The notes under the pieces: model-generated | Seen by the model: the letters and a program-made list of their open reading frames with translations, nothing else | What the model was told of the DNA's origin: nothing | The model's database searches: none | Source: Rhizophagus irregularis | Taxonomy: Eukaryota > Glomeromycota > Glomeromycetes > Glomerales > Glomeraceae | NCBI RefSeq assembly: GCF_026210795.1 | Contig: NC_089429.1 | Coordinates: 124,001-188,000, forward strand | Reading direction: 5' to 3' | Length of the DNA: 64,000 nucleotides | Translations under genes and position numbers: made by a program | Part shown: positions 1 to 64,000 of the stretch, piece after piece | Numbering within the stretch: position 1 is the stretch's first letter | Layout: each line of letters begins with the position of its first letter

Positions 1-1904
1 CCGTTCCTTCTGGTCTTCCTATCAACAAAGTCCAAGTGATTACCTCTCCTCATAATACTACTACTCCTGTTGAAACTGTTGACGCTTCTATCCATGCTCT
101 CACTAACACCAGTAGTAAAGGCAAAGCTGTTGCCTTCAAAGTCCTGGAACGACAACCATCCCCAATGGTAATGCTGCCGCTATCAAATCTGCACCCTCTC
201 GTTATCATGCTGTAGCCTATCTACACGACGCACCTGACACGTTTAAAGCTAAATTCACCACCAATCGATCCATGTGTGACGAAATGGATTGTTCACTCTC
301 CCACTACCCTTCCTATAGCACCCGCGCACGTTGTGATGGATCAGGCTATAACAAAAAAATCCTTGTCTACTTCAATAATCATGAAGATTTTACCGATTGT
401 GTCAACTTCCCACGTACCAATCTCCTCGATTTGGCCTTTACACATTATTCCCCTGCAGATGTCAAGCTTAGCGACGAAGCGAAATCTTTATTCGTCACCG
501 ATATCCCACTTTTTCTAAACGAAACACAAGTCCGTTAGGCGTTTTCTCAATATGGTACTGTGATTAAGTGCAAACTTACCCCTAGGAAACATTACTGTAA
601 TGGACACATCCAATTTTCTTCTGCTGATGCAGTTACCCAATTTAATGATATCTGGGCGATCATTTGCTTAGGCAATTCTTTACGTGTCTACCTGGCATCT
701 TTCTTAAAATTCCAACGTGATAGTCGTAGAAAACATGTTGCTATCCTTGCTTGCATTCCAAAAAAATATTAGGGAAGCTGACCTTTTAGAAATTGCTAAC
801 CAAGTCAACGCTAAGGCTCTTAACGTCCCCCTTTCTATCAGTTCTTACAAGCCTAAACCCTATGTATATATGAATTTCTCCTCATTTGACACTCTTGAAG
901 CTGCAAAAGAGATGACTGTAGCTTTCCGCGGCAAAGGGTTGATGTGGCACCCTCCCAATGATGCACACACTTTATGCCATGTTTGTGAGAGTCCTGGTTG
1001 TTTCCTTTCTGTGTGTAATCCTCGTTTTACACGTAAAGTGAATGATCGTCTTACCAAATTATATTCATGCTTTAATGCTATTCCTCAACGTGGTCATCAG
1101 GATTCGCACCAATCACATGACAAATCCAATTCCCATTCAAGATCGCGATCCAATTCTAGATCCCGCAATAATTTTTTTTCACCCCGATCCAGCAATAGCA
1201 ATAATAATCCTAATATTTCTCGTCCTGAAACCTCCTCATATAACAACCAGAATAATAACAATAATAATAACAAACCCAGAAATAATGAAACTTCTTCAGG
1301 TTCTACTCAATCTTCACACAAATCTTAGCCTAATAAATCTATACCTGTTTCTCCATCTAACAATTCTGCCTTTACGCTTCCTCAACATATTATTGATGAT
1401 TTAAAAGCGCAGATTAATAAGATTGCTAATACCCTCTATACTCTCAATGAAACTGTCTCCTGGATGTAGGAAACTATCACGCAACATGAGTATAGACTAT
1501 CTGAGCTCGAATCAATGATGAATTATGATAATCCTGGTGACTCAGATTTATATCTGCCTCATGATGATCATGAAAACTATTCCCATGGTAATGGATAGGA
1601 TGATGAACCAACCCGAAAAACGAATTCACGATCCAATCTTCCTCCTTATACTTCCTCTTCTCTTATAGACACCTCTCCTAATACCTCCTTTTCAACTTTG
1701 GATCCTAACTCCGTCTTATCTAGTAGACATGTCCCTTTACCAAACTCATGATCCAACATTATTGCCCCTGATGCTACTACTTCCCGTCTACAATTGGAAA
1801 TTTCTAATGTTACTAATGTACATAAGAATCTTTCTGCTCAACTTGGTTTGATTATGGATGAATTGGACTCCTTCTCCCTCAAACCTTTCCCCTTCTAATG
1901 ATTA
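1..1904 (+). pseudogene. LINE A ORF1 remnant (RNA-binding / zinc-knuckle protein)
   Basis: Reading frames here match the LINE B ORF1 product: the N-terminal Ser/Thr/Pro-rich part, an RRM-like segment with LFVTDIP and a YNGHIQF-like motif (around 480-620), a second such segment, a Cys-rich LCHVC..PGC knuckle near 970-1020 and an Asn/Arg/Ser-rich tail near 1130-1290. The frame is broken by stops such as TAG at 536-538 (LINE B has CAA), TAG at 1467-1469 (LINE B has CAG) and a TAG near 1597 where LINE B has TGG, plus frameshifts around 160 and 770. The ORF ends near 1900, where ORF2 begins. The start lies outside the window. Confidence 0.8.
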
Positions 1905-4618
1905 AACACCAACTTAATTTGGGTGATTTACAGGGATTTTACCCTACTAATAGTGCGATACCTGATAATGCTAATCATAATAATTTTCCCCTTTCCTCTT
2001 CCCCTCTTATTAATTTTGGACAAATCAATGTTAATGGTTTATGTTCCCCTCACAGGTCGAAATGCTAAAAATCGGCAAAAAAAATGGCGCGATAAGCAGT
2101 GGCTATTCTTGGCTATTCTTGGCTATTCTTGGCTGTTTTTGGCTATTTACGAATTAACCTATACTATTTGTAAATAGTTTATACAAATTTGCGAATAGTT
2201 TATGCGATTTGCGCCATTTTTTTTGCCTATTTTTGATCATTTGACGTGTGCCTGTTAGACGATTACATTTGTTAAATTATTTCTTGCATTCTTCATTTGA
2301 AGTTCTATCTCTAAATGATACTCGTCTTACTTCGTCTAGTGCTAAGTTTATATATCAACATGATCATTCCCAATATAATTTTAAGTTCTATTAGGCTCCT
2401 TTCCCTTCTAATTCATGACTCCATGATGGTGTTGGTCTTTTACTTCGCCATCCTTTACATAAACATGTTCAGAAGATCGATCCTTAGAAAGGTCATCTTT
2501 TAAAATTAGATTTTTTCTTTTACCAAACTAAAATTTCTATTATTTCAGTTTATATTCCTCCTTATCATTCTATTCATTACAAAGAACGTGATGCTATTTT
2601 TGCACAACTTAATTTATGGCTTGATAAAGCCCGTTCTAATAATTATCACGTAGTCATCCTTGGTGACTTTAATGCAGATAAACTTTCACATTCGCATCTT
2701 CCTCAACATCATTTAAAAATTTTGCGATCACTTTCTTCTCGATATTTTACAGATCATCAATCCTATATTTCTTCTATTTTAGGTCCTAGTCCTACCTTTT
2801 ATCATTTGAATGGTTCTTCAAGATTTGATTATATTTGGTTATCCCCTGGATTTCCTGCTCCTGGTCTTTTCTCTCAAGTTGAATCTTGCCCGATGCTGAA
2901 TGATCATCAATTTACTGATCACTGTGTACTGCCTTTGATTTTAGCTCTTGTTTCGCTACTCTAGCTAAAGCTAGATTAAAACAAAAAAGCGAACAACACA
3001 CTATTTTTCTTTACAAAAATATTAAAGATGATACTTGAGTGACATTTTCCAATGAAGTTAACTCGCGTCTTAAGTTGTATTTGGCTACACATCATCCCTC
3101 CATCTCTTCACTCTCAGCTCTTTCCTTGGACAAACTTTGGCACGTTCTTAAACGTTCTATTCTTAGGGTGCCATTGATTCTCTACCATTTCAACATGTAT
3201 CCAATACTCACTATCATAAATATCCTCCCGAGCTTACTATGCTTATTGCTATCAACAAATTCTTGGATAGATTATTGTTTAAATTGACCACATCTAGGCC
3301 TAGTCGTCCTGCTCAAATTTCACAAATGACTAATTCTTTACCTACCCAATTAATCCTTCTTAAATCTCTTTTAACAGATTATACTATACCTTCTTATAGT
3401 ACAACACCACTTTCCACTTTTGTCAAATTTTTGCCTCACAAAAAGCTTTGGTCTCTGCTTATTTATCCACGCTATTTCATCAACATCATACAGACTCGAT
3501 TGAGTATTATACTGCTCTTAGAGATGAACATTTTTCTACGTCTCTGGGCTCCTTTATTTATTCAGCCCTATCAGTAAAACATCGCTCTATCGTTCTCGAT
3601 AGAGTTTTGGTTGTAATCGACTCCAAACCCACTTTACTTACTGATCCCTCAGACATCAAACAAGCTGCTATTAAACATTTCCAATCGGTTGTTACTTCTC
3701 TTTTGGTCCAGTATTCTTCTACGGATTTATTTCCTCCACGTTGGAAAAGAGCATATATTCCTCTTTCTGATATTGATTCGTCATTATATAACTTGGTCAT
3801 GTCTCCTATTTTGGATGAATAATAAAATAACACTATCATGTCCATGCCTAACAATAAGACCTCTGGTCCTTCTAAGATTTCTTATAAGATCATCAAACAC
3901 TTGATTGGAGAAGCTTTCAATTTGTCCCTCATTTTAGCTAATGCTTGCCTTATTCATGGAGATATTCCTGCTGATTGGCGTGAAGCGCTTGTTTATCCTA
4001 TTCCGAAGCTTCATGAATTTGACGTTCAATTAAAGTATACACGACCTATCATTTTATTAGAAACTGTACGAAAATGTGTGGTTAAGATCGTTTCAACTCA
4101 ACTTTCAAAAATCCTAGCTGACAACCAAGTGCTGCAAGGTGGTAATTTTGCTGGATTGCCGGGTGGTTCTACTGACATTCCTATTAAGATGCTTGATGCT
4201 ATTATTCATCAATGCCGCTTCAACAAAACTGATGACCAAGAATTATGGATTGTTTCCTAAAACATTTCTAAGGCCTTTGATTCGATTGATTTAAATATGC
4301 TTAGACTTTAGACTGGCTTTGATCCATCTGCATATACCGTCTTTGTTGATTAAATTTATTATTAACCTTTTTACAAGACGTAATAATAAAATTATTACCC
4401 ATCATTGTGATACTTCTGGATATAGAGTTAGAATTGGTATTGACCGGGGTGAAATTATTTCTCCGTTATTATGGGTCATTTATTTGGATCCTTTACTTAC
4501 AACACTTAATAGAGAAGCTTGTGATCCCTTTATTTTGAAATCTTCTGCATTATTGGACTACTTCCCGATTGAATATGAGCAACATAATCTTCCTATTTCG
4601 CATATTACATTTATGGAT
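1900..4618 (+). pseudogene. LINE A ORF2 remnant, endonuclease and first part of reverse transcriptase
   Basis: Matches LINE B ORF2 from its start through the APE-type endonuclease (GDFNAD encoded near 2660, the DYIW motif near 2830, TDH near 2910) and into the reverse transcriptase up to the FMD of the FMDD active site at 4609-4618, where element 4619-6749 interrupts it. It is broken by a 200-bp MITE at 2051-2250, several frameshifts (around 2940, 3175, 3430, 3815, 4305) and stops such as TAA at 4258-4260, where LINE B has CAG. Non-functional. Confidence 0.82.
2051..2250. mobile_element. 200-bp MITE with CACTA-family termini, 3-bp target duplication CCT
   Basis: Compared with LINE B, exactly 200 bp are inserted after CCT (2048-2050), and CCT is repeated at 2251-2253. 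The ends form an imperfect 40-bp inverted repeat, starting CACAGGTCGAAATG on the left and CACACGTCAAATG on the complementary right; the inner part with CAAAAAAAATGGCGC is perfect. The first 12 bases equal the terminus of the 13.8-kb CACTA element at 12963, so that element type probably mobilised it. It contains a tandem ggctattctt repeat (2100-2140) and no coding capacity. Confidence 0.88.
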
Positions 4619-6749
4619 CACTAGTTGAACGATGTCAAATCGGGGACCAATCAGATGACCGAATTCCACCCGATTGGTCCCTATTTTTTTAAAAATTTTC
4701 ATCAATCGGTAAACCCGATTGCTGCCAAAAGATGGCGCAAAAGAAGGATACTCGGGTACCAATCAGGATATTCAATAGAGTATAATCGGGTATTAATAGT
4801 TACCAATAGGATATTTACTGGATATTTACTATTTGATATATCAGTATACCGATTGATAACTTTTTGATAAATTTATAACAATAAGAAATCTGCCGATTGC
4901 ATACATTTTTATTTAAATTTATTTGATATTTTACAATAATTACATTTAATAATTTAAATTTATTAATTATTAAAAATACAAAATCAGAAATACTACTAAT
5001 ACTAAAATTTTATCTGGAATCCGATATCCAGGTTGGAGCAAATTCCCTACAAAAGAAATAAAAAAACATTAAAGAAAGTTTTTTTAAAAAAGTTTCAAAA
5101 GTTAAAACTTACTTATGGGATTCCGGTATATACATCTATCAGAGTCGATTCCCTATAATAGAATAATAAAAAAACATTTATTACCGTTTTTTTAATAGTT
5201 TTGAAAAAAAATTTCCAAAACTTATTACTTATGGGATTCTATGGGATTCGTTATACCGATTGTCTATAATAGAACATTTAAAAAAAAACGTTAAAAACGT
5301 TTTTTAATAGTTTCGAAAAAATATTTTTCGAAACTTACCTATAGGATTCGTTATACTGATTCCCTATAAAAGAATTAAAAAAAAATGTTAACATTTTTTT
5401 AATAGTTTCGAAAAAATATTTTTTGAAACTTACCTATAGGATTCATTATACCGATTCCTTATAATAGAATTAAAAAAAAACATTAGTTAACGTTTTTTTA
5501 AAAGTTTCAAAAAATATTTTCGAAACTTATCTATGGGATTCGTTATAACCGATTCCTATAATAGAATAATAAAAAAATTTTAGTTAACATTTTTTTAAAA
5601 GTTTTGAAAAATAATTTTCAAAACCTATCTATGGGATTCATTATAACCGATTCCCTATAATAGAATAATAAAAAAACGTTAGTTAACGTTTTTTTAATGG
5701 TTTCAAAAAATAATTTTTCAAAACTTACCTATGGGATTCGTTATAACCAATTCCCTATAATTGTATATTAAAAAAAAAGAGGTTTAAAAAATTTTTTCAA
5801 AACTCACCTATGGGATTCGTTGTAACTGATTTCCTATAATAGTGTATTAGAAAAAAACGTTATTAAAAACGTTTTTTAATAGTTTCGAAAAAGAATTTTT
5901 TGAAACTCATCTAGTATGGGATTCGTTATAACCGATTCCCTACAATTGAATAATAAAAAAAAATGAGTTTCGAAAAATTATTTTTCAAAACTCACCTATT
6001 GGATTCATTATAACCGATTCCCTATAATTGAATATTAAAAAAAAGTGAGTTTTGAAAAATTATTTTTCGAAACTCACTTATGGGATTCATTATAACCGAT
6101 TCCCTATAATTAAATATTAAAAAAAAAGTGAGTTTTGAAAAATTATTTTTTGAAATTCACCTATGGGATTCGTTATAACTGATTCCCTACAATTGAATAT
6201 TAAAAAAAAAGTGAGTTTCAAAAAATTATTTTTCGAAACTCACCTATGGGATTCGTTATAACCGATTCCTTACAATAAAATGTTAAAAAAAAATGTTAAA
6301 AATCGTTTATTAATATCTTCAAATGTAAAATGTTTGAAACTTTTGTGGGATTCCGGTATCCAAATCGGAACCAATTTCCTAAAAAAAAAAAATTTTTTAA
6401 AAGTTTCAAAAGTAAATGTTTGAAACAAAATGTTAAAGATAGTATGAAATAGTTTAAACTTTTTTTTAGGTTTCAAAAGTAAATGTTCGAAAAAAATGTT
6501 AGTGTAAATTTCAATAGTATAAAATAGTTTAATTTTAGTTAAAGAAAAATAGTTTATCAATAGTCTAATTGAAACAATAGAAATCAATCGGTAAATTTAA
6601 ACTGAACGATAGTTATCAATCGGGTATTAACCTGATTGATACCCGATTGAAGTGTACACCAATTTCTAACTATTGAATAAATCAGGTAACCGATCAAAAA
6701 AAAAGTTACCAATCGGGTAGGTACCCGATTGGTCAGCGTTTTACCTGTG
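4619..6749. mobile_element. CACTA-like non-autonomous element with internal hairpin-rich tandem array
   Basis: The left end, CACTAGTTGAACGATGTC, aligns with the 13.8-kb CACTA terminus (27 of the first 36 bases identical by eye). The reverse complement of the right end starts CACAGGTAAAACG. CCGATTGG/CCAATCGG subterminal motifs lie inside both ends (4640-4680, 4740-4800, 6610-6735). It interrupts LINE A ORF2 at the FMDD codons. The left flank is GAT, but the right flank at 6750 (ACC) does not repeat it, and a second insertion begins 7 bp further on, so the right boundary is less certain than the left. No transposase is encoded between these ends. A related copy starts at 49634. Confidence 0.65.
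5040..6300. repeat. Tandem array of about 83-105-bp units, each with two hairpins
   Basis: The phrase gggattcgttataaccgattccctataatagaa recurs about 12-13 times at intervals of 83-105 bp (for example near 5535, 5630, 5729, 5917, 6080, 6163, 6247). Between copies most units carry an A-run/T-run pair around AACGTT and a gtttcgaaaa...ttttcgaaac inverted repeat, so each unit can fold into hairpins. Unit length varies, with later units losing the AACGTT part. Noncoding. Confidence 0.85.
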
Positions 6750-6756
6750 ACCTGAT

Positions 6757-9378
6757 CATCTAATTAAGCATTTTGATTGGCTAAAATAATATATAATTAA
6801 TAAAAAAATTTTTATTGATTTTAAAAAAAATGTATTGATCTTGCTGTGATTTTAATCAAAATTTAAATAAACTGCTTGTTTTATATTCTATAAAATTATG
6901 CAAAGTTTTTTAAAAAATCCGAATTTTAATAAAAAATTTTTTTTAAAACAACCTCAAAATAAATATCAAGAGTTTTGCAACGCATATACATATTACAAAT
7001 AAGCAACACTCTGTAATTCAAAGTTAAATCGCCAGCAACTAATGGAAGAGTGTACAACTGTTTGGAAAGAAGTTAGAAAAAATAACATCACTTTTATTGA
7101 AAATAAAATTTGTGAATATTATGATACTGTACCTTCTACTGTTCGTTTTCATCAAAAAATTTTTATGTCACGTAATGTGACTAGTAGTTTTCATCATACC
7201 TCCACTCCAAAACACACCTCTACTCCAAGACAATTAGTTGGATTTATTGATACTACCAAAATACCAAAAAATGCTACATGACAACGTAATGCAGCTGAAA
7301 AAATCAATTTAGCTATTAAAAAGATATCTGAATATGAACAAATGATGGAAATTTCTACGGATGACTCAATAAAAGTTACACTATTATCAAAAATAATTGA
7401 TGAACAAAAAATATTATCAGAACAAAGGGCTCAACTAAATAAATTAAAACGTCATGCTGGTGCACAAGCAAAGTTAACAACGAAAAAATTAAAGTTGCTA
7501 GAAGAAGAAGGAGTTGTAGAAAAATATAATACTCCAGGAAGACCATCTGCAGCTATGAAAGACCCAGATCTATGGGATAAGATTCATAATAGTATTGAAT
7601 TTGGAGCTGCTCATGCTAAACGTAGAAAAGTAATTATTAAAATAAGAACGGTAAAGCATTTACGCGAAGCCTTAGAAGAAAAATATAATACCTATTTATC
7701 TCGTCAATACTTGTCTACTTATCTCCAACCGTGCCATCAAAATACTTTTGCAGCACGTCGTCATCATCGTCTAGCAAAAGTTGGTCTCGCATCTGTAGCA
7801 CGAACAGAAATGAAATCTCATGTTGATGAACACTATTGTTTAGCTTCTGTTAAAGCTGCAAAAATGTTTGCTGAAGTTTTTGCGAATGAAGCAGTTATTA
7901 TTTCCCAAGATGATAAGGCAAAGCAAGGTGGGATTAGGAACACCTGCAGTTGGCCGTACATTTAAGACAGTTCAAACTGTTAACGAACCAGTAATTATTG
8001 AAGATCATGATTTTCCAGTTGGTTCAAAAATGAAACTCATACCTTTTGTTTATCTAACTATTGATCCAACTGATTCAAGTAATACTCTTCGAACTGGTAA
8101 ACTTTCCATATTCATTAGACCAGAATATTTTATTGGAACATCATTAGAAACCCATATAGCGGATTTAGAAAGCATTGTTTCTAATGAAGAATTTTTCACT
8201 ATCATAAAAAAAGATGATGAAGTTAAACCTATTTGGATCCTTCTTGTTGATGGTGGACCTGACGAAAATCCAAAGCATATGAAAAATATTATTCAATATG
8301 CTCACCTTTTTCGTGCTCTTAATTTGGATTATTTAACAGTTCGTACTCATGCTCCAGGTCAAAGTGCATATAATCCAGTAGAACGGGATATGACTTCTTT
8401 ATCTGCAAAACTTGCCAGTATCACTTTACCTGTAAATGAGTTCGGTTCACATCTAGATAGTCAAGATAATGTAATAGATAAAGAATTAGCATGACGAAAT
8501 TTTGAGTTTTCGGGAAAAAGATTATGTGATATATGGAGAAGAGATGACATACATGGAAAGCCTGTAACAGTGAAATATATTGACAAGGAAATAATTCCAT
8601 TTAATGAGTTTGATTCTTCAACATCATGGGAATGGATAGAGAACCATGCACAAATTTGCCGCTATTCACTAGACATAAAAAAATGTAAAAATCGGGAATG
8701 TTGTAGTGAAAATAGAGCCACAGATGCAATGTTACTTTTGGATGAAAATGACGGATTCCTTTTTCCGATTACAAAAGGAAAAGACGGTCATTTCATTAAT
8801 CCAATTCACACCCTTCAATATTATGATAAGCTTAAAATCTTACTATATGACCGTTGTTGTCCTTCAATTTCACAAGAACTACACCAGCAGCTGTATTGTA
8901 ATATTTGCGGTAAATACTTTCCAACTCTAAAATTTATGAAGGAACATAAACGCAACGTACATTCTAAACGTCACTCTCAAAATAACAAGCAATTAAAAAG
9001 AACTCATAACGAAACAGAATTGGAATGTGTAGTTATTCCGTTTTGAAATTTTAATGTTGCAGAAGATATAATCCAAGGACAAGACTCATGGCAGAAAGTT
9101 ATTTTGGATTATCGCGAAGTTCAGTCAGATGAAGACTAGTTAAATTAGTGTTTTCTTTCTTTTTGTTTTTTCTTTTATAATTAATAAATAAATGAACGTT
9201 AAATTACTTTTTTTAAACATTTTTTATGGTATTTTAAACTTTATTTATTTTTAGACATTAGTGATATATAAATACGTTACATAAAAACTCAGTGTTACAT
9301 TTTACGGATTTACCATATTCCATATTCAATTTTACTAATAAATAATTAGCCAATAAAATTACAAATACTTATCATGTG
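6757..9378 (+). mobile_element. DDE-transposase DNA element (decayed), about 2.6 kb
   Basis: This stretch holds a whole transposase pseudogene (7042-9139). The ends are imperfect inverted repeats: the left, CATCTAATTAAGCATTTTGATTGGCTAA, resembles the reverse complement of the right, CACATGATAAGTATTTG...ATTGGCTAA. GAT is found just outside both ends (6754-6756 and 9379-9381), consistent with a 3-bp target duplication. I do not recognise the superfamily. It lies in LINE A directly beside element 4619-6749. Sequence 9382-9431 matches neither LINE copy, so the insertion history here is only partly resolved. Confidence 0.55.
7042..9139 (+). pseudogene. DDE-type transposase-like protein with C-terminal C2H2 finger, broken
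   Basis: Frames join into one protein of about 700 residues. An N-terminal basic, helical region is followed by SQDDKAK near 7900 (possible first Asp), ILLVDGGPDENPK near 8240 (second Asp) and HAPGQSAYNPVERD near 8350 (Glu), a D-D-E spacing typical of cut-and-paste transposases. A Cys-rich stretch (about 8690) and a C2H2 finger, YCNICGKYF...H.(4).H (8895-8962), follow. The frame is broken by a 4-bp duplication near 7925 and three in-frame TGA codons (7279-7281, 8492-8494, 9044-9046). Coding-like sequence continues to TAG at 9137-9139. The family is not named with confidence; the element is dead. Confidence 0.7.
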
Positions 9379-9431
9379 GATCTGATTTATAGCTTAACCT
9401 CCCACCCCCTCTTAAATCAGCTGATTCCTGG

Positions 9432-10342
9432 CACGCCCCTAATTTCAAGTCCTACTTTTACTTTAAAAGCGTTAGCTTTATCCACATCTTTCCATTTTCT
9501 AGGTGTTTGGTTTTGTCTTTCGGCCTCTTCTCGTTTTGTTCATACACAAACCACTTCCATGGTTAAGGACATGGGCGCTCTACTCAGTCCTAAAAAGCTT
9601 TTGGCATAACACGTGGCCTATCTTTATAATATTGTGTTACTTTTGAGACTGGAATTTCGCCTACAAACTACACTTTTTGCTGAATCTACCATTAATCGCA
9701 TAGTTTCTTCAATGCTTTCCCTTATTCGACAGAAGGCTGGCTTTCCCCCAGTCACACCTATTTCCGCACTTTTTACATTGTTGCCGTTCTCCATTCAACA
9801 AGCATTTGGTCGATTTTTATCATCTCATGTGGCTTCATGGCAGAAAATTTTTTCTCACCCTTCATATAAGCTTTTTGCTAATTATATGATTACTTATCTC
9901 CAAGGTTTTTTGGACTGCAATGCCTGTCCTTCTACTATTGATTTGGAACCATGGTCCCATACATTTTCCTTGCGAACACATTCTTTGTTCAATTCTCTAT
10001 TGTTCTCTTCTCGATTGAATATTACGTGGTCTTTATTGTTCCGACCTCTGAGAAAAGATCTACGTCCGGCGATTTCACTCTGGTCTATTTTACCAAAGAT
10101 TTATTTACTTCCATGAAAAATGTTCGAAAAAATTTCTGCACTCATTATCTTGCCCAATTGATTACACCGTGTAGCTCTCGACTTCTCTCATAGAAAGATT
10201 TACGCTTTCTTAAACGAGTTTCGAACAAAGGATCTGTGCCTGCCTGGTTTAATTATTTATTTAATCTTATTGTTATTCCTAATTCCCCTTTTTTTTCTGT
10301 TTCACCACAATTTAGAATCCCTATTTCCCATACTGTAGCTTC
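9432..10342 (+). pseudogene. LINE A ORF2 remnant, reverse transcriptase 3' part and connector
   Basis: Aligns with LINE B 30018-30925 (after the FMDD motif). About 160 bp of LINE sequence between FMDD and this point are missing. Frames are broken by TAA at 9607-9609 (LINE B has CAA) and TAG at 10191-10193 (LINE B has TGG), plus frameshifts. It stops at 10342, where TA and the element at 10345 begin, and resumes at 33433. Confidence 0.82.
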
Positions 10343-10594
10343 TACAGTCAACTCCCTCTATAGTCACTCCCATTATAGTCACATTCTACTATATAGTCAC
10401 ACCAGTTGAATGTTCAAAACACTTTATTATTAAAATCTATCCTATATAGTCACAATCTATCTATAGTCACTATCACACCTATCCTCAAAAATCTTATATT
10501 AAAAAGAACCGTTTATAATCACAGTTATATAAAGAATATATTAAATAACTTGGCATCTAATAATCGTACAAAGATGTATCATAGCTTGTTAGAA

Positions 10595-11110
10595 TTGTCT
10601 CACTGAGACGAATCGAATGGTGGTAGTTTTATCCTTTTCCGATCACTGGCTGACGAGTTATTCAACAAAATGTTAAACATCAGCATTATAATATTTCTTG
10701 ATTTACGTTTACTGCGCCATTTAACATTTTGCTAGATTTCTCGGTACCTAGTGATTGTAAAAAGACGATTTATAGCTCGTTGGAATCGCCTCATCGAGAC
10801 GAATCGAATGGTGGTAAGCTCATCACTCTGTGATCAATATTGACGGAGTTATTACTTAAAAACAATTTAATATTTTTTAATTTCGGAAATTGATCTAGTG
10901 ATTGGATTTCGATGTATCATATACCATTAGATTCGTCTCATCAAGACGAATCGAATGGTAGTAAGATCGTCTTTCTAGGATCAATATTGACAGAGTTATT
11001 ACACAAAAACCATTAATATTTTTTAATTTCGGAAATTAATCTAGTGATTGGATTTCGACGTATTTTATACCATTAGAACCGTCTCATCAAGACGAATCGA
11101 ATGGCGGTAA
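10595..11110. repeat. Four related internal repeats with hairpins in the TA-flanked element
   Basis: The motif gagacgaatcgaatggtggtaag recurs near 10605, 10797, 10945 and 11090. Each is preceded by a complementary cgtctcat, so a short stem such as attcgtct/agacgaat can form (best near 10935-10955). Units are 140-190 bp and also share ctagtgattggatttcg and gatcaatattgacggagttatta. The same series occurs in reverse in the copy at 53060-53480. It may be a transposase-binding or processing structure; that is inference. Confidence 0.75.
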
Positions 11111-11249
11111 GATCATCTCTCTGCGATTAATATTGGCGAAGTTACGATACAATAAAGTTTTAAGTATAATTCTGCTAAAATTATGTTAATTTATGGCCGG
11201 AATTATGATATACAAATATAAGAAATTTTTTATATAGTCACATCTCTTT

Positions 11250-11267
11250 ATAATCACCAAATATGGA
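11250..11267. repeat. 18-bp target site duplication, left of LINE B
   Basis: ATAATCACCAAATATGGA here is repeated at 33377-33394 on the other side of LINE B. It occurs once, uninterrupted, in the element copy at 52969-52986 (reverse strand), which is the empty site. Confidence 0.9.
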
Positions 11268-11407
11268 GGATCATCGCAACTCTTTCCTGAATTTTTGAAA
11301 ATACTAATAAAAATTTATTTTTGAAATTTTCGTTCGAAAATTTCTAAGTGCTCGTTTAAAATACTAATATTTCCACAGTTGCTTTCCTCTTTACTGAGCT
11401 CTAAACT
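11268..11407 (+). promoter_or_regulatory. LINE B 5' leader
   Basis: 140 bp between the target duplication and the ORF1 start at 11408. LINEs usually carry an internal promoter here, but I see no motif that shows it. It begins ggatcatcgcaactctttcc. Confidence 0.5.
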
Positions 11408-12962
11408 ATGTCTACACCTCCAGCTCCTTCTGTTATTAACCCGGATATTCCGCCGCCACCACGTCCTGTTATTTCTACTCCCTCTGGAGACCGACCTTTA
11501 TCTCCCACTAGTACCGCCGGCGCGCCCAACAAACGTTCACGCGTTGTCTCTGATGACGCTATGAATGTTGATATAACTTCACCTTCTGCTTCAGCTCCCA
11601 TCCTTATTTCTACCGCTCCCTCAGGTCTTCCTGTCAACAAAGTCCAAGTGCTTACATCTCCTCAAAATACTACTACTCCTGTTGAAACTGTCGACGCTTC
11701 TATCCATACTCCCTCTAACACCAGTGGTAAAGGCAAAGCTGTCGCCTTTGATGTCCCTGAACGACGACCATCCCCCGATGGTAATGCTGCCGCTATTAAA
11801 TCCGCTCCTTCTCGTTATTATGCTGCGGCATATTTACGTGATGCGCCTGACGCGTTCAAAATTAAATTCACCACCAATCGCTCCATGTGTGACGAAGTGG
11901 ATTGCTCACTCTCCCGTTATTCCTCCTATGGCGCCCGTGCACGCTGCGATGGATCAGGCGATAACAAGAAAATCCTTGTCTTCTTCAATGATCAGCATGA
12001 TTTTACCGATTGTATCAGCTCCCCACGTGCCGATCTCCTCAATTTGGCCTTTAGTCACTACTCCCCTGCAGACGCCAAGCTCAGTGATGAGATGAAGTCT
12101 TTGTTCGTCACTGATATCCCGCTTTTCCTAACTGTGACTCAAGTCCGTCAAGCTTTCTCCAGATATGGCACTGTTATCAAGTGCAAACTTACCCCTAGAA
12201 AACATTACTATAATGGACATATCCAGTTTTCTTCCGCGGATGCAATTACCCAATTTAATGATATTTGGGCGATCATTTGCCTTGGTAATTCTTTACGTGT
12301 CTGCCCGGCATCTTTTTCGAAATCCCAACGCGATAGCCGCAGAGAACATGTTGCTATCCTTGCCGGCATCCCTAAGAATATTAAAGAAGCTGATCTGTTA
12401 GAAATCGCTACTCACGTCAACGCTAAGACCCTTAACGTCCCTTTGTCTATCAGTTCCTACAAACCTAAACCTTATGTATATTTGAATTTCTCCTTATTTG
12501 AATCCCTTGAAGCTGCCAAAGAAATGACCGTGGCTTTCCGCGGCAAAGGATTAACATGGCACCCTCCCAATGAAGCACAAACTTTATGCCATGTTTGTGG
12601 GTGTCCTGGTTGTTCTCCCTCTGTATGTAATCCACGTCCTACTCGGAAAGTGGACGATCGCCTTAACAAACTTTATTCTCGTTTTAATGCTGGACCTAGA
12701 CATGGTCGTCAGGATTCGCGCCAATCACGTGACAATTCCACTTCTCGTTCAAGATCGCGTTCCAACTCTAGATCCCGCAATAATAATTCCTCTTCATCCC
12801 GTTCCAACAACAACAATAATACTTCTAACACTTCTCGTCCCAATACTTCTCAAAATAACAACCGGAACAATACTAATACTAATAATCATAGGAACAATGA
12901 AAATTCTTCTGGTTCTACTCAACCTCCACACAAACCTCATTCTGTCAATTCTACATCACCTA

Positions 12963-13345
12963 CACAGGTCGAAAGATGCCAAATCAGTCACCAACCAGGC
13001 ATTAATCGGGTATCCGATTGATGCCTGGTTGGTAACTGATTTTCTCAATTTGATACCAATCGGGCTGCCCGATTGATAGTTGATTTCCGCCAAAATCCGA
13101 CAACAACCGGCTATCATCCGGGCTGCCCGATTGGTGACAAATTGAGAGTCAATTGATGGCCGAACGATGGTCAATTAATGGTCAATTGATAACCGATTGA
13201 TGACTTATTGGATTTGCTTAATCCGACAGCAATCGGGCAGTATCTGATTAATGACCGATTGGTAGCGTATTAATGACCGATTGATAATGTATTGATGACT
13301 GATTAATAGCTGATTTGTAATAGCCGATTGGTAAAATTGGTTTTA
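12963..13345. repeat. Left terminus and subterminal repeats of the CACTA element
   Basis: After the 12-bp CACAGGTCGAAA terminus, the motif CCGATTG(G/A)T or its complement CAATCGG recurs in both orientations about every 20-30 bp (for example 13004-13024, 13054-13076, 13118-13133, 13192-13200, 13225-13232, 13255-13262). In plant CACTA elements such repeats bind an element protein; that role is inferred here. Confidence 0.85.
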
Positions 13346-13732
13346 TAAAATGTTTATGATGCACCTATTTTATTTATTATATATTTATTTACGCATTATT
13401 AATTACAAATTATTAAAAACAATGGTTTTAATTCCAGCCTACATGCGCTTTATTAATTACAATTTACAATATATTCAAAAATTTGATTGTACAATCATAG
13501 TTGTAAATATAATTTATTTCAAATGGGAACTTATATCAATGTATACAATCATAATAAAAGTAATATGATTAAGCGAAAATCGGTACGTTTTTGTTTCTGA
13601 TTGTTCTGATTGCTAACAGGAACGAATTTAAAAATAAAGAATTAATAAATGTTATACATTAAACGAACAAACAAGTTATTAGAAATAAATGGTGATGAAA
13701 TCTTGCTTACCAAACTCCTAACGAATGTCCGT

Positions 13733-15240
13733 CAGAAATCGAGTTTTCCGATTACTGAAAGTAGGAACAGCTTAAAGACCATCATGTTAATCATCGAATG
13801 AATGAAATTCGTCAAAATCGATAGATATACAAATTCGTTTCTAAAAATGAAATAAAATACGGTTCATTTCTGATTTTTTGAGAAATCTTGCGAATTAGAA
13901 TATGAATAAGGGCGTACATTAATCGATCAATCAACATGAGCAACTATTTAATAAAGAACCGCTGACAAATGCAATAATTAATTTTCGCTCCTCGGCACAG
14001 TACTTCTACATTTCGTCAGAAATCGAGTTATCCAATTGCTGAAAGTAGGAGCAATTTAGATCTGACCGAAACGTTAATTATTGACACGTTAAATATCTCA
14101 AACGAATTGTGCTAAGAATGAACTCACCTTTAATAAAGTTCGTCAAAATCGGTAAATACACAATTCGCTATTGATCGCAGAAAATATGTCGGTAGGGTGA
14201 GAATCGGCAGTGTTTTTGATTTTTCAAGAAATCTCACGTATTAGCTAATCTTACAAAATATGAGTAGTAAGGTGTACGTTAATCAATCAATCAACGCAAC
14301 CATCAAATGGCACGACCACTACATCTTCACCGCTAACAAACTGTAGACTTTTCGCTCCCTTTGATATACATGAAAAAATACACATAACTATGTTATATAT
14401 CAAAAAAAAAGCATACCTATTTGTACCATTAGCCCACCATAAAACTGGTCATAGTTACTGATATCAGAAATCGAGTTTGCCGATTGCTGAAAGTAGGAGC
14501 AATTTAAAGATACCGTCACGTTAATTATCTAAACAAATTGTGCTAGGAATGAACTCACCTTTAAAGTTCGTCAAAACCGGTAGTTACACTTCGCTTCTGA
14601 TTGAAGAAAATGAATTTAAAAATATATGTCGGTATGGTGAAAATCGGCAGTGTTCATTTCCGATTTTCGAGAAATCTCATGTATTAGCTAATCCTACAAA
14701 ATATGAGTAAGGCATACGTTAATCAATCAATCAACGCAACCATTAAATGGCACGATCATTATTACATCTTCACCGCTAGCAAACTGAAGGCTTTTCGCTC
14801 CTTTTGATATACATGAAAAAATACACATAACTATGTTATATATCAAAAAAAAAGCATACCTATTTTACTCCATTAGCCCACCATAAAACTGGTCATAGTT
14901 ACTGATATCAGAGATGAGTTTGCCGATTGCTGAAAGTAGGAACAATTTAAAGATACCGTCACGTTAATTATCTAAACGAATTGTGCTAGGAATGAACTCA
15001 CCTTTAAAGTTTTTCAACACCGGTAGATACACTTCGTTTCTGATTGCAGAAAACGAATTTAAAAATATATGTCGGTAGGGTGAAAATCGGCAGTGTTCAT
15101 TTCCGATTTTCGAGAAATCTCATGTATTAGCTAATCCTACAAAATATGAGTATATCAATCAATCAACGCAACCATTAAATGGCACGACCACTACATCTTC
15201 ACCGCTAACAACAAACTGAAGGCTTTTCGCTCCTTTTGTC
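13733..15240. repeat. Large tandem repeats in the left arm of the CACTA element
   Basis: The block gaaatcgagtttgccgattgctgaaagtaggagcaattt recurs near 13735, 14025, 14467 and 14912. The last three are about 440-445 bp apart and share long flanks (gaatgaactcacctttaaag, tgatatacatgaaaaaatacacataac, ggcacgacc.ctacatcttcaccgct). The first unit is shorter and more diverged. No open frame spans the units, so noncoding. Confidence 0.85.
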
Positions 15241-15289
15241 TTTGAAGTATCCGTTACGAGATAGTATTCCCAACGTGTGATTTTACAAA

Positions 15290-15450
15290 AAATGTCCGCC
15301 CTTGATGTGGAAGGTACTTAGGAACCACCTCGTCTCCCGATTAATGAGACCCTAGATCAGAGGAGGCTAGCCTATCAGGTACAAGCACCTTACAACTTCA
15401 TTCCTAGGTAGTCAAAAATCTCGGGTGGTTCCAGACCACAGCGTACTATA
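15290..15450. other. GC-richer structured block, function unknown
   Basis: This stretch is markedly less AT-rich than its surroundings. ggaaccacc near 15331 pairs with ggtggttcc near 15424, with further short complementary stretches between. No open frame or tRNA cloverleaf is clear. It could be the core of a small inserted element or a structured RNA; neither is shown. Confidence 0.4.
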
Positions 15451-16718
15451 TGTAAAAATATGCATGAAAAAAAATACATAACTAGAATGTTATATCAAAA
15501 AAAAGTATACCTATTATTACTTACCATAATACCATTAGACCCATCAGTTAGGCTTGCCTCTAAATGAAGTTTATCAAAATCGGTATATATACATTTCATT
15601 TCTGATCGCTGAAAACGAATAAAGTTTATTTCGTTAGAAGTGAAGATCAGTACAAATATTCGCTTACCATTTTTAAAGTTACACTCAGTAAAATGAAAAT
15701 CGAAAGAAATATGCATTGTCGTTCTATATTTCACTTCGATTGAGTGTGAGGAGCAAAGAAGTATTAAATTCATCAAAAAATCGGCATGTTCTCGCACCTA
15801 TAAAAACAGGAGGATATTTGAAACACAACTCAATGAAACCTGTTTTACAAAAAGGAAATAGTGAAGGTTAGCGATAAATAACAGTTTCCGTATCTGTCTC
15901 CAGAATAAAATTGGAATATTCCCGTTCACGATTGTTGAATGTGAAAGTGCTTATTATTATTAATTTGTTATAAACTCGTACAGCTGAGTAACTGACATAC
16001 CAGTATGTCAACCATTGTCAGTGAACGAGTCCAATAATTTCACACCATATATTATGGGCGTAGAAAGTAAACGGTGATATAATAAGCAAAAATAAACAAA
16101 AAATAGGCAACGCATTCGTAAGATGGTATAAGAAAAATTCGCAAATAGGCAAAACGGCAAAAGAAGAAAAATTCGCAAATAGGCAAACGGCAAAAAGAAG
16201 AAAAATTCGCAAATAGGTAAAAAGGTTGTTGTAAACAAAATGTGCTTATTTCCATATTTATTGTAATCAAACAGAGATCTGGCCAATCAGATTAAATTTC
16301 GATGATCCAGATCACTAATCAAATTGGACTATTTGCGTATTATAACAATCAGTATATTTGCAAATACGGATACCGATTTATTAGTTAGCCCGACTCGTGA
16401 AATTTACAAAATTTAGCAACTTTGCGTATATATGTCGATTTCTAAATTAATGTCAAAAATAATCTGGCTGGTAATCCGCAGCTAGATTAGCTGTATATCG
16501 GTATGATTGTCAGTTGATGAAATAAAATAAAAAAATTAGGTATTGTGAAAATTGAACCAAAAAGATTGTCAGTCTTTAATTTCTTTTCAATCTGTTTGAC
16601 TCAAGCATTATATTTACTGATATATTTATTAAATTTACTGATATTTATTAAATTTACTGATATATTTATTAAATTTACTGATATATTTATTTATATTTAT
16701 TAAATTTACTGACATATT
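15450..16718. other. Noncoding stretch of the CACTA element with short tandem repeats
   Basis: No convincing gene. It holds three copies of a 33-37-bp unit with aaaaattcgcaaataggcaaa (16131-16222) and a tatatttattaaatttactga array (16612-16715). A small open frame near 15495-15797 on the minus strand lies over repeat-like sequence and has no recognisable features. Confidence 0.6.
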
Positions 16719-17960
16719 TCATTTATTTTGTAATTTACTAATCGCCTTGGCAACTGGATTTTTTAATGGCCCATCGTAGCCTGATTTCGTCCAACTAGGC
16801 GCGCTATTCGGCGCCGTTTCTTCAACGTACTCACCAGGCTTGTACACCCGTTCACGCTTTTTATCGCCTTTTGTTGTATTACTGTCAACATAGTACAAAA
16901 ATCTGCGCAGCTTTGTTTTAAAATGAATTAGCATATGCCAGTTATATGTAACCCATTTCAATAAATTCACTTACAGTACTGGAGCGTCATCGCAGGTTAC
17001 GCACGACAATTATGTTTCGCTCGTCCTCGCTTTCTGAAATTTCCGGGCTATGATAGCCGTTTTCTGTGATTATTGGCCGCAATTCTTCGTTACTGAACTT
17101 TTCAATCAACGGATCATTAATTTTTTTTAAATTGTTGATCGTCTTTGATCTTTTTTTTCTTTTCTATTTTATAAAAAACTCGTAAATAAATAATGATGAT
17201 TAGGATGATTAGTAAAATATAACATTTATATTTACCTCCGATCATCGTGAATTTTGGTGTTTCCGTCCTGTTTCTTTCTTTATATCATTTTCTGATTTAT
17301 TTTTGACCCGAAGATTGTCCCTTTTGTGGCGGTGCCGCTGATGGATCATCTCGTATATGACACCTTCCCCTATGGTGTAGGTGTCAAGATCCAATGTTTT
17401 CATTAAATTTGGCACAATCGTTTTAACTACAAGATCCTTTTGAAGCTCGAACGTTTTTTCGATATCTAATTGAGTTTCCTGAGGCATTCTTGCCTGATTC
17501 CAGAATAGATCTCTCTAAAAATATATTATTATCAGTAAATTTATAAAAAATAAAAAATACAGCGAAAGTTTTGTTTACCCTTAATGCTTCTCTCAAATCT
17601 TTGGGCATTTCAGATACATGTTGGTATCGTCGTTCTTTTGACCTTTTTCTTTTCTTGTCATCTCTTGGCCTAGAATCAGAATCAAGAATTTGAGTGCCTT
17701 CCGGGTTTAATTCTATCAATTGTATATTGACCATTAAGCAGTGAATCAGAATGTTTAGAACACAATAAGCAGAATTATACGACATACTAAATGTACCTAG
17801 TTCTGATTCCGATTTTGATTCTGATTCCGAACTAGATTCGTATAAGATTTCTGATTCCGGGCTGCTTTTTGTATAAATTTATAAATATATCTCAATTTTT
17901 GATAAGTTAACTGACACGAAGGGTTACTTACTCTTCCTTACGAAGCTTTTTGTTTCCCAT
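16719..17960 (-). pseudogene. CACTA accessory gene, left copy (six exons, two nonsense codons)
   Basis: Exons on the minus strand: 17960-17932, 17864-17797, 17712-17579, 17514-17236, 17163-16975, 16910-16719, all with GT-AG introns and consistent phases, for 297 codons. The product starts MGNKKLRKE, then an acidic Ser/Glu stretch, a Lys/Arg-rich stretch, MPKDLREALR, a region ending IYEMIHQRHRHKR, YHSPEISESED, and a C-terminal SWTKSGYDGPLK. Two in-frame TGA codons (17244-17242 and 16989-16987) fall where the right copy has Arg and Trp. Homologous to 23544-25281 along its length. Function unknown; by analogy with plant CACTA elements it could be a terminus-binding (TnpA-like) protein, but no domain shows this. 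It is divergent from the transposase gene. Confidence 0.75.
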
Positions 17961-18657
17961 TTTGTAAACTCTATTGAAAGTTATGTTGAAAAAAAAAGAG
18001 AAAGTTATGTATCGGTTAGCCTCCGAGGTTCTCTGGGATAAAAAAGGTCCGGTTTTTTATCTATTAGGAAGCCTTGTTGGTAGAGGGCTTGGAAGCCTTC
18101 AGGCTTTTGACTTCGGTCGTTGCAGAAATCCAACGACAAGATTTTATAACTTTACTTACTATAAAGGACTGAAAGAACTGAAAATTTTAGACCAAAAAAA
18201 AAAAAGACTTATAATATGGTAAAAAAGAACAACGTTTCGCTCTGCAATATAATTAATTCGCGAATGTCGGTATCGTTCTTAACCCACCACGCGGTGCTGA
18301 CCCGCATAATATATTTTAATAAGGGTCAAGATGATGTCACCAGAAGGGTCAAGTCTGATATTTTTGCAACTAAATCATTTGAGCGAATTACCAAAACGGA
18401 CGGACCGCGTGATAATTTTCTGGTTTCGCTATAGTAAAACCCGATTAATATTAATTTTTCATTAATACCCCGTACAATTTCCTATCTTCACATGCCATTA
18501 AGCAATAATAGTCTATTCAGACCGGACTAATATATGAAATTGTACATATTAAAAGCTCTTTATTCGTCGATTTGACATTCATAAATAGGCTATAAGATAC
18601 ATACGTAGAAATTCTCAAATTTTTCATTGAACGCTTCGATCTTACTAAAACATAATC
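17961..18657. promoter_or_regulatory. Divergent intergenic region between accessory gene and transposase
   Basis: About 700 bp separate the starts of two oppositely oriented genes, so it should hold both promoters. A GC-richer block at 17998-18140 has short repeats of gaagcctt/ggcttgg. No core promoter motif is clear. A small open frame at 17974-18222 overlaps this block and shows no recognisable product. Confidence 0.4.
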
Positions 18658-21600
18658 ATGTCTACAAAACTTAGATATAAAGTATCATGTGATTGCAAGG
18701 AATGCAATGGCAAATATGTTGATGAAAGAACCAGAAAAAGACATCTAGATTTAGAGCGTCATTTAGCGTCTAGCGTTTCCGGATTTGTCCCTTTTTTACC
18801 CGGAAACAATCGGATTAAGCCAGCACATACCGTCTATCATAGTCCGATCGTAGAAGGATCATCAAGATCAAAAGAAATGACCGGACAAGAAGAGTCAACA
18901 TCATTTAATAATAATTATGAATCAGATTTTGCCGGTTTTGTCCCTCAAAAAAGGCGTAGACAAGACCAGTTTCGGGAACCAGAAACCAATAAGGAAAGCA
19001 ATGAACCGATTAATGAATATGAATATGAAGGTGACATTTCTCCAGAAGACAATATGGATTTGGACGACGATCCTGTTGAACAATTTGCTGCACCCGAAAA
19101 TGATTCAGAATTTGCATATCCCGACACAAATGTTAATATTGCGGATTCTTGGATATTAACATGGATATTCAAATATCAAGCAAGATTTTGCTTGCCGGAT
19201 GTTGCACTAGATTCTTTAATAAAGTTTTTTCATCAAGTATTAATGGATGCTAATCAGACGAGATTCAAAGATTTCCCGTCTTCTTTATACACTGCGACTA
19301 AGTTATTACGAATCGACAACCAATCTATGACTTACGCAGTATGTCCGAGCTGTAATACATTATATAATATAGCTGATGTTGTTGCGGATGAAGGATTTAA
19401 ATGTACGCATATAGAATTTCCAATGAAACCGAAGGAAAAATTTTGCGGAATGGAATTAACTGTGCAAGTACCGCATGGTAATGGAAATAAAAGACGCCCC
19501 AAATTGTTATTTCCATTGCCGAATTTGAAAATACAGATAAACAATTTGTACCAGAGACCAGAATTCAAGCAACAACTACGAAAATGGACCAATCGGGATG
19601 TAAATAATGGTATGTTAGCAGATATTTATGACGGTAAAATCTGGAAAACTTTTCCAGACACTTCAGACGTCCCATTTTTTACACCAGAGACCGCAGATTC
19701 CCACTTGGGAATTATGATTAATCTCGATTGGTTTCAGCCTTTCGAGTCATCTGTATACAGCTGTAGGGCTATTTATGGGGTTATTTGTAACCTACCGCGT
19801 GAAATTAGATTTAAAAAAGAAAATATGTTGACGCTTGGTCTACTACCAGGACCAAGCGAGGTTAAGTTACACAAAATTAACCATTATCTCACTCCGATTG
19901 TTGATGAGTTATTAGAGTTCTGGGATGGGATTGAGATTCCCGCCGCTGAAAAAAATATCCGATTGGCATTAATATGCTGTTCGAATGACATTCCTGCAGC
20001 GATAAGCTCTGCGGTCACATATCAGCATCAGTGAGCTGCCATAGGTGTTATAAAACTGCAAATTCAAATGGAAATGGAAATAAGTCAAATTTTGGCGGCT
20101 TTGATGATATGGTTGACTGGTTTGTAGAAAGAGATTTGGATGAACATCGACGGAATGCTGAGCTTTGGAGACTGTGTAAATCTGAGGAGGAAAGAAAACG
20201 TCATGTGAGTTCAACCCATGTTAGATGGTCCGAACTGCTTCGATTGCCGTATTTTAATCCGATAAGGTACCTTGTCGTAGATCCAATGCACTGTTTGTTC
20301 CTCAGAATAGCCCATTGGATAATTAAAAAATTATGGATCGATGGCAACAAGATCACGAAACAAGATCTAGAAAAAATGGAAAAGCGAGCAAAATACATAC
20401 AAATACCCGCGGATTTGGGGCGTATTCCAAATAAAATCGCAACTGGAGAAGGATTTTCCAGATTTACGGCCGACCAATGGAAAATGTTTGTTCTAATTTA
20501 TGCTATCCCGTTGATGTGGGATTTGCTCGCTGAACCAGATCGACAAATTTTGGGGAATTTCGTTAGAGCTTGTTCTCTGCTAGTTTATCGAATTATTGAC
20601 TGTGACATATTGAACGAAGCTCACGAACGTTTGCTCAAAGTTGCAACGTTAATTGAAGAAAATTATGGTCCGGAAAGAATAACCCCAAACCTCCATTTGT
20701 GTCTTCATATTGCCGATTGTTGCCGGGATTATGGTCCATTATATTCTTTCTGGTGTTTTTCCTTTGAAAGAATGAACGGTATCCTCGGTAGGTATTTTGT
20801 GAACTGTTTAATCATTTAAGCTTGCTAATAATTTATTAAATAATATATCAATAGGCTCTTTTCCCAATAGTAATCGTCAAATTGAACCCGAACTTTTACG
20901 AATTATAATGCGGAATTGGAGACTTGATAACCTTGTATCCGTTCAATCAAATAATGTTAAGCTTGTTGAAGCTTTAAAATTAATTCAACCACGATCAACT
21001 TCCGGAAGTTTGGCAGCTTACGATAATTTTAATTACACTGAGCTGTATCAATTTAGAAAGGTATTCTTCCAAGAAGTTGATGAAACGATTGTCGGTAGCG
21101 AACCATTTCCTGAAGAAATGCTTACGCCATGTAAAAATCGGGTTGCCTTGCCTGATGATATTTATCAAATCCTAACCGAATATTATAATATTGCTTACGA
21201 CTTGCAATTTGTAACAATTGCTGAGTCAACATCAACCAGTTCAAGAGATGCAATAGTTGTGCCAAATATGGTTGATCAATTTGGGCGGGTTAGGATCTCA
21301 GCAGAAGTGTTTGGATCGGCAATGGCGCCCCGATACCTGAAAAACGCGAATGTTTTGGCGAAATTTATCCAAAACAATGAAACGACCGACTTATTTCCAG
21401 GTCAGGTACAGTATTATTTTGAACATACTGTGAGAATTTCGGGTGAACTTAAAACACATCGATTAGTATTTGTTAAATGGTATAAACCGGCGCCAAACCA
21501 GAAAACCCGATTTTATACAAGTATTGATGGTGATGAAAAAAGCTCAAATATTGAACTTTGGCGAAATGAATTTTATGAGATAGAGCGAGATTGTTTAATT

Positions 21601-21711
21601 CCAATTCATTACCTATATAGTCGCTTTGTATCTGGTGAATTTGTAATTGGCAAAAAGAATCCTATCACATATAATGCTGTAATCCCAATAAATAGGCAGT
21701 TTCATTTGTGA
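18658..21711 (+). pseudogene. Tnp2-family (CACTA/Plavaka-like) transposase, one frameshift
   Basis: Starts at ATG 18658 with an N-terminal Cys/His region (CDCKECNGKYVDERTRKRH). Family features follow: NLDWFQPF near 19723 (first conserved Asp), CCSNDIPAA near 19975, SCHRCYK near 20034, FGGFDDM, VDPMHCLFL near 20278 (second Asp), LHLCLHIADCCRDYGPLYSF near 20692 and FERMNGILG. An intron at 20788-20854 (GTAGGT...ATAG) joins the last part, which ends at 21711. The frame shifts once between about 19998 and 20012; one missing base separates DIPAA from GHISA-like sequence. Otherwise the gene reads through, about 990 residues. The transposase would cut at the CACAG termini. Confidence 0.88.
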
Positions 21712-22639
21712 GAATTTTTACTGGTATAATAGAATTCTATTGTTTGGTGAAAATATAAATTTTAAATATGCAGATTTACTTTAACATTTAATGGAAGTGT
21801 ACGATGTATTATATTTTTATTTTGAGTAATTAATTAGTTACACGACTATTTCAATTCAAGTAACTAAAATGATAGTTAAATAACCCTTCGACTGTTGTTA
21901 ATATACAAAAAAGATCAGAATATCAAGACTTGGGCCGGTCCAAAGGACTCACGGCATCCAAGCCAACCGGTCCAGAGAACTCACGGTCATGGTCAAATAT
22001 TCTGGAAAGTAATGCATACAGCAGGTACTGAACTCAGAAATATAATCCAGGTATTACATTCCCTAACCAATACGCCACTGCAGCATTAAAGTTACAATAA
22101 AAAAGTTCCAATATAATTTATTTGATTGATTTTCTTATAAGGTAATCATGCATGAGTAATTAGTCTGTAAGCAGCAATAAAAATCGTGCCGATTATAAAA
22201 AACTCATGATAAATAAGTTCATCAGCTTTCTGCCGGTCATCTCTTACGTTTGAAAGTTTTTTTGAAAGTGGATTGTAATTTCAAAATTTTATTACAGGTA
22301 TACCGATAATGATCAAATGGAACAAATTTACTTGAAAATTTAATGCATATCCTTCAATTTTAATAGGTCAGTGAAAACAAAGATTACATTCAAGTCAGTT
22401 TCTTTTTTACGGTTATCGATTTTCTTTTATATAAACCGATTCCGCTTTAATATAATAATAAACATTCTTAACAATTATCTTATACTGTATATTCATACCA
22501 GTTTTTTCTTATAGTTATTGGTCTTTCGTACGAATATCACAATATTCGGTTTTTATATCTGCATTTTTTTTTTTATCTCATTTTTTTGTAAATAGTCAAA
22601 GGTTATAAATTGATTTTTATTTTAATCCTAGGGGTTATA
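21712..22639. other. Spacer between transposase and coiled-coil gene
   Basis: No convincing gene. A near-duplicate ccggtccaaaggactcacgg / ccggtccagagaactcacgg lies at about 21935-21987. A 64-residue open frame covers 21895-22089, with no features I recognise. Confidence 0.5.
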
Positions 22640-23059
22640 ATGGGCCGAAAGCATAAACATAGTAGCCTTAAATACATTAGGCAAAACCTGATACGAAAGA
22701 ATGAGAATTTAACGCGAGTAAATGACTCTTTACAAATAATGTCGAATCACGCAACGATCAGGGATATAGAATCTTGGAAAAAGGTTGTAGAATTAGAAAA
22801 CTGTAATCGTGCGTTAACGGAAATCATGAGTATGCAGAAAGAAGCAAATGATTTTCTACAACAAAAGATCGATATATTAGAAACTCAACTATCCCTACTT
22901 AATAATTCAGAAATGGGAACTTTATTAAATAATCAAGAAGTGAATTCGTTTAGCAGTGCTCTGATGTTAGCATCCTCTGTCAAAATAAATAATATCAGAA
23001 GTGAGGAGGGTGAGGAGGATGAAGACGGTAAAATTAAAATACGTGAAATATGCGAGTAA
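22640..23059 (+). CDS. Small coiled-coil protein of the CACTA element, unknown function
   Basis: 139 residues from ATG 22640. I prefer this start because the product begins with a basic MGRKHKHSSLKYIRQ segment; an upstream ATG at 22610 would add only a hydrophobic tail. A long charged helical region with leucine-type heptads (about residues 25-95) suggests a coiled coil, and the C-terminus is acidic (EEGEEDEDGK). The stop lies inside a GTAAGT donor-like sequence (23056-23061), so a further exon is possible. It lies in the element on the same strand as the transposase and right accessory gene. Function unknown. Confidence 0.5.
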   Translation: MGRKHKHSSLKYIRQNLIRKNENLTRVNDSLQIMSNHATIRDIESWKKVVELENCNRALTEIMSMQKEANDFLQQKIDILETQLSLLNNSEMGTLLNNQEVNSFSSALMLASSVKINNIRSEEGEEDEDGKIKIREICE

Positions 23060-23094
23060 GTCTTATTTCGATATAATATTTGTCAAATAATAAA

Positions 23095-23348
23095 GTCAAA
23101 TAATAAATAATAGAAAAGTTTGTAAGTCAATGATATATCTTATTAAATAACATATAACATATACCGGTGTTGCTTAATTTCTGCAAATTTCGCGTATCAT
23201 ATTACATCATTACATCGTTACAGTCAAATAATAAATTATAGAAAAGTTGTAAGTCAATGATATATCTTATTAAATAACATATGACATATACCGGTGTTGC
23301 TTAATTTCTGCAAATTTCGCGTATAATATTACATCATTACATCATTAG
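23095..23348. repeat. Two tandem copies of a 128-bp unit
   Basis: gtcaaataataaat.atagaaaagtt...ttgcttaatttctgcaaatttcgcgtat runs 23095-23222 and again 23223-23348 with only a few differences, so the duplication is recent. Noncoding. Confidence 0.9.
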
Positions 23349-23543
23349 TCTAATGATTAATTGTCAAGATTTTAATTTATTAAATTTATTAATCATTTAA
23401 TTGTTAATTGTTAGAACAATTGAAAATTGTTAAAATTGTTAAAAATAATGAAAATAATCGATCTGAAAAAAAAATACTGATTTCTTTCTATACTGTGGAT
23501 ATTTTTATGTTTTTTAAAAAAATTTAAAAAATTTGAATTAAAT

Positions 23544-25281
23544 ATGTCCAATAAGAAAGATTTAGAGAAAGTAGACGAGCTATTGGGTAAGTTGATCGGC
23601 GGACAGCAGATATTAGGATATTACTAAAAACTAATGATTATCTAAATTAATAGCTTTTACCCAACAAGCCAAATATTTTTTTGAAAAAATTGCGAATATT
23701 ATACAAGGACAACAAGAACAGCAAAATAATGAACCCTACGGGGTGCCAGGTTCTTCACGGGCTGTTTCTTCACGGGCTGTTTCTTCACGGGCTGTTTCTT
23801 CACGGGGTTCTTCACAGGCTGGTTCTCAAGCAAGAACCAATTCTTATATCGTCAGATGAGGATATAACAATTAAAATGGAAAAAAGCGACACCGCTGTAA
23901 CTAGCGGTATTAGTGAAAAAGGTGAAGAAAGCGCTGTAACCAGCGCCACTAATGAAAAAGAAGATGTAAGCGCTGTAACCAGCGCTACTAATGAAAAATA
24001 CAGGGGTACTAAAAAGGCCGTCAAAAAAAAAAATACTAACGATGGCGACAAAAATTCCAGAAAAAGCCATCAGCGATAAAGCAAAGGGAAAAGCCCCAGT
24101 CCAATCAAGTTCAGACGATTCAAGTGATTCGGACAGCTCCTATAGTTCAAATAGTTCAAATACTCCCTTCTATTTGACGAAGAGTGATATGCCAAAAGAT
24201 CTAAAAGAAGCCTTAAGGGTAAATAAGGATATCTCAAATTAATTTTATATATATTTATTAACTGATATTGTTGATTTTATATAGAAGGAAGTTATTTGGA
24301 AGTATGATGCGTTACCAGAAGGGAGAAGGATTGATTTGGGTCAAACATTCACTAATCAGCGAAATCGCGTTATTAACGATATTATACCTAGTATAATGGA
24401 AAATATTAATAATAATATATTTCCTATTTCTAACGAAATTTTATATGATATAATTCACTCCCCTTCATCGTCATCGACGTGAAGAGCACCTTAAAAAGAA
24501 TCGGTCATCGTCAAGAAAAAAACTGCAAGAAAAAAGAAAACATTCCAATTCCAGACGCCACGACGTGAGTAAATAAAGTTTTGTACAGTGTATATATTTG
24601 CTTAATACTAACTTCTTATCTAATACAGAAAAGATTAAAAAGGGGAAGACTAATAAAACATTTACAGATGGTGAAAAATTCATTAGTCAAGAAATTTAAG
24701 GACGAAGACTTACAATTAATAATTGACAATAACGCTTACCATTCACCCGAGGAATCCGAGACTGATTGCGAAAACGGGAGAAGCAATATTATTGTCAAAG
24801 ATCTTAAGTGGAGATCTGACACAGTGAGTATTTCTTCCTGCTTTTATTATTTTTAATTTTACCATTTCTGACTATTTTTAATTTTACTAACTATTTCTAC
24901 CTATTTTTAATTTATTTACTAACTATTTCTAACTATTTCTAACTATTTCTAACTATTTTTAATTTTACCAACTATTTTAATTTTTTTAAGTTACGATTAT
25001 TTTTGCGTGAATATATTGACCGATTAAGAACTGAACAACCAAATAATAGAAAATTACGTGAGCGAGTTATGGGCAATTGTTTTTGTAATAATGAACCGGC
25101 GGCGCCTTTGTTGGCGCCACATTGGACTCGTTCTGGATATAAAGGAAAGTTAAAGATCGCAGTCACCCAGCAGCTGGACCAGCGTCAAGACCAGCAGTAT
25201 GACTTGATGAAATTTGCGGAAAGTGAAAAGTCCTTTAATGATGGATATGATGCTGGACGTTGGAGAAGGAGGAAGAAATGA
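23544..25281 (+). pseudogene. CACTA accessory gene, right copy (five exons, frameshifted)
   Basis: Exons 23544-23586, 23654-24218, 24285-24564, 24629-24823 and 24991-25281. The start MSNKKDLEKVDELL matches MGNKK of the left copy. A Gln-rich segment, four copies of SSRAV (15-bp repeats at about 23757-23815), an acidic Ser/Asp stretch, MPKDLKEALR, YDIIHS, YHSPEESETD, WRSDT and HWTRSGYKGKL follow. The last three introns match the left copy (exon lengths 280/279, 195/189). Breaks: frame changes near 23830 and in the A-run near 24025, and one extra C near 24457, where the left copy reads HQRHRHKR. Function unknown; see 16719-17960. Confidence 0.72.
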
Positions 25282-25299
25282 AGAGACTGTTTTATTAAC

Positions 25300-25490
25300 A
25301 AGTACTGACCAACCTTCCAACCAATCTTCCAACCAACCTTCTAACCAATCTTCCGACCAATCCTCTAACCAACAACCTTCCGATCAATTCTCCAACCAAC
25401 AACCTTCCGATCAATCCTCCAACCAACAACCTTCTGGCCAATCTTCCAACCAACCTTCTGGCCAACCTTCTGACCAACTTTCTGACGATG
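25300..25490. repeat. Short tandem repeats encoding Gln/Pro/Ser if translated
   Basis: Units of about 12-27 bp built on caaccttc(c/t)(a/g)accaa run from 25311 to 25485, directly after the stop of the accessory gene but in a different frame. In that frame they would encode PSNQ/PSDQ repeats ending DDDYLEMDD. It may be the displaced C-terminus of the gene or a 3' minisatellite. Confidence 0.6.
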
Positions 25491-25513
25491 ATTATCTTGA
25501 AATGGACGATTGA

Positions 25514-26141
25514 TGGTAGTGATTGTGGTGGTGTTGTGATGGTGGTGATTTCCTATATTTTGTATTCTATTTACCTATTTTTCACTAATAACCGATCCCC
25601 CCTCCCCTGCTTTTGCGAATTTTATGTATATTAATTAGTACATACAGTTAATTTTTTTTTTTTCTAAAAATACTTCCTTCAAATAATATTATTGTAATAT
25701 TTCTTTTTTCAATTATTTCTTTAATCATCCAACGATATTCTTTTTTATAAAAATCTTCGACTTTCTGCCTATTTTTTCTTTATTAAATATCATTCCTTGT
25801 ATATTCCCTTGTTTATTTTGTACACATTATTTCATCATGTATAGTCAAATGATAAATTTTCAGTGGTAATTAGAAGAATTATTAAATCTTTTAATACAAT
25901 TGGTGACAAAATTGTTTATTATTTAGAATAAATCATTTACTAGCTTATGCAATATAAAAGAATGTGGGTACATACATTTTTATTATGATTTCCATCATTG
26001 TTCAGTTTACTAGTAACAGTTAAAATAAGTCGGCCAGTAGTATCGAATTTTTATTCTTCGATAAGTCTTAGATCAGATAAAATCATAAAGCACATTTATT
26101 GAATGAGCATCAATCGGCTACATACAAATCATCTATTACAA
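25514..26141. other. Noncoding right arm of the CACTA element
   Basis: I see no gene or clear repeat here. It is very T-rich in the first half (25560-25800). Confidence 0.5.
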
Positions 26142-26382
26142 CTATTTGCAAAATAACGGACCAGCTAATTCGATTTTCGATTGCGTATGAATATTTCATA
26201 CGCAGTCATATACGCATAGTTAACTGCTAGAATTATTGTGATATAACTGCAGATGATTACATATGAAAAACTCAAAAAATGAGTTTGACGGTCTGGGCAG
26301 ATATTACCATGCGTATAACTGCGTATGAAAATTTCATACGCAGTCGAAAATGAATTAGGTGGTCCATTATTTTCGCAAATAG
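26142..26382. mobile_element. 241-bp foldback element with about 65-bp inverted repeats inside the CACTA element
   Basis: The left arm, ctatttgcaaaataacggaccagctaattcgattttcga..., pairs with the right arm, ...tcgaaaatgaattaggtggtccattattttcgcaaatag, and both contain gcgtatga.atttcatacgc palindromes. A third partial copy of the outer arm follows at 26388-26411. No target duplication is clear. Confidence 0.7.
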
Positions 26383-26404
26383 CTGTAAGTGGTCCGTTAT
26401 TTCG

Positions 26405-26764
26405 CAAATAGCTGTAATCTGTATCAATCGGACATATGCCTGATTGGTACCCGATTGACAATAATTCGACCTGCTGATAGCCGATTGATGACTGATGGTC
26501 AACAATATCCAATCGGCAACCAATCGGTCAACTTCCAATATAGATGACAGATGGCTGATTGTTTACCGATTGTTAAACTGGCACCAATCAGTCACCAATC
26601 GGCACCAATCGGTCATACAACTGATGTGTAGCCGATTGAAATAAATGCCTGATTGATGACCGGTTGGTATCTGAATGAATGAATCAGTAACAGATCAGCT
26701 ACCAATCAGGTACCAATCAGTTATATGACCGATTGATGATCGGTATATTATATTTCGACCTGTG
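26405..26764. repeat. Right subterminal repeats and terminus of the CACTA element
   Basis: CCGATTG/CAATCGG motifs recur in both orientations (26425-26457, 26472-26530, 26560-26640, 26690-26745), mirroring the left end. The element ends TTTCGACCTGTG at 26764. Confidence 0.85.
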
Positions 26765-27325
26765 CTACTTCTCCATCGGATAATCCTGCCCCTATGCTTC
26801 CTCAACATATTATTGATGAATTAAAGGCGCAGATTAAAGAGATCGCTACTACCCTTAAATCTCTTGACGAAACTGTTTCCTGGATGCAGGATACCATCAC
26901 GAATCATGATTATAGAATTTCTGAGCTTGAATCAATGATGAATTATGATTGCGGTAATCCCAGTGACTCAGATTTGTACCCACCTCATGACGATCAAGAA
27001 ACTCATTCCTATAATCATGGATGGGATGATACTCCAACCCAAGACACGAATTCTGGATTCAATCTTCCTCCCAATACCTCTTCTTCTCTTATGGACGTCT
27101 CTCCTAATGCTTCCTTCTCAGCCCTGGATCCTAGCTCCATCCTATCAAGACGACATGTCCCCTTACCTGTCTTCCGACCTACTAATACCACCCCTGATGC
27201 TAACGCTTCTCGTTTGCAATCAGAAATTTTTAATGTTACTACTACACAAAAGAATCTTTCTGCCCAACTTGGTTCGATTATGGAAAAGTTGGACTCCTTC
27301 TCTCCTTCAAAACCTTCCCCTTCCA

Positions 27326-30300
27326 ATGATTGAACACCGATTTATATCGGGTGCATCACAGGGATTTCACCCCCCTAATAGTGCGATACCTAATAATAAT
27401 AGTCCTAATACTCCCTCTTTTCCTTCTTTTTCTTCCCCTCTTATTAACTTTGGACAAATCAATGTTAATGGATTATGTTCCCCTGTTCGACAATTGCATT
27501 TGTTAAATTATTTTCTCCATTCTTCTTTTGGCGTTTTATCTTTAAATGATACTCGTCTTACTTCTTCTGGTGCTAGATTTATTTATCAAAATGAACATTC
27601 ACAACATAATTTTAAGTCCTATTGGGCTCCTTCCCCTTCTAATTCCCGACCTCATGATGGTGTAGGTCTTTTACTTCGCCACCCTTTACATAAACATGTT
27701 CAGAAGATTGATCCTTGGAAAGGTCGTTTATTAAAACTAGATCTTTTTTTTCATCAAACAAAAATTTCTATTATTTCTGTTTATATTCCTCCTTATCATT
27801 CTATTCATTATAAAGAACGTGATGCTATTTTTGCTCAACTTAATTTATGGCTTGATAAAGCCCGCTCCAATAACTATCACGTAGTCATCCTTGGCGATTT
27901 TAATGCAGATGAAATTTCACATTCACATCTTTCTCAACATCATTTAAAAATTTTACGATCACTTTCTTCTCGATATTTTACAGATCATCAATCCCATATC
28001 TCTTCAATTTCAGGTCCTAGTCCTACCTTTTATCATCAGAATGGTTCTTCAAGACTTGATTATATTTGGTCATCCCCTGGATTTCCTGCTCCTGGTCTTT
28101 TCTCTCAAGTTGAAACTTGTCCTAAGCTGAATGATAATCAATTTACTGATCATTGTGTACTTATAACGGCCTTTGACTTTAGCTCATGTTTCGCAATTTT
28201 ATCCAAAGCTCGATTAAAGCAGAAGAGCGAACAACGCACCATCTTTCTTTACAAAAACTTGAAAAATGACACTTGGAATAAATTTTCCAATGAAGTAAAC
28301 TCGCGTCTTGAGTTATACTTGACCACGCATCATCCTTCAATATCTTCAATTTCAGCTCTTTCATTGGACAAACTTTGGCACGCTCTTAAACGTTCTATTC
28401 TTGGTGGTGCCATTGATTCTCTACCATTCCAACACGTATCCAACACTCATCACCATAAATATTCTCCGGAACTTACTATGCTTATTGCTATCAACAAATT
28501 TTTGGATAGATTATTATTCAAATTGACCACTTCTAGGCCTAGTCGTCCTGCTCAAATTTCACAAATGATTAATTCTTTATCTACTCAATTAATCCTTCTT
28601 AAGTCTCTTTTGACAGATTATACTATACCTTCCTATAGTATAACACCGCTTCACACTTTTGTCAAATTTTTACGTTCACATAAAGCTCTGGTCTCAGCTT
28701 ATCTCTCCACGCAATTTCATCAACATCGTGTAGATTCTATTGAATATTTTACTGCTCTTCGAGATGAACATTTCTCTACATCTCCAAGCTCTTTTATTTC
28801 TTCAGCCCTATCAGTGGAACATCGCTCTATCATTCTTGATCGAGTCTTAGTTGTTATTGACTCCAAGCCTACATTACTTACTGATCCTTCCGACATCAAA
28901 CAAGCTGCTATTAAACACTTCCAATCGGTCGTTACTCCTCCTTTGGTCCAGTATTCTTCTACTGAATCATTTCCTCCGCGTTGGCAAAGAGCATATACTC
29001 CTCTTTCTGACTTTGATTCGTCCTTATATACTTCGGTTATGTCTCCTATTCTGACCGATGAATGGAAAAATACTATTAACTCTATGCCTAACAATAAAGC
29101 CTCTGGTCCTTCCAAGATCTCTTATGAGATGCTCAAACATTTAACTGGAGAAGCTTTTAATTTGTCCCTTGTACTAGCCAACGCTTGTCTCACTCATGGA
29201 GATATTCCTGCTGATTGGCGTGAAGCGCTTGTTTATCCCATACCAAAGCCTACTGAATTTGACGCCCAATTGAAGAATACGCGACCTATCACTTTATTGG
29301 AAACAGTACGTAAATGTGTGGTTAAGGTCGTTACTACTCGACTTTCAAAAATCCTAGCTGACAATCAAGTGCTTCAAGGTGGTAACTTTGCTGGATTGCC
29401 AGGCGGTTCTACTGACATTCCTATTAAGATGCTGGATGCCATTATTCATCAACGCCGTTTTGACAAATCTGATGACCAAGAATTATGGATTGTTTCTCAG
29501 GACATTTCTAAGGCCTTTGACTCAATTGATTTGAATATGCTTAGATTGGCTCTAATCCGTCTACATATACCTTCTTTGTTGATTAAATTTATCATTAATC
29601 TTTTTACTAGACGTAATAATAAAATTATTACCCATCATGGTGATACTTCTGGATACAGAGTTAGAATTGGTATTGACCAGGGTGAAATCATTTCTCCATT
29701 ATTATGGGTTATTTACTTGGATCCTTTGCTTACTACACTTAATCGAGAAACTCGTGATCCCTTTATCTTGAAATCTTCTGCATTATTGGATTATTCTCCA
29801 ATTGAATATGAACAACACAATCTTCCTGTTTCACATATTACATTTATGGATGATTCTACTTTAATTGCTTCATCCAAACGAGGAATTGAAGATCGCCTTT
29901 CCATTACTGCTGAATTTTATACTTTAAATAATACTCAAGCAAATTTAGCAAAATATATCCTTCTTTCTTCTGAACAATTTTCACAAACTATAGAGTTTGA
30001 TCTTTCTTTTTCTCCTTTAATTTTAAATCCTACCCTTACTTTAAAGGCGTTAGCCTTATCTACATCTTTTCGGTTTTTAGGTGTTTGGTTTAACCTTTCA
30101 GCTTCTTCTCGTTTCGTTCATAACCAAACTGTCTCCATGATCAAAGACATGGCCGCTCTACTCAGTTCTAAAAAACTTTTAGCACAACATGTAGCTTACC
30201 TTTATAACGTTGTCCTACTTCCGAGGCTAGAATTTCGCCTACAATCCACATTATTTGCTGAATCCACCATTAATCGCATGGTTTCTCCAATGCTTTCTCT

Positions 30301-33111
30301 TATTCGTCAGAAGGCTGGTTTGGCCTCAGTCACTCCTCTGTCTGCGCTTTTCACACTGTTGTCGTTCTCTATCCAACAAGCGTTCGGTCGATTTCTATCA
30401 TCTCATGTGGCTTCATGGCAAAGAATTTTTTCTCACCCTTCATATAAGCTTTTTGCTAATTATATGATTACATATCTCCAAGGATTTTTGGATTGTGATG
30501 CTTGTCCCTCTACTATTGATTTGGAACCATGGTCTCATACTTTTTCTTTACGAACACATTCTTTGTTCAATTCTTTATTGTTCTCTTCTCGATTGAATAT
30601 CACGTGGTCTTTATTGTTCCGACCTCTGAGGAAAGATTTACGTCCGGCGATTCCACTCCGGTCTATTTTACCAAAAGATTTATTTACTTCCATGAAAAAT
30701 GTTCGAAACAATTTTGGTACTCGTTTTCTTGCCCAACTGGTTTCTCCGTGTGGCTCTCGACTTCTCTCATGGAAAGATTTACGCTTTCTTAAACGAGTCT
30801 CGAACAAAGGATCTGTGCCTGCTTGGTTTACTTTTTTATTTAATCTTATTGTTATTTCTAATTCTTCTTCTTTTTTTGTTTTACCACAATTTAAGATTCC
30901 TATTTCTCATACAGTAGCTTCCATTTCTTTTATCGACGTTAGTCGAAATTATTGGTTTAACCCTCAATGGGCTATTTCTTTTAATCGTAATACTAACTCT
31001 TTTCTGGTTGGCCGTGTGATCACTACCTATCCTACTCCACGTAATGAAGCTCTTATTTCACATTGGATCGCGTCATCGGTTGATGACTTGCTTTCTGAAT
31101 TTACTGCATGCCAAGGTTGTGCCTCTGCTATTCCGCGATCCTCTACTTCTAAGACTTTGATTAAACGATGTCCCTTCGAAGGATGTTTTTCTTACGTTCC
31201 GTTATCAAGTTTGATCCGTTATCCTACGAAACCTCGTACTTATATACATGCGGATACTCGCTCAGTTTCACTTTCTGCCTCGTTAGGCTATGCCAAATCT
31301 CTTTTATTATTCCAGCTTTTTGCTCCGGTTCAACTACCTCCTATGACTGATCAAGTGTCTAGGACTTCCGATATCCAACTTCCTTCTTCGGTGTCTACAC
31401 TTTATATTGATGGTTCCTTCCTTTCTCCTCCTAGTCATCCGACATCCTCGATGGCCTACGCATGGACTGCTATAGATCCTGATAGATTTGTTTTGGAATC
31501 TCACTATAATATTATTTCTTCCATTTTTCCTTCTGCTTTACGTTCAGAAGTTTTTGCTTTATTACATGGATTAGGCTCCCTCCCTCGGAATTCTAAGATA
31601 ACTGTCGCCACTGATTGTGCTCAATTACTTTCTTTATGGTCTTTATATGTGGATGCTCCTTTTATTCCCAGAATGCTTAAAGAATCCAACCACCTTTTGT
31701 GGTTCTCCATACGCACTATTATGTTGCAAAAGAATCTGGATGTTACCTTGATCAAGGTCCCTGCTCATGCTGACGATCCTTTGAATAATCATGTGGATGC
31801 ATTAGCCAAAGCCGCTCATACTGACTCACAGCTTTCTTCTTGTCCACTATTGGATTCGATGGCTCCTTGCATTTTACAATTTAATTCCTTACCTGTGGAT
31901 AGAGCTTGGACTCGCACTCATGTAACTCGAGTTGACTCGAGTTGAACTCGCACTCGAGTCAGAAATTTCTTGACTCGAGTCAACCGAGATCACGTGGTTT
32001 ATAGTGCCGGCTGAACCTATTTGTAATTCCTGCCGGCACTATGACCATAACGGTCTAGGTAAAATTATGGATAAGTTTTTTAGCCCGCACTTTGACTCAA
32101 ATTAAGCTCGAGTCCTGGACTCCCGAGTACTCTTCAGTCAAAAAAATTCTTGATTCATTTTATCGAGGTTATTTCATCCATTCAGTCCAAAGCTCACCTG
32201 TGGATATGAATATCCGGAAATTTATTAGAGATATTTTTGACGCCAAAAGTCTTTTAACTCTTGCTGTATTACCAAGATTTAATTCCTATTCTTCAACTTC
32301 TGATATTGATTGGGCTTGTACCAAATTTTGTCTCAATAACAATAAGCAGTTTGCCTCTCATCGGAATGGCCGTTCTGAGTTTTGCGGTTTCCGTATCAAA
32401 TTACTTTTAGATATGCTTCCAACACTTACAACTCTTCAGCGACGAAAGCCTCATCTTTATGATCCAAGTTGGCTTTGTCCTCAATGTAACTCCTTTCCTG
32501 AGACCTTAGACCACTTGTGGACTTGTCCTTATATTTTACCAGAATTTAGCCCTTTAAATACTTTTAAAACACTTTTATTGGCTCTTCGGACTAATTATCT
32601 TGACAAGTTCTTTTCCGCGTCATCTTTAATACCTTTACCGGACTAATTCGCTGCTGAATTTATGTCTCTTGATTGTTGGAATTGTGACCCTCCTTCAATC
32701 TCTTGCCTAAGACTCGTACGAGGACTTATACCGACATCCCTTACAGAATTTCTTGGAACCTATTTTTCTCCACTTACCTTATGGTCTATCTTAGATACAC
32801 TGTTGCACAACTTTCATTTTGACCTTTATGTCCAAATCTGGTTGTGCCGTTCCATTTTCTTTCATCATTGGGAACTAGCCCAAGGCATTACAAAAAAAAT
32901 GAAATCATCAGCTCTTGGGCCTTCTTCTATTCTTTACCCTTCCTCTAACATTCCTCTTGACTCTTCGACACCTTCCCTGGCGACAGCTTCCTTGGATTCC
33001 TGGGTTTCTTGGGTTTCCTCTTCTATAATCCGTGGGGGATCTTGGATTTCACATTTGGATTTTTGGCGCCGCTTAACAGTTCAGCCTCTACTTAGGATTT
33101 CTTTTTGGTAA
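27326..33111 (+). pseudogene. LINE B ORF2 polyprotein (endonuclease-reverse transcriptase-RNase H), split by a MITE, one stop
   Basis: ATG 27326 overlaps the ORF1 stop. Without the MITE and one 11-bp duplication it has 1827 codons including the stop. APE endonuclease: INVNGL (about residue 45), GDFNAD (190), SRLDYIW (242), TDH (274). Reverse transcriptase: RPITLLE (about 653), AFDS, GEIISP and FMDD (about 840). RNase H: YIDGS (about 1360), SEVFALLHG (1407), TDCAQ (1429), HVDALAK (1489). A C-terminal zinc-knuckle CPQC...HLWTC lies near 1615. One TAA at 32644-32646 falls where LINE A has a Ser codon (TCT). The domains are otherwise complete, though the endonuclease has NDTR where most families have an Glu in QET. 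Confidence 0.9.
31902..32195. mobile_element. 294-bp MITE with 11-bp target duplication (Mutator-like?)
   Basis: ACCTGTGGATA at 31891-31901 is repeated at 32196-32206. The ends are short inverted repeats, GAGCTTGGACT and AGTCCAAAGCTC. Inside are several ACTCGAGT palindromes (31926-31982, 32106-32114) and an inverted pair tagtgccggc/gccggcacta (32001-32043). An 11-bp duplication fits Mutator-like elements; the assignment is inference. It interrupts the RNase H region end of LINE B ORF2. Confidence 0.8.
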
Positions 33112-33376
33112 CGGATTGGATCTTAGGACATGCTGGATAGTTGACTCACACTGGCCTTCGGGTAAAGTTGGGGTATGCGTATTCTGTAATAGTTTAGTTT
33201 TTCTTTACTTAATTTTATTTTGTTTAGATTTCTTTACTTGTATGAATCGTGAAGCTAGTTCTTTTTATTTTTTATGTTATTTTCTATATTTGATATTTGT
33301 AATATTGTTCGATTTGTTTGTTGTACTTTTCGTTTAAAATTAATAATAAAAGATAAAGTCATAAGACTGTTTGCTC
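33112..33376 (+). other. LINE B 3' UTR
   Basis: 265 bp from the ORF2 stop to the target duplication. The end, ttaataataaaagataaagtcataagactgtttgctc, is shared with LINE A. No poly-A tail. Confidence 0.8.
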
Positions 33377-33394
33377 ATAATCACCAAATATGGA
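33377..33394. repeat. 18-bp target site duplication, right of LINE B
   Basis: Identical to 11250-11267. It is followed by the last 36 bp of the TA-flanked element. Confidence 0.9.
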
Positions 33395-33432
33395 CTGTCC
33401 CAAATGTGTGACTATAAAGAGAGTTGACTGTA

Positions 33433-35304
33433 TTTCTTTTATAGATATTAGTCAAAATTATTTGTTTAACCCTTAATGGGCTATTTCTTTTAATCGCAAT
33501 ACTAACTCTTTCCTCGTTGGCTGTGTGATTATTACTTATCCTGCTTCGCGAAATGAAGCTCTTATTTCACATTGGATAGCGTCATCTGTTGATGACTTAC
33601 TTTCTGAATTTACTGCATGCCAAGGTTATGCCTCTGTTATCCCGCAATCCTCTACTTCTAAGACACTAATTAAACAATATCCTTCTGAAGAATGTTTTTC
33701 TTATGTTCATTTATCAAGTTTAATCTGTTACCTCACGAAACCTTGTACTTATATACACGCGGACACTCGTTCGGTTTCACTTTTTGCCTCGTTAGATATT
33801 GCCAAATTTCTTTTATTATTTCATCTCTTTGCTCCGGTTCGATTAGCTCCCGCGTTTAATCAAGTGCCTAGGATTTCTGGTATCCAACTTCCTTCTTCAG
33901 TGTCTACACTTTATATTGATGGTTCTTTCCTTCCTCCTTCTGGTCATCCGATATTTTCAATGGTTTATGCATGGACAGCTATAGATTCTGATGGATTTAT
34001 TCTTGAATCTTCTTATAATATAATTCCTTCTATTTTTCCTTCTACTTTACGTTCAGAAGTTTTTGCTTTATTGCATGGACTGGACTCCCTTCCTCGGAAT
34101 TCCAAGATTACTGTCGCTACTGATTGTGCCCAATTACTTTCCTTATGGACTTCGTATGTGAATACTCCCTTTCTTCCTAGAATGCTCAAAGAATCTAACC
34201 ACTTGTTGTGATCTTTCATACGAACTATTATGTCACAAAAGAATCTGGATGTTACCTTGATCAAGGTTCTTGCTTACGCTGACAACCTTTTGAATAATTA
34301 TGTGGATGCATTAGCTAAAGCTGCTCATACAGACTCGCATCTTTTTTCTCGATCGTTGTCCAAATTGCTAGCTCCTTGTGACTTACAATTTAATTTTTTA
34401 TCTGTAGATATGAATATCCAGAAGTTTATTAGAGATATTTTTGACGCTAAGAGTCTCTTAACTCTTGCTGTATTGCCAAGATTTAATTCTAATTCCTCTA
34501 TTTTTGATATTGACTGGGCTTGCACCAAATTTTGTCTTAACAACAAAACACAATTTTTCTCCCGTCAGAATGGTCATTCTGAATTTTGTGCTTTCCGTAT
34601 TAGATATGCTTCTGACGCTTACAACTCTTCAGAGACGAAAATCTCATCTCTATGACCTGAGCTGGCTTTGTCCTCAATGCAACTCGTCTCCTGAGACTTT
34701 AGACCACTTGTGGACATGCCCTTATATTTTACCTGAATTTAGCCTTTTCACTACTTTCAAAACACTCTTATTGGCTCTTCAATCCAATTATCTTGATAAA
34801 TTCATTTCTGCAACATCTTTAAAACCTTTGCCAGATTCTTTTACTGCTGAATTTACGGCTATTGATTGTTGGGTTTGTGACCCACCTTCGTCCTCCTGCC
34901 TGAGACTTGCACGTAGACTTATACTGATGTCCCTTACAGGATTTCTTGGAAATTATTTCTCATCATCCACTATATGATCTATTTTAGATACACCTTTACA
35001 TGACTTTCATTTTGACCTTTATGTTCAAATCTGGTTGTGCCATTCCATTTTCTTTCATCATTGGGAATCGAGTTTCAGCATCGCTAAAAAGATGAAATTG
35101 TCAGCTCTTAGGCCTTCTTCTATTTTTCGTTTTTCCTTCAATATTCCTCTTGATTCTTCGACACTTTCCTTGGCGACAGTTTCTTTGGATTCCTGAGTTT
35201 CTTGGGTTTCCTCTTCTATAATTCGTGGTGGATCTTGGATCTCGCATTTGGATTTTTGGCGCCGCTTAACAGTTCAGCCTCTACTTAGGACTTCTTTTTG
35301 GTAA
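33433..35304 (+). pseudogene. LINE A ORF2 remnant, RNase H and C-terminal zinc-knuckle region
   Basis: Continues LINE A across the insertion 10345-33430. YIDGSF (about 33913), SEVFALLHGL (34054), TDCAQ (34119) and the CPQC...HLWTC knuckle (about 34671-34719) match LINE B. It is broken by TAA at 33474, TGA at 34209-34211 (LINE B has TGG), a frameshift near 34605, TGA near 34975 and others. It retains the region that the MITE disrupts in LINE B, and so shows the uninterrupted arrangement. Confidence 0.85.
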
Positions 35305-35561
35305 CGGATTAGATCTTAGGGTATGCTGGATAGTTGACTCATACTGGCCTTCGGTAAAGTTAGGGTATGCATATTCTATAATAGTTTAGTTTTTCTTTAC
35401 TTAATTTATTTTGTTTTGATTTCTTTACTTGTATGAATCGTGAAGCTAATTCTTTTTATTTTTTATGTTTATTTTTATATATTTTGTAATATTGTTCGAT
35501 TTGATTATTGTACTTTTCATTTAAAATTAAATAAAAGATAATGTCATAAGACTGTTTGCTC
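35305..35561 (+). other. LINE A 3' UTR
   Basis: Closely matches 33112-33376 and ends at the 18-bp target sequence at 35562. Confidence 0.8.
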
Positions 35562-35615
35562 ATAATCACCAAATATGGACTGTTCCAAATGTGTGACTAT
35601 AAAGAGAGTTAACTG
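35562..35615. mobile_element. Right arm of TA-flanked element, copy 1 (host of LINE A)
   Basis: Contains the LINE target ataatcaccaaatatgga (35562-35579) followed by ctgttccaaatgtgtgactataaagagagttaactg, then TA (35616-35617). It equals the right arm of copy 2 (33377-33430) with two differences. The left arm is outside the window. Confidence 0.82.
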
Positions 35616-35771
35616 TATTTGGTTTGAAATTTGATTTATAAATTAGATTTGAATTTGAAAACCAGATCTCAATTTAAATCAAAAAATTTAACTGGATTAT
35701 TTAACCAATCTGAATTTTAAATCAAATAATAAATTAAATTAAATATTTGATTTGTAGTTAGTTTAATAAGG

Positions 35772-36059
35772 ATCCTGGACATTTCTTATAGAACTCACAA
35801 CTGACTTTTTGCCAAAAAAAAACCCAATTTGCTCTTTTTTTATTTTCTGTTTTTTGCGATTATCTCAGTATCCAGTGATCTGATTCATATGGATTTTTTT
35901 TATTTTGTAGAGCTCGATGAAAGCTACAAAACAAAAAAAAATTTGTACAAATTGGACTACTGGATGCTGAGATAATTGCAAAAAACTGATTTTTTTTTGT
36001 GAAATTTAGGTCAATTTGCAAAAAAGTTGCCACTGAGTTGTATATGTAATGTCCGGGTT
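35772..36059. mobile_element. Foldback MITE, family 1
   Basis: Outer ends cctggacatt / aatgtccggg are complementary. The inner half gcgattatctcagtatccagt pairs with actggatgctgagataattgc around a central attttgtagagctcgatgaaagctacaaaac stem. Shares its core with 38697-38980. Confidence 0.7.
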
Positions 36060-36229
36060 CTGTTTAATAATTTACTTAGTTATATTATTAAATATTTATA
36101 TTTTTAAATGATATTAATTAATTATTTCCAATTAATTTATAACTTAACTTGTATTTAAATTTTACCTGAACATATTATAAAAGTATTATGAGAAGTCAGC
36201 AGAAAATTAACCATGTAAATGTTTAAGTA

Positions 36230-36324
36230 CAGTTAACCCTTGTTATAATGAATCCTAGGGGAAATTTATTATAGTTATCTGAAAAATTCACTATATTAAG
36301 GGTTCGCTATATCAAGTTTGACTG
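36230..36324. mobile_element. 95-bp TA-flanked MITE (pogo-like terminus)
   Basis: Starts CAGTTAACCCTTGTTATAATGAA and ends ...TATATCAAGTTTGACTG, with TA on each side (36228-36229, 36325-36326). The terminus type matches Tc1/mariner/pogo elements, but it is a different family from 10345. Confidence 0.65.
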
Positions 36325-36326
36325 TA

Positions 36327-37259
36327 GTAGACTTATAGTACAAATTATGTATTCAAATTACATAATAAATATACAGGTAAAAGATATTTGGTTTAAATAT
36401 TCAAACTAAATTTTAATGATAAATCAAGATTATTTTAGAAATTTGAATTTTGATTCAGATTTTACAATTGGTTACAATATGCAATTCGATTGTATAATTC
36501 AAATTTAAATTCAGTTTTTTTATCAAACTTAGTAAATCACTTATTTGATTATGAAAATTCCATTCAAGAATTTGGAAAATCTGAATTTAAACTGGAATTC
36601 ATAAATTTAATTCTATGCCCTATCTATAAATATGTATTATATTTAGTACTAAGGCCACACCAATTCAATTTTTCATTTAACATAATCTTCCCTCTATTTT
36701 TGGATTTTTTATGTAAAAAAAATACATATAATTTAGGCTGAAATTAGACAAATCTTTAAGTTTTGACCAAAATTATTATTCAAAATTTTTGCTTACTCTT
36801 TTAGTTAAAATTTTGGCTAAAATTAATGGTAATTCTAACCATGTATTTTATTTTATATATCATTTTTTGTCTTCTTTTTCTTTAGATTGAAATCCCGAAC
36901 CAGGACCTTGAACAATACATATAATACTGGGATCCAGTTTTGTATAAACTTATTATATAATTTTCCAATAAGTCATATATTTGATTTTGTATAGCTTGTT
37001 GGTAATTTTTCGGTAAGGCAGATATGTATTTGTATAACAGTGATAATCTTTAAATCAAGTGAGATCTTTATTTTGTATAATGATACTTGTGTAAATAAAT
37101 TATATATACGTATATAAAAAATTTTTCTTTAAAAAAATTTTAAAAACTTTGTAAATTTACAAATTATTACATATTAAATACTTTTGTATCAGTTTTTATT
37201 ACCTGTATTTTGTGAAAATATGGATATTTTATATAATTCATAATACATTTATTCCTAAA
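36327..37259. other. AT-rich noncoding stretch
   Basis: No gene or clear repeat is seen. Confidence 0.5.
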
Positions 37260-37780
37260 TTTTTCTTTTTACTTTCATCAAACTTTGGAGTGTAATTTTA
37301 CCATTTTAGCCAAATGAAATCGACTTTCTTTATTAAGAGAAAGTTGTTTAGCGATGCCAAAACTACTTGAATCTAAATTTTTATAGCAATTGGAGTAATA
37401 CTTATGGAGTACACACATATTTTTATAATTATATTGATTTTAAATTTGCTTTTTTCGTTTATTAATTTTGGAGCGTAATTACGGCATTTTAGTCAAATGA
37501 AATTGACTTCCTTTATTAAGAGAAAATTGTTCACAGAAGTCAGAACTACCTATACCTAAATTTTATAGTAATTGGAATAATGCTTATAGAATACGAGCAA
37601 TTTTCGCACTCTCAATTTTTTTTCAATCATCCAATCAGTAACTTCAGAGCGTAATTTCAGCATCTTTATCAAATGAAATCGACTATCTTTATTAATTGAA
37701 AGTTGTTCAGCAGATTCAAAACTACCTAGATTTAAATTTTCGTAATCATTAGTATATATAATACTTGTAGAAACATTTGT
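37260..37780. repeat. Three diverged tandem units of about 180 bp
   Basis: gagcgtaattt..gcatttt.gtcaaatgaaatcgact..ctttattaagagaaagttgtt..actacct recurs near 37287, 37473 and 37650. A similar phrase appears at about 60570 and 60715, so the unit is dispersed. Confidence 0.7.
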
Positions 37781-38121
37781 ATTTTTCACAACAGTACTAA
37801 TTTTTGAATTATGACAATTAAGTTTTTTTAAAATTTTTTTTAAATTATGAATTTTTGAATTGATAAATCATTATTGAAATAATTACATAAAATTAATAAA
37901 TAAAATAATTTTTGTTTTATATAAACTCAGATTTAAAATTGTATAATTTGTAGTAAAATTTGAACTTATATAATGATTTATTTTGTATAAAGCTTTTAAT
38001 AAAATTAAGTGTATAAAGTTATATTAAAATTTTTGACCTTAGATCTGAGTTATATATATAATGTTCAGGGTCCTCCCAAACCCCTTATATTATATTAAAC
38101 AAAGAATTGGTTTGAAGTAGC

Positions 38122-38640
38122 CTAACTTTTGCTAAGCATTTTTTTTCCATATTTATAAGCAGATGCTAAAGTTTTAGAATCAATTTTATTATAATTTTGC
38201 ATTTCATTTTTTTTTAAAACAGATAAATTTAATTTTTTTTTAGAAAAAAAAAGTTTTACTTTATATCAATATTTAAATTTAAGTAAAAAAGCAAATTTCC
38301 ATCAATGCATTCATAAGTATCAAATAACTTATAAACTTTAGATAGATGATCAATAACTGTAAAACTCTTTCCTGTCATCTGAATTATATATTTATCAAAA
38401 ATTTCTTCAGAATAATAAGTATTTAGAAGAGTGATATTATCTTTACTATTAAACAGATATTAAAAATATATATGATCATTATAATCAGATTTATAATCAA
38501 GATCAACTAAACTAGAAAAAAGTCTAATTGCTTTTTTTATTACTTCAGAATTAGGCCTAAATTCTTTTTGTGCAAGTAATATGATAAAAGTAAACTTTTC
38601 AGTTTCCAGTATATATATATTAATAAAATCTCAAATTTAA
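38122..38640 (-). pseudogene. Decayed gene remnant, unknown family
   Basis: On the minus strand, coding-like sequence runs from about 38640 to the TAG at 38122-38124, with one in-frame stop (near 38461) and one frameshift (near 38260, next to A/T runs). Readable parts include AIRLFSSLVDLDYKSDY, SFTVIDHLSKVYKLFDTYE and SKTLASAYKYGKKML. Amino-acid content is plausible for a real protein. I do not recognise the family. Confidence 0.45.
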
Positions 38641-38696
38641 AATAAAAGTTTTATATAATTTTAAACAAATATACCATATATTACAGGCCATAGTAC

Positions 38697-38980
38697 CTCC
38701 CTATGCATAGTACCCTCCTTGAAAAATTTCATAGAATTGTATAGTACCAGGGAAATATTTTACAATTATCTCGTGATCCAGTGATCAGATTTGAGCCATC
38801 TTTTTTTTGTTTGATAGCTTTCATTGAGCTCTTCAAAATAAAAAAAAATCGTTCAAATTGGACTGGTAGATCGTGAGATATTCGCAAAAAACAGAATTTT
38901 TAGGCTTTGTTTAGTACCTAGAGGTACAGGGTCAAACCTCCGATTTTTGCAAGATACTCGGAGTACTGTGATCTGCTATA
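38697..38980. mobile_element. Foldback MITE, related core to 35772-36059
   Basis: Contains attatctcgtgatccagtgatcagatttgagcc and the complementary ggactggtagatcgtgagatattcgc around a gatagctttcattgagctc centre. Outer parts carry repeated agtacc/ggtac motifs. Similar agtaccc motifs occur at 58432-58560. Confidence 0.65.
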
Positions 38981-39260
38981 TATGGTACTTGTCAGCAAAG
39001 TATTGAGTTAGAAGTAATATTTAAAGTAATCAATATGATATTACTAAAAGTAATTAATACAGTAATATTCTAAAGTATTTTAAAGTAATAACTATATAAA
39101 AAAGAATTTTAGGAAAACAGAAATATAAAATGATATAAATTTAGTAGTACTTCAAGTTATAATAATATATAAAAAGAAAACAAGAAATTATAATTTAGAA
39201 TATTATTACTAATCATAGTGATAGATAGGAAAGAAGTTAAGAATAAAGCTATATACAGTA

Positions 39261-39364
39261 TAAGTTAACTTGTAAGCTAAAAGTACTTTAAAAATATATT
39301 AGCTTGCAAGCCAATTTATAAGCTAATATATTTTTAAAGTACTTTTAGCTTATAAACTAATTCA
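39261..39364. repeat. Long near-perfect palindrome, about 45-bp arms
   Basis: taagttaacttgtaagctaaaagtactttaaaaatatattagctt (39261-39305) pairs with 39320-39364 with few mismatches. The loop is about 14 bp. Confidence 0.85.
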
Positions 39365-41386
39365 TGTAAAGTTTTAGTCAAAAAGGCAGAAAGGTTTAAA
39401 AGAATACAAGAAAAATGGTATAAAAATAATATAGTCTGAATTAATTTAGCTCTTCATACCTTATCTTTAGCAATCAAAAAGGTTATAAAAGGCAGGATTA
39501 TAAGAATAACATAATATCAACACTTTATACTTCATCTGGTAATTAAGAAATAGCAAATAAGTTGTAAAATATTTGACAAATAGATGGATTGCAAACTTAG
39601 TACTTTATATATACTTTTTTTTGGCAATTAAATAGACTAATCAAAATAATATAAATTATACCTTTGATTTTCTAACTAATTAATTTACCAAGTTGAAGCT
39701 AGAAAATTACTTAAAAATTATTTAAAAATGATAAAAGAGTTTTCAAAACTGGTGAAAAACTAAATCATATGATTAACACAGTAAAATGCAATAAAATTCT
39801 TTTTTAATTTTAATTAGCATTATTCCATATTTTTTTTTAAAACTTGAAGATGCAATAATTTAGCATCCAAATATATGATTTATGTGGTCTTAATATCATT
39901 GAAAAGCTCTCAACACCCTTATCTAAACAAACTCAAAGCTGTATAAATCCAATTACAGGAAACTAAAATATTCTACTCTAAAGATCAGATCAAAAATATA
40001 GTATAATACTAGTCAAAATCTAATTCATAAATTTACTATATCATTCAATAAAATGTGATTTTTGCAATTAAAACTGGCTAAATATTTTGATTATAAAATG
40101 GTCACAAAATAATAAATACAGAAAGGTAAAATCATATAGATAGTACCTTATTATAAAAAGTTATAGAACTCATCAAAAACAGTAAATTATAAATTTATAT
40201 ATAAATAGGTAATAGTTTATATAGGTAAGTAACAGTTTGATGCAAATAAGTTGCAATATTATATATATATATATTACAATCTACTATTAAAACTAAAAAT
40301 TTAAATATTACATTATAATTTATAAATGAAAATCTTATACAATAAAATAAATAATTTATATTAAAAATATTAAGTTTGGTTTGAATTAATAATTCAGTAA
40401 TTTTGGCCAAAATCATAAAAACTTAATTAACTAGTTAAATAATAATTAAATTATAATTAACCATTAATTTTCTATTTCTAATTATTACTTTGCAAATTAT
40501 TATATAGGTTTAATTTACTTAATTATTAATATTGATAATTTAAATAATAGTAATAGTAAATTTGATTAGTTTTGAATTTTTTTGTTTAATTTTTATTTTA
40601 TTTACAAGGATTTACTAATAGGAACATTACCTTTTTATATAATTTTCAGAATTAATTTTATGAAAAATTATATTAATATAATTATATTATGAAATTTGAT
40701 TTAAAATTATAATAAAAAAACTTTGATACTATTTATATATAAAGATTAACAAGAAGGTCTTTTTTGTTATACATAAAGTTTTAAATATATGTAGAAAAGT
40801 TTGAAAATAAATTATTTATTCCTATGATATTATATGATAAAATATTTCTAATGTTACTTTTTTTTAAATTTTGCTATGCTTTATTAGTTAAAAAAAAGAT
40901 ATAAGTATACAAAATATAAGAGTAAACCAATTCTAATTATAGGATACTAATAAATTACTTGTCAATTTCAAATGTTACTGTACATTTAACAAGTTTTAGA
41001 ATAATAGTTTTATTATTTCTCTAGAGATATGCCACTTTTTCAAATATCATTATTTGTACAATGATCAAATGTTAATATATTCTACTAGAAAGATTCTATG
41101 ATTATGTGACTCACACCACGTTTTCATCAAAAGAACAAGAACCACTATGTTCTTCTAAAATTAAATAAATAAAAAGTCTAAATTATAATAAATAAATGTA
41201 ATTACTAAAAATACAATGTAATCGTAAGATGGTACAAAATCTAAATATTATTAAGAGTAGATTTAATTTATTTTAGTTTTTAAATCAGGTATATTAATGA
41301 TAAAAATTATTAGATTATTATTAGTTTAACGAGCTCATTTATTTTTAAAAAGAATGAAAAAAAAAAGTCTAAATAAACATTATATA
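39365..41386. other. AT-rich noncoding stretch
   Basis: No gene is supported. Short open frames here are low-complexity. Confidence 0.5.
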
Positions 41387-41993
41387 CTATGAATCATTAT
41401 TTTCATCATCATCATCATCTCGTTTAACATAATCATTTGGAACTACTTATAATAATAAATAATGAGATTAGAATATAAGTTATAATAAATATATAAATAT
41501 AATATATAATAAATATACTTACTGTTATCAGGAATTTCAAGAAATTCTTGCATAGAATCTGTAGTTGATAATCTTTGTATTTCTTTCTTTCCATTCAGAA
41601 CTTTATTATTATCTTTATTATTATTATTATTATTATTAATTTGAGGATTAACAATATCTTCTATAATAAAATATATAAAAAAAATAAAAAATTAAAAATA
41701 AAGATCAAAACCTAGAAAAGGAAGGAATATAATTACTTACTTTCGATTTGCTTTTTTGGAGCAGGAGTTGGAAGAGTTATTTTCCCTTCAAGAACATCAC
41801 TAACGGTTACAGGACGATCGAATGTAAACTGATTTGTTTGTTGTTGATTTTCGTCTTGTTTTTTACTTATTGTATCTTGATCATTATTAAATGTTTTCTC
41901 ATCAAATTGTTCCGTTTCAGTATCATTGGTGTTATATGTAGAAGTTTGTATTTCACTTGTGATAGAACGTTGGTTTTGATTATCTGAACCCAT
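41387..41993 (-). CDS. Small Gln/Asn/Asp-rich protein, three exons, unknown function
   Basis: Minus-strand exons 41993-41741, 41660-41523 and 41445-41387, each intron GTAAGT...AG, total 450 nt and 149 residues. It starts MGSDNQNQRS and is hydrophilic and probably disordered: a Gln-rich part, the segment FDRPVTVSDVLEGKITLPTP (about residues 58-77), an Asn run, MQEFLEIPDN and an acidic Asp-rich end. Perfect phase at both introns supports a real gene. No domain recognised; no signal peptide or membrane segment. Confidence 0.68.
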
Positions 41994-43496
41994 ACTATAT
42001 TGTATATATATAATAATGATTTGTAGGGGAAATTTTTATTTTTTAATAATAATCAAAAAAGAAACTTTTGTGCGATATTTATAAAAAAAAAAAGTACGAT
42101 TAGTAATGATTTTTCTAGAAAAAAAAATCATTTAAGCTTTACCTTTTCCGAGTTCTTTTAGTACGACAACAAAAAAAGAACACCATACTTATGGAAAAAG
42201 AAAAAAAAAGCTTCTTTAGGGGAAAAAAATATGATTTTATAACATTTTCTTTTTGGAACTAGAATTTTTTTTTAAAGCCGAATACCGTAGCTTATTAATT
42301 TCAGCATTTATTTCCTTATTTCTATATTATCAATTTTTGGATTTGTAATGTCATACTGTAACAGTATGTCATTCCACATATTTGGACGATCCTGATTTGC
42401 GTAACTATGAAATTACCTAAAATAAATCCGGGAGAACGGAGTTACCAAGATTACAAAGATTACATTGTTTTTTTTTAAAACTTAATTTATGGAATTTTAA
42501 TTCCGGAACATGATTTTAACTGAAAAAGGTGTTAATACTGATAAAATTTCGATCGATTGATTGTTTGTAAATGTAAAGTTTATCATAGAAAAAAATAACT
42601 ATATCTTTTGAGTTGGAAAAGTAGAATTGAGGCTGAAAGGTGATTATTCGAATTAAGTTTAAAATTTCTTCTCATATAGACGCCATTTTTTTTTTTAGAA
42701 ACGATAGAATATTCTATCGAATATCAAATATTTAAGATATTTAATGAATATAATTATGGAAATGAATTTCATAACATGGAATACACAAAACTAGCAAACA
42801 CCAGGTAAATTAAAATGAAAAATGGAACACCAGGTAAATGAAATTATTTATTTAGTAATGATAAATCAAATTTTTTTTTGTGTTTATGTGATCCTCAAAC
42901 AAAATGTTTTTTTTCCCCTAGAATGTGTGTACAAAAAAAATTGTTATGTTTATAAAACAAAAGATTTTTTTTTTAAAAGAAATAAGAAATTTCTTTTTTT
43001 GAATGAAAATTTATTTTAGACAATTTCATTTTAGTCACATTTTACTTTTTTAATGACAATCAAAACTAAACTCCTTGTCAAGGGGCTCAAAATGGGCGTT
43101 ACGGTAAAATAAAAATGAAAATTTCCTTCATTTATAATCACTTTTAAAAAACAATCCGATTTTTTTTTTATTGATAAAAAAAATATTATATTTACTAAAA
43201 ATACATTCCATTAAATAAATATTCTATAAACCCTTCGCTTAATTAAAATAATAAAGAAAATTTTTTTATTTGTACAAAAAAAAGAAAAAAAATGATTTTT
43301 TTAAAAATTTTATGATCGATTTTAAATATTTTCAAAAATTCACCGAATTCGTACACGCTGTATCGGAAGAAACCGATTCGGATTGACTTATTGACCTTAA
43401 TAAGCCAAATTAATAGCGCTAAACTTTTTTTTTTCCCCAAGGATATCCTTGGATTTTCCGTGCAATTGAATCCGTTTTTACGTCTTTTTTCTCTTT
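41994..43496. other. AT-rich intergenic stretch
   Basis: Many A and T runs. No gene is supported. Confidence 0.5.
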
Positions 43497-43811
43497 TTAA
43501 TTTGAATTATTTCCGGTTGATTTATGAAGACGACCAGCACGTTCGTGCATGGCTCTTAATTTTTTATATCTGTCCATCTTACGTTCTATTGGAGAGGGAC
43601 AATTTGTTATAAAAGAGAATGATAACATTTCTTCTTCAATTGACGCTGGTTCTTCGCAAAAATTATTTTCAGGGAAAATTACTACCGCATTTGATTTTGA
43701 AATGTTAATTTTTGGTAATTGCGAATGATGCATCGCTTGTTTTGTTTCTGATGTTGTAGAATTGGTTGAATCAGTGCTTGAAGTTATTAAAGTTACAGAT
43801 GAGGTAGACAT
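43497..43811 (-). CDS. 104-residue protein, unknown function
   Basis: Single-exon frame on the minus strand. The N-terminus is Ser/Thr-rich (MSTSSVTLITSS), the middle contains IEEEMLSFSFITNCPSP, and the C-terminus is basic (ERKMDRYKKLRAMHERAGR). Composition is less AT-driven than the surroundings, which supports coding. No domain recognised. Confidence 0.5.
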   Translation of the reverse strand: MSTSSVTLITSSTDSTNSTTSETKQAMHHSQLPKINISKSNAVVIFPENNFCEEPASIEEEMLSFSFITNCPSPIERKMDRYKKLRAMHERAGRLHKSTGNNSN

Positions 43812-46632
43812 TTTTATTTTTTACAAAAAAATCAAAAAGAATTATGTATATATATTATATGTACGTATTATAAATTTTCAAAAAAAAAATCAAAATTGCT
43901 TTTTTTTTTTTCTGAGAAAAACTATTTTTTTTTTATTTTTTTTCGAGTTCGAGAACCTTTATATTTATATGTTTTAAGAATCCCAAGGCTTTTTGCTTTG
44001 TTGTACAAAATAACATACCCTTCTATATGGAAAAAAATTATTTAAAGTAACATTTTTTGCATATAAAAATTCCAGAATATAACTTTAAATGGTATGACTT
44101 ATTAAACATTCTATTTTTATTCATATGCAATATATATATGCACTTGATATACTTGATATACTGAATATGGTGATTTTAACGAATAACTTAAGACACTTAT
44201 GACTTATGCAATGTAAAGTAATATATAAAATCCGACCATACGGAACCAATTAGGTCATATTTCCGTAAATCCAAATATAACTATTTTTAATAATATATTT
44301 ATTATATAGTATGTTACATCATCATAAATAAGTGAATTCCCGGGTAATGTAAACTTTACGACATTTATGATATAAATCACTAAATTAACAAAACTTGACG
44401 TGTTACTCGGACTTTTCCACGGATATATAGTTTTTTTATTCTCGGGTTTTCTTTATATTCTTTCAGTGTCAATATAATTGTCGATCATGTCTATCAATCT
44501 TGGTTTTAAAAAAAGAAAATTCCTATAAATAATTTACTTGAAACAAATTGCATCACCACATGGTTAGCAAAAAAAGAAACTTATTAAATTTTCAACTAAA
44601 GAAAATTATTAATAAATTTAAATTTGAATTTATAATAATCTTTCATTATATTATTTTGTTTTCTTTCCATTTTTTCTCAATGATTTACTCATGTTATTCT
44701 TTTGTTTACGTTATATGTTTAAAAGACCTTTGTCTTAATGTTCCAGACTTAGTTATCAGTCCATTGAATGATACTAATATATCTCATTGAAACAATAATA
44801 TATATTATATTATATTATATTTTATATTTTGTATACTTTACTTATACACTGTATATATTTATATATATATTTTTTTCTATGAAATTTTTTGATTTTTTTT
44901 TAATAATTAATTTTGGAAATAGTTGAATAATTACGCATGACCTTATTAACCGCATGAAAGCCATGACATCTACTCATACTCATCGCACCTTACCGAATTA
45001 TTACAATTCTTCTCCCCCCCTCCTTTGCCCCTTCCAAGCTTCATACAGATCGAACGTTTATTGCGTTATATAATATTTATAATATTTATTTATAATATTT
45101 ATTTCTGAATCGAGCTTCATTATATTTCCATATTTAGGAAAAATTAACAAAAAAAGAATCTTCTTTTTTTATTTTTCCAAAAGAAATATTTATATACTAA
45201 AACTATTAACATTCTCGAAATTCAAAAAGGCTTGTTTACTATAATAATACCCAAAACACTTGTCGATCGAAAACTTGTTTGTGTAAAACGAAAAAAAAAT
45301 CACAAGTTTTTCTTTTGTTTTGTCAACGAATTCTAAATTCTAGAAAAAAAAAAATATCGGGAGATTCGGATCTTTGCGATAACATACTTGTAAACAAAGA
45401 AAACTTTATCGCCAACAAATTTTAGAAGAGTATTTGTAGTAAATACAGTACTTAAATATCATGATATTTAGTAGCAGCTAACCTTCCAATAGGAATTTTC
45501 GACAAGAAAAAACTTTGTTCTAGTTGGAGATGATCTATTTGTTTTATTATTACAGTAAATTTATTTGGAGATTCTTGTGTATTTATTACTTTTTATAGAA
45601 TTCAATTACCCTTCTAGGTTTTATCCTGTATTAGTATTTGTTGTTACCATCTCTTTTTTTAATGTCACGATATAGTGAGTGTAATTGGTAATAATTGTAA
45701 CCACATATACCGTACTACGAATATCTGATATTTATTACATAGAATTGCATGGAAACTACCAAATATATTATACAGAAAAATTTCAAAAGTATTACTTTAT
45801 ATTATAATTATTTCACTATTGGCAACCGTCATATTCGTATATACGATATAATTAATTATTATAAAGTTCAAGTATTTATTTATACGTGATTAAATTAAAA
45901 AATCAAAAGTTTTCTTACAATTAAAGTCAAAGATCTTCAGTGGTGGGAAGATTTTTTGTGATTCCAACATTACTAATGTAGTAATGCACAAATCAAAATA
46001 GGAACATACTAAAACGATCCTACTTGTAATGATGATTATTATAACATAGCGTATCTCGGAAAAAGTTCTCTGGAATTTTCTAGACGGTATATGGTTTATG
46101 TAATGTGCCAAATTTTTATCTTAGATTAATTGATAGGGGAGCTACGTCACTCATTAAGTCAAAGGTTGTAATTCGTGACGTACTCGATATTTATAAATTA
46201 TTTTAAATTTCTCTGTGACGTTATTGACGTAACTTTGTTACGGCAGTAACTCCCCTAACACAACAAATATAATAAGTTATCTCCCCCCCGTAAAAAATAC
46301 ACTCCAGAATATTTCCGTTATAAATCCGTAATTATGCTTTCAAATCCGTAAATATTCAGTGTGCCGTAACTGATTGAACATGCAATCCGTAATTTTTCCA
46401 TAATATTATTTATAGAAAGATTTTAAACGGATCAAAAATTTAAATTTTGCAAACTCATTTTATTGTTAAGTTACTGATAAATTCGCCAATAAAAATGGAA
46501 TAAATTTTAATCACAAAAAATGGAATTTAAATGGAATTAAGATATAAGTTTTGCAAATAACTTCGTTATTAAATTACTGAAAAATTCACCAATAAAAACG
46601 GAATACTAACAATATACAGTAAATATGAATTA
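43812..46632. other. AT-rich intergenic stretch
   Basis: I see no supported gene. Open frames at 44548-44790 (plus) and 45890-46111 (minus) are short and hydrophobic or low-complexity. Confidence 0.5.
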
Positions 46633-48112
46633 CTAAATATAAATTAATAGGATATTTAGTACGGTACGATTTTGCAAATCAGCATCAGTATCAATTTGAT
46701 TAAATAAAAAAATGTAAAAATCATCGAAATTTAATTTGATTTTCTCGATCAATGATATAAAACTCATCTTGAGAAATCCAACATTTCTACAAATTGCACT
46801 TACATTAATTACTTCAAAAGCACTATTATCTCGAAACTTTAATGGTCCATGTCCAGAAGGCTGAGGATTTCGTACCCACTGCACGTATGCTAGCATAGAC
46901 CGGTGACTGTTGTATTGATGTGAAAAAAAATATTGTACTTCTCCAAAGAATTCACGCTCTTCCAAAATAACTGGTGCATTTGGGCGATGTGCATTTTGGT
47001 CAACTAGAAGTTTGACCTAATTAAAGAAAGCTAATGTTAAAATGGTAAAAACATTAAAAGCTGATGATATACATACAGAAATACAGTAATTTGTGCGTGT
47101 CACATCACCCTTGCGACTTGACAATTTTGAATTAATTATTAATTCATTTTTGGTTTGAAGTTTACCATATTTCTGAATGGAATTTGTAATTAACTTAAAT
47201 GAAATATATTAGAAGACTTTAAGATTCTTTTAAGATAAAAATTTAAATAATATCAAAAGATGCTTACTGAAAGTTGGTTTGCATTCCTATTTAATGCTGT
47301 CACATAATAAGCTCTTAAGCGCTGTATCTCAGTTCTATTCATGCAATATTTGTGTGATAGTGAATATAGAACTTCTTCAGCACTATTAGTAGTAAAAACA
47401 TGGCTTTCTGATGATTTTTTTGAATTTGTACCAATAAGCTTTTGATGTATATCAGGTTTATATTGAAGGTGTAAAACTGAGTCCACATAGTAATCTGATT
47501 TTGAAGAATTGTATAAGGATGTTGCATAGAGCACACCAGAGGTAATAGCATTCCACATAATCTTTCGATTGGATATTGCCAGGTCGCCCATCCAGATCCA
47601 GTATTATAAATTGAATCAGCAATATGTAACAGATAATAATAAGAAATGAGTGCAGCTGGGAGTCGTGTAGAATTATTCTGGATATATTCTCTATTAAATA
47701 TTAATTATATATCTTAATAATACTAAAATTACATTATAAATAAGGTAGATAGAAATAAAATAAAGTATACAATACTTTTCATAATATGTGATAAATTCAC
47801 AAAATAGCCTTCTAATTTCTGTTAATTCTTTCATACTGATGATATGTTTGAGACAAAGCTTTGTTGCATGCACAAATTTTGCCCATCCATTTAAATGCCT
47901 GAATATATTAATTAATACTTATTAATAGCAACAAAAAATAATATGCATTTGTGGTCTACAAATTATGTTATTACCTTTCTGGAAGACAGCCCTATAAAAG
48001 TGGAAGTGAGTATAATACCACCCAATTCATTCACTTTTTTGCCTTAAATGCAGCTGAATGTTGCTGAATATTAATAGATGGATAACCAAAATCAGAAGGC
48101 ATATTTTTTCTG
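46633..48112 (-). pseudogene. Decayed Tnp2-like (CACTA/Plavaka-type) transposase, C-terminal part
   Basis: The minus strand reads, with short introns, MNWVVLYSLPLL, HLNGWAKFVHATKLCL, EIRRLFCEFITYYEK, then LLHIADSIYNTGSGWATW and YPIERLCGMLLPLV, and later FFGEVQYFFSHQYNSHRSM and FKMSFI-like sequence. These are hallmarks of the C-terminal half of Tnp2-family transposases (compare CLHIADCCRDYGP...FERMNGILG in 18658-21711). Stops occur within the first exon (near 48025 and 48000), and no N-terminal DPMH segment is present. It is a different lineage from the 13.8-kb element. Termini were not found. Confidence 0.65.
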
Positions 48113-48349
48113 TTTTTTTTCCATTGATTTTTTAGGATCCCGTCTATTATTAAGATAGGTCACCCTGTGGCCTAAGATAAGGTTTATATATAAAACTCTT
48201 TGAAGATCCTACTATAAAAGGAAATTTTATGTTACATTGTTATGATTTTTTTCTTTTTAGTTAATTAACCAATAGAATTTAAGCAAATCCTAAGGTAAGA
48301 TTTCATATGAAAGTGAAATTTCTACTGGTAACATATCTTAATAGTAAGC

Positions 48350-49633
48350 AGAGTCTTGAATAAAGTAAATCACAGTTTCTTACCAATTAGCAGAAATATC
48401 ACTATGAGAAAGACAGTATTTAGCAAGTAAAAGAGAAAATTCCAAAGCATTATTCAGCAAATGTTTTAATATTTTATACAAAATTTTTGAAGGACCAGAC
48501 ACTTTGTTATTAAGTATAAAAGAAATAGAAGGATGCTGATATGATAAAAAGAGGAGTATACACTTTTTGTCATCTAAAGGAAAAAGAAGATGTAGAAGTA
48601 TATCGAACTAATGGAGGGGAGACAATTAATTGAAAATGAGTAATAGCAGCTTGCTTAATATTTGTAGGGTCTGTAAAAGAATAAGTTTTGAGTCTAAAAT
48701 GACTAATATATATATAATTAAGTACAATAGAATGCCATTTAACTGAGAGGATGGAGAAGATGAAATTGCCAAGAGAAGATGAAAAATGGTCATCTTATAA
48801 GTGGTATAATATTTTATTGAATTCGAAAAATATTAAGCAAATTTGGTTAAAGGGTAAGCAGACACTAAATTTTTCTAAAAACACAAGAAAGATTTGAGAG
48901 AAAAAAGCAGGATTACACTATATGTAAGAACTGAATAATCAGGAAGTAGGAATATAAGATCTTGAAATTACTTAGGTAAGATAATAATTATTTGAAAGAT
49001 TTGGGTGGGATGACCGATGACTAGGCTATATAGTTGTTAATTTAGTAAACAAAAATCGATCCAAAAATTTATTAATGGTGATTAATTTAGTCAACTTAAT
49101 TAGGAGGATAGAAGTGATGGTGAACATTTGAAACATGTTGGATGAGTAAAGTTTCAATGGCAGTACCAATAATTATTCTTTTAAGTGCATGTCAAAGACT
49201 ATTTAAAGATATAAGAGAAAAATCACCGATATATGGGCAATTGGTAAAAAAGTAATTTTGAAGATGGGTATTAACTTCTAACAAAAAATTAATCCATTGT
49301 AAATCAGAAGTTGAGTTGTAGGTAAAGATAGTTCATGTTTCATTTTTTTGCTTAAGACAAAACTTCACAAGAATAGCCATACAGGTACTAAAGTTGAAAG
49401 CTGTGATGAGGACTTTATGATCAGTGAAAGGATGATCATTCAAATCAGAATAAGAGACAACTTGGGAGAAAAGTCTAGGAGCGGAAAATCCAGGTGAGGT
49501 TCAAATGTACTAATCAAGTCAAAAGGAATCATTATCATGGAAATAAGTACAATCAGAACCAGTAAGTAGTAATGAATACGTTTGATGATCTGTCAAATAA
49601 TGGGAAGAAAGACGATAGAGGAGTTTAAAACAT
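48350..49633 (-). pseudogene. LINE D: highly diverged fragment of the same LINE family
   Basis: On the minus strand, matches to LINE B ORF2 run from the endonuclease (SSHYLTDHQ at about 49610, SPGFSAPRLFSQV near 49475, FTDH near 49420) through LKRIIIGTAIETL, IKQAAITHFQ near 48640 and NNKVSGPSKILYKILKHL near 48500 to about 48360. There are many stops. It is older than LINE A. The upstream part is cut off by the element at 49634. Confidence 0.75.
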
Positions 49634-50720
49634 TAGTCAAACGATGTCAAATCGGGAACTAATCAGGTGACTAAATTCCACCCGATTGGTCCCTATTTTT
49701 TTTAAAATTTTCATTAATCAGTAAATCTGATTGCTGCCAAAAGATGGTGCAAAAGGAGGATACTCAAGTACTAATCGGGATATTTAATAGAGTACAATTG
49801 GGTATTAATAGTTACTATTAGGATATTTACTGGATATTTAATATTTGACATATCAGTATACTGATTGATAACTTTTTGATTAAATGTCAATGTATTGATT
49901 GATTACTTTTCAATTAATTTATAACAACGCATTTTTATTTAAAATTATTTGAAATTTACATTAAAATTACAAAAACCAGAAATACTAATTACTAAATTAT
50001 TTAAATTATTTAATAATTTCATATATATTTACTAATATTATCATTGAATTCTTATACTTTCAAAACTTTACCAATTCAAATTCAAGTCAGGATCAGAACT
50101 GATAGATCTACAAAATGAAGAAAAAAATTAAATATTTTTTAAATATTAAAGTGTTTCAAAATGAAACTTTTCGAAACTTACTATTACCGATTTAAATTCA
50201 AGTCCAAAATCAGATCAAAGCTGATGGTAACTTAAAAAATAATTAAAAAAGGTTTGAAACGAAAGTTTTTGAAACTTACTGTTATTGATTCAAATCCAAG
50301 TCAAAGATCGGTATTGTACCTACAAAGTAAAGAAAACTATTAAATATATTTTTTTTAAAAAATATTTTTAAAAAAAAGTTTCAAAATGAAACATTTCATT
50401 TTGAAACTTACTGATCAAAAAATCCAAATCTAAGTCCAGGATTGGTGTTAATAATTCCTACAAAACAAAGAAAAAAAATTTAAATAATTTTTTAAATATT
50501 AAATAAAAGTAAGAAAAGGTTCAAAATAAAAGTTTTCAAAACTTACCATTATTGATCCAAATCTAAGTCCAGCCGATAGACCTAAAAACAAAGGAAATAA
50601 AATTAAATACAATATTTTTTTTCAAAAAAAATATTAAAAATTTCGAAAGCTAAGCTAAATTTTTGAAACTTACCGATCTCATATCGAAGTCTAGGATCGT
50701 TCCTAAAAAAAATTTGAAAA
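49634..50720. mobile_element. CACTA-like non-autonomous element, second copy of the 4619 type (right end unclear)
   Basis: CATTAGTCAAACGATGTCAAATCGGGAAC and the next 230 bp closely follow 4619-4870. After this come gaaactta(c/t)..ttatt.atccaaatc.aagtcca repeats (50050-50700), analogous to the internal array of the first copy but with a different unit. I could not find a matching right terminus. It interrupts LINE D. Confidence 0.6.
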
Positions 50721-50959
50721 TGAAACATTAGTAAAGTTCACTAAGGCCATACAAACTTGATTTTATGGTTTTCATAATATAAAAATTTCATCAATAACCC
50801 GGCAATCCGGCTTTTAATTTTTTTTTTCAAAAATTTTATATGCGAAATTTTTTTTCAATTTTTAAAAAATTCTCACCCGGCATAGTAATAATATAAAAAA
50901 TTTTTTTTTGAGACTTAACAAAACTGACCTGGCCAGACTATGAAAACCATTTTTACCAC

Positions 50960-51455
50960 TTTGTGTCGCCTAATGTTCCTAATTTAAAAAAATTTTCACC
51001 TCCCCACTTTATTTACCTTCTGAGATGTTTCGTCAGTTCTAAAGCGTCTTAAGAGTCTTACAATAAAAAAAAAGAAAATGAAATGTTAGTAAATGACACT
51101 AACGTCCATAATTTAAAAATCCCCCTTCCTTTCTTTATTTATCTTCTGAGACATTTCGTCAGTTCTAAAGCATCTTGAAGGTCTTACAATAAAAAAAAAG
51201 AAAATGGAATATTAGTAAAGTTCACTAATATTCCTAATTTAAAAAAATTCCCCCCTCCTCTCTTTATTTACCTTCTGAGACATTTTGTCAGTTCTGAAGC
51301 GTCTTGAGGGTTCTACAATAAAAAAAAAGAAAATGGAATATTAGTAAAATTCACTAATGTTTTTAATTTAAAAAAATTTCCACTCCTCTCTTTATTTACC
51401 TTCTGAGACATTTTGTCAGTTCTGAAGCGTCTTGAGAGTCCTACTAAGGTTGCTT
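50960..51455. repeat. Four tandem units of about 126 bp
   Basis: tctttatttaccttctgagacattt.gtcagttct.aagcgtcttgag..tctacaataaaaaaaaagaaaatggaatattagtaaa repeats with starts near 51007, 51132, 51262 and 51390. It is followed by a tggcatttcac/gtgaaattctgcca hairpin at 51482-51512. Confidence 0.85.
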
Positions 51456-51765
51456 ACCGAAACCTAAAGGTTTAGGCAAGATGGCATTTCACCGAAAAGT
51501 GAAATTCTGCCAAAACTATATTAAAGTTATATTAAAAAACTGGCAAAACTTTGGAGAAAGGTGAAACAGAACCCGAACAATATATATATAGGTCAGATAA
51601 AAATTTCAAAATTTATTAAGATCAATAAGCAAACTATTTTCAATCCTGCTAAGCAAACTCTTATTATAACATTAAGATTTTTTATACTACTAAGCAATTT
51701 ATTTTGTGACTTTATAAAATTTTATCTTTTATTTATTGATTACTTTATTAACTAAATTGATATTA

Positions 51766-52930
51766 TTACATCATATTAATAATACTATTTTTAATAGTAT
51801 TACGGTTAAAATAATTAAAAGTATTATGTGCTACTCCTGTTAAAGTTAATGAACTATCACCAATTATTACTTCATTTGATTTAATATGATATATAATATT
51901 TTGAGGACAATGATGAGTAAATAACGTATAACCTTCCACAGTTTGGCTTGCAAAAATATTGAGATAAATAGGTAAATATACTTGTAACAAAATATATGAT
52001 AAATCTTCAATCTGAGTTACCACATTTTGACTATAACAATGGTTACCATAACCTTCATAATACATTGCTATTACTTTAGCAATACAAATTTTCATCCCAT
52101 ATAGTACAATTACATAGTCACATTGCTGTAATGGAAAATCTTGAGTAATATTTGCTGATTCAAGATAAATGACTAAGTAAATAGCAAATTATTAATATTA
52201 AAATTATGTAAATAAATTATATATTTGATATTATATTTACTTTTGTTTGTAATTCTATCAATTTGTTTTTGTCTTGATAATTCAAATTGTTGTAAATTTG
52301 CAAGATTAGCTGTCATTATTTTCCAATTTTCTTTTCATCGCTTTTCACGTTGTTTTACAAATCGTATTTTAGGATCATCATTGTTTGTAAGATGTGAAAT
52401 TATATGACTAGCCTTATTTGGATTAATAGTATTTTCTTTTTCATAACCAATTATATATGCACGATTTTGTCTTTCAATTGGTCTTGAATTGTATGCTTCA
52501 TGATGCTTTCGTAATGCAATCATAACCGAATAATTTAGCTCTCCTGTTTGAAAAATATATCTAATAGTAGGATCTTTTAAGATTATGTTAATACTTAATA
52601 ATGTATTATTAAAAGTTTCAATAAATGTATAAAAAAAATTAATAATAATACCATGAGTAAGTTGCTCATTATAAAGTATTCTTGTATTATTTAAAGTTGA
52701 AATAATTTGTGTCTGGATTTGATCATCGATATTCTCAATATTTGATAGATCAAGAATATCATCAACTGTTTCAATAGCATGTGAAGCTTGACTAATTGCA
52801 TCAGAAATTTCTCTATCAATTTCAAAAAATTCATTTGGGTCATTTCCAAATTCCGAACTTGACTTATTGATTCCAGTTGATATTTCCAAATTTTGCTCTT
52901 CTATTATTACAAATGGCTGTAATAATGAAT
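51766..52930 (-). pseudogene. Two-exon gene of unknown function, 5' end cut by a transposon, one in-frame TGA
   Basis: Exon 1 (52930-52241) and exon 2 (52172-51766) join in phase at a GTAAAT...TTAG intron. The frame reads through except for TGA at 52337-52335, after VKQREKR; coding clearly continues beyond it (KENWKIMTANLANLQQFEL). The C-terminal part contains CDYVIVLYGMKICIAKV, YYEGYGNHCYS and LFTHHCPQNIIYHI. The 5' end runs into the element starting at 52933, so the original start is lost. No known domain recognised. TGA may be a nonsense mutation. Confidence 0.55.
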
Positions 52931-52932
52931 TA

Positions 52933-54885
52933 CAGTCAACTCTCTTTAGAGTCATACATTTGGGACAGTCCATATTTGGTGATTATAAAAAGATGTGACT
53001 ATATAAAAAATTTCTTATATTTGTATATCATAATTCCGGCCAAAAATTAACATAATTTTAGCCAGAATTATACTTAAAACTTTATTGTATCGTAACTTCG
53101 CCAATATTAATCGTAGAGAGATGATCTTACCGCCATTCGATTCGTCTTGATGAGACGGTTCTAATGGTATAAAATACGTCGAAATCCAATCACTAGATTC
53201 ATTTCCGAAATTAAAAAAATATTAATGGTTTTTGTGTAATAACTCTGCCAATATTGATCCTAGAGAGACGATCTTACTACCATTCGATTCGTCTTGATGA
53301 GACGAATCTAATGGTATAAGATACATCGAAATCCAATCACTAGATCAATTTCCGAAATTAAAAAATATTAAATGGTTTTTAAGTAATAACTCCGTCAATA
53401 TTGATCACAGAGAGATGAGCATACCACCATTCGATTCGTCTCGATGAGGCGATTCCAACGAGCTATAAATCGTCTTTTTACAATCACTAGGTACCGAGAA
53501 ATCTAGCAAAATGTTAAATGGCGCAGTAAACGTAAATCAAGAAATATTATAATGCCGATGTTTAACATTTTGTTGAATAACTCGTAAGCCAGTGATCGGA
53601 AAAGGATAAAACTACCAGGGGTTGGTCACCCTATCTCAGTGGTTAGTCACTGAGACCCTCATTAAGCCTGAGTATGGTGAGGTCGCAGGTTCGATTCTGC
53701 TACCACGGAAATAAAAAGAATTTTACTGCGACGCTACAACCAATAGCGTGAAGGTACAGGGATTAGTGTAGTTGGACTGCATCATGGTGAATTAGTGTGT
53801 ACGGTTAGGCCGCACATTTCAACTAAGGGTCATAGTGTCTTCAACGTTCCCACTGTGAGCCACGTTGGCATGTGCGCAGTCCTGTCGTGAAGTCACTACT
53901 ATACCTTAGGGGGACTTCCTGTCTGGGTGGTCACTCTACGATACCGCTTGGGGTCAGTAATGGCTAGATGGTCATCCTAGATGGTAAAGCTGAGGGTGCA
54001 ATGTCTTAGTGGTAGTTAGACCTTCTGTTAGGTCAGGACCATGCAGGTGTTCGTGCGCATGAACAGGTAGCATGGCTATGGGGTTCGATTCCCTACTCCT
54101 TGGGTCCTGGTTGGTGATCCCTGGTGGTTGATACCCACCATAAAATGGTGATCCTGGACAGATGCCTGCTACTTCCTGTCTGAGTGGTCACTACAAAGTA
54201 TACCACTTGGGGTAAACAACTGTACTATCGGTGCTAGGTAATCGCGGGCTGTAGTGGCCTTTGAGTGAGGACTTAGTACCTAAAATGGTGGTATGGAAGG
54301 GTACTAGATGGTTGATGTTACCTGTCGAAAGTCCTCCATGAAAGTAGATGTTCTCTAAAGGTCGTTAAATAAATTGAGTATCGTGTCATGCAATGGATAT
54401 AGGATGAGTAGGCGGCGTGTCTTTAGCTTGGTCAGTACAAAAATGGCCCGATGGGGGATGTGTATAGTGGTGCTGTTGCAGAGGAATTAAGTACTTTCGG
54501 TATAATGGTTGCCCATTGAAGATGATAGGACGCGAGCCAGAATTAGTTTCGCCAAGAGGCAATGGGTGGTCGGCCGTAAACACTTGCAAAGGAAAAGGAT
54601 AAAACTACCACCATTCGATTCGTCTCAGTGAGACGATTCTAACAAGCTATGATACATCTTTGCACGATTATTAGATGCCAAGTTATTTAATATATTCTTT
54701 ATATAACTGTGATTATAAACGGTTCTTTTTAATATAAGATTTTTGAGGATAGGTGTGATAGTGACTATAGATAGATTGTGACTATATAGGATAGATTTTA
54801 ATAATAAGGTGTTTTGAACATTCAACTGGTGTGACTATATAGTAGAATGTGACTATAACGGGAGTACTATAGAGGGAGTTGACTG
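52933..54885 (-). mobile_element. TA-flanked element, copy 3 (LINE target empty), with a SINE-like insertion
   Basis: TA (52931-52932) CAGTCAACTCTCTTTAGAGTCA ... GAGGGAGTTGACTG TA (54886-54887). Without the insertion 53618-54590 and one 20-bp duplication it is about 960 bp, and on the reverse strand it matches copy 2 throughout. The LINE target tccatatttggtgattat is intact at 52969-52986. It cuts the gene 51766-52930. Confidence 0.88.
53618..54590 (+). mobile_element. 973-bp SINE-like retroposon with two tRNA-like promoter regions
   Basis: Flanked by a perfect 20-bp duplication (53598-53617, 54591-54610). The start resembles a tRNA: an A-box-like tatctcagtggttag near 53634 in a stable arm (tctcagtg/cactgaga) and a B-box ggttcgattc near 53688 in a T-arm. 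A second pair lies at tgtcttagtggtag (about 54001) and ggttcgattcc (about 54081). An internal segment with acttcctgtctg.gtggtcact occurs twice (about 53905, 54170). Long direct duplications and a Pol III-type head fit LINE-mobilised SINEs. The length is unusual. Confidence 0.7.
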
Positions 54886-54887
54886 TA

Positions 54888-55082
54888 TTCTTTACATAAC
54901 TGCGACTATAAACAGTACTTTTTAATATGGACATTTTCAAAAATAGGTATTATAAAGTATCTATAGATAAATTCGCGACATATAGAATAGTATTTTAATA
55001 ATAAAATATTTTCAACATCCAACTGGCGCGACTATATAGTAGAATGTACTATAATGAGAATGATTATAAAGGGAGTTGACTG
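54888..55082 (-). mobile_element. Diverged fragment of TA-flanked element, copy 4
   Basis: Aligns with the outer about 195 bp of copy 3 (actgcgactataaacagtac..., catccaactggcgcgactatatagtagaatgt) and ends gggagttgactg before TA. The rest of the copy is absent. Confidence 0.75.
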
Positions 55083-55084
55083 TA

Positions 55085-55512
55085 TTTACTAATGTTCAGT
55101 GTGTTCAGTATGTTTGTTTATATTTAGTGTATGTTCAGTACAAATTTTTATATTTTCAATTTTATTTATATTCAAAAAATGACAAAAATAATTTTTATAT
55201 AAAGTTATATATAAATACTTCAAGTTTGCATAATTTTTGTATATATTCATAATGTATTTAATGTATTTGGTATAAAATAGTCAAAATTTCAGATTGTTAA
55301 TATTTCTGAAAATAGCAATAAAATAAAGAAAAAATTAGCCAAAAATATTGTAACAATTTCAAATTCTTCATCAATAGCAGATAATAGTTCAAGTATTAGT
55401 ATAGTATTTTATGTTATATTATTAAAATGCTTTTTTTACTAATTCAAGAATTTGATAAAAAAAGCTATTTAGTTTTAATTATACATGCCACCCAAATTAT
55501 TTTGGACTGCCA
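55085..55512. other. AT-rich noncoding stretch
   Basis: No gene is supported. Confidence 0.45.
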
Positions 55513-55905
55513 TAAGGCCACTCCAATTTAATAGTTTGTTTAACGTACCCCACCCCCCTCATTTTTGAAAAATTTTTAAAAATAAACAAACATATGTTAT
55601 ATCACGTGACTTATAATACTAACATCACCGATCTGTATAATATTTAAAAGAATTTCTTTCCAGTGCATTTGAATCTACCAAAGAAAATATTCCTAGTAGT
55701 ATAATTAATAAAAGTAATATACGTAAACTTATTAATTGCATTATCTGTAATAAACCAAGATGTATTTTTAGTAAAAATGCATTGAGTGATAAAGAAAAAA
55801 CTATGTTTATTTTTAAATGTTTACTTAATTTGATCCCCTCCCCCCCCTCAATTTTTATATAAAGTTAGGACGTTAAACAAACTATTAAATTGGAGCAGCC
55901 TAATT
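55513..55905. mobile_element. About 390-bp MITE with 33-bp inverted repeats
   Basis: taaggccactccaatttaatagtttgtttaacg on the left matches the reverse complement of cgttaaacaaactattaaattggagcagccta on the right (55870-55902) with few differences. Flanking copies of cccaaattattttgg lie outside (55491, 55937). Confidence 0.75.
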
Positions 55906-57196
55906 ATAAGTAAAATCCCAAATTCAATTATGACATCCCAAATTATTTTGGCACTTTACATAGTAAATTATATATAAACTGAATGAATTATGGCATCCTA
56001 AATTATAATTATGACATCCCAAAATAATTTGGGCAGCATGTATAGTTTTAATAATTTTCTGATTCTTTTAATATATTTTGAATTAATATGAGATTAATTA
56101 TTTATATAAATGACTAATAATTAAATATCTCTTAATATTTTATTTTATTTTTTAAAATATAGAACTTTTTTGCAGTATCTTTACTAGCAAGATGTAATAC
56201 AATAGTTTTCTGTTATAAATGAATTAAATGAATTTAAATTTTTTTAATCTTATAGCAACTCTATTTTAATAGTCTAATATTATATTTGCTTCATTATTCC
56301 CAAAATGATTTTTAAAAATCATTTATATTAATATTTTTGTTAATATAAACCATTAATATTGATTCTACACTACAATCATCTAATTCAATTATGTCTAAAT
56401 ATTGTAAAACTGGAGAGTAATTTGATATATACTTTATTACAATTGCCAGATTTTTTGCAGGTGAAATTCACTAGGGGTGATTTCCACCATATTACGTGAT
56501 TTATAGTTATTATATTAAAATTTAAACCTTTTCATTTTGAAAAAAAAATAAAAAATTACAATTTTTAATATAGCATTATATAATCAAAATATAATATAAA
56601 TATAATATAAATGAATAAAAATATGTAGAATTTTTTTCTCTTACTAAAGAATATTTATTAGCAGGTGAATTTCACCATAAAATTTATTAAATTTATGCAT
56701 ATAAATCATGTTCCGGTGAAATTCACCAGAGGAATGTAAAATTAATCCCAAATATGTATGCACGAATTATATTTTTACAATTTAATAATTCTAAAGCCTC
56801 TAAAGCCTTGCTAATCAGATAATTTTCTTTTGATCCGCGAAAAAAAACTCCAAATCACTGGCGATTACAGTGATGTTTAAATTATTCGCCACAGGATTAG
56901 CACCATTTTGGCACGTGTTGTTGTTTCGTATAATCACTTTACATTAAAAATTGGATTAGCGAAATTCATAAATAACTAATTAATGGTAAAATGAAATTTC
57001 TAAATTCTAGTTTCAAAGTTAGTTAATCTTTAATTTCATATCACCAATTATATATATTCTATATACTATAAATAAAACATCGCAATAAAAATACCAAATA
57101 AAAAAACCGATTATAATCACAAGACACAATAATAATGTATCAAAAGATTTTGTCGTTATAAGAGGTGCCTAATAAATTTATGTTAAAAGTTCAAAT
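55906..57196. other. AT-rich noncoding stretch
   Basis: The segment ggtgaaattcacca or a variant recurs (56460-56485, 56663-56678, 56715-56731). No gene is supported. Confidence 0.45.
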
Positions 57197-57493
57197 TTAC
57201 TTATTAATCAAAAAGATTCTTATAACAATAATATAATTTACCGTAACGGTTGAATCCTGAATTTCTATGGTTGAACTATGTGAATAATGAGAATTGTGTG
57301 AACTTCTTGATGCTTCTTGGGCAAAATATTCTTTCAGTTTATTTTTCATTTCGATATATTCGATTGGCATATTTACTATTAATACACGTTTTAATAAATA
57401 AATAATATTTTTCTTAAAAATATTTCCGGCTTTATACGTACATTCTTTTGAATAAAGATCCATTTTTACAATAGACTGATTAGAGTTTACCAT
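57197..57493 (-). CDS. About 98-residue protein or first exon, unknown function
   Basis: I start at the ATG of MVNSNQSIVKMDLYSKE (57493), because the upstream extension contains a Phe run from a T-rich tract. The product has KECTYKAGNIFKKNIIYLL, MPIEYIEMKNKLKEYFAQE and a Ser/His-rich end. An ACG|GTAAAT donor near 57238 suggests the frame continues into another exon. Family not recognised. Confidence 0.35.
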   Translation of the reverse strand: MVNSNQSIVKMDLYSKECTYKAGNIFKKNIIYLLKRVLIVNMPIEYIEMKNKLKEYFAQEASRSSHNSHYSHSSTIEIQDSTVTVNYIIVIRIFLINK

Positions 57494-58431
57494 AAAGATA
57501 AAAAAGAAAAAGAAAAAGAAGAAATTCCAAAGTTCGTGTCGTTGTTTAAATATTTCATAGTAAAACGAATAATTTTTAATATGCAATCGTATGTCATTTA
57601 CCCATGATATTTGCATTTGCATTAAAAAATGCACGATAATGTTTGATATTTTTAACTGATCAATCATTCACGCAGAACTTTGCCTTCAAAAAATAACTAA
57701 AATGGATTTTATTCATTTTTTTTAATTGCTATTTGATTATAGAATGAAACTAAGAAAATTTACTTCATCATAAACAGCATAATAATTATAATAATCGTGG
57801 AAATAAAACTTTTATTTTGTACTTAATAACATTACTTTGTTATATCGAAAAAAAATTACTTTTTACCCTCTATAGTTATTGTCGTTCCCATAATAAAACA
57901 TAAATTTACGTTTTTATGATATAATCGTTAAAATTGCCAGTTAAGCCAAATTCATAGAACTAATACTAAACGTGTTTAATATCTTTGATCTTGTACTTGT
58001 TCGCAAACAAAATTCCTTTTTATCAATTTGATATCATAATAATTCTTTCCAGATAAATGAAAGAACAATATTTTTTTTTAAGACATTACAATGACATAAT
58101 TATATGAGAATTTCGGAAAAGAAACAAATCGTAATATTACTTTTATTTTTTTCTGAGAAAACGAAAATAAAGTAAAATAAAAAAAAAATGATGTTTAACA
58201 AAATTACTTGTTTTCTTTTAATTATCACTTATCACATTCTTGTCTACTTTAGTACCTTTCACGAAGCTGAAGCTCATGAAGATAAACATAAATGAAATAA
58301 TTATAAATGTACATCAACTTACTATAAATCGATCATGCCGGCCTACAAACCCATCTACGTAGCCTCTACTGAATACATGACCTTTACAAGACCGTCTATA
58401 AGATTACGAGACAAAGTATCGTAAGCATACA

Positions 58432-58562
58432 GTACCCGGGTCTTATTCAAGAACCTTGATTTTTAAAATTGAATAGTACCCGTGGGTACTGTGTGAGGAA
58501 CCGGTACTATTCCTGGGGATATACTATGTGGAGTTGTTTTTGCAGGGGTACTGTGCATAGGG
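58432..58562. repeat. Inverted-repeat block with agtaccc motifs
   Basis: acagtacccgggtc and gtacccgtgggtactgt are partly complementary. ggtactgtgcatagg resembles the complement of the 38700 foldback end. Probable remnant of that family. Confidence 0.5.
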
Positions 58563-58791
58563 ATCTCGGTTTAATTTGAGATAGATGATGCCGAAAAGAT
58601 TTTTATTCGCTGGATATTAACTACTTTGTTCCCAAAAAATAAATACAGCGGATACTACTAAACCAATGCAAATACCACACATATTTATACCGCAGAGTAT
58701 AAATTCACATAGCGAAATTAGCAAAAAGAAATTTCGCATATCAGTTCCTTGAAGGTCTGTGAAGATTAGAAAAAAAATGGGTATTAAAAAG

Positions 58792-59067
58792 TTATTTTAT
58801 AACCACAAGTAGGTACCTAGTAAAAACCAAGTAATCAATAGGCAATACACGAAATAAGTAGCTTCGTTTATCCTTCGTTAAGCCAACGAATCCAGCGGAG
58901 ACCAAGAGACTTGTTTCCTCGCTCATCAAACATAGCCCACAGAAACAATGTTTTTTGATGCTTGGAATCATGTCCCGATTAAACCTACCCATAGAACCTT
59001 GCTCAGAGTAAGTTACATACACCCACGCCGACTTGGGTGAGACTATGCGCATAGAGTCATCACTCAT
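58792..59067 (-). CDS. Possible small gene, unknown function
   Basis: A 91-residue frame with balanced composition (MSDDSMRIVSPKSAWVYVTY...) and a C-terminal hydrophobic end. Downstream, after a possible AG at about 58760, a membrane-like segment can be read but not in a phase I can confirm. Weak support. Confidence 0.22.
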   Translation of the reverse strand: MSDDSMRIVSPKSAWVYVTYSEQGSMGRFNRDMIPSIKKHCFCGLCLMSEETSLLVSAGFVGLTKDKRSYLFRVLPIDYLVFTRYLLVVIK

Positions 59068-59099
59068 ACATACCTTTCAGAATTTTCATTTATTTGGAA

Positions 59100-61160
59100 A
59101 CTATTAACTGTTAAGTTCTATGAAGACAAGACCAGTTAGATTACCAGAACCGAACCGGTTACCTCAATTTACTATTAATATGTCAAATCTCATGATCTAA
59201 CCGTTGTATCTATGAATTCATCATGCAATTAATATTCAATACTTACAACATCAAATGTCAAATTCACAAATCGAACAAAGTTGAGAATTTTCTCCTTTTT
59301 GTTTTGATTCTCGATAGTTTTCCAGATGTACATTATGTATTCATCTTTTTTCAATGCGAGCTTCATTATTTGTCGTTTCTTTCTTTATCCACCTCCGCAA
59401 AATCTTCAAGAATTTCTGCAACAAATTCTGCTACTTCGAAGAGATACTATCATTAAATTTTCTCTTAAGGGATCAAATTCGTGTTAGCGCAAGGTCGCTC
59501 CATCTACCCTTTTCATCTATCACTGTTCCACGCGCCATTTTATTTCTCATCTTTTTTTTGAAGCTACTTAGTAGCTCAATAGGATCTATTAAAAACCTAT
59601 ATTTTCAATTATGAAATTTATCATACATAAAACGTCAGCATTTTCGAAGTCAAGATGTTGCTTTGCGACAAAAGACTACGATTTTGGATTATGTGCTCAT
59701 TGTCCATAGGAAATAATTTATAGAGAGTCTTTAATAATTTATAGAAAGTCTTTTCAAGAATTTACGAAAGGTTCAACAATAGCCCCTTGTTCATCATTGG
59801 CGAAGGAAAAGGCTTGTTTCACCGGTGGGTGAAGAATCCCGAGTTTTCACGTTATTATTCTCTCTGCCAATTACTTTACTATAATCTCCGTTGGCGGTCT
59901 CTTATACCTACTACTATTGTAACTGTTGGCAGTCGCATGTGGTCCAATAGCAATGGTAGATGCGTAAAATCAAGTTTTTTTTTTCTTTGCAGGAAGACGA
60001 ACTCTTTTTTACTTAGCTAATTGAATACCATGGTATGCGCTGTGGACTTTACAGAAGGCCTTATCGCTGGATAAAATATCGTAAAGTGAGTTATGAAATA
60101 TCTAAATCAAAGTGACGCGCGTGTACTTTGGATTTATCACGTGATTATAAGACTATTCGCGGTATCGCCACAAAATTTTTTCACCCCACGTGACTTGTGT
60201 GACGCGGTGGCACAATCAGTTTATATTTGTTTATTGTTTATTCGTTACAACAAAACTATTTCTCTCTCCCTGTTTTCTTTTTTTCTCTCCACTTTTTTCA
60301 CGTTAAAATATTCTTTAAAAAATCCATTAAACAAAAAAAAATTTAAATATTTTTGAAAAGCTAGAGTGTAGAATATTGTTATAAAGCTATAGTTAATTTT
60401 TATTTACAATAGACGCGTTTTTTGTAGATTTTGTGAATATTTTAGCTAAATAAAACAAGGTTTTAGCGCTTGAAGAAAGTTATTTAACAAGTATGTATAT
60501 TATTTTTGTGCAAATATTGGTGTTTTTTAAAAGAAATTACTGAGCTGTATTTGTTTTTTATTTTGTAGTGTAATTTCAGGACTTTAGTTAAATGTTATAG
60601 GTTTAGGTAGCTTAGACTAAGTTGTTTAACAGGTATGGAACCACTCAAATATAATATTTGCAACAATATGTATGGAAACTACTGTGCCGCACGCGGCTGA
60701 TTTTTTCACTTTACGGCGTAATTTTGGTGCTTTTGTTATATGAAACAAGCCTTTAGAGATTAAGTAAAGTTATTAGCAAGTGTAGGATTACTTAGATATT
60801 GATTTTTATTAAATTAGCTTTAATATTTATGGAATAATGTACTTGACTCCAAATACCAATAAATATTTATTTGTTTATTAAAATTAAATTAAATAAAGTG
60901 AGAAGAATTATTTTAAAATGTATTTATTATAAAAGTAATAAAATGATTAATATATTAAAGGAAAAATATCAATTTTTTTTTTTCCCAAGATAAACGTTAT
61001 AATATGTATTCGCGGTACACATCATGTGATTTTTGTTAAAAAACGTAAAAACGAAAAAACGCGTTTCATGCTAAATATAGTATATTGTGATCAGTCATCG
61101 CTTCTAAAAATAGAATTTTAGTATCGGTTAGTCCCTATTTGTCACGCACTTCACGGGTAA
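59100..61160. other. Intergenic region upstream of HIRA
   Basis: No supported gene. The 60100-62000 part contains several TCACGTGA/CACGTG motifs (60138, 60187, 61209, 61403, 61801, 61975). Confidence 0.4.
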
Positions 61161-61370
61161 ATCTTACCACACCACCTCGCGTAGTACAGGTGATGATTTT
61201 GTCACATGGTCACGTGATGGCGGCGGCCTCGTTGTTTATATTTATCTCAGCGACTTAGAAATTTTTTTGCGGTCTGATCTCTATTTGTCACTTGCATAAA
61301 ATGTCACGCCCTTTATGCAGTGTAACCAACACTATTAATATTCGTAACACGCGAGGTGGTGTGGTAAGAT
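61161..61370. repeat. 210-bp inverted-repeat unit
   Basis: atcttaccacaccacctcgcgt (61161-61182) is perfectly complementary to 61349-61370. Inner parts share ctatttgtcac. Could be a MITE or a regulatory structure upstream of HIRA. Confidence 0.7.
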
Positions 61371-62203
61371 CATCCCACTTCACGTAACACCAACAATTTG
61401 CTTCACGTGATCACGTATATTGTTAAGAATTATATTTGCGTTTCCAACATCATCCCCTTGTTCATTACCGACATTACCGACTCAAAAAAATTCCACCCCT
61501 GCGTCGATCCCAATATTCTAGCCATCTGAGGATCAATAAACTATGGCTATGTTATTTATGATAAGAAAAAAATGAAGCAGTGCGAATACGATACGGATAC
61601 CATGGACAAATAATGTTTCAAGCATTCTTACTTTATAAAATATTAATATTAATAGTTTTGTGCTCAGTTTTCCTAAAACTTTATTTTCTAAACCTTGCTT
61701 TTTTCCCCTGACTTTAATGAATTTAATATTCTTAACTGAATTTATTTTTTAGGATGTGATGTTCCCAATTCAGCATCAGGTTAAAAAACTAAATCTATAA
61801 ATCACGTGATTAATGGCCAATTTCAGAGGTTATTTAAAAAGTTAATTACAATAATTCGAATGGCACTCATTACATTATATTGTATTTCTAAGTAATTTTA
61901 AAGATTTATAATAATAAGATTTCTCGTCGTTTCTTTATTTTCTAATGAATCGATCCAAGCATGTTATATAATTTCACGTGGCTCATTATCAAAAATCATG
62001 ACGTATTTGCCACAAGCGTTGATTCAACTGTCAAGCCTCTCAAGCCTCATCGTTTGTGTTCATTCGCAAAAAGCTTGTATAAAAAGGTAAAGTATTTAAT
62101 GCAACTCTAATTTTTGCATTTTTTTTATTGTACCGCGTTGTAAAGTTGACGCGTGTCAATTTTTTTTTTTTTATTATTTTGTCCCAACTTTTATACGTTT
62201 GAA

Positions 62204-63956
62204 ATGCACTTAGCAAAACCTAGCTGGCTTGCTCATTTAGGTGAATACTATTTTATACTATTTCAATATTAATCGAAACAACAATAGTAATAATGAAATG
62301 TTTGTTTGTCATTTCTCCTAGATGATAAGGGCCAAAGAACTTCGATTTTCTCAATACACGTACATCCTGACGGAACTAGAATAGCAACGGGCGGACTTGG
62401 TAAAGTTTCAACTTCAGATATAGATTTCTCGTTTGATATATTTTTGATAGAATTTAAAATCTACAATTTCTATACTTGAAATTACCGTGTAATTCTAGAT
62501 AATAAAATCAAATTATGGAGTACTATACCTATAATCGATGGTTCCAAAGCTCGTGATCCTAATTTTCCGACATTATTATGTACCTTGGGTTTACATAACG
62601 GTTAATAACACTTATATATATTATATATATTATCTTTATTATTTTTATAATTATTGTGCCCAATTAACGCGATTTAATGATTGATTTTTTTACAGGTTCG
62701 GTTCTTTGTGTAAGATGGTCTAACAGAGATGGACGTTATTTGGCATCTGGTTCAGATGATCAACTTTTATTAATATGGGAATGGGACAAGTAATATTTTT
62801 TTGATTGATTTATTTCATATTAATAATTATTAATTTTTTAATGCCATCCTTGTTTTAGATCAACTGAAGCTTGGGCTGGTCAAAGCATTTTTGGAAGTGG
62901 TGAGCAAAATATTGAAAATTGGAAACCAGTACGTCGTCTTACGGGACATCAATCAGGTAAATAGCTTTTTTATTATTAATTCTTATGTTGAAATTAATTA
63001 AATATTTGTTTAATTAATCACCGTTTAAAAGACGTCGTGGACCTTGCATGGTCTAGAGACAATACTTATTTAGCTTCATGTGGATTAGATAATTTGGTTT
63101 TCATATGGGATGGTAGAAAATTTGGTAAGGGTTTACTGTATCTGACATATATAATTTAATCATCCGGGTAAATTGATTGATTAATTTAATTTTATAGAGA
63201 AGCTGCATAAATTAGACGCACATCAAGGATTTGTTAAAGGTGTGACCTGGGACCCTGTGGGAGAATACCTTGCAACTGAGGTAATTTTAAAAAAATAATC
63301 CGATCTATAAATGGGAATAAGTTTTTGATCTTTCAAGTAAATTTACAGTCAGATGATAAAACTGTCAAAGTTTGGCGAACGTCGGATTGGAAAGTACAGG
63401 CGGAAATCAGCGAACCATATACAAGTTCTCCCACAACAACATTTTATCGCCGATTAAGGTAAAATTTTCATTGATAAAAAGTTTTAATCTTATTTGATTA
63501 AATTAAACATATCATTATACTTTTTTTTTGCAGCTGGTCTCCGGATGGATCGCATGTTGCTACTGCAAATGGTGCACAAGGACCTGTTCCAATTGCTGCT
63601 ATATTTAATAGAAATGATTGGAGGCCTGATGTCTCACTGGTTGGTCATGACTCTGCGATTGAAGTCGTGGTGAGTATTCAATGACTTTATATCTTAATTT
63701 AGTTGATACGCATACGTTTTTATATATACACACACACGTTGACTTTATTCTAATAATAATTATTAATTTAGTCATTTAATCCAGTTATTTTCATGATACC
63801 CGAGAGCGATGATGCTGATCCGGATTCTGCTAGTGTTGGCAGTGTATGTGCAGTAGGAAGCCAAGATCACAGTATTTCCGTGTGGGTAACTCGGAATGCG
63901 CGGCCTTTGTTTGTTTGTCAAAAACCGTTTGATCATAGTGTTTTGGATTTAGCATG
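62204..63956 (+). CDS. HIRA: HIRA/Hir1-type histone chaperone, N-terminal WD40 part (3' end outside window)
   Basis: HIRA/Hir1 is the nuclear chaperone subunit that deposits histone H3-H4 outside replication and represses histone genes. Ten exons are readable: 62204-62240, 62322-62399, 62499-62600, 62696-62789, 62859-62956, 63032-63124, 63198-63280, 63349-63458, 63534-63669, 63772-63956. All introns are GT-AG and in phase. The start [14 protein letters not shown] is the conserved HIRA N-terminus. WD40 motifs include [63 protein letters not shown] and [14 protein letters not shown]. The gene continues past 63956 at a GTAAGA donor. The C-terminal half is not in the window. Confidence 0.95.
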
Positions 63957-64000
63957 GTAAGATTTATAGTTAATTCATTATTTTAATTTTTATTAATCAC

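What the first reader, a model, noticed from the sequence alone, without database searches (positions are those of the whole stretch)
11250..35615. A LINE that sits twice at the same base inside the same DNA-transposon family
LINE A and LINE B are both followed by ataatcaccaaatatgga plus the last 36 bp of a TA-flanked inverted-repeat element, in two separate element copies. LINE B has this 18-bp sequence on both sides, and a third copy (52969-52986) shows the site empty. So either the LINE is targeted to this site, or a LINE-carrying element moves as a composite. Site-specific LINEs are known for rDNA, telomeres and some RNA genes, and Xenopus Tx1L targets the DNA transposon Tx1D. A fungal LINE with a DNA transposon as home would be a new case as far as I know. 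The LINE also lacks poly-A, as many site-specific LINEs do.
Basis: partly seen in the sequence, partly recalled or inferred. Interest (0 to 1): 0.88.

Follow-up and report, generated by a model that had tools for sequence, protein, structure and literature searches.

The report
Two LINEs share one DNA-transposon home
In this genome two related families of copy-and-paste jumping genes, each with its own short hitch-hikers, were found almost only at two fixed spots inside one family of small cut-and-paste jumping genes, where they pile up in head-to-tail stacks, so one mobile element serves as landing pad for a small community of others.

Summary
In the window an old LINE (LINE1) ends at 35561 against ATAATCACCAAATATGGA ('site 1'), whose first base lies 52 bp from the end of a small TA-flanked inverted-repeat DNA element. 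Inside that LINE sits a second copy of the DNA element (10345-33428), and inside that a full-length LINE1 (11268-33376) with site 1 on both sides. Genome-wide, 100 of 100 listed exact LINE1 3' ends abut site 1, as do 14 of 14 fetched 5' ends. Flanks beyond the element are unlike in 33 loci compared, and 5' truncation points differ, so targeting explains this best. A second lineage, LINE2 (endonuclease 75%, RT 81% identical), uses another site of the same element (82 of 87 listed ends). Each LINE has a SINE-like partner at its own site (37 of 38 loci; 21 of 21 ends). An ORF-bearing passenger with LINE2 ends also lies at site 2. One element copy holds 13 insertions over 24.9 kb. Closest known: Xenopus Tx1L/Tx1D (recalled). 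A new variant of a known kind; organism and LINE clade were not identified.

The parts
5..4618 (+). Outer (older) LINE1, first part (5-2050 and 2251-4618; element starts upstream of the window)
   Evidence: 80.5% and 87.8% nt identity to a LINE1 copy
9440..10342 (+). Outer LINE1, middle part
   Evidence: 87.4% identity to LINE1 4938-5843
10345..11267 (+). Inner DNA element, left part (TA target at 10343-10344); ends with site 1
   Evidence: 97.8-98.3% identical to the element copy at 52933-54885
10621..10638 (-). Empty site 2 (AAAAGGATAAAACTACCA) in the inner DNA element
   Evidence: exact match
11250..11267 (+). Site 1, 5' copy of the target-site duplication of the inner LINE1
11268..33376 (+). 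Inner full-length LINE1 (11268-12963, 26765-31901, 32196-33376), interrupted by a 13.8-kb insert and a small insert
   Evidence: 94-98% identity in three pieces that together cover positions 1-7991 of a LINE1 copy
11408..12967 (+). LINE1 ORF1, part before the insert; RRM domain
   Evidence: PF00076, E 6.4e-05
12964..26764 (+). CACTA-type DNA transposon inserted in LINE1 ORF1; ends CACAGGTCGAAA/TTTCGACCTGTG
   Evidence: Transposase_21 (tnp2) in ORF 18658-20031, E 1.2e-10; ends
27329..31921 (+). LINE1 ORF2 (to the small insert): AP-type endonuclease, reverse transcriptase, RNase H
   Evidence: PF03372 E 3.2e-12, PF00078 E 2.5e-17, PF00075 E 1.2e-06
33377..33394 (+). Site 1, 3' copy of the target-site duplication of the inner LINE1
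33395..33428 (+). Right end of the inner DNA element; TA at 33429-33430
33431..35561 (+). Outer LINE1, 3' part, ending ..ATAAGACTGTTTGCTC
   Evidence: 84.5% identity to LINE1 5842-7991
35562..35613 (+). Site 1 plus right end of the DNA element that holds the outer LINE1; TA at 35614-35615
52933..54885 (-). Another copy of the DNA element (TA at 52931-52932 and 54886-54887)
52969..52986 (-). Empty site 1
53600..53617 (+). Site 2, first copy of the SINE2 target-site duplication
53618..54592 (+). SINE2, 975 bp, inserted in site 2
54593..54610 (+). Site 2, second copy of the SINE2 target-site duplication

Best explanation
[quoted passage not shown] Their home is one family of short (about 1 kb), TA-flanked, inverted-repeat DNA elements that carry no long ORF in the copy checked. 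LINE1 inserts at site 1, whose first base lies 52 bp inside the right end; LINE2 inserts at site 2, about 630 bp further in and on the opposite strand. Shown: fixed 3' junctions, 15-18-bp target duplications, 5' truncations, empty sites, head-to-tail stacks, and a SINE-like partner found at each site. Inferred: the ORF2 endonuclease nicks the strand opposite the first base of the site; the freed end primes reverse transcription of LINE or SINE RNA; a second cut 15-18 bp downstream gives the duplication. Because the duplication rebuilds the target, later copies can land beside earlier ones and stacks grow. Amplification of the DNA element would supply new landing pads at little cost to the host.
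For: LINE1 3' ends. One search lists 100 exact 19-mer 3' ends (217 places with at most 1 mismatch in the genome; the rest not listed). All 100 are followed by site 1: 89 with the exact 15-bp core (recount), 2 with one mismatch, 3 with one mismatch, 6 read (five with one mismatch, one with a 6-bp insert before an exact core). The joined 34-mer occurs 130 times with at most 3 mismatches, reversed control 0.

LINE1 5' ends. 14 of 14 fetched for this (of 40 listed) are preceded by site 1, at most one mismatch: 10 in the DNA element, 3 behind another LINE1, 1 behind SINE1.

What follows site 1 ('full' counts SINE starts at reference base 8 or less). After 46 LINE1 ends: element end 20, LINE1 full 9, LINE1 truncated 2, SINE1 full 8, SINE1 truncated 7. 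After 37 SINE1 ends: element end 14, LINE1 full 8, LINE1 truncated 2, SINE1 full 8, SINE1 truncated 5 (L053 by eye).

Independence. 33 outer flanks, no similar pair at E 1e-5. The 4 truncated LINE1 copies start at 4 points, the 12 truncated SINE1 copies at 11 or 12 (697 and 698 may be one; L053 not mapped).

LINE2. Of 87 places listed, 84 have AAAAGGATAA with at most 2 mismatches behind (71 exact); two of these lie in a similar repeat, leaving 82 at site 2. The three full-length copies fetched have the site on both sides. All three element copies have site 1 empty (L107, L108; the L106 copy at C6:172991).

SINE tails. SINE1: 37 of 38 fetched loci (43 matches) at site 1, at most 2 edits. SINE2: 21 of 21 ends in 20 fetched loci (41 matches) at site 2, a few with 1-3 mismatches.

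Empty sites with at most 3 mismatches: 385 (site 1) and 223 (site 2), reversed controls 0.

Domains: LINE1 ORF2 endonuclease, RT, RNase H, and ORF1 RRM; LINE2 ORF2 endonuclease and RT, ORF1 RRM.
Against: No activity was tested. The copies scored are the best-matching ones (40 of 341 candidates; 40 of 77 and 40 of 360 for the SINEs); old, diverged copies could lie elsewhere. The one search list was built to leave out ends followed by site 1, so 82 of 87 is not an unbiased rate. LINE2 exceptions there: 3 in a similar internal repeat of the element or a relative (L091, L102, L103), 1 at a degenerate site 2 within the element (L101), 1 followed by other sequence (C9:991462, only 15 letters seen). 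The SINE tails show no BLAST match to the last 500 bp of LINE1 or LINE2 even at E 1, so mobilisation by the LINE is inferred from the shared site alone. Both SINE tails end in ACACTTG(T/C)AAA, a likeness between sites that the model does not need. The terminal hairpins are not more stable than shuffles. No RNase H match in LINE2 at E 0.1. All evidence comes from one genome.
Confidence: 0.93

Rival explanations
1. A LINE-carrying composite DNA element moves by transposase, so one old insertion is spread with its home.
For: The LINEs lie inside intact-looking TA-flanked ends; outer flanks differ, as composite movement would also give. It may have moved some copies.
Against: LINE and SINE copies with different 5' truncation points start directly after the same 15 bp; stacks contain several copies; hundreds of empty elements exist; LINE2 sits in site 2 of element copies whose site 1 is empty.
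Confidence: 0.04
2. Block or tandem duplication (unequal crossing-over) made the repeated junctions.
For: Head-to-tail stacks with about 8-kb spacing exist and could partly grow by recombination.
Against: 33 loci have outer flanks with no similar pair; stacks mix LINE1, SINE1 and truncated copies.
Confidence: 0.02
3. Insertion is not targeted; copies in the element are merely retained because insertions elsewhere are harmful.
For: A non-genic home is safe for the host, so selection would act in that direction (reasoning, no call).
Against: The same site behind 100 of 100 listed LINE1 3' ends cannot come from retention alone; other bases of the same element would be just as safe.
Confidence: 0.01

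Closest known systems
Xenopus laevis Tx1L in Tx1D, with Tx2L as a related element (Christensen, Pont-Kingdon and Carroll 2000; seen only as reference entries in PMC8869645, PMC6036668 and PMC6895275; details recalled)
   Same: Endonuclease-encoding LINEs that use a specific site of a DNA transposon family as home; two related LINE families
   Different: Here two sister LINEs use two sites of ONE short DNA-element family, on opposite strands; each has a SINE-like partner; an ORF-bearing passenger with LINE2 ends shares site 2; LINE1 ORF2 has an RNase H domain; the host is not a vertebrate (inference)
R1 and R2 in 28S rDNA, with their non-autonomous SIDEs (PMC3414825, abstract read)
   Same: Fixed insertion site, 14-bp target duplications for R1, 5' variation, non-autonomous relatives at the same site
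   Different: Home is a mobile DNA element, not a host gene; the SINE-like tails do not resemble the LINE tails, whereas SIDEs keep the LINE 3' end
TRAS and SART telomeric LINEs (PMC7265360, passages read)
   Same: Two LINEs using one home repeat in opposite directions
   Different: Home is a dispersed DNA element with two distinct sites, not one telomeric repeat
MoTeR telomere-targeted retrotransposons of Magnaporthe (reference title seen in PMC8869645)
   Same: Site-directed retrotransposons in a fungus
   Different: Telomeric target; a different type of element by recall

Membership tests
Site-specific non-LTR retrotransposon (LINE) | Reverse transcriptase and endonuclease in one ORF | tested here: met
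   PF00078, PF03372, PF14529 in ORF2 of LINE1 and of LINE2
Site-specific non-LTR retrotransposon (LINE) | Fixed insertion site with target-site duplication | tested here: met
   100 of 100 listed LINE1 3' ends, 14 of 14 fetched 5' ends; three of three fetched full-length LINE2 copies with the site on both sides
Site-specific non-LTR retrotransposon (LINE) | 5' truncation with a constant 3' end | tested here: met
Site-specific non-LTR retrotransposon (LINE) | Endonuclease cuts the site in vitro | not testable with these tools
   no bench work
Tx1L/Tx2L system | Home is a DNA transposon family | tested here: met
   TA-flanked inverted-repeat element; the inner copy interrupts a LINE1 at TA
Tx1L/Tx2L system | Tx1-group position in an RT tree | not tested
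   no reference LINE set was held; RNase H in LINE1 ORF2 speaks rather for the I-type group, by recall
Tc1/mariner-like non-autonomous element (the home) | TA duplication and terminal inverted repeats | tested here: met
   TACAGTCAACTC.. at both ends, TA on both sides
Tc1/mariner-like non-autonomous element (the home) | Mobilised by a Tc1/mariner transposase | not tested
   no autonomous relative was sought
SINE | Lies at the same site as a LINE | tested here: met
   SINE1 37 of 38 fetched loci, SINE2 21 of 21 fetched ends
SINE | 3' tail shared with the partner LINE | tested here: not met
   no BLAST match to the last 500 bp of either LINE at E 1; only the last 10 letters of LINE2 and SINE2 are alike, 8 of 10
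SINE | tRNA-, 5S- or 7SL-derived head | tested here: inconclusive
   B-box-like GGTTCGATTCC by eye (motif recalled); ARAGORN finds no tRNA; one sub-threshold Rfam match, Fungi_SRP, E 0.14, not in the head

The most novel reading that the evidence does not exclude
One DNA transposon family is an evolving habitat. Two sister LINE lineages have split its sequence into two private landing sites, presumably through change in their endonucleases. Each lineage supports its own SINE-like element: the two share a head of about 730 bp but have different tails apart from the last 11 letters. LINE2 also supports a protein-coding passenger that looks to be under coding constraint. Template choice would rest on read-through target sequence annealing to the nicked strand rather than on a shared 3' UTR.
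Probability: 0.45. Interest if true: 0.85.

Novelty: new variant of a known kind. Interest (0 to 1): 0.77.

Why it matters
It gives two closely related endonucleases (75% identical) with two different, defined targets in the same DNA molecule, which makes the evolution of LINE target choice directly testable by domain swaps and cleavage assays. It shows a retroelement community using a cut-and-paste element as renewable habitat. The SINE-like partners share a head with each other but no tail with the LINEs, so they test what a site-specific LINE needs in a template RNA. Thirteen insertions in one element of about 1 kb also show how site-specific elements can build large repeat blocks.

Tried and rejected
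Composite movement, block duplication and mere retention were considered and rejected as main causes (see rivals). The 46507 match of the 18-mer (3 mismatches) was judged chance, from its context. tRNA origin of the SINE-like elements was not confirmed. Terminal RNA hairpins were not significant. The passenger ORF had no Pfam match below E 0.3 and no PDB match up to E 1. The LINE clade was not resolved: PDB matches to R2 and L1 were about equal. One search's pattern was meant to catch 3' ends without site 1 and so found LINE2. In one search the SINE1 slice came out empty; the SINE comparison was redone and the SINE-LINE tail comparison. Rows not counted: L082 lacks a SINE1 3' end (so 37 of 38); L084 and L085 are LINE1 loci and were left out of the SINE count. 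Of 84 that pass, two lie in the similar internal repeat and were not counted as site 2.
Full report
1. What is in the window. The 18-mer ATAATCACCAAATATGGA occurs exactly four times in the window. Reading the sequence and aligning it to single genomic copies of each element gives a nested structure. An old LINE1 copy fills 5-4618 (with a gap at 2051-2250), 9440-10342 and 33431-35561. It ends at 35561 and is followed directly by site 1 and the last bases of a TA-flanked DNA element. Within this LINE1, at a TA (10343-10344 and 33429-33430), lies a second copy of the DNA element, 10345-33428. Within that lies a full-length LINE1, 11268-33376, with site 1 on both sides (11250-11267 and 33377-33394). 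This inner LINE1 is broken by a 13.8-kb CACTA-type transposon (12964-26764; tnp2 transposase) and by a small insert near 31902-32195. A third element copy, 52933-54885 on the other strand, has site 1 empty and a 975-bp SINE-like element (SINE2) in a second site.

2. The element as home. The two ends read TACAGTCAACTC.. inwards, with TA on both sides. The inner copy sits in LINE1 sequence where the outer LINE1 reads GCTTC-TA-TTTC and the inner LINE1 reads GCTTCCATTTC, so the empty site can be read within the window. Without its SINE the copy at 52933-54885 is about 1 kb. Its only ORF of 80 aa or more, 52335-52973, lies mostly outside and starts in the element's last 41 bp. In the genome (146.7 Mb, 32 contigs) the empty form of site 1 with its flanks occurs 385 times and that of site 2 223 times, at most 3 mismatches; the reversed controls give 0.

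3. LINE1 is targeted. The LINE1 3' end 19-mer occurs 217 times with at most one mismatch. Of the 100 exact places listed there, all 100 are followed by site 1. For 89 the 15-bp core is exact (recount) and for 2 it has one mismatch. Three more with one mismatch were read and six: five with one mismatch, one with a 6-bp insert before an exact core. The combined 34-mer occurs 130 times with at most 3 mismatches, control 0. The 40 best 3' ends of 341 candidates all abut site 1, at most one mismatch. Of 40 listed 5' ends I fetched 14 for this test, and all 14 are preceded by site 1: 10 in the element, 3 behind a LINE1, 1 behind a SINE1.

4. Independent insertions. After site 1, 46 LINE1 ends lead to: the element end (20), a full LINE1 5' end (9), a truncated LINE1 (2), a full SINE1 (8) or a truncated SINE1 (7). 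37 SINE1 ends lead to 14, 8, 2, 8 and 5 respectively (one SINE1 case, L053, by eye). The truncation points differ (4 of 4 for LINE1; 11 or 12 of 12 for SINE1) and all start directly behind the 15-bp core. 33 loci with at least 60 bp beyond the element have no similar pair of outer flanks at E 1e-5. Copies therefore arose by many separate events at one site.

5. A second LINE at a second site. One search looked for LINE1-like 3' ends not followed by site 1 and listed 87 places, nearly all with the tail ..GTTTGCACA and then AAAAGGATAAAA. By script 84 of 87 have AAAAGGATAA behind with at most 2 mismatches, 71 exactly; leaving out two in a similar internal repeat, 82 of 87 are at site 2. The other five: three in such a repeat (L091, L102, L103), one at a degenerate site in the element (L101), one with other sequence (C9:991462, 15 letters seen). 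The list leaves out ends followed by site 1 by design. The endonuclease region finds 132 places in two groups, 77-100% and 70-74% identical to LINE1 (131 of 692 candidates scored). The three full-length LINE2 copies fetched, about 7.84 kb, have AAAAGGATAAAACT(A/T) on both sides. LINE1 and LINE2 ORF2 are 75% identical in the endonuclease, 81% in the RT and 55% over the RNase H region; Pfam finds RNase H in LINE1 but not in LINE2 at E 0.1. In all three cases the same element copy has an empty site 1 (L107, L108; for L106 the place C6:172991-173027).

6. SINE-like partners. SINE1 (1003 bp) ends ..CACTTGTAAA. Of 38 fetched loci (43 matches), 37 end against site 1, at most 2 edits, and one (L082) has lost its 3' end. 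SINE2 (975 bp) ends ..CACTTGCAAA(GG). All 21 ends in 20 fetched loci (of 41 matches) abut site 2, a few with 1-3 mismatches. The two share the first about 730 bp at 89%; the rest does not align well, except that both end in ACACTTG(T/C)AAA. Heads alone cannot tell them apart, so the assignment rests on tails. Neither SINE matches the last 500 bp of either LINE at E 1. tRNA origin is not shown.

7. A coding passenger. At C6, two 3.2-kb elements have LINE2-like ends (in the first, the first about 90 bp 84% and the last 500 bp 95% identical) around a 686-codon ORF unrelated to LINE2. The two copies differ in this ORF at 34, 25 and 63 first, second and third codon positions, which suggests coding constraint; against that, the second copy has two stops and many others have stops too. 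One search gives 69 matching stretches. By hand I make these about 24 loci at 56% identity or more, of which 12 have a LINE2-type 3' end 1.0-1.5 kb downstream. Residues about 283-488 also match other frames at 31-41%. No Pfam match below E 0.3 and no PDB match.

8. One element filled at both sites. C6:2948733-2973647 is one DNA element copy, 24.9 kb from end to end. It has nine insertions in site 2 (SINE2, LINE2 pieces, passengers) pointing left, about 630 bp of element core, and four in site 1 (LINE1, truncated SINE1, truncated LINE1, SINE1) pointing right (counting each piece as one insertion is my reading). The window itself is the right end of a longer site-1 stack: further LINE1 3' ends on the same strand lie at C1:109530, 117545 and 123622. 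The last is followed, by position, directly by the 5' end of the outer LINE1 (L085; window base 5 is LINE1 base 350).

9. How it works (inference). The constant 3' junction places the first nick opposite the first base of the site; the 15-18-bp duplication places the second cut downstream. Since the duplication restores the site, stacks grow. SINE and LINE RNAs with different tails use the same base; I infer that read-through target sequence on the RNA pairs with the nicked strand. PMC7265360 (passages) reports that target-like sequence behind the SART1 tail raises accuracy, as in R1Bm; PMC6895275 (passages) says that target sequence in the RNA matters for R1Bm and several other site-specific LINEs. 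The Tx1L/Tx2L work was seen only in reference lists.

10. What is known. PMC11075540 (passages) lists SINE and LINE families, Tx1-, R1- and I-type among them, in Rhizophagus irregularis; the passages seen do not mention fixed insertion sites. Searches of the open library showed no title on a LINE of this fungus group with a DNA-element home; several lists were capped (for example 15 of 478, 12 of 137), and subscription journals are mostly missing. That the genome is R. irregularis is my inference from size, contig number and composition, recalled, not tested. The clade of the LINE is not determined.

11. Limits. One genome; best-scoring copies; no experiment; tandem growth by recombination not excluded; the composite route may have moved some copies.

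Noticed in passing
L151:2393-5612 (C6:2956393-2959611) and C6:2951648-2954810: 3.2-kb element with LINE2 ends and an unrelated 686-codon ORF, at site 2; differences between two copies are concentrated at third codon positions, though the second copy has two stops.
   Followed up: partly
window 12964-26764: 13.8-kb CACTA-type transposon with a tnp2 transposase ORF (18658-20031), ends CACAGGTCGAAA, nested in LINE1 ORF1.
   Followed up: partly
window 48358-49611 (-): A fragment 63-64% identical to LINE1 and LINE2 over most of its length: a possible third, older LINE lineage; its 3' end and site are not known.
   Followed up: no
window 4619-9439: About 4.8 kb between two parts of the outer LINE1, with two overlapping ORFs of just over 200 aa; one has a weak, sub-threshold STN1_2 match (E 0.0027).
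   Followed up: no
window 10720-11155 and 53082-53490: The DNA element holds internal repeats of about 147 bp with CATTCGATTCGTCT motifs; LINE2 occasionally lies at a similar position in such a repeat.
   Followed up: partly
window 31902-32195: Small insert with ACTCGAG-rich repeats that interrupts LINE1 ORF2.
   Followed up: no
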